Below are positions 1 to 64,000 of a DNA stretch of 64,000 nucleotides, one piece after another. Where the stretch lies: contig CM067533.1 of assembly GCA_034509925.1 (NCBI GenBank), forward strand, positions 9,737,156 through 9,801,155. Reading direction: 5' to 3'. The stretch is from Hirudinaria manillensis (Eukaryota > Annelida > Clitellata > Hirudinida > Hirudinidae). Each line of letters begins with the position of its first letter. The stretch's first letter is position 1. The position numbers were made by a program, and so were the translations under genes. The notes beneath the pieces are model-generated. The model was not told the origin of the DNA and did not search any database. It saw only the letters and a program-made list of their open reading frames with translations.

Positions 1-96
1 CTTTGATAACCTTATCTCAAAAGTAATGCAGAAGATTGGAAGATTTACAAAATGAAACTTTATTCGCCTTCCTTTCGAGAATAAAAATATTTCATC

Positions 97-401
97 TGAC
101 CATCCATCCATCCATCCATCCATCCATCCATCCATCCATCCATCCATCCATCCATCCATCCATCCATCCATCCATCCATCCATCCATCCATCCATCCATC
201 CATCCATCCATCCATCCATCCATCCATCCATCCATCCGTCCGTCCATCCATCCATCCATCCATTCATCCGTCTATCCATCCATCCATCCATCCATCCATC
301 CATCCATCCATCCATCCATCCATCCATCCATCCGTCTATCCATCCATCCATCCATCCATCCATCCATCCATCCATCCATCCATCCATCCATCCATCCATC
401 C
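97..401. repeat. (ATCC)n microsatellite
   Basis: About 300 bases of nearly perfect tetranucleotide ATCC/CATC repeat with a few CGTC, TTCA and TCTA interruptions. It creates long open frames on both strands (Ile-His-Pro-Ser and Met-Asp-Gly-Trp periodicity) that are not genes. Confidence 0.98.
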
Positions 402-884
402 CTCATTGGGATTTGAAATCCACGGTCATTCATCGGCGTTGAGGGTAATTCAATCAAACATTGCTGTCGTCGTCTGATTGACAACCTTTGTTTTGGAAGC
501 GATTTTCGCGCCTCAATCCGTCATGACCAGTGGACGTCTGCTCTACATTCATAATAGACGTTTTACTCACTCTTCCCCCATACTTCACCCCCTCTGCCCC
601 TCCAGCCATGGTCTGCCGATCGTTCCAGCCATCCGCGACCAGCCATTCTCGATCGCTGAACGAATGTCGACTCATCGTAGCGAGTCGTCATGCTCTGATG
701 ACTCGGTCAGCGATACTTCAGCGTGGTTTTATTCTCTAGAAGCATCATCGCTCATTTCCTGCTGCCGTTTATCCATCGTCAGAAACTTTCACATTATGCC
801 ACGCTTCATTCGCCATTACTATTTCCGCATCAAGAAGTCTTTAATCACGTCTCCAGCATCATCCATCAGAACGTTCATAGCCTA

Positions 885-960
885 GCCCTAACCCTAACAC
901 CAACTCTAACCCTATGAGACTAACACCAACTCTAACCCTAGTCCTAACCCTAACCCTAAT
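885..960. repeat. Interstitial telomere-like CCCTAA repeat
   Basis: Imperfect CCCTAA/CTCTAA repeats, the complement of the animal telomere unit TTAGGG. A related CCCCAAA heptamer array follows at 1501-1576. Ordinary unique DNA surrounds both, so this is an interstitial tract rather than a chromosome end. Confidence 0.8.
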
Positions 961-1500
961 TCTAAACAAAACCGAACCAGACACTCTCTTAACCATATTC
1001 TCCAAAGAGCTCCAAGCAATATTTCCTCCAGAATTGTAAACAACTCAAGGGCTTCATTATCGTCCGCTTTCAAACATCAATTCCTTACTTTTCGTTCACA
1101 TTTGCACTCAAAATGACCACGTGGTGGTTGGAGTCGTCATTGTTTTATTGACTCATCAAGTTCAAGGTCATTCAATTCACACCTTACATTTGTCCATCCA
1201 TCCATCTTCCTTTTGCTCGTAAAGTGAATCCATTCACCAAAGCTATTCGCTCAATCCTTCATTCATCCACTTATACAAGCGTTCATTGATTCATCTAAGC
1301 ATCTGCCCACCGCCTCAATCATTTGCCAACCCAAATCCACCCGAAATCTCTCCATAAACAACCCCCAAACAAACAAGGCAATGCATGTTGACGGCCTGGC
1401 ACTACGTCTTAAGAGACGATTCATCCCAACGAAGTAATAAAGTAACGACAGACAGACAGCGACTCGTTTCTCGACGAAGTTTCAACGTTGTTACCCCAAC

Positions 1501-1576
1501 GGGACCCAAACCCCAAACCCCAAACCCCAAACCTCAAACCCCAAACCCCAAACCCCAAACCTCAAACCCCAAACTT
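1501..1576. repeat. CCCCAAA heptamer tandem repeat
   Basis: About ten copies of a seven-base unit, CCCCAAA with CCTCAAA variants. It accounts for the Pro-Lys-Pro-Gln-Thr frame in this region. Confidence 0.9.
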
Positions 1577-1910
1577 TAGTTTGAGGTCCGTAGACTTTTC
1601 TATTCACGGAGTGAAAGAATGAATTGATGGTTGAATAAAAAAAGTTTCAATGAAGGAATTATTAAGAGATGAAGGCAAATATAAAATTGTATCCTTGTGG
1701 ATCCACGGCATTGATTTTGTGAATTTCTGGATTTTAGAATTAAATGAAATAATAAAAATAAATATTATTTGTTAATAATATTAATTAATAAATTGTAATT
1801 AAAGAATAAAATATGGAATATTTTCATTAAAATTTAAAACTTTTATTTGATAAACAATTATATCAATTTATAGAATTACAAAAACACTTTACATATTATA
1901 ATTGATTATA

Positions 1911-1943
<33 letters not shown>

Positions 1944-2708
1944 AATGATGACTGAAAATATAAAATAATAAATAATAATTTTAAAAAATCATATAAAATA
2001 TTTATAAATAAAATGCCATATATCGTATAAATAATGGATAAATATTCTTATAAACCTGGTCGTCTAGTAATTCTGAAGACCACTTCTTCTGTTACTTCCA
2101 GTTTCATGCCATGCAATGGGACTGTCAAATTTCTTTCGAACCTCATCATCATCATCATCATCATCACCACCATCTCGGCCATCGTCATCGTCCTCATCAC
2201 CATCATCCTCGTCGTCGTCGTCGTCATCATCGGCGGTTTAGCCACAACGTACAGTTTCGTGATTATGTCCGCCATTACTCCGTTCCTTGCAATTACCGGC
2301 CAAAGACTCCTTGGCAGCTTAGTACTCACTCAATGCTAACTTCCTCATCGTCATCATCATCATCATCGTCATCATCGTCATCATCATCGTCATCGTCGTC
2401 GTCGTCATAAAGCAAACAATTTACAAGCATTATTTCATAATTGATGATATTCATTAGAAAAAAAAAACATTAAAATTAATAAATTATTTTAACAACGAAA
2501 ATCGTTCCATTTTCATTTTTAGTTTTCTTTTTCTTTTTCTTTCTTTTCTTTTTTTTTTCTTTTCAAATCCAAACTTCGACCTGTGATTGGCAGTTCCATT
2601 GTTTCCATGACGACGCTTGCGAGAATTTCAAAACGAGCAACTAATATTTCTCCACTGGGAGAGGATTATTTTATTATTTTCCTCGGAAATTATGTTTTAT
2701 TCATTTCA

Positions 2709-2739
<31 letters not shown>

Positions 2740-2864
2740 TTTTTTTTTTAAACATTTCAAAATTCCATGTTACTTTGAAATGTCAAATTTCAAAATTGTC
2801 TTAATCTCAAGATGGTCAGTACTTGTAATGAAATTTATTATTGCTATTATTATTATTATTATTA

Positions 2865-2895
<31 letters not shown>

Positions 2896-3375
2896 TTATT
2901 ATTATTAGAATTAACTTTTAAATTCGTTTCCAGGAAATTCTTCCGTCCTGAGATGGTGGTTCGTTGGCAGAAACAATGGAATCCTTGAGTCGTCCCTGAA
3001 TCTTGACCTCCGCGTGACCTCTGACAGAAGAAGTTGTGACGTCGACATTAGAGGTAATGACGACTACGACGATGATTATGATGATGATGATGACGATGAT
3101 GATAATGATGACGATGATGATGATGAGCGGTGATAATGATGATTACATCGGCGTTGACGATATTATTTTATATTAATTATGTTCGTTTATCACAATAATG
3201 ACGATTTAAATCAGTAAAACGTCCACACATTTGGAATGTAAATTTAATCAGTCTTTGAATTATTTATTTTGAAATCAAAGGATTTAATTCTCTTCACCGA
3301 CAATTAGGCTTTCACAATTAGACCGGGGCTTGTCACACGACCGCGATGATGTAGACGATGACGACGACGACGACG

Positions 3376-3406
<31 letters not shown>

Positions 3407-3708
3407 CGATGACGATGACGATGATGATGATGATGCAAGCATTGATAGTACAAAAAAATAGTCCCAATATGGTCCAACAAAGACCTTGTACTTGCTTGTA
3501 AAACCCCAAGAAATTGTTCTCGGATTGGGACGACCGAGTCCCCGTGTGAGGCGCTACATGAATGACATCCTCCGGCCCGCGATCCGTTTGATCGCAGCAG
3601 AGGAAGAGAGCTATATAAATGCTTTACAATGCTGTCTATTCTCCCGGTGAACATATCCGTTGGTGTCTCCTTTTTCTTGCTGAAATGTTCCCGCGGGACC
3701 TGTTGTGG

Positions 3709-3739
<31 letters not shown>

Positions 3740-4158
3740 TGGTGGTGATAGTGATGATGAGCCACCATTGATGATGATGATGATGATGATGTGATGCATG
3801 AAATTCATGAAATTCAGAGCTCATAAAAGTGAGTTGTCGAAGAGCATTATTTTGGGGTTTAAAAGTTAATTTCGTTTCCATTTCTAAATTTGGCTCTTGG
3901 GTAATTCCGCTCAATAATTCACTAGAAGGAACCGCACGAAAAGAGGCTTGATCGGAATACATTCCGACCTGACCTAAATCAAACCCCTCCAATCTGGGTC
4001 AAAGTTCATAGTTCACAGTCCTGACCTTATTTTTTTTAATGTATAATTGATTAAATTCAATTAAAAAGGATGGAAAAGATTAAATGACTTTAATGGAGAT
4101 TTAAAAGCCACACGCGAAGAAAATCGAAGACCAGCACATCCGATTGGGAATTACGGAT

Positions 4159-4185
4159 CATCATCATCATCATCATCATCATCAA

Positions 4186-4267
<82 letters not shown>

Positions 4268-4320
4268 GTTATTATTATTATTATTGTTATTATTATTATT
4301 ATTGTTATTATTATTATTAT
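4159..4320. repeat. (ATC)n then (ATT)n microsatellite
   Basis: Eight ATC triplets run directly into roughly 45 ATT triplets with occasional ACT or GTT variants. The poly-His/poly-Tyr reading frame here is an artefact of the repeat. Confidence 0.97.
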
Positions 4321-4460
4321 ATTGCTACTTCTACCACTAGTACACTACTACTGTTTATGCCATTATTGTTAATATTATTGTCCGGTGATACGTTTTATGA
4401 ATGGCTTAAAATATTATTATACATTATGCATTATGGTTTATTTAGTGAATTTTTCGATTG

Positions 4461-4642
4461 AATGAATGAATGAATGAATGAATGAACGAACGAACGAACG
4501 AACGAATGAATGAGTGAGTGAGTGAGTGAGTGAGTGAGTGAGTGAGTGAGTGAGTGAGTGAGTGAGTGAGTGAGTGAGTGAGTGAGTGAGTGAGTGAGTG
4601 AGTGAGTGAGTGAGTGAGTGAGTGAGTGAGTGAGTGAGTGAG
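4461..4642. repeat. (GAAT)n / (GAAC)n / (GAGT)n compound microsatellite
   Basis: A compound tetranucleotide array: GAAT, then GAAC, then about 33 GAGT units. Stepwise unit replacement inside one array is typical of replication slippage. The Thr-His-Ser-Leu open frames on the minus strand are not genes. Confidence 0.97.
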
Positions 4643-6592
4643 TTGATGGGTGGGCAAGACAACGTATCAATTATTAGTTGAGCACATGAACAGCATACAA
4701 TACAGAGTGCAGACAAGAAGGAATTGATGGAGAACATAAACCATGAACGGATGCACGAGGAGTAAATGTCTTTTCCATATCGGGCCATTGGGAGGTTTGG
4801 GAGAACTCCATTGAGAGCCTCACGTCATCACCTATATACCATCATCGTCGTCGTCATCATCATCATCACCTACATCATTGTCATCATCATCATCATCATC
4901 ATCAGCTACACCATTGGCATCATCGTCGTCGTCGTCGTCAATGCCTACGTCACATTCGCCTTCACCTCCATCATGTCATCAGAATAGTCAAAACAAGGTG
5001 CCAAAGTTGGAAAAAAAATTATTTCACTGCAATTGTTTGGAAATGTTATCAAATCGAGAAAAATGGAGGAATAAATTATGTTAATGGTCCAATAGAAAGA
5101 CCAAGTATTGCTTCGAGGTCACAACAACAACAGCAACAACAACAACAACAACGACAAGAAAATACAAAGCAAACAGTCATGCAACCCCGTGCAAAGCCAG
5201 TCCGATCTTATTAGATCGTTGCAAAGAAATTATGAGCATGGAATTTTTAAAACCTATTTCTAGACTCCTTCTTTCTTTGCTTTTCATTTACTCCGATTTC
5301 AGATGAATGTGAGCGATAATAAAGACAAAAATATCGCGAATAACAAAGAAAATCGACGCCGAAGAAAAAACAATATTCTGTTGATTTACAACCTAAAATG
5401 TTTTTACTTCCTTTATTCGTCTTTCCCTCTCTTTGAAGAAAAAAACCCGCCATTTTTAATTAAAACCCTGCTTGGTGCCGCCATTTTCCTGCCTCGAATT
5501 TGTTAGAATCTTTGTCGAAATAAAAACATATTTTTACTGGTAATTGAAAAACGAAAATGATAACAACTCCGGTTGCTTGGCAACCGAGAATCCAGGTAAT
5601 TTTTATACCTGGTTCACATTTCATGTCCATGCGGTCCTCAAGAATTCCTCTCAATTTTTTTCAGCCTTTTAAATTAAAACAAACGGCTGTTTATTTTAAT
5701 TATGTTTTCTCCATTTTCTTAACTCCTAATTATTTCACCAGAGGCCGTCTTGTCCGTCTTGTTGTATATTGCTTCCCGCAAAAAAAAAAAAAAAAATTAA
5801 AAACAAGTGACATAAAAACCACAGGAAATCCCCACGGAAAAGAAAAGCTGCCACGGGAAATCGCAAGTTTGCGAAATTGGAAATTCGTGGACTTCAGAGA
5901 CTCAAAATGGAAGCCAGTGAGTCATCGATCAAATGATTTCAATCTTCCGAGATGCAATTCCGAGCCAAAGGGGCACTGGATTCGACAACACGTTTTACCA
6001 CGCCTTGTCCTCACCTTTGCCGATATCAACCTCATATCATCATCGTCATCATCATCATCGTCATCGTCATCGTCATCATCATCATCACCATCATCGTAGT
6101 CGTCATCGCGTGAAGGGTGACAAAGCACCTCCGAGAACCGTTGCTCCTTATTAGCGGAAGGAGGACATGTCGACTCCTTGGTTTCTTATTCCACTTCCTG
6201 GATTATGACTCCACCGATGACGACGACGACGACGATGATGACTTGGATGATGAGGCCAGTGACCGGCTTTATTTCGACTCGAATCTTTTTTCCCCACTAA
6301 ATCCATCATCATCGTCATCGTCGTCGTCATCGTCATCGAATTTCTCTCCCGGAAAACCCTGCCAAAAATTGAAAATATTTTGTAAGAAAAAAAAAACCAA
6401 AATAAGCCGATAATCCGGCAGGAGCAAACCGAAATCCAAAAGCGAAACTTCAAAGAAACCGTGGAAATCCCAGGGACGTAGATTGCGCGGGAGCTCGAGA
6501 GACGTGAAATCGTGTCATCCTTAGAATGTTTTTTTATGTTTCTGAAATAATTTTTTTTTATTTTTTCCTCACTCGTCGTCATCCTCTTAACC

Positions 6593-7829
6593 ATGGTCGC
6601 CTCAGGTCGTCTGCTCGCCTGCCCGGGTTTCGTCTCCATAGTGGTCAACGATTGGTCAGAAGAGGAGGAGATCCTAAGGCATGACCTTTTGGTCGCCTGC
6701 CCTCCAGAGTTCAACTTCACCTTGACCTTTCCTTGCCAACCGCTCGGCTCCATTTCCGGTCCTGCAAGCCTGTTTGAACGTCATCGTCCCAATCATCGGC
6801 GATGGAAGGAAAGACTCTCCAGAGCAACCACCAACCATCTCAACCACCACAAACACCACTACCAAAGCCACTACTACCACCACTACCGTCGGCTCAACGA
6901 TTCGAGACCATTCTACGACCCTGAGGGCACCAACAACCCCCATTCGCAGGCTGAATTGCTCGGTCACGGACTGGATACTCAGTCGTCAGGAGTTGAAGAG
7001 GAAGAAGAAAAAGAAGAGTTCCGACTCGAATCTCATCTGGCGTTTGAAGTTTTATTGGACGACGGTGGAGAAATTTATAGAAAGTTGATGACTTCTCTCT
7101 CCTACAAAACATCTGACAATAGGACATCGAGCGATAACGAAGTAGACGACGACACCCAGTTGGTTCAGTCCGTCCCCGGGGGAGAAGCGGCCGCCATTTT
7201 CAAACATGGCGACGAAGGTGCATTAAACGTCGAACTAGAAGGTCGTCTTGTCATCCTTATTCTCGGCTTCACGATCGTTTTGTTTTTCTGTTCGTCGACT
7301 CGAAACTACTGCAAGGAAGAGAGTCGTCGTTTTGTCGACGATTGCGAACCAAATCTCGTCGAATTCTCCGGCAAAGTGCCCTGCGAACGAGTAGATTTAC
7401 TGCCGATTCTTCTGCGAAGATTCTGTCCTCAAAACCTGGGAGACGCGAAACACGAAACACTGGCAAGTCCATCGAAGATGAATGCGCAAATCCCAGGCGA
7501 TGATTGCAAAAAGACCGATGGTCGAACCAGCCTCTCGACCTTCACTCCAAGCGTCGACAAATTGAATCCAGAAAGAATAGAAATTGAGGTTGTCTGTTGT
7601 CAATCTTTATTTTAGATGTTAAATTTTCTCTCGTTTTGAAAGCAAAATAGCAGGACAAGAAGGTGAAGAAGAAAAAGAAGAAGAAGAAGAAGAGGAAGAG
7701 GAAAACTTCTGCTTCTTTGTAATCATCTTAATGCTTTATTTAAGGTTTTCTTTCCCTTTTGCAATGCGCAATCAATAGAAACGTGACCGAGCGAAATGAA
7801 AACAAGAACTCGGCAGGAAATAAATACAA

Positions 7830-7860
<31 letters not shown>

Positions 7861-10800
7861 AACAAACAAACATGGCCGAACGGACGTATCCGACTTGACA
7901 GCGACATTGTTTGTTTATTTTTAAGGAATAACAAAAAATTTATAAAAACACATCACGGACGAATCCAACCTGTGCAAAGTTTAGGCACAAGTCTCAATGT
8001 CGTTTAAAATATTTTATTAGAAATTAAAATAATATTAATAACATTAACTCCTTTAATTTTTCAAAATTTTTCTTTTTCATAAGAGCGCTGTAGCTAACTG
8101 GATTCCCAAACGGATCAATTCTGAATCGATGCGCGCCGTTAGAGACGAAATCAGCAGAGATTTATCTAAATTATTTGAAAATAAGTGGCCATCATTAGGA
8201 TCGATGTCAGCCTACTTTTGACATTCGAAAGATAAAGATGGTTCTATAACTCCACGCTTCAAAATTAATTAACACTCTTCCCCAAATACCGCGAAAGAAT
8301 GATAATTTTATCTTTTCTTCTTTCTAAAAATGGCTGCTTTTTATATGAATCTTGTTCTTCGAAATAATGCGCCAAAAATAGTAAAAAAATAAAAAAGTTA
8401 TAATGAAAGCATCATCCTTAATTTTTTTTTCCTAGACTCGCGCCGTGACAAAGATAATCCTGCCAGTCTTATATCTTACCACGGTGATTATGAGCTGCCT
8501 CTTGATCAGCTTCCCGGCAGTCCCACCACGGACGTTTCCGTGTCATCGGCATCTGGAGGCGAGTCCGGGAAAACTGGACAAATTCACCTTAATCGGGAGC
8601 ACTGACGGAGAAGAGGTAAACTTCGCAAGATCGCCCAACAGATATCGGTGGCAGTCCCGAGAAGGAAACCATCTCTTCCTACCCGCTCGTCCATTCGACC
8701 TCTCGAAGGTGGCTGACGACAGCTCGGCCACCACGAGCGACACCGGCCGACCGACGTCTGCGGACGGAAGCCTTAATCCCGAAGCAATGACCGATCTCTT
8801 ATCGGATTCCATCTCGGAATTATTCCTTCGCACCTCTTCAGATCGTCGCAATCGTCTTCAATCCCCCTGCACGTACGCATCTTCATCTGCCGTGGACTTG
8901 CAACACTTCTTACGACCCTACTCGGCCAAACTTCAAGACTTCATCAATCGAGTAAACAGATCGTCAACTTCTGAGAACGTTCGCTTGAACGTGAAGCGGA
9001 GGAAAGCGGTCTCCGCGGTTAATAAATTTCTCGCCGGCCTGGAAAAGTCCAACTCCTTTTTGTATTTGAACTCGCTCTTTGAAGAGGCAGCAAACAAACT
9101 CGATGTGGGGAGAAATTTCGGTCCCCAGAAGGGTCAGTTGGCGGTGGCAGACATGCTCGGACTGACGGATGAAATACCAAAAGGGGGGCTTCTGCCACTA
9201 AATTCAAAGTGAGTCACTATTTTCTCCTTTTTTTTTTTGAGTTATTATTATTACTAATATTATTATTATTATATTTAAGTTTTTATTTCCGAGAACATAA
9301 TGGCGGACCTGAGCTAGCCAGATAAGAAAATGTTGGCATGGTAGGATGATTAATTGAAAACAACTTAATCGTTTTAGCTGAAATCCGAAGCTCGGTTAGA
9401 TCTCAATTATCTTTTCTCTTAAATTTCTCGTCAGCTCATGTTTGCACGCCATTAAAAAGCATTTTCCACTCCAATTATAGAAAAATATCCGCTTTTCAGG
9501 AAGAATTTGAACGCCCTCTCATACAAACTATTCGTCACGCAACTCCGGGAACGCCTATTCCGAGCATTCCATCCTCCGGGACGCTCCGGAAATGGGTCAC
9601 TTTCCGACGGCCAGCAAAAAGTCAAAGCTCGGGGAGTGTGGAATAAAGCCTTCATCACTCGCTTCCATTCCTCGAAAGAGACCATTTATGACCTGGAAGG
9701 GGAAGACGAAGAAATCGGGGTCCTTGATTGCCTGCCTCCTTCGCTAGGAAATTTCTTGAGCGAATCTGGAGAGAATTTCAATGAGGAAAGGAGAGTGCTC
9801 AATAAATGCGCTCTTCTTTTACTTTTAATCATCGACTCGTACGGCTTGTTGTGCCGTTTTATTAGGACTTCAGCGAAGCTCAAGACGGCTCTACCGAGCA
9901 GAAGAAAGAAAGACGTCTCTTTATTCGACCAGCCCCAATATCGATTCTTCAAGACCCTCTCCAGTTGCGACAACTACTCTTTCCCAGTCGTGCGTACGGA
10001 ATCTAACCTGTATTCTCAACCTTTCCAGCTCGGTTCGAAGTTCGACGAAGCGGAGACTCAACTGAGATCATCGACGAATACCTCGCCGGCCTCTTCTCAA
10101 GGTCGCTCGCCGACAGTTCTCACCTTCGTGAGGAGAAGCACTCCTGCGTCGGCTTTCACCCAACTGAGGCACTGCCACGCTGCCCTTTCGGTCAGGCCTC
10201 TTGGCGCATCATTTTCGGATTTCGCTCGTTCCCTGCTGACTCGCTCTTCGGGAAATGAAACTGGAAGTGGAAGAGGAAGAGGCGGAGAAGGAGTAGAAAG
10301 GAATCGAGGTTGTGACTCGTTGCTGTCAGGAGAGCAGAGTGCCTTAGGAGATCCCGTAGAAAAGTTGAGGAAAACAAAATTCGGAGCATGGGATAAATCT
10401 GAATTAGGATGCGATAAAACAGACGGTCTCGGTGGACGGAGATTTGGCTCGAGGCCATGTATTAACCCGGGGAATAATGGAAGTTCGTCGCGGGAGTTCA
10501 CGAATGTTGATCTTCTTTGCAAGGCTGCAATATACTCTGTGATTGCCGGCGTCTCTATTTACCAAATTGCCACTAAATCGGACCAGACCAGAGATTCTCT
10601 GGGGGTTGCCATCGATGATTTGAGTTTGTTTTACGAGTCCGAAAGAGCCGACCAAACGATACTCGAGGCTATTCTCAAAATGGTCGTTGTCAGTCAAATG
10701 GAGACGTTCAAATTGGAATCGGAACTCGGAAAAGTTTTGTGTCTCGAAGCAGGTAACTAAATCGCGGAGTATCTAGAATAGATATCCCGGTATTTGATAC

Positions 10801-11613
10801 TAATAAATTCTCTGCCCTTCCATTGCGTGCCAGCGGACCGGGCAAACAAAACGGCACGCGAACGAACGAATGCACATTAAAAGTGACGAGCGATAATAAT
10901 GTTTGATAGAGCAAAGATTCGAAGAATGCCAGTACTTTGACAAAAAATTGTACGACGACGCAGTCTCCGACATTGCCGTGTTGGCGATAAATGCCGGCGA
11001 AAGGCGCACTTTGCTCAAAGGTTAGTGATTACGATCGATTTTGACGGATTCAGACTCTGGATTCCAGTGTAGGAGCTACGGAGGAAATTGTATGTTAATT
11101 AAGAAATTAAAACATTGAATCTCCCCACCCATGACCGAGATCTATCGATGAAAACAAGCATTTATTCCGACAAAATAATTTCTTATTTTCATGTCATACA
11201 TTTTTAAAGAACTGACACTTGCAGATTTATCAGCTTTAAATCGCCTCGAAAACGTCCGACAATCGCTTAAACTCGATGCCGTTTTTCTGGAACTGTCAAG
11301 CCTTCTCCGTCCCCAAATGTATGCCATTACGATCATCTTCGTCATCCAATGCTGCCTTGAGATTATCGATGGCATACGCTGCAGCTTGGCAGCTAGGATC
11401 AGTAGAAGTGACATTTCGAAAAGTACGAAAAAATTACGACAATTCAAGCGCTTCACTAAAAGTGCTGCCGATAGCGACCTGGCAAATTTATCATCTAGCT
11501 ATTCTCCCTGCGGATGTGCATATAGAAATCTGCTAGGACGAACCGTTCCGGAACGTTCAGTCCCAATTGATAAATCGCCCTTCCCGTCATCTTTTACAGA
11601 GACGAATGTCTAA
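6593..11613 (+). CDS. Unrecognised multi-exon, probably multi-pass membrane protein
   Basis: I do not recognise this gene. Five plus-strand exons join in phase: 6593-7588, 8436-9208 (donor GTGAGT), 9500-10752, 10910-11020 and 11210-11613, giving about 1178 aa ending in TAA; AATAAA lies at 11722. The first exon starts at a good ATG context (CCATGG), but a CAG acceptor a few bases downstream leaves room for upstream exons. Likely membrane segments are around residues 217-233 (ILILGFTIVLFF), 337-360 (start of exon 2), 693-712 (CALLLLLIIDSYGLL), 932-948 and 1081-1098. Exon 1 carries a low-complexity His/Thr region and an acidic Glu stretch. Exon 3 has Ser/Gly/Arg-rich linkers. It lies 220 bp upstream of M1AP on the same strand. 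The first intron uses a weak donor (GAG|GTTGTC), so exon 1 could belong to a separate transcript. No catalytic motif is visible. Confidence 0.45.
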
Positions 11614-11832
11614 TTTTAATTATAACAAAATTTGCCTTAAACTCAATCTGTACGGGTGACTTTTTTTAAATATATTATTTATTGTAGCAATTTTAACAGG
11701 AAAATTATTCTAATTTGTCGCAATAAAAGATTTAACATTATTCGACTCTTTGTGCAAAAATTCTTTGGTGTTTTGTTCGAATCGTCTGCTCGCGTGTCTG
11801 ATGTATCGGAGTTTTGAGTCTGGGGATTAAAA

Positions 11833-14800
11833 ATGCCCGACAGAAACAAGTTGTCGAAGCAACCAGGTTTAAATGTTTAAAATGGCCATTAAATGATTTT
11901 TTTATGGAATGTTCCCATTTGATTTGCTTTTAAAATTAAACTTGAATTCGGAAAGTAGTGCTCGAGGCGTAGAAGAATTTTTGTGTGAAAGTTTTGTGAT
12001 TTAAGAACAACTATTTTCTTGAAATAAAAAGCTTCAATTTTATGTTTTCATACGACAAAAGCACGCATAATCCTGATTCATTTGAACGGCGTAGAAGATC
12101 GTCCGCATTTTCAGAAACTTGTTGTGGTTTTGGAAAACTTTTTCTTGCTCCTATGCCGCATGACCGGAACCATCAGGGTGCCTTATTTCGGCATCGTGGT
12201 GTTGAGCACTCAGTACAAGGTAGGATTGCATTTGAAATTGTCTTTTTAATTTCGTATTTCAATTATTCATCAGTTTTAACGATCTATTCGCATTAAAGGT
12301 TCTCCTACCACTTCAACAAGTTAGAGGAAATCACATGAAAATCTCCATGGCTCTGTCGAAACTGAAGTGGTATCTGGAAGACATGTCGGCAGACGTCCGG
12401 ATAAGCGGAGCGGGCGATCTGGATCTGATCGGAATCGGAATCCAAGAAGCCGTTTGTCTTTATTACAAGCAGGTCCAGTACTTGGTATGCATCAAGAAGA
12501 ATTGATTGTTGCTACAATTCTTTACGACTTTTGGATAAAACCCGTTGACCTCGGCTTCGCCCGTGGCGTGCAATTTAAGTGATAATGAGACTCGTGGGAT
12601 CGCTTGCTTCTGATTTGCAAAGAAAGTAGACGTTCGACAATCATTTTTCCTCCTTTAACGCAATGCATGTTGTGCAGCATGTGCCGAACAATTGAATTGC
12701 AAAATAGAATTGCAAAATAGAATTATACAAATTTGAGACTTGAAAGGTCTTTCTTAAGTGCCATCTTTTTTCTTAGGCTTCAGGCTGCTCCACTCAATTA
12801 GAGTTAACCATCTTCACTGCACAATCACAGAAGTCTGTTCTGTCTTCAGTGAAAAATGCAGCCAGCCAATTAGACTTTCAGCATATAAGGGTTAGAATTT
12901 AGTCCAAATTTTATTTACATCATTTGTCAATATTATTATTGTTATTATTATTGTTGTTGTTGTATTTTCTAAATTCTAAAATAATCTTGAATAAAAATTA
13001 AAAAAGAATGTAAGGATGATGATGATGTTGATGATTTACTAAATCAACTTAATGCTTGAAGTTTTGATTCCAAATTTAAGGCAGTTTGAGCTGATGGCAA
13101 CAAAGATATTATGAATTAAACATAATTTTGAATAAAAATGATGACTTCACATAATAATAACTGGACTTTCGAAATGAAATACCAAGAAAATGGCCATTTT
13201 TTTTTATACATTTAGAGATTTTTAAATTAAATTGCTTCAATTTTGATTTCAAACTTTTTTAGAAAATACAGACGGTGTTCCTGAGGAGCAGGCAAGACCT
13301 CGCCCGGACGTCGCCGATCTCCGCACGTGCGGATAAAATTAACGATTCTCCCTCCTGGCAGGATGATTTGGAACCTTCAGGATTCCTGGAAACTATGCTG
13401 CTCGATCCAAGCAAGTGGAAATATTTAATTGGTGGAGTGTTTTTTTTTATGGCAAATGTGGTAGCCATCTGATCTTCGCTTCATACGACCTTGACTTCAT
13501 CCGACCTTGACTTCATCCGACCTTGACTTCATCCGACCTTGACTTCATCCGACCTTCACTTCATCCGACCTTCACTTCATCTTACCTTGACTTCATACGA
13601 CCTTCACTTCATCCGACCGATTGTCTCCTTGAGCCGTGGACTTTGTGCCATTGCCATGTCTCGACCACCTTCGTCACGACTCTAAACCATCGTCGTCGTC
13701 ATCATCATCATCTTCATCGTCATCATCATCAGCCATTGCCTTGCTGTAATCCGTTTCAGTTTTTGCACGTAACATTTAGTCACTCGTGATGTCGTGCATA
13801 ATTGTCAGATTGAACTGAAAGTGCTGTGGTGTTGTGCTTTAATGTGAATTAATTTTTAATTTTTAATTAAATGTGAATCATTTTGGATGTTAACATTGAT
13901 GTTGATGAATAAATCTATTAACCAAATAATAGATTCTGTAACAGACACAATAAATAAACAAACAAACAAACAAATAAATGCTAATAATGAATTATTGCAA
14001 CCATTACCTCCTATGAAATATGGAGGCTCCATGGAAACGGTAGTCAAGATAAGCAGATTACAGAGGAATATGCGAGCCCTCTTAACAATTTGCACGGCGC
14101 GGTGACCCCTCGTGGCGAAGGATCGGAGGTCGTAAAAGAGAGAACAGTCGGGTTCGGGGTGCTAATCCTCAAGGGTGAAATGAAATCTCGGGCGTCAACC
14201 TTCGCGGGGTCGTGGTCCGAACCCGTCGGGTTCAAGAACGGGACTTACGACACCCCTTCCTGCCATTCATTCGATTCGACAGACAAAAAAATTCTCGTTC
14301 GGATCGATAAACGAGGTCATCGACGATGGTTGTTGCCGTCGGTCGGTTTACATTTTACGTGGTTATTCGGTTGCAATGTTACCAGGTGGATGCGAACGAA
14401 CGAATGAATGAATGAATGAATGAATTTTAAACAAGTGAATTCATTATTTCTGTTAAATTGGAAAATAAATTAGATCAATTTCAATAATAAATTGTTCTTA
14501 ACACGATTTCCATTTATTATTTTTAACAATTTTTAATCTTGTTTCGTCGATTGATGTTAATTTTATCTTCACTCGCAGCCAATGCCAGCATGCACAGTTT
14601 CTTCATGTCCTGGCTCCACGCCTCTGACACGGACTCGGAATTTCTCAGGATCGTCTTCCGTACGTGGATTTTCCTTCGCCGAGTTTTGCACTCGATCTTC
14701 GGAAATTGCTCGTCGGTTTGCAACGTCTCGAAGTCGATCGCGAGTAATTCCTCCGTCGTATTCCGGAGACGTACGTCGCGTTCATCGTAAGATTTGTCAT

Positions 14801-16205
14801 TCGTGGGCCTTTCACGACCATCATCATCATCATCATCATCGTCACTATCTCGATTAAGGTAAGTACGGTAGCCTTCCGTTTAATCATTATTATTATGTCA
14901 TAATTGTGTTAAATGTTTAAAAAAATAATCGAACGAACACGTCGTCCGACATTTCAAATCACCTGTCGTTCGAAAAGAAGTCTCCGTCCATCCGTAACTC
15001 GGATGACTTCCATCATGGATGTATCTTAGTATCTTAGCATCTTAGTATCTTAGTATCCTAGCATCTTAGTATCCTAGCATCTTAATATCTTGGTATCTTA
15101 GTATCTTAGCATCTTTCCTTTCATTCTTGCGAAGATTTCAATGGAGGAAGCAAAGCGTGAACGATTGATGCAGATTTAATGGCAGGTCGGGCGAGATAAT
15201 CGTGAATGGCGATGATGATGATGATAATTGTTATTTTTATTATTATTATTATTATTATTAATTATTATTATTGATTAAATTCGACTCGTCACCTCGTGAC
15301 GTTCTTTGCATTCGTTTTAGGTGATGATGATGATAATGATCTCTTTGACTTCGGCCTCTCATCGATTCATTTTGCAGTGGACTTCTCTGTTCATTCGAGC
15401 ATGAATCTCATCGGTCACATCGAGGATCATCATTCGATCATTCGTTCCCTCACTCATTCATTCATTCATCGATCCATCCATCCACCCATTCATCCATCTA
15501 TCCATCCATCCATCCACCCATTCATCCATCCATCCATCCATCCATCCATTCATTTATTCATTCGTTCATTCAACAGCTGTGCTCATTTGTAAAGAATTTA
15601 ATTTCAATAATTAATGTCAGTTAATTGCTTACCTGTCAATCGGCCGCTTACCTGGTCAACATCGATCACCTTAAGGTTCCGGATTCTTCGTCAGATGCGA
15701 CGCCCAGGAAAGGATCGTGAGTCCCCTCTGCTTGGACTCCCACGTGACCCTGGTTCGTGAAGTTTCGGGATCCGTTTGTTTCCGAGTGCAGTTTTAATAT
15801 TTCATTGAATTCATCGTCCTACGTCCTCGGGATGTATATTTTAGATCGTATTTAGATTATATTTATTATTATTATAATATTTATTATTATTATTATTGTT
15901 TGTGTTATTATTATTATTATAATTATTATTATTATTACTGTTGTTAACTAATGAATGATTTTCTTTCCACGTCAGGACCTGAGCACCTTTCTGCTGGAGA
16001 CTAGGATGTCTTCGAGTAGCATTCCAAGGGATTTGAGGAGGAGAATTGGGGGTGAGGGAGATGAGGAGGAGGAGGAGGACGAGGATGCATTCGACGGGGT
16101 TCACGAGTTGGAGGTCGTAGCACTCGTTGACCTCGACACCATTTGCGACTCCTTGCTCTTTGGAAACGTACGAAGGAGTGATTAAGTTTTGTCCAATGAT
16201 ATTAT

Positions 16206-16244
<39 letters not shown>

Positions 16245-18046
16245 TGTAAAATTATAATAACAGTAAAAATTATGATGATAACAATAATATTATAATTTAA
16301 TAATTAATTATAACTATAATTAAACATTACAATTGCAGCCCCTGATTCTGAAAGCCACATCCTGCTGGAAGTTGGACTGGGATGAACTGGAAAGCAACCA
16401 GCAAAACTTCCATTCTCTCTGCCACCAACTCAACGACAAGGTGAGGTCGTCGAGTTCAAAGGGTAGGTAGACAAAGAAATGGGCTGTCGAAGGGGTGACT
16501 CACAAAAGACGTGGTTGCCTGGAAGGTGGTGATGATGATGATGGTGGTGATGGTGATGGTGGTGGTGATGGTGGTGATGATGATGATGATGGTGGTGGTG
16601 ATGATGATGATGACGACGACGATGAAGACAAACACCGACGTGGTGAAAAAGGTCTTTTGTTGATTTTTTCCAATCTCAACCTTTTACGGTTGTTTATTAA
16701 GGAAGCATTAAAAGCCATTTATTTTCAGGAAGGTCGTTGTTTTGGTAAACAAGATGCTTATGCTTGTGGAGTCGTTTCTTGCTTGAACGTTAACATTGAA
16801 GTCCACGTGTGGCGTTTGAATGGAACAATTTCGTTCAATTTCGTTCAATTTCGTTCAATTTCATTCAATTTCATTCAATTTCGTTCAATTTCGTTCAATT
16901 TCGTGCAGACTTTCATCTTTTCAAAGCTCTGCTTTTAAGTTGTTTTTCTTTGCAATTTTGCAATTCCTGATGTTCTTTTGACTTCACGATGGGTTTTTAT
17001 CGGGGACGAGTGAAATGATGATTGGTGGTGGTGATGATGGTGATGGTGATGATGATGATTCCCAGATGTCTATCTCTTTCTCAGCACAAAGCCATGCTGT
17101 TGAAGTTGAATCCTAGCAATCACAGAAGAGGTAAAGACGTTCCTCATGGCAAAAAGAAATTCTCAAAACCCCGCACAGTGCCTGGCAAGTCGTCGTCTTC
17201 GTCTTCGTCTTCGTCATCGTCTTCTGCCTTCAGACCCCATTACGTCGCACTGCCATCTTCCAGCTACTCCCTGCTGTTGAAATCCATTTCCTCCTGGGAA
17301 CTCCTCGTTCCACTCGACGTTCAGTCGTTCGGAAACTGCCAGGAAGGCAGTCGGCGAGTGGTCGAATCGGAGCTGGAGGCGGTTGGTTGCATGGGGTTCG
17401 TCGGGTGCGTTCGTTTCTCCTGGCTCCCGGGGATCCGAGAAGACTTTTTTGCATTTCTACTATTGCAAGAGCTACTATTATAATAATTAGTTAATTAATT
17501 AATACTTAAGATTAATTAATAATTAAAGTTAACTATAAAGTTATCATTAGAATTCAAGCATCGCTCTTTCCTAGGTTGAGCTTTTGCCGACGTTTGACCC
17601 CTTTTCCGTCTCTTCCAACCTGTTTGCCAGTCTCAAGTCGTTGACCTGCAAGAGTCCTGATAACGATTCCGACGACAACATAGACCTGGACGACTTGCCA
17701 CCTGCCCCTAAGATGCGTCCGAGCGCAGATGTTTGTTCTCGACTTTTGTGAATATCCGTCGTTCGTTTTGAAACGACCATCGCTCGGATGCCTCGGATTA
17801 CTTAACCGATGTCTTATAATAATAATAATAATTGGTTACCTAATTAATTGGTTGTTAATTAGACTCTAATTATTATTTTACTTTTACAAAAACACGTCCA
17901 AGATCTCAAAGTTAAAGAGCGCCAGAGTCCCCGGTCCCACGAAGAAGGCCTTTGCACCGGTGGTGACCCCGGCCAACAAGACTCCCGCCAAAAGAAGACT
18001 CTGCGACCCGACCGCTTTCGGCGTCGACTTCCCCGACGACTTCTGA
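11833..18046 (+). CDS. M1AP: M1AP orthologue, meiosis 1 associated protein
   Basis: Twelve exons close in phase: 11833-11866, 12062-12219, 12299-12484, 12777-12890, 13263-13431, 14579-14663, 15695-15752, 15976-16167, 16339-16440, 17085-17381, 17575-17730, 17903-18046, giving about 564 aa (human M1AP is about 530). The most diagnostic segment is exon 9, whose [14 protein letters not shown] matches vertebrate M1AP almost residue for residue. [61 protein letters not shown] and [12 protein letters not shown] also align in order. In mammals M1AP is needed for male meiosis (crossover resolution with the ZZS proteins SHOC1, TEX11 and SPO16); the role here is inferred from that. Exon 10 has a poly-Ser run encoded by a TCT/TCA/TCG repeat, and exon 8 a Glu/Asp run. 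The exon 6-7 junction and the last acceptor (CCAAG|ATC) are the least certain. It ends about 400 bp from the 3' end of DEPDC5, tail to tail. Confidence 0.9.
13479..13617. repeat. 16-bp minisatellite in M1AP intron 5
   Basis: About 8-9 copies of GACTTCATCCGACCTT, with small substitutions, start just after M1AP exon 5. Confidence 0.9.
15017..15117. repeat. 8-bp tandem repeat ATCTTAGY in M1AP intron 6
   Basis: About eleven units of ATCTTAGT/ATCTTAGC with C/T variants. Confidence 0.9.
15470..15565. repeat. (CATC)n microsatellite in M1AP intron 6
   Basis: Imperfect CATC/CATT tetranucleotide array, the same unit as the array at 97-401. Confidence 0.9.
16818..16905. repeat. 10-bp tandem repeat in M1AP intron 9
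   Basis: Nine or so copies of TTCAATTTCG, with one or two CATTCAA variants. Confidence 0.85.
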
Positions 18047-18452
18047 ACCCCTCGGACGACTCGCTTCGTTAAATCCGTCGACTCGGATTAGGTTTCAATT
18101 TAATGATAAAGCGGTTAATTAATAATTAATAAGGCTTCGATTAGCGAACGAAACTCTGTTCGCACGCGTCCACGCGAGACTGAGGGTCGCCCTCTAATAC
18201 CTGGAAGTGATAAGAGTCATCAGGAAATACATGATCTTACGAATCACAAATTGACTGATTATGCTCGTCAATTGAACTGTCCTCGATCGATGGCTGAGTT
18301 GTTTGAGCACCAACTTTGTTGGGGGTCTTTTGAAAGGTTTACGTTACAAGTTGCAGAAGAATTCTTAGGGAAGGAAAACCAAAATGGAGGAACAACGAGG
18401 CGTAAAGAATCCGATCCGTCTTTGCGACGGGGTTCGAAACGATCCGTCGACC
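18047..18452. other. Shared 3' intergenic gap between M1AP and DEPDC5
   Basis: About 400 bases separate two convergent stop codons (M1AP TGA at 18046, DEPDC5 TGA at 18453). The gap must hold both 3' UTRs. I see no canonical AATAAA on the plus strand, so overlapping 3' ends are possible. Confidence 0.6.
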
Positions 18453-21400
18453 TCACGAGAACATCACGTAGTCTCTCGACTTCTTGAACCGATCCCAGGC
18501 GGACTTCATCCTGTCGTCGTGGTTGGCGCAATACCTCCTGAGGTCCTTCAAGATCCTCTCGTGCAGGGTCTCGTTCGACTGGACCATCCACTTCTTCGTC
18601 AACATGAAGTTCCACGCCCACAGGAAGCCGACGGTGTGAGTCGAGCGGGCGCCGGACGACTTGCCCCGAGTCACCTGCTTGTTGTACTGCCTTATGACGA
18701 AGTCCTCGTACTGGTCCAGGGTGGCCCTGTCGCCGTGGCGATCGGTCCTTCCGGCGTCCGTCCTCCTGGAAAGAGTGGAGACGACCATGATGTGCATCCC
18801 TCCGCAACAGTGGATGTACTTTGGCAGTTCGTCGTGCTGGGAATGTTTTTTTTTTAAATTTATTTTTAAATCTAAAAAAACGTAAAAAAGACAAACCATC
18901 CGAAGACGGTTTCGAAGCGACTCGCCTTCGATATCATGTAATCCTCGGACAGGGTCAGAGCCGTGACGCACTTCTCTCTGATGAAGCCGAAGGATTTGAG
19001 GATCGAGTCCTGGAAGTTGAGCAAAAGACTGTGGTTGATCTTGGACCATTCCTGACCCTGAATGTTAGACTGAATGTTTTTATTGAAAAAAAGATAATAA
19101 ATGAATGAATAAATAAATGAAGGAATAAATAAATGAATGAATAAATAAATTAATGAATAAATGAATGAATAAAAGAATGAATAAATGAATGAATAAAAGC
19201 ATCGCTTTAGGTTTTCAAGCACAATATACAATTTCAAACTTTAAATGTTAAGCCAAGAACAAAACCAAAAAAACTTAATAAACACGCCTCTAAGCACTCG
19301 ACGTCCATCGGTATGTAGATGGGTCCTCTCAGAGGGTCGGATTGTTTGACGAAGGACAGAGAGAAGGGATCGCAAGGAGTCGGAAAGAAACTCAGATTGA
19401 ACGAGCTGGCCTTCCTGCACCAGCCGTGAACCCTCTCCCCGAGGGTGCTGCCGGTGGCCACGAGCCATTCGATGTACAATTCGAAGGCGCAGGTCGGAGT
19501 GTACAGCTCGTGGTGTCTCAAGACGCCCCATTCCTGACGTCCGCTTTTGCTCTCGATTTCCATCCGCACGTTGCGGAACTGGGGTTGACTGAATATGTTC
19601 GTCCCCTGAAATCTGTTTGTCCTCATCTCCTTCAGGATGGATGCCGGTTGGGTACTTCTTCGCCTGGCCTGATTTTCTTCTTCGACTCCTGTCAGAATCT
19701 CGACCTGTTCTCGATCAAACTCAAACTCAGTCGCACTTAAAATGATTAAAATTATAAACAAAAATTTTTCCTGTAGTTCCAAAGAATTTCAAAAATTCCA
19801 AAACAAACCTCGATGAAATTCTTCTCGATCAATGATCCCATTTCAAAGTCTTCCTTTTGGAACTCGGAGACGAAGAAAAATATTTTGTAGCCAAATACGA
19901 AGGGGACTCCGGACTTGTAAGAGGCGTGGCAGACGAGCTTCGCGTCCACCATTTGCTGCATGTACTGGACGGCCTTGCTGACGGAACAGATTCCCTCGAC
20001 GTACTTCATCAGCCAAAAGACGGCGTCGCTGGCCACGAAGCTGTTCTGCGGGAACGCTATCCAATTGAGCGGAGACGCGACGCAGATCAGTCCGTCGTGC
20101 GGATCCATCATGGATTTTACGACTTCCGAGTAGGGAGAGGACAGCGTGAACTGGTAGGCGTGGAACTGAGGGAGGAGTTGATTTCCGGACGAAGGCTCTC
20201 CGTTCTTGTGGAAGTGTCCGACGTGAGAGTTGGGGAGTTCGGAGGTCGGTTCCTTCCGCCGATTCTCGTCCGCGCAGATGTTGATGGTCGGACCGAGACT
20301 CTTCCTTCGTTCCTTCTTGATGCCGTTGACGTGTTCCACGAACTTCAGAAACTTCTCGATGAGAGCCTGTCTCTCCTTCGGATCTTTGGGTTCGTAGACG
20401 TTGCAAACGTCCAGTCCTTCCTCGACGATCCTCTTTGTGCCAGAATTGGACGAGGGCACGATGATGAATCGCGTCCTCCAGAATTTCAGGGTTTCGAGAA
20501 AGTTCGCTTGGCCGCCCTGAGCGAGGAGGTGGTGATCGACGTAGTTCCAGTTGTACGTGTCGAGGGGATCGGTTTTGAAGCAAGTGAAGGAGCTGTCGAA
20601 GTACAGGGAGTCGGGAACGTAGAATCGGTAGGTGTAGTCGTACGAGCACTGTCGCGTCAGAGAATGTCTCGGCGTGTAGCGTCGCACGACGATGTCTTTC
20701 TCGTGGAGTGTCAATTTGTGGAAGAGTCGTCCCATGCTCAGGGTCACCTCTTCGAAGGAGGCGACGTTGGCTCCGGCGAGCAGCGACGAAGATTTGTGGA
20801 CGGTCGGTTTTCTCGAGCCCTGAGCGAACTGCTGGGGAGGCACGGCTTTGGGCATGATGACGATCTGGAATCCCTGGGCGACTCTCTGGTATATCATCTC
20901 GTTGAAGACCTCTCTGAGCGTCGGAGCGTGACGCGAGCCGTAGACGCCGCTGAAGTGTGCCTCGATCTCCTCCACGACGAGGGTGTATTCGGAAAACAGG
21001 TAGTGCTGCTCTAAGTTCTGGCGGTTCGGAAAGTAGTCCGTGGTTATCGGCAGGATGGGAGGGATCGTCATGGACTTCCAGTCGAGTTTGTCGTAAACCG
21101 GCAGCAGAGGATCGAGGCCTGCGATCTTGCAGGAGTGACTCGCCACCTCCTTGTCTTGGAGGACTTGGGAATGGCGCGACGTCTGCTGGTGGAATCTCGA
21201 CGGCAGCGCGGAGCGCGACCGACCGTAGGAACCGTAGACGTCGTTGCAGCTGCTGGCCAAACTGGAAGAGCTTTCAGCGTTCGGGAACTGCTTGGCGGAA
21301 GGATCTCCGAGGCAGAGGCTGTCGAATCGGGAGTTTCCCTTGGAGGGACTTTCAACATAAGATCCCGGATTGAAGCCCTGCTCGCTGCACTCGGACAGGT

Positions 21401-24400
21401 TGTGCTTCCTGGGCTGAAGCATCCTCGACAGATTCGCCGGAGTGACGTGCTGGACGTTCGAGGAGTCGGAAAAAAGAGACTCTCTCGAGGGAGAGGCGTT
21501 GCCCCTCGTGTTCTTGCCCTGGGGGCCGCACCCGTGACCGCAGGATTCGACGGGATAGGCATGGGCCCAACGTCGTCTGTTCGAGGTGGCTTTGAAGTTG
21601 AGCCTCGAGGGAAAGAACGGATTGACGAGAGCCTTCGAGGTGCTCCTCATGTTCCTCGCCTTGCTCGGCGCGTGATGTCCGAGACGTCTGAAGTGGTTGT
21701 AGGGCAGCGTCACGCTGCCCGCCATCCTGCGACAGTGCAGCGAGTGGTCCCCTTCGTCCGGCAGGTTCCCGGAGAAGGAGTGAGACAGAAAGTCGTCTGC
21801 ATTTTCCTCATGTCTCTTGGTCGCTATAGGAATGTTGGCAGACTTTTTCGACTGGGGCTGATCTGCGAACAGTCCGTTGGCTGCTATCGTGTACGTAACA
21901 CGCTGGCGCCTCTCGCCGTACTCGGAGCGACCGGACCTGTGGAGGAGGTAGGAAAACTTTTCTTGCTGCTCGGCCTTGCTGTGATATTTGAAGACTTTCG
22001 AATCGTAATCGTCGTAATTTATGATCGGCATTTCGTCCTTGACGACCCTCGGATTGGACGACGCGTATTTCTTCTCGAGGGAATCTTCGAGGCTCTTGTC
22101 GCAGTCGACTCCTCGAGCGGAAATGGCCGCCAGCAGACCGGCATTGAGCATGGTCTTGCCCTGGATCTGGCTCTCCATCTGCGCCCTGGAAGTGTAATAG
22201 CTGAGGTTGAGCCAGTGCGGCACGTTATAATCCTCTTCGACGAGGGATTGGTGCTGCGATCGGTCGCGGTTGATCTTAAACAGCGGCACGGCGAACAGTG
22301 GCCTCTGCCCGAGGCAGACGAGGTCGCAGCAGCTGCCGATGTCTATGGACCGCTGCTTCGTGATGTTCACGAGGTCGCGGTCCACGTCGAAAACTCCGAC
22401 GCCCGGCGTGATCACGATGGACATCTTGCCCGTCCTCTCGAACGACCGGTCCATGTAGAACTTTTCGTACACGTTAAGGGCCATGTTTATGACTTCCAGG
22501 AGGTTTCCTTCGGAGGCCGTCGAGTTCCAGGCAGGCGGAGGTCTCTCGGGCGGAGGAACCGTGCCGGACATGTTCACGCTTTTCCGTCTCGAGCGAGCCC
22601 TCAGAAACTCCCCGTGGTCTTCCTCCAGGGAGCTCTTTTCCTGGACGTCGCCGGTCGTTCTCTCCCTCGACCTCAGTCCCATGGCCGCCGTCGGATTCCA
22701 GGAGGAGTCCACCGCAGGGAGAGGAGGAGAGGAGGGAGTCGAGTCGCCGAGCTTCTCGTGGAAGCGGAGCACGTCGGAGTCATAGGTCGTGAACAGGGCC
22801 TTGAGATTTCCGACCGTCTTCGGCCAATCCTCGTAACGTTCATTCTGAACGACGACCCTGTAGTAGTCCTCGTAGAACCTGCCCTGGTAATCCTCTCGGA
22901 CGCACTCCCGGACGTGCGACGGGAACTCTTCGATGGACTTGGCGTCAAAGAACGACCTGGAGAAGAGCGTTATCGAGACGTCGTGGGCGCAGCCCTTGTC
23001 CTTCCACAGCTGGAACAGGTCGGACAGGTAGCCGTCCACGGCCTTTTCCAGGTACAGCTGACCGTAGTCGTCAAATAGCCACATTTCGCAGCTCATCTGG
23101 ATGAAGATGTGCACCTGAAGATGCAGGAAAATAATAAGAGTTTGTTTTGGTTCCAATTTGTTTTTTTATTTTTTTTTATTTTTTGAATATTTGTGAGCGA
23201 TTAGAAAAGATGTAAATTGGCAAATAACTTGGTTATAATTATCGACATCAATATCTAGGCCATGGCATCTTCATCATCATCATCATCACCTTTTGAAAAT
23301 CAATTTTAAAAACAAAACATTTGTTCTGCGTACTTGTGCCGTCGACGACCTGAAGCTGACCCTGGTTTCCTTGGTGATGAACCCACAGATGACCCTCACT
23401 CCGTTGCACCACAACTCCTCGACCTGGGCCTTCATCTGGAGCAGTTCCACCTGGATTCCACCACATTTGCTATGTTAATTGTATGCATGCATCCCAAAGT
23501 GCTAATTAATATTAATACTACGTGCAAAGCAAATGCTTTACCTACCTTCCCCATAATTAAGAGTCATGAATAATTAATTAGCCTGCCTTCTGCTCGTGGT
23601 AAAGGACCTCGCTCATGAGGATGCTTCTCATCCTGAGCATGTCCGACCTGCTGTAATATTGGTCCTTGAAAACGAGTTCGACGTGTTGCAGAGTCACTTC
23701 TTCGATCTCCTCCGCAGTCAGAATCTGCAAATTCGTACGTCGCTCGTTTTAAAATTAAATCGTTTAATTGTCTCTCGGGTGCTTATTTTGAGCGATTATC
23801 TAAAAGTTAATTATGTCCTAACGATCTAACAGAACAATGTCATTACATAGCAGAACATGATTCCATTATTTTCAAGTTTGTTTAAATTTTCAGTAGCTTT
23901 TTATGGGGGAAAGTAACTTCAAATGGTCGGAACAAATGTTTTAAGAAAATGTCAAACTTTGACTGTAGCTTCGGTGAGGTTTTTGAGTTCAAATTTTCGG
24001 CCGAGATGCTTGGCCAAGCTGATGGCTCCCTTGTTAGTGGTGCCCTGGTTTTCTGTAACCTAATTATATGATGACAGGACCACTTTGTGATCACATGGAT
24101 CTTAATTTAAACAAGTTTAATATTTGTCTTTTAATTTAATTTCAGTGATAATAAATTAGCAATTTGTTTAAGAACAAACCGGTTCAAAAATTACTAGGGT
24201 ATCAGATATTTAACGAATACAAGGAAATCTACGTGACAAAACTCAAGAATAATGTTCCAATTTAGATAGCTACATTTTTACTCAAAAAAGTACATTAAGA
24301 CTTTCTAAGCTTTTAAATGAATCTGCTAAGCACCACAGACCTTGACGAGGATTTTTATAGTTTCATCGTTGTTTTGCTGGGATATTTCCAGGACGTCATT

Positions 24401-24493
24401 AGGTCGTGCTTCAGGCAGGTCGGCCCTATTGAAGAGCACGTTGCTCGAGGCAATTCCGTTTGTTTGGTGTAAAATTAGCCTGAGAACCTTCAT
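18453..24493 (-). CDS. DEPDC5: DEPDC5 / Iml1, GATOR1 complex subunit
   Basis: Eight minus-strand exons close in phase to about 1593 aa (human about 1603): 24493-24341, 24059-23958, 23724-23587, 23450-23334, 23114-19809, 19725-19288, 19069-18926, 18836-18453. DEPDC5 is the subunit of GATOR1 that binds Rag GTPases and so restrains mTORC1 at the lysosome when amino acids are scarce. Diagnostic stretches matching the family: VELVFKDQYYSRSDM, HIFIQMSCEMW, the block GRFYEDYYRVVVQNER, IVITPGVGVFDVDRDL, NPFFPSRL followed by TSNRRRW, LTTDYFP-like TTDYFPNRQ, YKWNY-like YNWNY with LKFWRTRF, a DEP domain at about residues 1172-1250 (FWLMKYVEGI), and the C-terminal WAWNFMLTKKWM. The 3.3-kb exon 5 is exceptional, since the vertebrate gene has over 40 small exons. 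Introns 3, 6 and 7 only keep the frame with GC donors (AAG|GCAGGC, GAG|GCGTGT, AAG|GCGAGT). The start is the ATG that aligns with the family N-terminus. Confidence 0.96.
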
Positions 24494-25507
24494 GTTGATT
24501 TTAAACGGTTCATTGCAATAAAATAACCGGAACAATCATTCGTTTCTCAGGCGCGAGACGCTAAACGTACATCACGAGACAAATAGACAATGATCAGATG
24601 TGTTTACTTTGGGTTAATTCATAAAAGTGAATTCACCACTTTTGATATTTTTGTCTTGTAAATGAATTGCCTGTTAATTGATTGGTGGCTGTCTAAACGA
24701 TTATAAAATGTTATCATTCTCTAAATTACCATTAACAAATGTCATCGACATTTCACGACTGAGGGACGTCGACCAGGATTTGAAGAATAAGTTAGGGAGC
24801 AGCAACAACAAGGAGATGAGAATGAACGTCATTATTTTTATTAGTCATCGTCCAATCTTTCTTGGCCGATATTTTGTCAACGAAACGCTTTCGCATGTTT
24901 TCGGCAGAAAACTCTTAAAAGTGCAGTAGAGCAAGCCCCACCAGCGGTAAGGTTTCAACTTAATTCAAGCATTTAACTGTTCTGATGGTTCAAAACCCAG
25001 CACTAGAATCGTGCTTGCATGCCAGCACATGTAACCACTTTAATCGATTCTCGAAAACCCTTGGAATTAATCAAAAGCAAACAATCCCTCGCGTTTTCTT
25101 TTATCATTACGATGTCAACTGGACAACACACTATTAGTTTTTGTGTAATAACTAAAATCTATTACAGTTAATAGCTAAGAAAATATAGCAATGCATGTGG
25201 CCAGGTATAAGCGGCAAAGCCATAGGATCACCAAATTTGGGGAGAGCTCCGAATCAAAATTATTTATACATAACAACCTGGTGGAATTTAGAGATGTGCT
25301 GTCATTACAGATTCGTTTTAGAATTGAATATTTTATTCCAAAAGGAATGGAACCAATATAACATAAAGTAATTGAGGCACAAGAAAGAATGTCCCTCATC
25401 ATTACTTCAGTTTTAAAAATCATGCTTAACTACTTCCTGTAAAGCTGTAAAACAAAGCTGAGTGCAAGCTCTAATTTAAAGTTAGAAAAACATTCAATTG
25501 AAGCAAA
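24494..25507. other. Intergenic DNA upstream of DEPDC5
   Basis: This is the presumed DEPDC5 promoter side (its 5' end faces right). I see no convincing exon, TATA box or repeat. The 83-codon plus-strand frame at 24678-24929 lacks homology, splice context and coding character. Confidence 0.5.
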
Positions 25508-26321
25508 TTAATATTCCAACAGCAACGCCAGAATTGGTCCAATAAGGAACAGCATTACAACTGGAACAACAGATATTCCCAAAGAACTTGGAGTAATGAT
25601 TTTCACTGAAAAATAAAAAAATAATTTAAAAAATCATAAAATATTCATATATTTATTTCATAACATCAAATGAAATAAAAAAATAATTACAAAATATTCT
25701 AATAAATGTGTTAAAAGTTGATAATTTTCACTCAAAATAAAAGTGGGTTTAGAGATCAAATTAGTGTCTGCTGATATTCCCTGTTTTATTTTGAGTTTAA
25801 AGTAACAAATGATAGTGACATTTAAATATTTATTGATTCAAATATTTTATTAAATTTATTAGCAACTTATTATAACAACTTCATAAAAATAATTAATTAA
25901 GATAAAAACATAAAAACAACTGATAAATAATCTTCAACTAACTTGTTGTAACTGGAAGAACTTTCAATTGAAACTGTTTGTTGGTGTCCGAACCTCCACA
26001 CATCGACACATAATTCCCCTCATCTTCCTTCTTGCATCCTTTCAATGTTATGTTCAAAGCACTTCCATCCACCTCATACCTTTCAACATATTTATCAACC
26101 AATACACCATTACGTACAATTAACCCTCCTCCTTCTTCTCCAAGTTTTTTAAACCTGCAGTTCTGAAAGCCTTCAGGACATGGACAATCAAAGCTGATGC
26201 TGCTACCTTCATAACAGGTCAAAACAGGTATTATAGAGGAAACTGAAAATAATTTAATGACATCATCATTAATCAATAACATCAATATTGTTGTAAATAA
26301 AAGTATTGGATGTTGTATCAC
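25508..26321 (-). CDS. Ig-like gene 1: single V-like domain with C-terminal membrane exon
   Basis: The V exon 26242-25943 joins in phase to a membrane exon 25605-25508. The domain reads LTCYEG, then SFDCPCPEGF, CRFKK, NITLKGC and DEGNYVSMC. These give six cysteines and an Ig V-type F-strand motif, with a Phe where the usual C-strand Trp should be. The last exon encodes a hydrophobic segment (VVPVVMLFLIGPILALLL) ending in Glu-Tyr-stop, so the product would be membrane-anchored with almost no cytoplasmic tail, or possibly GPI-linked. The frame is open upstream to 26321 through a leader-like stretch (ILLFTTILMLLI), but it begins with GTG, not ATG. The true leader may be on an upstream exon, because the V exon has a good TTTTCAG acceptor, or the gene may be decaying. 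It is the closest paralogue of gene 2 at 31.9 kb. Confidence 0.65.
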
Positions 26322-29305
26322 ATCACTGCAGCAGCTTGTGTTTATCGATGGTGAATATCAATGATTCAAAACATTAAGTAATAACTTACACAATTAAGGA
26401 TATTTGATTAAATCGTGAAATATCATCAACATTTTCAAAATTTTCAATAACGGGATTTAAACACTTTTTTTTGTCAAAACACAACGAAGCTTACGAAGAT
26501 GCGGCATCGAACGACTTTGCAAAACGGCGACTAATTTTATTGCTTTATCTACTTCCAATCAATACATGAAAAGTAAATCGATTAATTTATTTGAACTAAA
26601 TAAGTTATATAATTCATTCTTATCTACAGAATTGTTATTATTAATTAATAAAACTATTAACCTCATTACGATTTCTAAATTATATTCGGCCTCTTAAGTT
26701 AAATCATTATGATGGCACACGTCATCGCTCTTTAAAAAATGCAACACAGAAACCGAATGCGGCCACGAAGCAGACGAGCAACCTTCGTCCAAAAACAATA
26801 AATTAAATAAAAGGAAGTTTAAAAGTCTAAAAACATTTCAAATTGCGATCTATTTTTGCTTTATTAAGTGGCAACGGCGAACCAGAATCGGCAGAGAACG
26901 TTACTCGTTATAAAGTCGGTCATTATTAGGTTATAATATTTCATGGCAGACGAGATACATCAACAGGCTCAGTGAAAAGAGATAGTTTATGAGAGGAAGT
27001 TATTTTAAATTATAATTTCTGTTTGCTATATTTATGTTTTTAATATTCCTTTTTATTATCTTTGGTGAACATAGCTTCACATTGCTCTCTGAAGTGAGAT
27101 TTAAAAAGTATATAAGAAATTTCTTGTGTAATTCTATAGTTTTGTGATAATTTGTTATTGATTCAGAAGTAATATTATTTGTTTGCTGTGCTATCCATAT
27201 CTATATAATATATATAATATGTATAATATATATAATATATGTAATATATATAATATATATAAGTTGTTTATTAACCTTAACTTGGAAACCTTAAACAGTA
27301 ACAGTGACAGATGGTAAGGCGCAGAAAACACAAGAGACCACAAAAACCAGTACATAATAAAAATTTCTGTCCACCTTCGTCCATTTGTATTTATGTACTA
27401 CGTCGACATCTTTCATGACCGAAAATTATAAGCTCGAAGTAATAATATTTAATAATATCAATGTTGTTGTAAATAAAAGTAATTAGTTTATGTTAGATAT
27501 CATAATGGCCATTTGTTTTCAATAATTTATATTAATGTTTCAAAACATTAAAAAATTGTTAATTAAGAATATCTCGATGATATTTCACAATGTCAATTAA
27601 TAAAACTATTAACATCATTGCTATTAATATAAACTAAGTTGTATTATAAATTACATTATATAATTACATAATTAAATTATATAATATTATAAATCGTTGC
27701 TCGATCTTACTTCTAACTGCAACATAAAAACATGCTCACCCGTATTAATTGTAGACACGAAGAAGATAATACATAATGTTTGGCTTGTCGACCACAGTTT
27801 CTTAAAACTTAAAAACAATCACTTCTTGAACTTAATAAATAATTAAATTCATAATTTATATAATTTATGTAATTCTTTAAGAATATTTGTTTTAAATTAT
27901 AAATTAAACAAAGGGTAGAAAAAAAGATATCTGAAGCAGCACAACGCTCGATGCAATCAAGACGCTCGTTGCTCGTTCAGAATTGGCAAAGAATTTTTAT
28001 TGTTCTTTTGCAAACATTTGCTAAAATATTGCAAAAGTAATGCACTTATCCAACATTAAATAATTTATTAGTCAGATAATTTGAATGACAAGTTGTGTGC
28101 TTAAGTGCCGCTGTGAGTTTCATTATTAACCTACTGGAGAAAAGCACTCAGTTTGAAAATCAGAAGGAACAAACTCAGTGAAAAAGATGATGAAAGATAG
28201 TGCTTCTGAATTACAATTCCTATTTAATTATATCTACAAAAATATCTTTGTTTCACCATAATAGACATCATTTCAAAATCATTTCTCTTTAATGAGATGT
28301 TGATAATATCTAACAACTTTGCACTTAGACATATTTGAGAGCCACTTCTTTAGAATATATGTTTTTATAATAATGTTTATGTTACTGATTATTCGTTGTT
28401 CTTCACATATCTTCCTGAAGGTTATCTTTCGTTATCTTTAACTTTATAAAGTTACAAAACGGGTGGTTAAATCAAAACAATGGTTTTTGACAAACAAACA
28501 ACAAACCTTCCATTCTTTTCATACTTGTTATAAATTGCCGACATTTTCCAGACCAACAGGAGACGGATAAATTACATCATGAGTTTAATATTAAATCCAA
28601 CTTAATTTCTGCAAAATATTTTTAAAATCATTCCAAAATTATTTAACGAAAATTAAAATCCTAAAACTATGATCATTATAAACAACAATACATACCTAGC
28701 TCTTTCAATAAATGATTTATATTAAAATAAAATAAAAATTTCACTTAATAATCAATGTTAAAATTTAATTAATAAAATTTTATTATATTATATAACATGA
28801 ATACTATATTAAAAACGTTAACGCAGTAAATAAATTATAAAAAACTGGATATTCTGAACAGTTGAATAAAAAATAATTAACATTAAAAATTAAATTAAAA
28901 TTATACTTTATTTTTTTATGTGGCTCAACGGAACAACTAAAAATATCGTTTACCCAGAGGCATCGTGAAATTGTAGAAATTAACATATTAGAAAATGTGG
29001 TTTTTTTTATCACTTCTTTCTTCAAAATACAAAATAATCAAAACTTACGATATATTTATTCATGCAGTCAATTAATAAGCAAACAAGCATGGTAAAACCG
29101 GACAAGTCACCCCTGATGCATAATTATCCAAGCCCCTCCCTCCTTGTTAAGATTTGCATAACTAGTCCCTCAATGAGTTAATGACAAGTTGTGCTTAAGT
29201 GCTGGTTCGACTACTTTTTCTCATCATCCATCTATCAGAGAAGAGCACGAACAAAGTCATTGAATAAGATGGTTCAATATAATGCTTGTGAATTGTAATT
29301 CCTCT
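26322..29305. other. AT-rich spacer, left copy of segmental duplication 1
   Basis: No gene seen. Blocks here recur at about 32.1-34.1 kb. For example 27.7-28.1 resembles 32.15-32.57, 28.14-28.6 resembles 33.37-33.89, and 28.8-29.0 resembles 33.89-34.05. Around 27.43-27.50 kb a short piece resembles the leader region of Ig-like genes 1 and 2, probably a remnant of a further copy. An (AT)-rich repeat lies at 27205-27262. Confidence 0.6.
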
Positions 29306-29655
29306 TTAATGGTATTCCCGATCAATAAGCCTCCCTTATTGTCGCTCAAAACATAGGAGCAAGCATAGCTCCACCCCCGTGCATATCATTAATAAATATA
29401 GCTAATTTGTTAAATAAATTGAATGATATGTTTTAAGAAAACATATGTATAATATATTAAAAATACGTTAAATATTTTTAAAATACTAAATCAAGCAAAA
29501 CCCTAACCCTATCCAAAACCTTTTTCCATTTAAAATTCAATTAATCTTCGTTGTTCTCACCAACGATTTCATAATGATATGCACGGGGGGGTGGAGCTAT
29601 GCTTGCTCCGATGTTTTGAGCGAAAGTAAGGGGGGCTTATCGATCGGGAATACCA
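29306..29655. repeat. Inverted repeat of about 80 bp flanking a 190-bp spacer
   Basis: The arm near 29306-29386 is nearly the reverse complement of 29575-29655; both contain GAGCAAGCATAGCTCCACCC or its complement. The right arm continues directly into the reverse-transcriptase fragment, so the left arm is an inverted piece of the same retrotransposon. This is the shape left by 5' inversion during LINE integration, or by two head-to-head fragments. Confidence 0.8.
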
Positions 29656-29906
29656 GGGTTATGTTTAATGATGTGTGTTCTTCTGATGTTCTTAATGATT
29701 ATAGTATTCCTCAAGGTTCTATACTGGGTCCCCCTTTGTTTCTTATTTATATTAATGATTTTCAATGTTCTTCTGACCTAATCAAAGTGTTATTATATGC
29801 TGATGATATCGTTATTTATACATCTGGAAAAAACATAAATAATCTACATCACATCTCCCCAGGTCACCAACAACATTTAAATCTAGTTAAGAACTTACCT
29901 CTTTAA
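29574..29906 (+). pseudogene. Non-LTR retrotransposon reverse transcriptase fragment
   Basis: An open frame of about 110 codons contains SIPQGSILGPPLFLIYINDF and LLYADDIVIY, the B and C motifs of non-LTR (Jockey/CR1-like) reverse transcriptase with the catalytic YADD box. Upstream and downstream domains are missing, and the frame ends soon after YADD. It is a dead fragment of a LINE, not a host gene. An inverted copy of its first 80 bp lies at 29306-29386. Confidence 0.85.
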
Positions 29907-30689
29907 GGAGTGCTTCCCTTCTAAGATTACTGGAGAGACTCAACCTTTAAACTCTGTTAATAAATAAATGGTGACCATCTGTAATTCAAATTAGGTTAGG
30001 GTTAGATCTTACCATGAAATCTTTTCTCTTTAAGCAGATCACACAGTGCTGCTAAATGGCTTTGTGGAATGCTTCATAAACTTTACGTTATTACTATTAT
30101 TACTACTATTATTATTATTAATAATGCAATAAACCACCAAGTTAAAAGATAAATTTAATAATAATTCTTAAGTTATAGAATCCTAAACAACTCTACAGAA
30201 AGCCAATAGCAATTCGATTGCAAAGCAACATAAGTTTAAAAAATAATCTTAGTGAAATGAAGCTTCCATTTTTTCAACTTAATCAACATAATCAACTTTA
30301 GGTCAAGACGTATTGCCCGGCATCACTTTCTTTGCAAGTTTGCAAGGCTATATGAGTCTTGTTGTAGCCAAACTGATATTTATTATTTAATACACCTTTT
30401 CTAACAACTCTTCCATTAGTCTCTTCAAATTTGTAAGAATTCATTTTTCCAGATCAGCCGTGACATTCAAATGATACATTACCACCAATTGAATATTTTA
30501 TTCAAAATGAATGGAATCATAATCAATATAACATAAAGTAATTGAGGCACAACAATATTCCCAATCAGTTTTAAAAATCATTGAAATGCAAAGGCGTAAC
30601 TTGATTAATCGTGCTTAACTACTTGTTGTAAAGCTGAGTGCAAGCTCTAAGTTAAAGTTAGAAAAACATTCAATTGATTTGGAAGCAAA

Positions 30690-31894
30690 TTAATATTCCA
30701 ACAGCAACACCAGAATTGGTCCAATAAGGAACAGCATTACAACTGGAACAACAGATATTCCCAAAGAGGAACTTGGAGTAATGGTTTTCACTGAAAAATA
30801 AAAAAATAATTTAAAAAATCATAAAATATTCATATATTTATTTCATAACATCAAATGAAATTTAAAAAAAAATTACAAAATATTCTAATAAATGTGTTAA
30901 AAGTTGATAATTTTCACTCAAAATAAAAGTGGGTTTAGAGATCAAATTAGTGTCTGCTGATATTCCCTGTTTTATTTTGAGTTTAAAGTAACAAAGTAAC
31001 AAATAGTGATATTTAAATATTTATTGATTCAAATATCTTATTAAACTTACTTTAAACTTATTATAAAGCTTGAACAACTTCATCAAAATAATTATCTATA
31101 TAAATAAAAATGCAATGTGTTTGTAACATGCAAACGTTCTCTGAAAGTACTTAACCAATTGCTTTGAAATTTTGACACAACATAGTGCTTGATTAGAGGA
31201 GTGTTTTTTTTATATAGGTTTCATATATGTGCCACAACTACAGCATGTAAAAATACGTTTTTTTTTCGAAAATCCTGCCATCTTGCCACGATAACGTCAC
31301 GGCCTAATCTATGTAAATAAACTTTAGCGAGACATTAAAAAGCTTAAAATAACGTAATAACTCAAGCAAATTTGTGAAATTGTAAAAATAAACATATTTG
31401 AAAATTTCTTTCTTATAAAATTAATAATCAGATTGAGCCACAGCAATGCGTGGCTGGGCACCACTAGTTTAAAATAAAAACAATTGAAAAATAATGGTCT
31501 TCAACCAACTTGTTGTTCCAACTGTAGGGAGTTTAAGAACTTTCAATGCAAACTGTTTATTTTTGTCCGAACCTCCACACATTGCTACATAAACTTCCTC
31601 ATCTTCTTTCCTGCATCCTTTCAATGTTATGTTCAAAGCACTTTCGTCCACCTCAAACTTTTCAACATATTTATCAACCAATACACCATCACGTACAATT
31701 AACCCTCCTATTCCAAGTTTCTTAAACCTGCAGTACTGAAAGCCTTCAGTACATGGACAATCAAAGCTGATGCTATCACCTTCATTACAAGTCAAATGAA
31801 GTATTTTAGAGGAATAAACTGAAAATAATTTGACAACATCATCATTATTCAGTAATATCAATATTGTTGTAAATAAAAACGTTAAATATTTCAT
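30690..31894 (-). CDS. Ig-like gene 2: leader, single V-like domain, membrane exon
   Basis: This is a tandem paralogue of gene 1. It reads from an ATG at 31894 through a hydrophobic leader (FLFTTILILL) into the V domain with no stop, to the donor after 31510, then a membrane exon 30790-30690; about 161 aa in total. Alternatively the V exon starts at the TTTTCAG acceptor at 31818 and the leader lies elsewhere. Domain motifs are LTCNEG, SFDCPCTEGF, CRFKK, NITLKGC and DEEVYVAMC. The membrane exon encodes GISVVPVVMLFLIGPILVLL with a two-residue tail. The intron between the two exons carries a Helitron (31095-31467) absent from gene 1. Function is unknown; a surface recognition role is inferred only from the architecture. 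Confidence 0.7.
31095..31467. mobile_element. Short non-autonomous Helitron
   Basis: The element begins TCTATATAAATAAAAATG and ends CTAG, inserted between A and T as Helitrons do. Just before the end is a hairpin, GCCAC-loop-GTGGC, about nine bases upstream of CTAG. No coding capacity is present in its 373 bp. The matching intron of gene 1 (about 25.87-25.94 kb) shows the uninterrupted target, which supports the boundaries. Related hairpin ends occur near 34079 and 39602. Confidence 0.85.
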
Positions 31895-34034
31895 ACCACA
31901 ACAGCCTTTTGTTTCGATACTTTATATTAATGTTTCAAAAGAAACAAATTTGTTAATTGTGAATATCCCATATCGGTGATATTTCACAGTGTCAATCAAT
32001 ATTGATTTAAAACATATAAAACTGTCAACTATTATATAGATAACAACATTATTAATATAATAATAACTAATTATTAATATGATAACAAATAAAACTAATA
32101 ACCTCATTATATTACTATTATTGCAAACTAAGTTATATTATAAGTTATTAGTCATCACGTCTATGTACATCACTGTTCGATCTTACTTCTAACTGCAACA
32201 TAAAAACATGCTCACCCGTATTAATTGTAGAAACGAAGAAGATAATACATAATGTTTGGCTTGTCGACCGCAGTTTCTTAAAACTTAAAAACAATCACTT
32301 CTTTAACTTGATAAATAATTAAATTCATAATTTATGTAATTCTTTAAGAATATTTGTTTTAAATTATAAATTAAACAAAGGGTAGACAAAAGATATCTTT
32401 TTTTCTGATGAGACGCACTGCTCGATGCAATCAAGACGCTCGTTGCTCGTTCAGAATCAGCAAAGAATTTTTAGCATTCTTTTGCAAACATTTGCTAAAA
32501 TATTGCAAAAGTAATGCACTTATCCAACATTAAATAATTTATTAGTCAGATAATTTCAATGACAAGTCCTTAAGTGCTGGTTCGACTACTATTTCTCATC
32601 ATCCATCTATCAGAGAAGAGCACGAACAAACTCAGTGAATAAGATGGTTGATTATGATGCTTGTGAATTGTAATTCCTCTTTAATTATAAGTATAATACA
32701 TTAAATATATTTTTAATTATATTTTTAATATCTTTGTATCACCAAAATGGGCATCAGTTAACAATGCTCTCACAATGAGATTTTGTTAAAATTCTAACTC
32801 TGCACTTCGAAATTCCTGAAATGCACATCTTTAAAACGTATTAAATAATATAATAAACGTACAATTATATAAAAGTGTAACTATTCGTTGTGCTTCAGTG
32901 ATCTTAAAGGTTAACTTTCGTCACATTTGAACTTGGAACGTTACAATGACTCAAAGGTTACCAAAATAAATCAAAAACATATTAAAACATTGGTTTTAGA
33001 CAGACAAACAAAACATTCCTAGCAACCTTCTGGGTTTTTCCATGTTTATTGAAAATATTATCAACAAAGTTCCACAGATAAGTTTTCGAGCCATTTTTGA
33101 AAGCATTACAATAAAAATTATTATGAAACAAAAATGAAAAAGTTATAAAACTGTACTTTCTAACATTCTAAACAACACAATATATTTAGCTCTTTCGGTA
33201 AATAATATATTAAATACAATGATGTAATAAATATTTATTTATTCCTAAAATTATCCTAACCTAGGACACTGCAAACTGGAACTTAAGCTACTCTTTTTAA
33301 TTTCTGAGGGAACTCGTAAATAAAAGCGTTAAATATTTGATACCACAACAGCCTTCCGTTTTCAATGCAGGAGGAAAGCACGAACGAACTCAGTGAAGAT
33401 GATGAAAGGTGGTGCTCCTGAATTATAATTCCTATTTAATTATATTTACAATTATACTTATAAAAATATCTTTGTATCACCATAATGGAAACCATTTCAT
33501 AATCATTTCTCTGTAATGAGATTTTGAAAATGTCTTTGCATTTCGACATATTTGAGATCCACTTCTTTAGAATATATGTTTTTATAATAAGGTGTTTTGT
33601 TAATTATTGATTTGTTGATTGTTCAGTGTTCTTCGCATATCTTCCTGAAGGTTATCTTTCGTTATCTTTAACTTTACAAAGTTACAAAACGGGGGGTTGC
33701 ATCAAAACAATGGTTTTTGACAAACAAACAAGAAAACCTTCCATTCTTTTCATCCTTGTTATAAATGGCCGACATCTTCGAAAGCCACAAACAGGAAACG
33801 TGACATTTCTTTCATTTCTTTCATTTCTTTGCATAACGAGTTTAACATTAAATCCAACTTAATTTCTGCAAAATATTTTTAAAATCGCTCCTGGATATTC
33901 TGAACAGTTGAATAAAAAAATTATTTGTCATTAAAAATGAAATTAAAATTACAGTTTTATTTATGTGTGGCACAACGGAACAACTAAAAATATCGTTTAT
34001 GCCAGAGGCATTCTGAAATTATAAAAATAAACAT
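31895..34034. other. AT-rich spacer, right copy of segmental duplication 1
   Basis: No gene supported. The minus-strand frame at 32107-31922 starts with a hydrophobic leader-like stretch (RLLVLFVIILIISYYY). It might be a distal leader exon for gene 2, but no clear donor marks its end. A short leader-like remnant occurs again near 33310-33360. Confidence 0.5.
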
Positions 34035-34197
34035 ATTAGAAAATGTGTGTTTTTTCATTTCTTTCTTTTCAATTTAATCAGATTGAGCCACGTTCACGCA
34101 TGAGCGGGCAAAATAATCAGAACTTACGAGAACTTAGGCAAAGGATATCATTCATGACGTGCAGTCACTTAATAAGCAAACATGCATTAATAAGCAT

Positions 34198-34507
34198 CCG
34201 TCTGGCGCAGTCAGTTCCAAACTGAAAACTTACCTATTTATGAAATCCTATTGATACTATTTCTTTTTCTTTCCTCCCATATTGTTTTATTTTATTTTAT
34301 TTTGTTACTAATAAATTTCTCATTCCCTTCCAGATATTCATTTTAATTCTTCATTTTAATTCCAATTTTATTCCTTAATTTCCTTTCGTTTTATTAATTT
34401 AGCTGCCAGTTTTATGTCTGATGGTACTGTTTGTCGGTGCCCTTACATACCTTTGGGATAAAATGGAGCACGTTAAAAATTGGCTAAATAAATGTAAATG
34501 TAAAATG
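34198..34507 (+). mobile_element. SINE-like retroposon insertion with target-site duplication
   Basis: About 310 bp are present here but absent at the paralogous position near 39720. They are flanked by the direct repeat TAAGCAT (34191-34197 and 34508-34514). The left end contains TGGCGCAGTCAG, close to a tRNA-type A box. The right end is an A/T-rich tail with repeated AAATGTA. I call it SINE-like; a 5'-truncated LINE 3' end is the alternative. Confidence 0.7.
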
Positions 34508-34591
34508 TAAGCATTACTTCAGTGACGACTTGAAACTTTTTTAAGCTGTTCTTAAACTTATTCTGATTCTTAAAGTAATGTGTCTCAAGTC

Positions 34592-34668
34592 AACCCTAAC
34601 CTCAACCTTAACCTTAACCTCAACCTTAACCTCAACCTCAACCTTAACCTTAACCTTAACCCAAGATA
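34592..34668. repeat. CCTTAA/CCTCAA hexamer array
   Basis: About 13 telomere-like hexamers. The duplicated copy at 39807-39842 holds only about 6, so the array length has changed since the duplication. Confidence 0.9.
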
Positions 34669-35099
34669 ATCAAAGCGTTCGACTTTGACATAAAGAATTT
34701 ATGTCAAAAAAAAAATTAAAATAATTTTAATTGGTTAAACAATTTAAAGACTACAAAATGTTTTAATTTATGAGCAGATATTGCAGAAGAAAATTGAGCA
34801 AGGACAGCATTTCAATAGGAATCAATGTTTTCTTGGAACAACCACCTGATTTAATTGAAAACGAAATGATTTAAAGAATTATTTGTTCACAAATATCGGC
34901 CTAATTCATGCTATGATAGGAATTCTATTAAATATATTCAGGCATTCATGTTTTAGCAACTATTAGTCATAATAATAACGATTATAATAAGAGGATTTTT
35001 CCAGAAAAACTGCATAAGTTCATTTACAAATGTGCCATAAGCATGAGCAACAGGGATGCTTATTTCAATAATATTCTTTTGATTATTACTCAATACTAC

Positions 35100-35133
<34 letters not shown>

Positions 35134-35183
35134 TCGATAATTATTCAATATTGTTTCATTAAGAGAAATTTGGTTTCAGTAAC

Positions 35184-35468
35184 CTGTGTGTACGACCGTT
35201 TCCTTGGTAACATTTAAACTTAATGAATGTTTGTGATCGTCACACAACCAAAGATATGTTCCGCTATCATCTTCAGTGCAATCTTTCAATATGACTGAAG
35301 TTTTGTTTTTGTTCAGTTTGAATTTAGGATATTGATTGTTGACTTCGCCATTTTGTACGATGACGTCTCCTTTTTTATTCTCAAATCTTGAGGAATCAAT
35401 CTTTTCAGGACAACACGGACACACAAAGGATACTTCACCACCACTCGTACATTGAAGTGACTCACCTT
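35184..35468 (-). pseudogene. Orphan Ig V-like exon
   Basis: A single V-like domain of the cluster family with LQCTSG, SFVCPCCPE, RFENKK (in place of CRFKK), VILKDC and DDSGTYLWLC. It ends at a donor after 35184 (phase 1, as in the other V exons). It lies downstream of the membrane exon of gene 3, and I find no leader or membrane exon to go with it. Its 5' edge is unclear, with an in-frame stop shortly upstream. The paralogous block at 40.1 kb has lost this exon. It may be an alternative exon or the remnant of another gene. Confidence 0.5.
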
Positions 35469-35589
35469 TGAATGGAAATATTGACTACTTCACTTTTTCT
35501 AAACCCTGATAAAAGCTCATCTCACTTCGTCAACAATTATTTTTGTACATTTCTCGTTATTTATAAATAAATAGGAATATCAACGTAAT

Positions 35590-36434
35590 TCAAATCTTCT
35601 TAAATCTATAAACGAATAAATAATAAAATGAATCAAAATCGAAAACAAAAAAGCCAAGGGTAATACGAACGACAACAGCCGCAACTTCAACAATAACTTG
35701 AACACCTAAGTTGTTGACGTCTACAAACAAATTAAACATAATTAAAAATTAAAAATTAAACATAACAGTCTCCAAATAAACTCATAAACCATTTTTGTTA
35801 ACAGTTAACTTCCGACAAAAAACCAATCCTCAACCTACTTGTGGCTACAATGACTGCCAAACTAGTCTGTAAGTTAGTATCAGACCCCCCACACATTGCT
35901 ATGTAGTCTCCTTCGTCATCTTTCTTACATCCTTTCAATATTATATCGGAATTACTCTCACCCAAGCGATACTTTTCCTGGAATTCTGCGCTCAACGCAC
36001 CATTGCGTAGAATGTTTCCTCCCTGGAACAGCTTCTTGAACCTACAATTTTTAAACCCTTCAGGGCATGGACAGGTGAAGGTGACGTCATCGCCTTCTGT
36101 GCATTTCTTCTGTTCCGTTTTTCCATCTTCAGAAAATGCAAAATGATCTTAAAACTCGAATAATTTCAATGCAAATGCATTGAAAGGCATTAAAAGACTT
36201 TTTTTTGTAAATAGTTTAAAAAGTTTGTTTGCCGCCATTTCCAGCCTCTAGACGTATGCACAAGATTGAACATACTGATGAAAAAAAACTAGCAAATAAT
36301 AAAATATTGTAATAATATCTATAATAAAAATAATAATATCTTTATGCGTCGTTTCACATTCACGAAACTTGATTTTCATATAAGTTTGGAGACAAACTTT
36401 GTCAGTGCAAAAAGTTTGTTCTTGCAAATGAATA

Positions 36435-36470
<36 letters not shown>

Positions 36471-36614
36471 GTAATGATAATGGTAATGATAATGATAATA
36501 ATAGTAACTGCTTGTGTAACTAACTAAATAAGCTGAATACCTGCTATGACAATGAAAAGCAGGACAATAAGAGTTACTAATCGCTGATTAGTCCAAGACT
36601 TCTTCCGACGAAAG
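35590..36614 (-). CDS. Ig-like gene 3: leader exon, single V-like domain, membrane exon
   Basis: Three exons join in phase: 36614-36541 (hydrophobic core RLVTLIVLLFIVIA), 36126-35839 (V domain: QKKCTEG, TFTCPCPEGF, CRFKKLF, IILKGC, DEGDYIAMCGG) and 35720-35590 (membrane segment VQVIVEVAAVVVRITLGFFVF, then a short cytoplasmic tail ending in FKKI). The leader exon has no in-frame ATG, so the start codon should be on a further upstream exon that I cannot place. The C-terminal Lys-Lys motif could act in ER retrieval, but that is speculative. Gene 4 at 41 kb is its duplicate. Confidence 0.65.
36429..36506. repeat. (AAT)n/(GAT AAT) microsatellite
   Basis: Trinucleotide array between the leader and V exons of gene 3. 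The duplicate at 40906-41049 is nearly pure AAT with AAC variants and about twice as long. Confidence 0.95.
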
Positions 36615-36753
36615 CTTTATTAAAAGACGATCATAGATGTTTAGAAAATGGATTTGAATTTTACAATTTAAGATTAAATATTATTTAAATTTAGGATTCC
36701 AATGAACAAGTTAAGACTTGAATAAATTAAGTAGTACCCCTCGTAAATGAATT

Positions 36754-36895
36754 ATTTTATTTTTATTTATTGGACACAATTGAAGGGCCCATTGGGCCAC
36801 TAATACAATTGCAAGCGGAACAGAGAACATCGACCGGCGTGTACACAGGGGCAGCATTAAGTGTAATTTACAGATTAAGTGTAATTTAAATAGCT
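36754..36895 (-). mobile_element. Truncated retroposon 3' end
   Basis: A segment containing GGGCCCATTGGGCCACTAAT is present here but absent at the duplicate position near 41290. Read on the minus strand it ends in an AATAAAAATAAAAT tail, as expected for a 5'-truncated LINE or SINE. No target duplication could be fixed. Confidence 0.5.
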
Positions 36896-37595
36896 ATTAA
36901 AATCCATTAATAATTAATTAATAAATAATCAACAAATATATTCTTAGATTTCCTTTCCCACTCCCCCCTTCCTTCCGAAAGTTGAGATTTTAACCTTGAC
37001 GTTTCAATGGAAAGCATTGCTTGAGAAATATTTACGGAAATGACGTAAATAGCAAATGACATATGTTTTTGTTTTAGAATAAAACTCATAACGGAAACAC
37101 ACATTAATTAATTAATAAATCAAGTTAATTAAATTAATAATTAATTAATTATAAATATAAATTAATAATTAATATCGACGATCGATCATTTAATATTTAT
37201 TACTTGCAGATAAAATGAAGTTTTCGCAGTTTCGTAGGAACGCTTTTTATTTTTGTTTCTAGAAAGTTTCAAGTCTGCCGACTTCTCACGCCAGAGGTCG
37301 CTTTGTTTTATGTGTTGACAAAGAAAGTCTGATTTTAAGTTTATTTGCAATTAATATTTGAAATAACAAGTCACATGATTTAAGACGACATACGTAACAT
37401 TCCTAACAACCTAACAACCTTAAATTATTGTGAAAAGCTGAATAGCTTCTAGTAATATATGAATAGGAGCTGTTGATCAGGAGTTTTAAAAATAGAATTA
37501 TTTATCGATCCGTCCAAAATATGTGATATCATCAATCAGAGGATTTGATATGAGTTTATTTTGTTGTTTTTTAAGTTCATTTGTTTCATTGTTTT

Positions 37596-37763
37596 TGTTG
37601 TATCTTGAATTACTTGCTATATAATTAAGGACTACTTTGGGAATTGGAGATACTAAGCTACTTTATTACCAAGAATGTGCCTTTGCACTAGCCTCAAAAA
37701 GATTCTGTATATTATCGTAATAAACTTAATTAATAATAAATATAATTACTTTTACCCACAACA
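37596..37763 (-). repeat. Long terminal repeat (3' LTR of the minus-strand element)
   Basis: A 168-bp repeat bounded by TGTTG and CAACA. It carries no visible coding sequence and is adjacent to the polypurine tract at 37764-37773. It matches the other LTR except for a T/C difference in the TATTA(T/C)CGTAAT segment. Confidence 0.95.
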
Positions 37764-37771
37764 CCTCCCCC

Positions 37772-39283
37772 TCATATATAATTATAGATCTTCTTGCTTG
37801 CGTCGATCACGAGATGCTTAGGTGGACTGCGATGGCGTGTGGATCTTTTTGCTGGTTTTGGCATTGCGTCTTCTTGGGAGTGTTCTTCTACCATTGACTT
37901 GCCTCTGTCGAATGGCCAACACCATTCCCTCTGTCTTGCTGACTTGTCAATTGGTCCTTCCTTATCATCAGCATGCCTCTTCCTTCTTGACACGGACTTC
38001 CTACTGTTTCTCCTCCTATCATCGTATTTGTCAGATCTGCATCTGTCATGGCTTCTTGATCTCAATCTACTCCTGTATCGTCTGTGATAACTTCTTGACA
38101 TTGATCCTCTACCATCACTTGGAGAAGGTGAGTGAGATAGAGTACATGAATGGAACCTCCTTCGTTTGTTCCCATTTTTACTGATTGAATCGCCTTGTAT
38201 ATGGACTGAGTAAGATCTCCTTGGAACTCTACTCATCCACTTACTGCCTATTAATGCAACACTGCCATCTACGTTGGCCCGTTCTTGGCCCGTGTGATTA
38301 CTGCAGCAATCCTCTGCTTCTTCCTCCTCCTGAGGCAATGGGTTCCGGACTTCTTTGCTAGGGAAGTCTCGAGAATCCCAAAATGCTGTCCTATCTTCAG
38401 CTATGGCTGAATCAGCATCGACTGTCTTCCCTGGTTTATCCAGGAGCTCGTTCACTCTCTCAACAGGTTCAACATTAATCCTTTCCTCTTCCTCCTTCCA
38501 CGCATCGCAGTGGACAGGAGTAACTGCCACCAAGGTCTCTACGATGACCTCGCACATCATGGCTTCTTCTTGGGCCTCGCCCACTACACCAACTGGATCA
38601 TCCACACTCCCTTCTTCCTCCTTCCATATATCGCAGTGGACAGGGATATTTGCCATCAAGGTCTCTGCGATGACTTTGTACATTATGGCTTCTTCTTGGG
38701 CCTCGCCCAATACATCAAGTGGGGTATCCTTACTCCCTTCTTCCTCCTTCCACGTATCGCAGTGGACAGGAGTAGGTGCAGCCACAGTGTCTGTGCTGAC
38801 CTTGCCCATCTTGGGTTCAACTTGGGTCTCGCCCACTATAACAAGCGGAGTATTCTTACTCCCTTCTTCTTCCTTCCATGTACCGCAATGGACAGGACTA
38901 GGTACAGTCACAGTGTCTGTGCTGACCTTTCCCATCTTGGGTTCAACTTGGGCCTCGCCCACTACCACAAGTGGAGTATTCCCACTCCCTACCTCCTCCC
39001 TCCACGCATCGCAGTGGACAGGGATAGGTGCAATCACGGTATCTGCGCTGAGCATCTTGATTATTGTCAGCCACCGTTCTTGATCTCTTTGCTCCCTTTC
39101 TTCGCGCTCTTGTTTCAATCTCTGTTTTCTTTCTTCGCGCTCTTGTTTCAATCTCTGTTCTCTTTCTTCGCAGTCTTGTTTCTCTCTCTCGCGCTCTTCT
39201 TTCAATCTCTGCTCTTTTCCTTCCTGGTAGGACAGGAACATCATGAACATCTCTGCTACCGAGAGTTTTTGAGCGTTAGTCAT
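37772..39283 (-). CDS. Single ORF of the LTR element: coiled coil, five PVHC repeats, RS-rich tail
   Basis: This frame of about 503 aa fills the entire internal region, from the primer-binding site to the polypurine tract; its TGA overlaps the start of that tract. Residues about 15-80 form a charged coiled coil (EEREQRLKQEREERKQRLKQ). Five tandem repeats of roughly 41 aa follow, each with PVHC(D/G)xW then KEEEGS, TPL and VGEAQ. The last third is rich in Arg/Ser dipeptides (RSRLRSRSHDRCRS) like a splicing-factor RS domain or a nucleic-acid-binding basic tail. No CX2CX4HX4C zinc knuckle is visible. The position suggests a gag substitute; I do not recognise the protein. The ATG chosen is the first after the primer-binding-like sequence. 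Confidence 0.75.
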   Translation of the reverse strand: MTNAQKLSVAEMFMMFLSYQEGKEQRLKEEREREKQDCEEREQRLKQEREERKQRLKQEREEREQRDQERWLTIIKMLSADTVIAPIPVHCDAWREEVGSGNTPLVVVGEAQVEPKMGKVSTDTVTVPSPVHCGTWKEEEGSKNTPLVIVGETQVEPKMGKVSTDTVAAPTPVHCDTWKEEEGSKDTPLDVLGEAQEEAIMYKVIAETLMANIPVHCDIWKEEEGSVDDPVGVVGEAQEEAMMCEVIVETLVAVTPVHCDAWKEEEERINVEPVERVNELLDKPGKTVDADSAIAEDRTAFWDSRDFPSKEVRNPLPQEEEEAEDCCSNHTGQERANVDGSVALIGSKWMSRVPRRSYSVHIQGDSISKNGNKRRRFHSCTLSHSPSPSDGRGSMSRSYHRRYRSRLRSRSHDRCRSDKYDDRRRNSRKSVSRRKRHADDKEGPIDKSARQREWCWPFDRGKSMVEEHSQEDAMPKPAKRSTRHRSPPKHLVIDASKKIYNYI

Positions 39284-39295
39284 CCTCGTCGCCAA

Positions 39296-39463
39296 TGTTG
39301 TATCTTGAATTACTTGCTATATAATTAAGGACTACTTTGGGAATTGGAGATACTAAGCTACTTTATTACCAAGAATGTGCCTTTGCACTAGCCTCAAAAA
39401 GATTCTGTATATTACCGTAATAAACTTAATTAATAATAAATATAATTACTTTTACCCACAACA
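39296..39463 (-). repeat. Long terminal repeat (5' LTR of the minus-strand element)
   Basis: The partner of the LTR at 37596-37763, identical except for one base. The near identity implies a recent insertion. Confidence 0.95.
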
Positions 39464-39806
39464 GTTTTATGTACATAATTGTCTGTTTAATATTCTACAT
39501 GTTCAATCTGCTATATGTTCTTTCAATTGCTTTGATATCTTAATAAACTCATTAAAAAAAATAGAATGTGTTTTTTCATTTCTTTCCTTTCAATTTAATC
39601 AGATTGAGCCACGTTCACGCATGGGCGGGTACACTCAGTACAAAATAATCAGAACTTACTGTACTGACAAAGGACATCATTCATGGCGTGCAGTCACTTA
39701 ATAAGCAAACAAGCATTAATAAGCATTACTTTAGTCACGACTTGAAACTTTTTTAAGCTGTTCTTAAACTTATTCTGATTCTTAAAGTAATGTGTCTCAA
39801 GTCAAC

Positions 39807-39842
39807 CCTAACCTCAACCTTAACCTTAACCTCAACCCAAGA
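39807..39842. repeat. CCTTAA/CCTCAA hexamer array, short copy
   Basis: About six hexamers in the right copy of duplication 2, against about 13 in the left copy at 34592-34668. Confidence 0.9.
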
Positions 39843-40126
39843 TAATCAAAGCGTTCGACTTTGACATATAGAATTTATGTCAAAAAAAATTAAAATAATT
39901 TTAATTGGTTAAACAATTTAAAGACTACAAAATGTTTTAATTTATGAGCAGATATTGCAGAAGAAAATTGAGCAAGGACAGCATTTCAATAGGAATCAAT
40001 GTTTTCTTGGAACAACCACCTGATTTAATTGAAAACGAAATGATTTAAAGAATTATTTGTTCACAAATATTGGCCTAATTCATGCTATGATAGGAATTCT
40101 ATTAAATATATTCAGGCATTCATGTT

Positions 40127-40906
40127 TTAGCAACTATTAGTCATAACAGCCACAACTTCAACAATAACTTGAACACCTAAGTTGTTGACGTCTACAAACA
40201 AATTAAACATAATTAAAAATTAAAAATTAAACATAACAGTTTCCAAATAAACTCATAAACCATTTTTGTTAACAGTTAACTTCCGACAAAAAACCAATCC
40301 TCAACCTACTGGCTACAATGACTGTCAATTTAAATAGACCTTCAATCTTTTCGGTAGTATTAGACCTCGAACACATTGCTGTGTATTCTCCTTCGTCATC
40401 TTTCTTACATCCTTTCAATATTATATCGGACTTACTCTCACCCAAGCGATACTTTTCCTTGAATTCTTCTCCCAACGCACCATCGCTTAGAATGAGTCCT
40501 TTAACCGGCTTCTTCTTAAACCTACAATTTTTAAGCCCTTCAGGGCATGGACAGGTGAAGGTGACGTCATCGCCTTCTATGCATTTCTTCTGTTCAATTT
40601 CTCCATCTTCAGAAAATGCAAAATGATCTTAAAACTCGAATAATTTCAATGGAAATGCATTGAAAGGCGTTAAAAGACTTTTTTTGTAAATAGTTTAAAA
40701 AGTTTGTTTGCCGCCATTTCCAGCCTCTAGACGTATGCACAAGACTGAACATACTGATGAAAAAAACTAGCAAATAATAAAATATTGTAATAATATCTAT
40801 AATAAAAACAATAATATCTTTATGCGTCGTTTCACATTCACGAAACTTGATTTTCATATAAGTTTGGAGACAAACTTTGTCAGTGCAAAAAGTTTGTTCT
40901 TGCAAA

Positions 40907-40952
<46 letters not shown>

Positions 40953-40971
40953 TAATAATAATAATAATAAC

Positions 40972-41015
<44 letters not shown>

Positions 41016-41155
41016 TAATAATAACAACAATAACAATAATAATAATAACTGTTTGTGTAACTAACTAAATATGCCGAATACCTGCTATGACAATGAAAAG
41101 CAGGACAGTAAGAGTTACTAATCGCTGATTAGTCCAAGACTTCTTCCGACGAAGA
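40127..41155 (-). CDS. Ig-like gene 4: duplicate of gene 3 with truncated membrane exon
   Basis: The exons parallel gene 3: leader core 41155-41082 (RLVTLTVLLFIVIA), V exon 40606-40310 (QKKCIEG, TFTCPCPEGL, CRFKKK, IILKGC, DEGEYTAMC) and a shortened last exon 40191-40127. In the last exon the deletion joins VQVIVEVVAVM to a new tail (TNSC-stop), so the membrane span is cut to about 11 hydrophobic residues. The V domain has diverged from gene 3 mostly after the F-strand (SRSNTTEKIEGLF against GGSDTNLQTSL) and in the loop after CRFKK. The product might be secreted or unstable. As in gene 3, the leader exon lacks an in-frame ATG. Confidence 0.6.
40906..41049. repeat. (AAT)n microsatellite
   Basis: Nearly 48 trinucleotide units, AAT with scattered AAC, in the first intron of Ig-like gene 4. 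It explains the poly-Asn and poly-Leu frames. Confidence 0.98.
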
Positions 41156-41939
41156 CTTTATTAAAAGACGATCATAGATGTTTAGAAAATGGATTTGAAT
41201 TTTACAATTTAAGATTAAATATTATTTAAATTTAGGATTCCAATGAAAAAGTTAAGACTTTAATAAATTAAGTAGTACCCCTCGTAAATGATTTATAAAT
41301 AATTAATGAATAATGAATAATTAATTAATAAATAATCAACAAATATATTCTTAGATTTCCTTTTCCACTCCTCCCTTCCTTCCGAAAGTTGAGATTTTAA
41401 CCTTGACGTTTCAATGGAAAGCATTGCTTGAGAAATATTTACGGAAATGACGTAAATAGGAAATGACATATGTTTTTGTTTTAGAATAAAACTCATAACG
41501 GAAACACACATTAATTAATTAATTAAGTTAATTAAATTAATAATTAATTAATTATAAATATAAATTAATAATTAATATCGACGATCGATCATTTAATATT
41601 TATTACTTGCAGATAAAATGAAGTTTTCGCAGTTTCGTAGGAACGCTTTTTATTTTTTTTTCTAGAAAGTTTCAAGTCTGCCGACTTCTCACGCCAGAGG
41701 TCGCTTTGTTTTATGTGTTGACAACGAAAGTCTGATTTTAAGTTTATTTGCAATTAATATTTGAAATAACAAGTCACATGATTTAAGACGACATACGTAA
41801 CATTCCTAACAACCTTAAATTATTGTGAAAAGCTGAATAGCTTCTAGTAACATATGAATAGGAGCCGTTGATCAGGAGTTTTAAAAATAGAATTATTTAT
41901 CGATCCGTCCAAAATATGTGATATCATCAATCAGAGTGC

Positions 41940-44900
41940 AAACTGTAAATTCGAAGTTTAAAGACACGAACCTGTGATGGTGGTAGGATGACATCCATTG
42001 TTCAATTTCAAGTAGGGAAGTGGATGACTTTTTTTGATCGAACGTTGATTCCTGTGATGATCACGATCATTGCTACTTGATTTTCACATCCCTTCAAGAA
42101 AATATTTAAAATACTTAAATATATTTCATTATTAATTTGAGAGTTTGTAAAGAACATTACGTGATAAGAACGACAAGCATTATTCGAGTCAGACTTAAGA
42201 ATCTATTTCAAGATTTATTGAAGGCATTGGTACATAAGGACATCAAATAGTGTGTCAAAGAATCAATGCAATGAATAATTCAAAACTCGACAGGAATGTT
42301 GTGCACTTCCAATAAACTACTTTCAGAATGTCGGATTATTTCTTAATGTTGACAAAGAATGAAAATTACGCAAAGAATTACTAAGAATTACTAAGCAAGA
42401 GACAAGTTGAGTTCCAAAATGCCTCCCAAGTGGCTGTTTCTTCTGCAGGAACTTTGAAGAAATGCTTCTGTGATGCTGCAATGTTCCGTTTGAAATATTA
42501 TTGCGTAACCATGGCGACGTATGTAAGCAAAGGGAATCCTTTTGATTCGAATTTAGTCAGGAGAAACAAATTTGTCTGTTGACTATGCGAAACAGGTGAT
42601 ATTGATTAATACACCTGGTTGCTTAGGTTTTCTAATGGGAGACCGATTGAAAGGGTTTCATGTTGAAATGCTGTTCAATTATGTCAATTATGAATATTAT
42701 GACTTGCATTGTTCATTGGTTCAACACCAAACTCTGGTCATTCATGACTAAAAGGTGGCCACTAGAAATTAATAAAGTACTTTTATAAATTGCAATTTAA
42801 GCTTTGGGGTTCTAAATAGCACGTAGTATTTTAAGACATTAAAATTTTAATTTTTAACATTTTTATTTTAAATTAAAATATTGACTATCATTTTATAATC
42901 CTCGATTACCGCAAACATGTTAAGACTTCACCTTTGAACTCTGGACATAAAACATTACACCACTTAAGACATAACAATGGGTGAATTGTTTTTAGGAGCT
43001 TAGAAAAGTTAAATAATAAAATCAGCAACAATGGTAATAATAATGAACTAATAATAATAATAATGACAACGCATTAATAATAAAATAATAATAATAATAA
43101 TATAAACAAGAACAACAATAACGACGCAGTATATTCTATATGATCGCAATAGATCATGCAATCAATAGATCAATAGACATTGAGAAATATAATAACAACA
43201 ATCTTTTTATGAAGTAAATGTAATTCTTTTTGCAAAGGTGAAACAAGTAACTTAAATACGTGTGGATGTTTAAGTACTCTAGTAACAATTAAACCATATT
43301 CAGAAAAACTTGAGTGCACGAATGAAGTGGTTACTGCAAACAAATGATTATATTATCTCACAATTTTTAATGGCTACAAGTGGATATGCTTCTGATAAGA
43401 TGGGAAGTTAATGACAAGTCGTAGAAATAAAGATAAAATTAGAAAAAAAAAATAAATTGCCATATTGCAGGGCAAATAAGATTACTTAAACTCTTGAGTT
43501 ATATGAAAAAGATATTCCAAATTCTTGTCGTGATGTTTCTCAAAAAAGAGAGAAACAGAGACACAGCAAAGTAAAAGTTCTTTAAAACAAAAAAGGGGTT
43601 TCAATTTAATTTACTTTCAACGTTTCAAGGACTTTCAAGTGATGTTTCATTTATTAATTTATTGCTAATTTATTAGTTAAAATTAGGCTATTATTGTTAG
43701 ATATCAGAAAATGTATTAATTAAAACCATAAACAACCGAAATCAGCTAAACAAAAACTGAAATTCAAATCAAAATTGTAATCCGATCTTTCTCGACGTAT
43801 GATCCAAATGAAATTATGAAATGCCACCTAACTACGTAAGTTTGCAAAAATAGACACATGCAATACGGCAGCAGAATCGCCAACATTTACCTGTGTTTTG
43901 CCCTCCAAACTCTTTAATAATCCATAATTCATAAATGCGTGTTTGTACAATTGTTGTTTTTTTTTTTATAAAAAACGCAAAACGAACACGCGACTCAACT
44001 TCGCAGACGATTGTGTATGTGACATGAACTGCGTTCTTTTAACCCAAAATTATTAGAAACTATTTCAAATAATTTTCTATTTCAAAAAATGTAATTTAAT
44101 AAATAATTTAAATAAATTTTATTGATTTTAACTGATAAGCTTATATATAAGCAAGTTATGTTATTAAGCAATCATTCGTTTGTTGCTACCCATCCGTTTT
44201 ATCTAAATTTCTAAAAAAATGCAATAATCAATATTTAACTGTTAATTTTAAAGAAATCCAATGTAAAATTCAACAGAATGTAGGCCGTTATCTAACAACT
44301 TAACCTTTGCAGCAAATTTCCACAAGAAAATAAATTAGATAAATTTATATTAAATTTGTTATATTAAACCTTTTTTAAGAGCAAAGGCCAAAGAATAAAA
44401 AAATCTTCATTGAAACATAATATAACATCATTAAAAATTTATAACTCTGTTTATATTCCTTTATCTTTCAGATAAACAGTAAAATTTACAAAATATTTCC
44501 ACATGATATTTTGTTGCTAAATCGAACATTTAAATCGATCGAACGAATCCTCGGCTTGTTTACGTGCTACAGTGGTCTGCAAATAAAATAGTCGCTTCGA
44601 TTTCATAACCGATACTTTGTTCGAACGACCAATGTTTTTTGTATATAATTAATTGAGGAGAAAATAATCTCTGAAGTAAGTTGAATCCCTAACAGTTAGA
44701 AGCCAAGATCGAATAATTACCTTTTTAGCATTCAATAGGCTTCAATTGCTTTGACAGCTTCTATTGACTTCTGAAGAGCCAGCTCATGAGGCACTTCAAA
44801 TTGAAATTTTATTGCTCAGCAAATAATTGCTTTGATGAGTTTTTTTTTTGTTTTCCCTGTTCTTTTATTTCATCCACTTATCTTCCACCTCCTTCGAAGT

Positions 44901-45360
44901 GAAATATTCAATGAAATGGCACTAATGGTAGAATGACTTGTTTGTATTTTTTATCACTGCAGCACGTAAACAATGTTTTCAGATAGTTTTATTCAAATTA
45001 AGCCGAACTATATCCGAGTAATTTACGTTAAAGAGTTTAAAATAAAATTCATAGCTACGTAATTTCAAGATCCTGTATTATTGTAACAGTGCATACGTGA
45101 CATATAATGATCAGTCGACACGTGAATATTTACAATTAGAACGTTAATAACTGGCAGAATAAATTTAATATCATATTATAATATTAATATCATAAATAAT
45201 AATAATAATAATTCAGGTTAATTAAAGTGGCATTATGTCCGATGGACTTCAAGGCCACTGACCTTACCCAACCATCAAAGCAGTTACAATTCAATTTACG
45301 ATTGCAAATAATAAATAAAAATAAACCTCCCTAACGAGCAAAACCACTGAGCACAGCACC
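41940..45360. other. AT-rich intergenic spacer
   Basis: About 3.4 kb with no open frame, repeat or splice pattern I can support. It begins where duplication 2 ends (sequence diverges after TCATCAATCAGAG near 41938). No V-like motif (CRFKK or DEGxY) was found on either strand. Confidence 0.55.
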
Positions 45361-46739
45361 TCAACACAAACAAAATGCAGAAATTAAAAAGCTAATAACG
45401 TACAGCAGCAAAGTATGAACGTTGTTCCTGCAACACGTGTTGGAAGAATGGTTTTTGTGATTCACCTCTGAAAGAATAATCTAATTTCAAAAATTTCAAT
45501 TTGAGTTACCTCTCTCTTTATGATGCTCAACTTCCTAGCAGATGGTTGATTTTGTAATAATAATAATCATAATAATATAAAATTATAATAATAAAATTAT
45601 ATTATTATTTTATAATGTCATTTGCAATAAATTTCATGCCTTGGTTAACATTATCAAATAACTATCAAATAGAAATTATATTTCATAATTTGCATTGTTT
45701 AGAAAATCCGTAACAAAAATAACTTCACAAAGTTAGAACAAAAAGATCATCACCATCATCATCACCATCACCATCACCATCACCATCATCATCATTACTC
45801 GAGCAAACCTGTTTCGTGAAGAATCTCCAGGCTAAACTTGTTTTCCTCGATACTTTCCTCGCACATCCACCCATAAATCCCCCCATCCTCCTCACTGCAA
45901 TTCCGCAGCGTGATGTGGTCTTTGAGTTCATCGAATTCGAACCGTGGAGGGTCATTCGGTGCACCGTTGCGCGATATGTAGTCCTGGTCGTCCATTTTCT
46001 TGAATTTGCAGCGATTCAAATCATAGGCACGTGGCCTTTCGAATTTGACATTCCCACCAAAATGACATTTCAAATGATGTGCTGAATTAAATTTCTAAAC
46101 GAATTATTCTCTAAATTATGAATATTTATCATTAAAAGCTTTACCTTTAACTTTCAGTTCAGGTATGAACTCCAGGCGATACTGCCTGTTAACGTTGCAA
46201 CTGCCGCACATCCAAACGTAAGTCCCCTCGTCGTCTTCGTGACACTCCTTCAGCGTTATGTTGGTTTTGCTGTCGTTCAATTCGTACTTGGAAGGTTGAT
46301 TCACTTTGCCACGAAGGACGATGTAACCCCCTTGGAACAACTTCTTGAATCTGCAATCGTCAAACTCTTCGGGACAACAAGGACACCTGAAACTGACAGC
46401 ATTTCCTCCATGGCACTTCACTTCGTTTATTTCCCCTGGTGAAGCTGTGCACGAATTGATTATTAAAAATCACTTGTTTTTAATCACAGAATTCCAAACA
46501 TTCTCAACCTTTTCTCAAGTTTATTCATTTAAGAGACGATTAATTATGAAATATAATTTTGAAAATAAATAAATAATTTGATTTCAAACAAAACTATCGT
46601 CCGAATCCTTATAACCGCCAAAAAAATTGCAACTTAAATTAAAAATATGGTTAATTAGTAATTGATATTTATGTCTACGAGCACCTCGAACTAGGAACAA
46701 CAAGGATGGAGTATGGAATCCATTTTGAAATCACTAACC
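45361..46739 (-). CDS. Ig-like gene 5: two V-like domains and membrane exon
   Basis: Exons 46444-46145 (V1), 46081-45809 (V2) and 45467-45361 (membrane) join in phase. V1: VKCHGG, SFRCPCCPEEF, CRFKKLF, NITLKEC, DEGTYVWMCG. V2: LKCHFG, KFERPRAYDLNRCKFKK, ITLRNC, EDGGIYGWMC; it has lost the CPC cysteines. The last exon encodes VHTLLLYVISFLISAFCLC followed by stop, a terminal membrane segment with a Cys-rich end that could be acylated. A hydrophobic piece with a good donor (ILNILLSWMIGSVFG, donor after 46739) is the likely leader exon, with correct phase but no in-frame ATG. An ATC microsatellite lies just inside the intron after V2 (45746-45795). Confidence 0.65.
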
Positions 46740-47513
46740 AAAGACCGAACCAATCATCCACGAAAGAAGGATGTTTAAGATGTACTTCCGTCTGGTCGTT
46801 GAATCTAAACTTTTGCCAAATATTTCCAACGACTTGATTTAATTATTTATTTCTAGAATAACTTACTTTTATAGTATATTATTAATATTATATATATATA
46901 TCCGATTAAACGTTATTATATAACGCATCGTGTCGGATGGTCGACCATTGTTCTGGTGACCAGTCACGGTTGATTTAACATCCACTGGATTTGTGGAAAT
47001 ATTTTTGGATATAATAAACATTTATAGAAATTTTAAAATAATTTTAGCATTTGAAAGGCTAACATAATACTTAATGAATGAACTCAATAAAAGATACAAA
47101 AGAATTCTTCAAAACCTTACACTTTCATCGTGTTCAAGTCCAACATTTCACAAAAAGAACTTAAAAAAATCGATTACCAAATTTGGTTACGCATCACTTT
47201 GGTTTGAACCACCCTGGCTGTGAATGTATGCAAAATGCACAGCATAACAACCACAATAATTCTTGTAAATAATTAAAAATACGTAAATAAACCGATTTCC
47301 TGGCACCTAAAATGCCTTAGTCATCTGAGTTATGACTTATTTTGTTTATTTTAATATTTTTAATCTTTTTGCTCGATCCTTGACCCTGACCTAGATGATC
47401 GATTTTCCTAAAATTTAAAAAATAAATCTGATTTACTCTTGCCAGATATTCACTTTTACCCGAGTCTGCCTCGAAAAATTTCAAAATTTCCTTTGAAAAA
47501 TGGATATTTCTTA

Positions 47514-47610
47514 AATGTGTTTATTATTTAAAATATGTTTATTATTTAAAACATGTTTATTATTTAAAATATGTTTATTATTTAAAATATGTTTATTATT
47601 TACAAAATGT
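47514..47610. repeat. 18-bp tandem repeat
   Basis: Five copies of ATGTTTATTATTTAAAAT with single-base variants, just downstream of the Ig-like gene 6 stop. Confidence 0.9.
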
Positions 47611-47654
47611 TGGTGGAAAAGAATGTTAAAATATCTGTGAATGAATTTTAACTT

Positions 47655-48533
47655 TTATTTAAAGAATACTGTTATATTAATTCTAACAAATGAATATACA
47701 AAAAAAAAATAAATAAATGTATTTTTGTAAACAATTATTAAAAAAATAATTTCGCTGGAAACAACAGCAGCAGACATTCCAACATTTTGCTGTGGAATTC
47801 GTCGGATTTGTTGGTCCTTAACGCTAAGAAAAATAATTATAAAATTATAAAATAATTATAAAATTCGTCGGATAATAATAATAATAATAATTAGAACAAC
47901 TTTTTTAATAATTAAAAATATTTATAACTAAATATAAGTTAAAAATATTTATAATATTTAAACATATAAAACTCACTTGAAGCTGAACTTCCAGTATGAA
48001 ATGCAAAACGTCATCATCGTCGTCGTCATCATCACCACCACCACCACAACCTCGGCAGACCCAAAAGAAGATTCCTTCGTCATTGAAGTTGCAATCTTTC
48101 AAGGTGATGTGACTTTTGTTCTCTACCATTTGGTACCTGGAGCGGTTAACTTTACCATGGTAAACGATGTAACCTTCCTCGTACAGTTTCTTGAATCTGC
48201 ACCCATTGAACCGTGACGAACAGCAAGGACATGGAAACTGAACATCGCTTCCTTCCTGGCATTTGATTCGATGTGTTGGTCCAACTGCAGCATTTAATTT
48301 TCCAATTCACTCTTTTGCAATCTTTATGCATTATTTGAGGCTTTAAATAGTCTCATTTTTTATCGATGTGAGGCGATGTTGTAAGTCATATTTAATGCGC
48401 TATATAATTTAAATTTAATTTAAAAAAAATTAAAAGTTAAACTTGAAGTCAAACCTGAAGAGGTACTCACAGAAGTTGTCAGCAGAAAAACGGCGATGCC
48501 AAACCGAGTCCATGTGCTGAGAATCGGACTCAT
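47655..48533 (-). CDS. Ig-like gene 6: signal peptide, V-like domain with Gly/Asp loop, membrane exon
   Basis: The exons are 48533-48467 (ATG, then signal peptide with core FGIAVFLLTTS), 48284-47977 (V domain: IKCQEG, QFPCPCCSSRF, CRFKKLY, ITLKDC, DEGIFFWVC) and probably 47816-47655 (SAAVVSSEIIFLIIVY and a long hydrophobic tail), in total about 178 aa. After the F-strand cysteine the loop equivalent to CDR3 is a run of Gly then eight Asp, encoded by a GGT/GAT/GAC microsatellite. The membrane exon acceptor (TTAAG) is weak, so the 3' part is less sure than the rest. It is in the same orientation as its neighbours. Confidence 0.65.
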
Positions 48534-48878
48534 ATTGTCCAATTATTTTTCTTCTATTGATTCACTTAAGGTAAATATATTTTGATTTTATTACATAAAT
48601 ATATTACATAAATATATTCTGAAACTAGATGGCAGCCTAGAGATGTCAGAATTTCTTGAAATAAGAGTTTTTTAAGTCAATTATAAGCAAGAAATCTTAG
48701 CAAACGTTTGTAAATATGCGTTGTTGAATCTACGAAGCAAAGGTAAACATCGCAAGCTGTCACAAACAATGACAAAGTTCGACTCGAATGAACCCAGAGA
48801 GCAGAAAATGTTTTGCATTTCTAAACTTCTAAGAAGTCGTGGAGTTTCAAGAACGAAAAAATCTTTTTAATTTCAATT

Positions 48879-49157
48879 CTAAACGTAGAGAATGCTGGAT
48901 TTTGTTATTGTTATTGTTGTTTCCAAAGTTCGAAAAGTACAAATTTTGACTTTATTCTTGCCACAGTACCAAATGTACGTCCCTTCGTCCTCTTCGGTGC
49001 ATTCTTTGAGCCTAACGTGTGTCTTGCTGTCGACAAATTCGTATTTTATGGCGTCAAACAAAACACTGACGACGAATCCTTCGTTGGATTTCTTGAACTT
49101 GGTTCCGTTTAAAATATCGGGACCAATGATTTCAAAGCTTAAGTAATTCAGTTTCAT
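48879..49157 (-). pseudogene. Degenerate V-like exon fused to a minisatellite
   Basis: The frame retains the C-strand to F-strand part of the family (KFKKSNEGF, VRLKEC, DEGTYIWYCG). It lacks the first cysteine and the CPC motif; the exon 5' end runs into a 20-bp minisatellite (49147-49296) whose unit matches the first codons of the frame. No good donor follows the F-strand. It is probably a dead third V exon of gene 7. Confidence 0.6.
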
Positions 49158-49296
49158 TAAATCTTATTCAGTTTCATTAAATCTTATTCAGTTTCATTAA
49201 ATCTTATTCAGTTTCATTAAATCTTATTCAATTTCATTAAATCTTATTCAGTTTCATTAAATCTTATTCAGTTTCATTAAATCTTATTCAATTTCA
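49147..49296. repeat. 20-bp minisatellite at a V-exon edge
   Basis: About 7.5 copies of CAGTTTCATTAAATCTTATT with an A/G variant in some units. Confidence 0.95.
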
Positions 49297-49813
49297 AAAT
49301 GAAGGTTTAAACGTTCAAACCACCATCGTGACCTCAGGCACCAATTTTGACAAACTCTTGAAAGTTTAATTAATTATCAATTAACCAATTAATTAATTAA
49401 TTAATTAAAGTATAGTGACTTTGAGAAATCTTTGCTGGCTGGTTTGAAATGAACCTCGGACTTTGAAATCAGAAATGCAAACTTGGTGAATTGTTTTAAA
49501 ATAGACTTCTGTCTGAATAAACACTTTGAAAGAGACATCAGAGAGTTTATACTCATTACATGCTCATTGTTTTAGGTGTATTTTTTTTTTTAATTTATGA
49601 AATAATGAGAAACGCATTAAATCTGTTAACATTACTAGTCCAACTTTGTTGATAAATCGTAAAAGGCGTGTCTAAAATGTGCCAAACGTCCTGGGTCATG
49701 ATTGGATTCCGGCATAGTTGAATAATTCATTCTACAATTTCAATGAATTTCTCCTAAATTCAAGAATATCTAAAATAAAAGTTGGTTAAAAAAAATAAAT
49801 TCAAATTAATTAC

Positions 49814-50773
49814 CTTCGTGGTCGTGAACCTCCAATAGAAATCTTTTCTCGGCAAGACAAGGACTGCATTTGAGAAGGTAAATTGCTTCATCTTCCTTGT
49901 GACATTCCGACAGCGTGATTCGAGTCTTGGCGTCATCGAGTTCAAACCTGGGGTCGTTCAGTACGCCATTCAAAAGGATGAATTCCTGGCTGAATCTCTT
50001 CTTGAATTTACACTCTTCAAACTGTTCGGGAAGCGAACACGGGTTTTCGAAGCTGATGTGGTGTCCCTCGAAGCACACCAGACTGACATCTTTGCACGTA
50101 TCAGTTAATTAATATTAATAAACCAGAGTGATTAATGAATAGAATATGATGAAAACAAATACTTTATTATAATATAATATTTATAATTAAATACTAATTG
50201 AAATAATTCCATCCACTCAGAAACCTTCTTTGAGAATAATCTCCAAATTGTAATGCAAGACTTTATTCCTGCTGCAGGACCAAATATAAATTCCTTCGTC
50301 ATTTTCCTGGCAAGTCTTCAACTTGACTTGTCTCTTGTCTGCACTCAACTCGTATTTTTCATCGTCATTCAAAGCGCCATCTCTGAAGATAACGTCTCCT
50401 CCGAAAAATTTCTTGAAAATGCTAAACTCCAAATCATCATCATCAGGACAAGGATTCTCGAAGATGACGTCACTTCCTTCGTGGCATCGGAGTTCCGTCA
50501 AAACTGAACGAACGAATGAGTTTTTGGAACAATTATTTATCTTTGAATTATTTGCTATTTCCTGATTTCATGTTTGGAATCGACTTTAAATTATTGCAAC
50601 ATTTCAACTAATATTTTGAATTTAAATATTTTCAGCTAATTAAATTAATAATTTAATTGGAGTTAAAAGCTAAAAAAAATCAAATCAATCTTAAAGACCT
50701 TACCGTGGCTCTCTGAGCAAAAGCAGCCCGTCGTGACCAGCAGAATCCAGCAAGAGATGCTCAAGTAATTCAT
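49814..50773 (-). CDS. Ig-like gene 7: signal peptide and two V-like domains
   Basis: The exons are 50773-50704 (ATG, signal peptide ISCWILLVTTGCFCSES), 50503-50225 (V1: LRCHEG, IFENPCPDDDD, FKKFFGG, VKLKTC, DEGIYIWSC) and 50089-49814 (V2: LVCFEG, SFENPCSLPEQF, CKFKKRF, ITLSEC, EDEAIYLLKC), all phase 1 junctions. The second CPC cysteine is replaced by Asn-Pro-Cys in both domains. I cannot find a membrane exon downstream, so the product may be secreted, or its 3' end may include the degenerate V exon at 48.9-49.2 kb. It is the cluster member nearest to SHPRH and is transcribed away from it. Confidence 0.65.
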
Positions 50774-51675
50774 TTTAAGGATTTAAAACTTAAATACGTT
50801 TTAATATCTTAAAACATTCAAACAAGCTTCAAAACAAAATAACTTGCTTCAGTTGACTGGTTACACGTCGTGTCTGAGGTTTTGGACTTTGGTTGTGAGC
50901 AACGTTTTTTTTATTTGTTTGCAATTTCTAAACATTTCGCTTAATTCGAGTATTTAAAAATAAATTAATTAATAACTCACTAATTGCCTTATAAGGATTC
51001 AATGTTCCATATTTACAAGAATAACTATTAAGAACATCATTAAATTAAATTATATTAAATTACAATTTACTCCACAACAACAACAACAACACAACAGAAC
51101 AACAACACAACATCCCACACGAAGCTATAAACTTGGTTTAATTCGATTTTTGATAAATTACATAAATTATGGCCAAATAATTTAATGGTTAATTCAATGG
51201 TTAATTCATTATTTAACTTTAGTCACCAGTTTTTGCAAGAACTTGACAAGAGAATAATTCACTTCAACATGCATTTCAAATGTTTACAGAAGGAAACAAC
51301 AAAAACATAACAAACAACACAATAATATGCTATTATGCAATATATATATATTAATATAATAATAATATAATAATATAATAATAATATATTAATATAATAA
51401 TAATATATTAATATAATAATAATATATTAATATAATAATAATATATTAATATAATAATAATATATTAATATAATAATAATATAATAATGTCAAGAAAGGA
51501 ATTGCAATGGTAGATTGAGACAAGAAAATGATTTAAAAATTAAACACATTTTGGGCCGAAAAAAGTGAATTTAAAAATCTTTTGTACATTCTACTTCAAT
51601 TCATTCTAAAATATAAACTAAGAACCGTCAGTTAGAAGTGCAATTCTTAAATCCTAATCATCATCATCATCATCA
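50774..51675. other. Spacer between Ig-like gene 7 and the SHPRH 3' end
   Basis: AT-rich. It contains short CAA repeats near 51075-51105 and a 19-bp AT minisatellite (unit TATATTAATATAATAATAA) at about 51339-51488. No gene seen. Confidence 0.7.
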
Positions 51676-54600
51676 TCAGGACGACGGAGAATCCGATCGA
51701 CCGCCGCCCCTCGGGTTTTCCTCGCGAGCCGACGGGTCGTCGGTCGAATTCCTAAAGTCGCCCACCTCCTCCTCGTCGTCGTCACCGTCGTCTTGTCCGC
51801 CATCTTTGGAGTTGTTTTGTCTGCCGCCATCGTCGTCGTCGTCATCCTCCGGGCGATCCGAGGGCATTATGGCGCTGAAGAGGTCGCCAAAGTCGGAGAT
51901 GGTCAAGGTCGTTTCCTCGCTGTTCCTCCACTCGGTCGGAACTTCAACGGTGCTGAGGAGGGCGTGGAGTTTCTCTTCGATCGTTCCCATCACCAGGAAG
52001 CGATGGACGAACGTTGGCCTGGAAATAAAATATATTAACAAATTTTAATTAATTAATTAATTATTATTTAATAACAGTTATTATAATACTATATTCATAT
52101 TTATTATTATTATTATTATTATTACAAAACCAACAGAAAAGACATATCTCACCTTGTTTGACCTATGCGATGAACCCTCCCTATGGCCTGCAACTCTTGG
52201 GCGGGGTTTAGGACCGGTTCGACCAATAAGACGTGAGTCGACTCGGTGAGGTTGAGTCCGTTGGATCCCGAGTGGATCGGGAGGAGGAGACAGCGGATCG
52301 ACGCGTCTTCTTTGTAGTGGTGGAGATTCTCCTGTTTATAATTTTATTTTAGAAATAAATGCAATCAAATGTAAGTAACAACAACAAGAACAAAAATAAT
52401 AATTATTATTATTATAATAATGATTTCACCTCAAATTTGTAATGATTGGCCAGCGAACAAAATGTGATGTCATTTTCAGCCAGAGCTTTTGATAGAAGCT
52501 CCAAAACATCCTGCCACTGTTGAAGACATTAATTCAACAAATAATTATTAAATTAATTTAATCCATTTAATTATTAAATTAATTTAATCCATTTAATTAC
52601 ATCCAATCAGAGCAGAGACATTAAAAATCTAACTCATGGATGACAAAAAAAAAACTCAAATTAATATCAAAATATGATATTATTATTAAAAAGATATCAT
52701 AAAATTATTTCTAATAATTAATTTTTAAATAATTTTAAAAAAAAATTATTGAATGCTCAAACTCACCGTCGAAAAGATGAGCACTTTCACCTGGGGATCG
52801 TCCCCGATTATGCGCAACAGCACCCTGATGACCCCGTCAATCTTGGTTGACCACTCCCCCTGCAAGATGTTGGACCAATCAAAAATTAGGAGTAAATTTC
52901 TTAGCTCAAGGCTCAAAACGTTTAAAAGTACTAAGATAATGATTAATTTCACTAATAAAAACTCCAATATATAATAACAACAATAATAATAATAATAATA
53001 ATAATCAAATAATAGTTAATAATAATAATAATAATAATCAAATAATGGTTAATAATATCAATAATAATAATAATAATAATAATAATAATTTGTTATAAAC
53101 TTGCCTTCACTTTAACGTTTGGATCAAAGTACTTATCGTTCTTCTTCATCGAACCCGAACCCGAAGTGGTTTCCGTGGAAACGTAGGAAACGTCGGAAAG
53201 GTTCGTCGCCTGCCTGCAGACGGGACACGTCAGCACCCGGAAAGCCGCAGAGTGTCCGTTCTTGGAGTGGTGGCGATGATGATGATGGTTTTGCGGGGGA
53301 AGGGCGTGGCGACGGGTTTCCGTGGCCAAGACCCTCATGCACCTCAGGCAGAAGCAGTGACCGCACTGCAGGACGTTCCACTGAATTCGGAGAAGAGAGG
53401 ATTTGAACTCGCGAGTTGCAGGTCGAATGCTCGATTAATTAAGATCTACAAAGTGATGGATGGCTGACCTTTGAACCCAGTTTGTTCTGACAGATGGGGC
53501 ATGGGTCGGGATTGATGCCCCTTTCCATTGAACTGTGTGTCTGAAAATAAATATAAAAAATACAATAAAAAAGTAACTGTTTAAATTGTTTACACTTAGT
53601 TCTCTGATATCATATATGATATCACATATCTTATGATATCATAATTTATAATTATAAATTTCTGTTCCCATATTCGTTGTTATTATTAATATTATTATTT
53701 TATTATTATTTAATAATTTCACCTCTAAGAGTCCCTTGAGGTATTGAAGTTGAGACTTTTTCTTCTTCAGGAGATGTTGTCCAACGACCCTATCTGATAT
53801 CATCCTCTGCTTCTGCTGGTCCAACTTGTAACGGCAGAAGGTCATATTTGTAACAACAAAAATGTTCAGAGCCTTTGCTCGTCCATTGGTCATCATCCAT
53901 GCTATCATCATGATCCTCATCAGCATTACTGACATCATCATCAGCATCATAACCTATTAACCACCACAACCACGACCATCATCATCACCACCATCATCCT
54001 CCACTCACCATCCTTGCGTCGATGATGTGCGGCTCGGGCGGGTCCGAAACCTCCTCAAACTCCCCCCTCAACCTCAGCCTGGTGGTTGCCATGGTGATCT
54101 CGTCGATGGAGCAGATCTGTTCCCTCAGTGCCTGCCAGTAGACCCTCAGAACCTGGCCAAAAGAATTTTTAAAGGTTTAAAAGGAATAAATTATTCTAAA
54201 TAATAATAATAATAAGTTATACAAAGAATAATAATAATAATAACAGATAATAAGTTAACTTAAAAATATTAATCAACTTGCTGAAATTATGCAACTGTGA
54301 ATGCACCAACTTTGAATTCTTTCTTGAGAGCTTCAAACAGTTTCACGTGCTTGAGACCAAGTTCAATAAGTTCCTTATCACCTGAGTTATCGGTAAATTT
54401 ATTTATTTATTAAAGTTATAATTATTATTATTAAAATTAATAATTTCATGTCAAGATGTCCACATCATAAATATTAATGATCCAATATAATTTATCATAA
54501 AATATGCTTCGATCCAAGACCCGAATATTTCTGAGCCGTGGCGATGATGTTCTTGAGGGTCCTCTCCACGTCGTTGTCGGACCAGGTGCCCTTGCGCTTG

Positions 54601-57600
54601 ACCAAACAGATGACCTCTTCCTGACCTTTCTCTGCAGAGTCCAGTGATTGGTCAATGAAACCCCTAAAAAGAACCAATCAGAGGACTTACAATTGCATCA
54701 AGAGCAAACAAATGTGTTTTCAAAGTGAAACAATGGCAACAACAACAACAACGAATACAACAACAATAACAACAACAAAAACAGACTTGTCATTGAAGTT
54801 GAAGAGATTAGATTCGTAGATTTCAAACATCTTGTGGGACTTGCAAAACAAACACCTGAATGAAAATGAATCAAAACCATGTACCAGTCATCGTCATCAT
54901 CATTATCCTCATCATCATCTTCCTCATCATCATCATCATCATCATCATCTTCCTCACTTCTCTCTTGTTGGAACTCCTGAAGGTCTGAGGCAGCACGCGA
55001 CGGTCTGAGACACGAGATTGTTCAAGCCGGGCGACGAAAACAACAACACGGATTTGGTCGGCGATGATGAGGACGACGGCGACGACGATGATGATGATGA
55101 TGATGACGATATCACCGACGATGTTTTGTCGATGGAGAGGAGTAGATCGATGAGGGAGGTTCGACTGTAATTCAGTTTCTCAAGGTTGTCGTGGAGGACG
55201 TACTGAAGGCCCCTGATGTCTCTGAACCTGACGTGGTGATGATGATGATTATCACCATTACACAATGATTATGCTTGTGATGATGACGACGACGATGACG
55301 ACGATGACGATGATGATGTTTGGATGTAAATAATTATAGACATGCAACAAATCGGGTGGAAATCACAGCCTTATGTCAATCGATGGAACATTGTTCCTCA
55401 TCTTGTCTTCAACAACGACGAGAGAGAAATGGATTTTTAATGAGTAATCAATGAATTATTAAATTAGACAACAAATAATAATAATAATAATAACAATAAT
55501 AACAATTTATTTGTAAAAATTATTAAACGAGTAATAAATTGTCGAGACAAAAATCAAGTGATCACAATTTTCCCCACTGGTTAATGAGGTCAGACTTCTG
55601 GGTGTCCGAGAGATCGACTTTGACCTTCTCGATGAGAAGGGCGTCCAATCCGCACGCTTCGACCCAAGCCAGGAGTTCGCTCCACCAATCCTGGCCCTTC
55701 TTCATCTGTCGTCGTGGAAACATGGAGAGATGTTGTTGTTGTTTACATTGAACTCGTAAAATAGCAAAGAATATTAAATAATAAATTAAAATATTATCAT
55801 CCTTTGAATTAGATTATTGAATTCAGTCAGTTTCTGGATTTAATGGGAAAAATGGAACAAAACAAAAACGGAATAATTAAATTAATAAATAAATAAAGTA
55901 ATTAAATTAATAAATAAATAAAGTAATTAAATTAATTAATTAAATTAATTAATTAAACATGTGCATCCCCAGCACCTGCGTCTCGACGTTGGTGACCGCA
56001 TTCCTTTGCGTCATCCACGTTTCTTTCGTTTTCAACACAAAGTCGATCCTTTTCTTCAGGTACTTCTCCAATAACTTCTTCTCCTGGAAAAAGGAGTTTT
56101 TGGAAAAAAATTAATAATAATATTATATTAATAATAATAATAATCAAAATGGAAATCTTTATTTGTAAGTAATTGACTAATTATAGTTTAAGTTAACCCC
56201 ATTGAAATTCATTAATATTAATTACTTAACAACATTACAAATTACACTCACGAGTCACGGGAATGAAATGATTCAGCAAAAACAACAACAACAAAAACAA
56301 CGACAACAATAAAAACAACAACAACAACAAAAACAACAACAAATCCGCAAACGAAGGCGAACCATCTTCGGGAGTTCCGAATCTCTCAGGGTGTGACCTC
56401 TGACCTCCGCAGGACACAGGGTCATGACCTCTTGGAGGTTGTAAGCAGCATGTATCACCAGCAGAGGATCGACCCGAACCTCTCCCTCTTCCACTCCTGC
56501 GTGCAGGGATATCACGCTCCTGTATTCTTCTATGGCACTCGAATACTTGAAAGAAAGCATTGTAAAGTTGTGTAATCAGGGTTGGCATAATCTATTAATA
56601 ATAATTATAATAATGATATTTATTATAATTATAATAAAAATATTTATTATTATATATATATTCAATAATTATGTATAATCGTGATTTCTTTCATGGGGAT
56701 GTATGCTGGTTTTTATAAATCTTTTAAAAGGTAAGTAATAAATTAGCATAAATTAATTAATGATTCATCCAAAATCAGAACCAATCAACAAACGTCTTGC
56801 TTGAGTATGAACCATCCAGCAAGGCCATTGGTCGAACTGACGATTTGTCTCTGAGCCTCCTCGCATTCGAGACGAACTTTCTTGATCAGCTGATCCAACA
56901 TTTCCGTCATCGTCATGGTGCTAACGAGATACAATTTAAATGCTACGATTTAATTAAATATTATAATTAATTAGTTGATAGTTAGTTAATGGAAATGATA
57001 TTATAATGACCTCTTGTTGATGGAGAAGAATTCTCCTCTGACGGCCTGAGGATGGCAACAGGCCTGTCGCAGTTTCAACAGCGGGTGGAGCAACTGGGTT
57101 TGGGGTTGAGTTAGGATAAGTAATTGGATGTATTTCACAATCATTCATTATTCATGAGCTCATCACTATTCAAATCTTATTTTGGGATAATCATCCATTC
57201 TTCTACTTTCTCCTTTTCTATTTTCATTTCAATTTCACCATCCATCCATCCATCCATACATCTATCCTTCAAAGTTACCTGCCCAAGAGTTGTCTTATCG
57301 AGGGAGTTTAACTTTGCATCTGTGCCTGTCAACCTGCTGAGCTTCTATTGGACGGATTTGGACAAAAAGTTTGTTTAAATTTTGCAAACTCATTCTGGCA
57401 ACATTTTGCACAACTATTAAATATTCAAAAGGCTTCAACCCAACCACTAAATATTCAAAAGGCTTCAACCCAACTGCTAAATATTCAAAACGTTTCAATC
57501 ACCTGCATGGCTTCCACAGAGCAATCCTCGTAAAGTCTCCGATAGAAATGCTCCTCGACAGGTGTGAAGGTCAACAGGTGCATCTCGTTTGACTGTTCAG

Positions 57601-60600
57601 GTAACTGGATCTGTTTGGTCATGCAACACATAATCAACATAAATACATTATTATTATACCTAGGTAATAAATAAAACATATCATAAACAAAGAGATCACC
57701 CTCATATCATTGTTATTATTATTATTATTGTTATATTTATTATAATTAATAAATAAGACATCATCGCATCAAACAAACGTCAAGCGTGACGTTGAAGACA
57801 AGAACCTGATCGATGACATCCTTCTTGGACGTCCTCCAAAGCACTTTGGCCACCGCGTCGTACAGCGGACCCGTCTGCCCCGCGCAGTAAGGTTCGTGGA
57901 GCAGTCTGCTCCAGAAGATCTTCGCCTGGAATGGAGCCACCCGGAGAAAGGAAAACAACCCGTAGAGATCTGTAACGAATAATTAATCAGTTCTCTGACG
58001 ACCTACGAGCAGTAATTTGCATACTTCGTGACAAATCGGACTAACGAATAAATTAATAATTAATTAGGACTAGGGTTTACAGGGTCGACTGAAAGCAGAA
58101 AAGCAAAAAGAAAATGCTATCATCCACGACCATCGATTCCCCTCTGAACAGGTGTCCCGGTCACGCACCAGCGGTTGATGCAGGTGAGTCTGGAGGCCAT
58201 GTCTGCAGTCTGCAATTTAAATAAATAAATAAATTAATTAATCAATCAATCAATCGATTAATTGATTTTAAATCGAACAATTTTCAACAAAACTACCTTT
58301 GTGGTTGTACACTCAACCATCTGAGCTTCATCCAAACAAATCTGAAAACAAATAGCTATTAGAACCATCATCATCACCACCACCAGGGTTAGGGTTATCA
58401 TCACCACCATCACCACCACCATCATCATCATCATCATCATCAGCACTCACCCTCCACCATTCGACAGCCACAATTGGACTCGGAATGGCCATAAATCTTT
58501 TTGGAAACCTGAACTTCCTCAGACCTTCACCTAAAAGAATTAAATTTAATTGTATTTAATTTAATTTAGATTAATTAAATAACAATTCATCATGTGATTA
58601 TAAACTGATAAGAACGTGTTGAGTCTCTTTGATGACTTTGCCCACTTGATGAATAAATAATATTTAATTATTTCAACAGTTAATTAACCTGCTTTTGATT
58701 AATTGATTGATTAATTAATTAATTAATTGGTAAATTAGTTAATCGATCCGTCGACAAAACCCTCCAGCAAACCCACTCCTCGTGTGGGGCAGGTCCACAT
58801 AGTCGAGTTCCTTCCTGAGCGTTTCGTAGGTCGTCATGACGATGTCCTGGAGACTCAAGGTCATCGGTTGAACGAATCCCTGTTTGTGAACGCCACTGTA
58901 CACCTGGAAGGATGGATGGAAGGATGGATTGAAGAGAAGAAGGAAGGAAGGATGGATTGATTGAAGAGAAGAAGGAACGAGTTAATGAATAAAGAAAAGT
59001 TAACGAATAATAATTCACTAGGTCATCTTTATGTGAATGTTTGCAATGCAGCAATGATGATGATGATGATGATGATGACGATAACGATTATCACGATCAT
59101 GATGATAAAAATCTATGATACTAAATTATAGTTATTATCAGATGAACATCTTGCCAAACCAATGCTTCAAGCAATCCCATGGTTTGTATAAAAACATACA
59201 AATCGTATAAATCCACGTCAACTACAACAACAAACGAAACAACAAACAACAAACAACAAAGTCGTCTCACGAATATCTTGAGTGCATCGTTGGAGACGTG
59301 TTTGACTATCTCGTCGATCCACTGGTGGAGGATGGAACTCGGGGCCACGATGAGGGTTGCACCACTCGGGATGGGGATCTGAAATTATGCAATAATTATG
59401 CATATAATTATTGCGTAATCATACATAATTATAACAATCCTACAGGATAAAATTATACAAGTCTTACGATTACTTGCAATAATATAAAGCATAATTTATG
59501 GTATTCTGGAATATTTATAAAGTGGACAGCAGGTTCAGGGTTCACTTTTTTAAGCATAAAATATATTATTTATTTATTTATTTATTTATTTACATGCCAC
59601 CTTGAGCAACAGACATCACAAACAACACACTTATTATTATCATCATTGTTATTATTATTATAATTATAATTATCACCTCGGCAACGTGGCAATGAGGGCA
59701 GAGGTAACAGCCTCTGAAGGGGTCGCCGAGGTCGTAGTTCACGCATCCCGCGTGCTGACCCGACCCGCACTTCTGGCAGGTCACCACGACCCCGTCGAAA
59801 CTTCCGTTCTTCGACTTCCTCTCCTCGAAGCTTTCCACGCCGCAGATGCACTCGGCCGTCTTTTCCGACCTCCGTCCGTCCACACCTCCTTCTTCTTCTT
59901 CCTTTTCCCGTGACTCGGTGAGAATCTCCGACTCCCGAACTCCGAGGAAGGGAAAGTGGTTCAGACCGTCGACGTCTGTCGGGGAAATTCCCGGGCGGGG
60001 ATCCGTTCGCTTACGGCCTCTCGGAGCTTTGCACGGGTTTTTCCCGCTCTTTTTCTTCTCGGACGCTTTGGCGTAGTTGTGCTCGCACGAGTCGAGAGTC
60101 GGAGAGGTTCTCGAGGCGTCCTGGAAAGGTGGAAACGAAGACGACGACGACGAGGAGGAGGGAGGAGAGAGCGGGAAACGGGGAGACGTCGGGGATGGGT
60201 CCGCAGAATTCGGATTCTTTACGACCGATCCGTGCTCGAGAACGTATTGCTTTTTCTTCTTCTTCTTCGGTGATTTTTGCAGTCGTTTCTGATCGATTTT
60301 CAAGAAAATATCGATTGAAATCTGATGACATCGATGGAATCAAAGAACGTGAATGTGCAAAAAGATATCCTTCGATATTCACAAAAACGATTAATTTACG
60401 AATCGTTTCACCTTTGCCGAGTCGAAGGCCTCGCGACCTCCGAACTCTTCGTCGTCCGGTTGCAGAGTGGGGAGTTTCGTGAGCGGGGGCAGGTTGGCCC
60501 GAGGGTTGAGGAGGATGCAGGCCAAGACTTCCACCGTCTTCCCGAGTCCCATCTCGTCCGCCAAAATGCCTCCGAGACCGGCGCCGTTCGCGAGAGGTTT

Positions 60601-62609
60601 TTCCCTGCACAGTCTTTTGACAGAAATCGGGAAACGATTCATGGATATTAAATTTATGATTTAAATTGTTAATCAAGTTTATGATTTAAAATACATAATA
60701 ACTAGGTTAATTAATGATGATGATGAAGATGATGATGATGATGATAAGGCAGTTCATGACTAGAAATAAGGTTATCAGCATGAAAAGGACTGAAACGATT
60801 GTGCCTCACATTCCCATGGAAGCACTGAAATGAACCAAAGTTCCGTCAAAAAGTTTCAATTCCTCGTAAAACGCTGACGAATCTAAAAACAAAAAAAATG
60901 AACATTTTACAGAAATTGTTGCAAAAAAAAAGCACACTTTTATGTAACAATTCATTCAATTCATCAGAAATCAATCACGGAACGTCATTTCCAAGTTACA
61001 AATTCTCAATTTAAAACCCATTAAAATGAAAAAACGTTCAAACAACAACAACCACCACCAACAACAACTCGAGCGACCCGAGACCACGAACTCCACTCGA
61101 CCCTGAAAACGTCCACCTGGGGTCGGAATCCCCGGAACCCCTTCCTTTTGGAGCATCCACTCCACGGCAGCCTTCTGGTAGTCCCTCAACAGCGGCCTCA
61201 GGTTGTCCGGTTGGATGCACCCGGAAGACGACGGGAACGTCGCGGTCTTTCGCTTCCGAATCTCGGCGTAGAGGTCGTCGAGGTCGCCGCTCTTGGCCAT
61301 CGGCTGCCTCTTCTTCTGAACTTCTGAAGCGGTCGCGACGATCATCATCGATAATTAATTAATTTGTTGATTAATGTAATTAATTTTAAATCAGAATCAA
61401 AAGCTACTAAAAATTAAAAACGTTTTTAAAGCCGTAACTTTTTTTTAATTGAAATTCTGACCATAAAAACATAAAAAGAATTCAATTCAATTTGGATCGA
61501 AAACCGACGGACCCGATCTCCTCGTTCCGCAAAAGTGACTCATGATGACTCGAAGGTCCGAGTTGATCTTCCTGAGGGCGACGTCCCTCGACGGGTCAAA
61601 AATCAAGGATTCCGCGAAGCACACGTCGACCCAAAAGGATCCTTCGTCGTCGTTCGGCAAACTTTTCCTGAGTACGACTTCTTTCGGTTGGAAGGAGGCG
61701 AGGATTTCTGGGGAGATGCTGCATTTTATGTTGAAGTAAATGTTCTGCAAAGTGAAATTAGGAATGAAAAGACATTTATCAATGCAGTTTATTAATGCAG
61801 TTCATTAATGCAGTTTATCAATGCAGTTTATGAATGCAGTTTATCAATGCAGCTGGTCTACAGAAATTCACTTCTTCAGGATTACATGCTGAACAAACAA
61901 GGCATCAAACAAATCAGTCGATCACCTGATGCAAGCGACCACGTTTCGCTTTTCAAAACAAAATTGTGGTGAGTTTTAAAATTGCAATAATTTTATTTAA
62001 AAGAAAAATGTAAAAGTTTCAGCACCAATTAAGCAATAATCGGTTCAAGGAAACCTTGTCAAGACTGCTCTTCGATGGCCCGTCGGACGCGGTCGAACGT
62101 TCTGCATCTTCCCCGAGAAATTCTTCTGCCAAATCGACCATCTTTACAAAAACAAAATGGTCGCAATTCGACTTGTCCACGTAGAGCCAGAATTTACTGG
62201 CAATTTGAACCACATGACGAAAAAGAACGTTCAGAGTGGCAGAAGGTTCTGCCGAGCGGATGTTGAACCTTCCAACGACACCCAGAAGATTCTGCTGCTT
62301 TGGAAATTCTTTTAGTACGGTGAGGTAGAAATCGCATTTGTTGATCAACCGTTGAAGCTTTTCGTCAGTCACTGATTTTTTCCTCGCTTTACGAAAATAG
62401 TTCGACTTGGAAAGTTCTGAATCGTTTGTCGTCTGCAAGTCTTCTGCCTCCAGAATCTCCTTCTCGGGTGCCAGGTTCAAATCTCTTTTCTCCAGGGAAC
62501 TCAAGTCAATCCCGTCAAATGAGTTCCACGACAACTTTCTTCTTTTGGCGGCATCAAATCTCACGGGTCTCAAAGGCTTTCTCTTGAAATTCATCCTAAG
62601 CTCATGCAT
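51676..62609 (-). CDS. SHPRH: SHPRH, SNF2-family helicase with PHD and RING fingers
   Basis: Thirty-one exons close in phase to about 1715 aa (human about 1683): 62609-62055, 61744-61505, 61315-61117, 60882-60810, 60613-60412, 60288-59677, 59378-59271, 58903-58777, 58530-58451, 58341-58297, 58209-58131, 57969-57806, 57610-57503, 57344-57279, 57093-57011, 56920-56794, 56545-56363, 56083-55976, 55705-55566, 55227-54958, 54855-54787, 54663-54521, 54381-54311, 54152-54009, 53824-53723, 53540-53469, 53380-53105, 52859-52767, 52516-52430, 52331-52153, 52018-51676. SHPRH is a nuclear E3 ubiquitin ligase that polyubiquitinates PCNA in DNA damage tolerance. Visible: Walker [13 protein letters not shown] (about 370-381), PHD finger (CICG to CPHC, about 565-625), Walker B LDEAQ, GTPVQRG, RING split over exons 26-27 (CPICQNK, CGHCFC, CPVCRQ), helicase C motif with [12 protein letters not shown]. 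The linker-histone domain appears absent. Intron 27 uses a GC donor (AAG|GCAAGT). Acidic C-terminus. ATG 62594 is an alternative start. Confidence 0.97.
57417..57497. repeat. 33-bp tandem repeat in a SHPRH intron
   Basis: About 2.4 copies of a unit containing TAAATATTCAAAAGGCTTCA, between SHPRH exons 13 and 14. Confidence 0.85.
61775..61852. repeat. 13-bp tandem repeat in SHPRH intron 1
   Basis: Six units of TTTATCAATGCAG with single-base variants, immediately upstream of exon 2 on the minus strand. Confidence 0.9.
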
Positions 62610-64000
62610 TTTCGATTTGGGAAAGTTTGAAACTTGCCATAAACCGTTTTCAGCACGGATCAAGCCATACGATCTGAGGTGTTTACAAAGACCTTTATGT
62701 TATTTGCTGAAAATAAACGTTGAGAATTTGGCTAAATATAGTGAATTAAAATTACCTACTACTTTTTAATCGTGTTTATTTTTTAATTTAAAATTAAATA
62801 AATGTAAAAGAAGCATGATATTTTATCATGGATTCTCCGTTCAATTCTCAGTTAAATTTTAACTGGACTTTAATTTATAGTGATTTGAAAGGACCATAGT
62901 CTGCAATCATTGTCTGTTTCAACCACTGCTTTTGATCCAACGTAGAATTACCTCGAGACAAATTGAAAATTAGGAAATGGAAATGAATGAAAATGTTGTA
63001 TAATGTATTACTGAGATGCAGCCCACGGTGTGTTTTAAGCGGAATTAAACTATTTATGCTTCAAGTTTCATGAGAATGAAAATAATTTAAAGCTGATGCG
63101 TCTTTTGATTTCTTTTTGAAGAATCCCTGGACTTTTCATTACTTAAAATCCATTAAGAATGAAACATGTCCATCTAGAAGATATTTTTAGGCACTGCTTA
63201 TATTTTTCTTGATATTATTTTTATTTTTCAATAAATTATTTCCGTCTTGCATTTTGGAAATCAACATGAAATTTTCATCAAAATATTTTCAATCTCACAA
63301 TATGAAAAATAAAACAAAGCACAACGACAAATGAAATAAAATGTAAAAAGAGAAAAACATCGAAGTTCGCTCCAAAATATCGACACTCCTTCGCATGCCT
63401 CAATTAAAATGTGATCATTTCGAGGCTTCTTTTTGTCTTTTAAATCATACGACGATGAAGGAACTCATTTGGAACAACAAAATTTCATTTTTGCTTCGGC
63501 GATTTAGACGTGGAAAATGATGGAAACGAATGAGAAAGAAGAATTCCATGAGGAGAGATGACACTTCTTAAAAATTATGAATTTTCAAAGGAAATTTGAC
63601 CAAATTGAATCATTTGATCCGAGAATTCGAAACATTTTCGACTCTCAGAAAGGGAAGAAAATAAATTTATAAAACGGGAAATGATATGAAAGCACGAAAT
63701 TAATCCGCACACGGAACCGATCGTGAAATGAAAGAAAAATTCTGCGGAGAAATTACAATCACATTTTCACGATTCCAGAAGCCAAAAAGCGACGAGACGA
63801 TAGAAAGAATGGAATGGAAAAACTTGGAAAGGAAATCACACCTTCCTGCCACCTTCCGCTTCGCTCACCATTTTGAGTTTTCTTTTTTTAGTCAACGTTC
63901 GAAATCGAAGACTTTGCATATCACCAAATATACCTTTTTCTTTTTTTTAAATTAAATAAAGTATTAACAAATGTTTTTCGTTGATAAACAGAAAAAAAAA
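62610..64000. other. Upstream flank of SHPRH
   Basis: This should hold the SHPRH promoter and 5' UTR (transcription runs right to left). The frame stays open up to 62663 but without an upstream ATG. Beyond that I see AT-rich sequence with no CpG-rich block, repeat array or convincing exon. The 75-codon plus-strand frame at 63728-63955 has no recognisable features. Confidence 0.5.

Follow-up and report, generated by a model that had tools for sequence, protein, structure and literature searches.

What are the tandem V-like genes that lie between DEPDC5 and an SHPRH-like gene in the leech Hirudinaria manillensis, and what might their products do? In the window, by which we mean the whole stretch of 64,000 nucleotides analysed here, 12 V-like exons (10 intact and two remnants) occupy the minus strand between 25.9 and 50.5 kb, and group into seven units and two separate remnants (Table 1), in agreement with the earlier note, which had counted at least seven genes or gene remnants and ten V-like exons in one orientation. 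Their profile scores of 47-130 bits are far above chance. One flank of the cluster is DEPDC5, with domain matches to IML1 (8.7e-67) and DEP (1.1e-8); the gene on the other flank fits SHPRH, with a Helicase_C match above the cut-off and sub-threshold pieces of RING and PHD. The tandem family proposed between these two genes is confirmed and is larger than claimed: a single V-like exon used as query matched 67 genomic places, and the genome-wide count is 70 V-like exons in 46 gene-like units, with 58 of the 70 exons near one chromosome end (C8:9.397-9.788 Mb). Some of the window copies look decayed.

Table 1. Annotated features of the window (positions counted from its first letter; bits are profile scores).
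Feature	Position	Strand	Remarks
Leader exon, 50-kb unit (MNYLSISCWILLVTTGCFCSESH)	50704..50773	-	phase 1
V-like exon	50225..50503	-	91 bits and splice sites
Second V-like exon, 50-kb unit	49814..50089	-	96 bits
V-like remnant	48945..49148	-	67 bits; lacks 5' part
Leader exon, 48-kb unit (MSPILSTWTRFGIAVFLLTTS...)	48455..48533	-	exact donor uncertain
V-like exon with aspartate run after last cysteine	47977..48284	-	donor phase ambiguous; donor position read by eye
V1-type exon, 46-kb unit	46145..46435	-	130 bits, top profile score of the window
Second V-like exon, 46-kb unit	45809..46081	-	100 bits
Likely C-terminal exon (...HTLLLYVISFLISAFCLC*)	45361..45467	-	hydrophobic end, lacks cytoplasmic tail
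V1-type exon, clade W	40310..40606	-	altered duplicate of 35839-36126; lacks second V exon
V1-type exon, clade W	35839..36126	-	104 bits
Second V-like exon, 36-kb unit	35184..35465	-	93 bits
V1-type exon, clade W	31510..31894	-	V part 31510-31818; in-frame signal-like start upstream (MKYLTFLFTTILILL)
Tail-less C-terminal exon (TPSSSLGISVVPVVMLFLIGPILVLLLEY*)	30690..30790	-	GPI-signal-like by eye
V-like remnant	30304..30447	-	47 bits
V1-type exon, clade W	25943..26242	-	lacks the start codon that the 31-kb copy has
Tail-less C-terminal exon	25508..25605	-	GPI-signal-like by eye
Recent segmental duplication	copy 1 34500..37590; copy 2 ~39560-41990

The profile search suggested at the outset relates these exons to Ig domains of known structure. 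Against the PDB, the A1 family profile matched titin (7ahs, 6.7e-7), NCAM2 (2wim, 4.2e-4) and CD8 alpha (8hxs, 0.019), and the A5 family profile matched Ig chains (8g4l at 2e-6, another at 2.6e-6 and 6efy at 8.6e-5), the best values being those of whole chains, summed over repeated domains, with single stretches weaker. The similarity to the Ig domains of titin/MyBP-C, NCAM2 and DIP-alpha is detectable mostly in the second half of the domain, and the leech exons differ from these in their extra cysteines. None of eight window exons scanned singly reached the cut-off of a Pfam Ig family; among 54 members, the lowest I-set E value was 0.0012 and the lowest V-set E value 0.0091, with 16 and 10 members, respectively, at E <=0.1, and a genome-wide Pfam V-set search, with 150 of 282 candidates scored, listed 55 places, none of them in the family's loci. 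With Pfam cut-offs missed and profile matches to Ig domains present, we claim membership of the immunoglobulin superfamily (IgSF) by profile only, and not membership of Pfam V-set. Of 67 exons, 65 have the F-strand cysteine and 43 have one at the standard B-strand position; three columns further along, another cysteine is present in 64. D, G and Y of the D-x-G-x-Y-x-x-x-C motif are each found at 86% or more in V1, V2 and clade W (described below). An NCBIfam search of the family returned seven unrelated families, one member each, and RNA folding of one exon gave no signal (z 0.31). A GH6 search aimed at a possible tunicate origin gave no match, but the control genomes gave none either, so that by itself this says little. 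A transposon origin of the V exons was also considered and rejected, since a reverse transcriptase fragment (29490-29903) and an LTR element (37596-39463) adjoin the V exons and do not overlap them.

The predicted splice phase is largely uniform across the family: of 67 exons, 61 have their best donor in phase 1 and 60 their best acceptor, against a chance expectation of about one third. The shared architecture envisaged by the earlier note is upheld in this respect, but a leader exon was located close to the V exon for only two of the seven window units (50773 and 48533). A signal-like start at 31894 continues in frame into its own V exon; the leader candidates of the 25.9, 31 and 40 kb units are low-scoring or distant, and neither the 36 nor the 46 kb unit yielded a leader candidate in the window scan. 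Genome-wide, leader exons were found in 25 of the 46 units and C-terminal exons also in 25, against high backgrounds of 19% and 29%, respectively, of 800 control points, in C-terminal scans that took in only hydrophobic candidates of <=90 residues.

A small C-terminal exon with almost no tail, also part of the proposed architecture, is well supported in two units by near-identical copies (25508-25605 and 30690-30790) and likely in a third (45361-45467, one among five candidates), but it is ambiguous in the 48 kb unit (candidates 47683-47823), weak or distant in the 36 and 40 kb units, and was not found by the window scan in the 50 kb unit, whose reading frame ends shortly past the donor and whose product may be secreted. 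Judged by eye, the three supported or likely ends resemble GPI signals, being hydrophobic after small residues and tail-less. Signalling motifs in cytoplasmic tails are expected for receptors. No tyrosine follows the transmembrane (TM) segment in the seven clearer TM exons (L010 three, L011 two, L012 and L021 one each), which were picked by eye among 25 candidates, with further exons possible; in one of the seven, a tyrosine sits at the edge of the TM segment. The cysteine number is not constant at the six of the earlier note: 30 of 67 exons have six, 20 have eight and 17 have other numbers. An even total is found in 57 of these exons, and two pairs of cysteine columns co-occur (14-16, p 6e-6; 26-88, p 8e-5), a pattern as for extracellular disulphides.

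That copies are being duplicated, truncated and lost is borne out by the segmental duplication at 34.5-37.6 and 39.6-42.0 kb, by the missing second V exon in its copy 2, and by the two remnants. Between the two copies, 13 of 18 flank steps (100 bases each, at least 50 of them aligned, exon and end steps excluded) differ by <=2.2% and five by 5-11%. The accompanying idea of a fast-evolving family is only partly right and can be kept at most for clade W, a group of eight exons, mostly with a single V domain, that includes four of the 10 intact window exons (FastTree support 0.977). Its omega of 0.84 is not different from 1, and is 0.99 when the pair 35852/40344 is left out; the variable columns have an omega of 1.005 and the core columns are still constrained (omega 0.55, 2dlnL 7.4), and all eight exons retain open frames and the four core cysteines. 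In the pair 35852/40344, from the recent duplication in the window, the V exon has changed more than its surroundings (nonsynonymous proportion 0.173 versus 24/734 in the flank; P 3.3e-11), the test within the exon giving only P=0.06; gene conversion from an unseen copy could be the source of this change. Two of the seven close clade-W pairs have dN/dS of 0.52 and 0.61, and none of the other pairs is clearly above its own flanks. As a general statement, fast evolution is not supported outside clade W: of the seven groups fitted there, five are under purifying selection (omega significantly <1, 0.25-0.52), and the omegas of the remaining two (0.61 and 0.77) do not differ significantly from 1. 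Within clade W, positive selection over the group as a whole is not significant, and uniform hypervariability is ruled out by the pairwise dN/dS, the group omegas and the conserved face of V1.

This face belongs to the outer V domain (V1) and is conserved in members on four chromosomes. Mean majority frequencies in the C/C' region are 0.77 in V1 and 0.47 in V2, and in the F-G/G region 0.71 and 0.45; in the C''-D region they are 0.44 and 0.42. The comparison used 21 V1 and 30 V2 rows after eight near-duplicates and three fragments were dropped, with eight clade-W rows counted apart. The C-C'/F-G face of V1 is presumed to be the binding face.

The analysis establishes the family, its exon structure, its duplication and its selection pattern; the Ig fold, the placement at the cell surface, the face used for binding, the cell type and the function are inferred. 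The reading that we favour, with a little less than even confidence, is that these are small cell-surface IgSF recognition or adhesion proteins of the leech whose V1 binds a partner, most likely used in the recognition of foreign or non-self cells on coelomocytes. Each protein would have a signal peptide, an outer V1-type domain and often a second V domain, and would end either in a transmembrane segment followed by a short, basic tail or in a tail-less, perhaps GPI-type, terminus. Through its C-C'/F-G face, V1 would engage a partner carried by another cell, and since this face is conserved on four chromosomes, the same kind of partner is probably common to most members, be it V1 itself or a shared ligand. 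The clearer predicted tails are free of tyrosine, which makes signalling by the protein itself improbable; its part would be that of an adhesion molecule, a marker on display or a ligand. In at least one clade-W copy the face seems to have begun to change, as it would if copies were being turned to new partners. The setting for such a use is given by leech graft rejection and by the allo- and xenocytotoxicity of annelid coelomocytes, as described in passages of PMC2248247 and PMC10748772. Coelomocyte killing is extremely broad in the passages of PMC10748772, extending even to syngeneic erythrocytes, with sugars suggested as targets, which argues against a polymorphic protein system. An allorecognition role of the family is possible. 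It is a long shot that the C8 end is a leech histocompatibility region, an independently evolved annelid counterpart of the Hydractinia allorecognition complex, in which the conserved-face V1 proteins and the diversifying, mostly single-V clade (at least some members tail-less) would be the self markers or receptors behind graft rejection and coelomocyte cytotoxicity.

Outside clade W, the purifying selection seen in five of the seven groups counts against non-self recognition, since ordinary adhesion proteins would show the same. A lineage-expanded epithelial or neural adhesion family with no non-self role, its V1 face a fixed adhesive interface, would also explain that conserved face and the seven TM exons without a following tyrosine, chosen by eye from 25; strong tandem clustering, turnover, decay of single copies, the near-neutral omega of clade W and the excess of exon over flank change in one pair make it, in our judgement, somewhat unlikely. 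The same near-neutral omega would suit a window that is mostly a graveyard, clade W being relaxed, non-functional duplicates of a family functional elsewhere, as would the missing start codon at 25.9 kb, the leaders that were not located, the V2 missing at 40 kb and the two remnants. We hold this unlikely, given the open frames, retained core cysteines and constrained core columns of clade W, and because relaxation alone cannot raise nonsynonymous change above that of the flanks, as in the pair 35852/40344.

Two further readings keep the proteins functional and give them other targets. Innate-immune pathogen-recognition or decoy proteins, used like snail FREPs and lacking self/non-self polymorphism, would account for V-like domains expanded in an invertebrate, and FREPs are a precedent described in passages of PMC11999971; the presumed ligand face conserved in V1 speaks against this, and we rate it quite unlikely. 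Highly improbable, to our mind, are host-facing proteins of blood feeding, co-opted on salivary or gut surfaces to bind vertebrate host ligands: H. manillensis is a blood feeder and its genome has a hirudin-family match, but nothing observed ties the family to saliva, and the C-terminal exons are hydrophobic, in scans that took in only such exons, although the 50-kb unit may encode a secreted product.

The passages of PMC2248247 and PMC10748772 name no recognition gene for leech graft rejection or annelid coelomocyte killing. A mapped cluster beside two named genes, part of about 46 IgSF units, is a concrete locus to genotype. In this family the cysteines of a V-like domain are reorganised, and selection differs between the conserved-face members and the young clade W.

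Two described systems come closest. Biomphalaria FREPs combine IgSF with fibrinogen (passages of PMC11999971) and, like the leech family, are diversified IgSF proteins in a lophotrochozoan; the candidate C-terminal exons of the leech differ in being short and hydrophobic, within a scan restricted to <=90 residues. The Hydractinia Alr allorecognition complex comprises 41 IgSF genes, whose domains are of the V-set and I-set kinds (passages of PMC11999971). It belongs to a cnidarian and not an annelid; the leech V-like domains are short and cysteine-rich, the leech tails are predicted to be tyrosine-free or absent, and five of the seven leech groups fitted outside clade W, known from one assembly, are under purifying selection. 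What the leech family has in common with Alr is tens of IgSF surface-protein genes gathered in one region, here the C8 end that holds most of its exons.

The V-like exons of the window form a tandem family in one orientation between DEPDC5 and an SHPRH-like gene, as the earlier note had it: open frames and an iterated profile place 12 of them on the minus strand at 25.9-50.5 kb, ten intact, in seven gene-like units and two remnants. Their consensus reads (L)KCxEGxxVSFxCPC(C)PEE...CRFKKLFxGGxIVRxG...KYE...ITLKxCxExDEGxYVWMCG...FxLEV. By eye, a unit like TCTTATTCAGTTTCATTAAA is repeated several times at 20-base spacing at 49141-49290, the upstream (5') end of a truncated V remnant. A reverse transcriptase fragment lies at 29310-29903 (RVT_1, 5.4e-9), adjoined by an apparent inverted repeat, also seen by eye, at ~29312-29370 and 29570-29650.

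Remnant V-like exons and the genes on either side of the cluster, with positions in the window
Feature	Position	Strand	Basis
V-like remnant	30304-30447	-	open frames and iterated profile
V-like remnant	48945-49148	-	open frames and iterated profile
DEPDC5	below V-like cluster	same strand as cluster	IML1 and DEP matches
SHPRH-like gene	above V-like cluster	same strand as cluster	Helicase_C over cut-off; RING and PHD pieces below cut-offs

A window exon used as query matched at least 67 places genome-wide, a second-domain exon at least 70, and two more divergent members at least 58 and at least 45; the last three queries gave no place outside the family loci already collected. The profile over the window and 17 loci returned 73 rows, 70 of which were kept at >= 40 bits and three dropped. 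The search with V exons that the earlier note had proposed yields at least 70 exons in 46 units, of which 24 carry a pair of V exons; 58 of the 70 lie at C8:9.397-9.788 Mb, on the contig of the window, two at C8:0.87 Mb, two on contig C2, and four each on C4 and C9. A genome-wide Pfam V-set search, with 150 of 282 candidates scored, gave 55 places, none at the family loci.

The window occupies C8:9,737,156-9,801,155 of a 10.05-Mb contig, in a genome of 13 large contigs (8.30-14.76 Mb) and nine small ones that totals 148.43 Mb. The sections consulted of the H. manillensis report describe 22 scaffolds totalling 148.59 Mb, 13 of them of 14.76-8.30 Mb and 9 of debris, and a mitogenome of 15,581 bp (PMC10671345); Hirudo verbana is described with n=13, 177.8 Mb and a mitogenome of 18,667 bp. 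The mitochondrial contig, C23, is 15,581 bp long, and the genes nameable by eye, which cover part of it, lie on a single strand in the order cox1-cox2-cox3-trnQ-nad6-cob-...-nad4-...-nad1-nad3-nad2, with cox2 resting on a Pfam match and trnQ on ARAGORN. This order is the annelid ground pattern. A nuclear match to cox2 at C9:3028294-3028650 equals C23 in score and in its count of three in-frame TGA, and so is either an assembly artefact or mitochondrial sequence that entered the nucleus recently. A hirudin-family match above cut-off lies on C4.

None of the eight window exons scanned reached a Pfam Ig cut-off, and 54 members compared with Pfam at E <= 0.1 gave I-set 16 times (best 0.0012) and V-set 10 times (best 0.0091), besides many unrelated single matches. 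Against PDB, the profile built from the ten intact window exons picks up Ig chains (titin 6.7e-7, NCAM2 4.2e-4, CD8 alpha 0.019), as does the 54-member profile; the best values are for whole chains, summed across repeated domains. From such profile likeness we accept that the family belongs to the Ig superfamily. Cysteine occupies column 4 in 65, column 17 in 64, column 73 in 67 and column 85 in 65 of 67 exons, totals are even in 57 of 67, and two of 28 column pairs co-occur at p < 0.01 with relatedness ignored (14-16, p 6e-6; 26-88, p 8e-5), a pattern consistent with a core of two disulphides and further, optional pairs.

The constant phase-1 V exons noted earlier recur across the family: once three fragments are set aside, phase 1 gives the top-scoring donor in 61 and the top-scoring acceptor in 60 of 67 exons. 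Signal-like leaders turned up in 25 of 46 units and hydrophobic C-terminal exons likewise in 25 of 46; 800 control points from the opposite strand gave 19% and 29%, respectively, so single assignments of either can be chance. The common leader exon claimed for the window holds for the 50- and 48-kb units, the only ones with a leader located near the V exon; the 31-kb unit has a signal-like start, whose ATG the 25.9-kb copy lacks. An end made up of ATN(P/R), a leucine-rich transmembrane segment and a basic tail recurs in four units, on C8 and C2. The seven clearer transmembrane exons, chosen by eye among the 25, have no tyrosine after the segment, one having a border tyrosine, and several less certain C-terminal candidates do contain tyrosine. 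In two window units the protein finishes as ...GISVVPVVMLFLIGPIL(A/V)LLLEY without a tail, and the probable end of the 46-kb unit is ...SFLISAFCLC; such tail-less ends may be GPI signals.

In a midpoint-rooted FastTree tree of 67 exons, many of whose deeper nodes are weak, 33 exons form a V1-type (outer domain) clade (support 0.84), and the eight-exon clade W joins four window exons to four from C8:9.602-9.606 Mb (0.977). Between 21 V1 and 30 V2 (second domain) exons, with clade W set apart and eight near-duplicates and three fragments dropped, mean majority frequency is 0.77 versus 0.47 in the C/C' columns, 0.71 versus 0.45 in F-G/G and 0.44 versus 0.42 in C''-D (strand labels borrowed from Ig domains). 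The outer domain therefore keeps one face across chromosomes.

Fast evolution, as claimed earlier, holds for at most a single young clade, W. By maximum likelihood, five of seven other groups are under purifying selection (omega 0.31, 0.33, 0.52, 0.40 and 0.25; 2dlnL 5.0 to 78) and two give 0.61 and 0.77, not significant; clade W gives 0.84, or 0.99 without the V exons 35839..36126 and 40310..40606 (-), the 35852/40344 pair; neither value departs significantly from 1. In the core columns of clade W omega is 0.55 (2dlnL 7.4), in its variable ones 1.00. Outside clade W lie 36 of 43 close pairs: 33 have dN/dS of 0.14-0.86, two between loci L010 and L011 have 1.15 and 1.39, and one lacks synonymous change. 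The seven clade-W pairs give 0.52, 0.61, 1.10, 1.16, 1.51, 1.92 and 2.69.

The 35852/40344 pair lies in a duplication (34.5-37.6 and 39.6-42.0 kb) whose two copies differ by <= 2.2% in 13 of 18 flank steps. Flanks within 700 bases differ at 24 of 734 positions; nonsynonymous difference is 0.173 (P 3.3e-11 versus flanks), synonymous 0.070, and the test inside the exon alone gives P 0.06. In four of the 43 pairs the alignable flank was insufficient for this comparison, and none of the remaining 38 that were tested was clearly above its own flanks; two were marginal, one outside clade W (P 0.046) and one within it (P 0.050). The changes are mainly KKLFQGGNILRNG to KKKPVKGLILSDG and GGSDTNLQTS to SRSNTTEKIEGLFK; because the first stretch still matches the family consensus in the 35-kb copy, and the branch leading to the 40-kb copy is the longer one, it is probably the 40-kb copy that changed. 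Relaxation alone cannot push change above the neutral rate; positive selection can, as can conversion from an unseen copy.

Between the two duplicate copies, at 37596-39463, sits an LTR-type element whose 168-bp direct repeats, 99% alike, flank a 514-codon frame (37775-39316, minus strand); this frame contains internal 126-nt tandem repeats and matched no Pfam family. Degenerate CCTTAA/CCTCAA arrays, by eye like decayed telomere-like repeats, occur within the duplicated segment at 34590-34665 and 39805-39842. At locus L018, outside the window, a long tandem array (unit like ATTGTTACAAGATGTTTGGTGA) is visible by eye at ~1300-2000, directly downstream of a V exon of clade W; the next copy carries a short stretch related to it.

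The V-like family is a real and sizeable IgSF family, best read as surface recognition or adhesion proteins. We found no description of such a leech family among the matches listed in open PMC, and the portions consulted of the medicinal leech transcriptome paper make no mention of one (PMC2996935). Coelomocytes of annelids are reported to kill cells of allogeneic and xenogeneic origin, an action also described as very broad and perhaps directed at sugars (PMC10748772). An allorecognition role is a possibility. In the literature consulted, the nearest described locus of such shape is the Hydractinia allorecognition complex, with its 41 IgSF Alr genes (PMC11999971).
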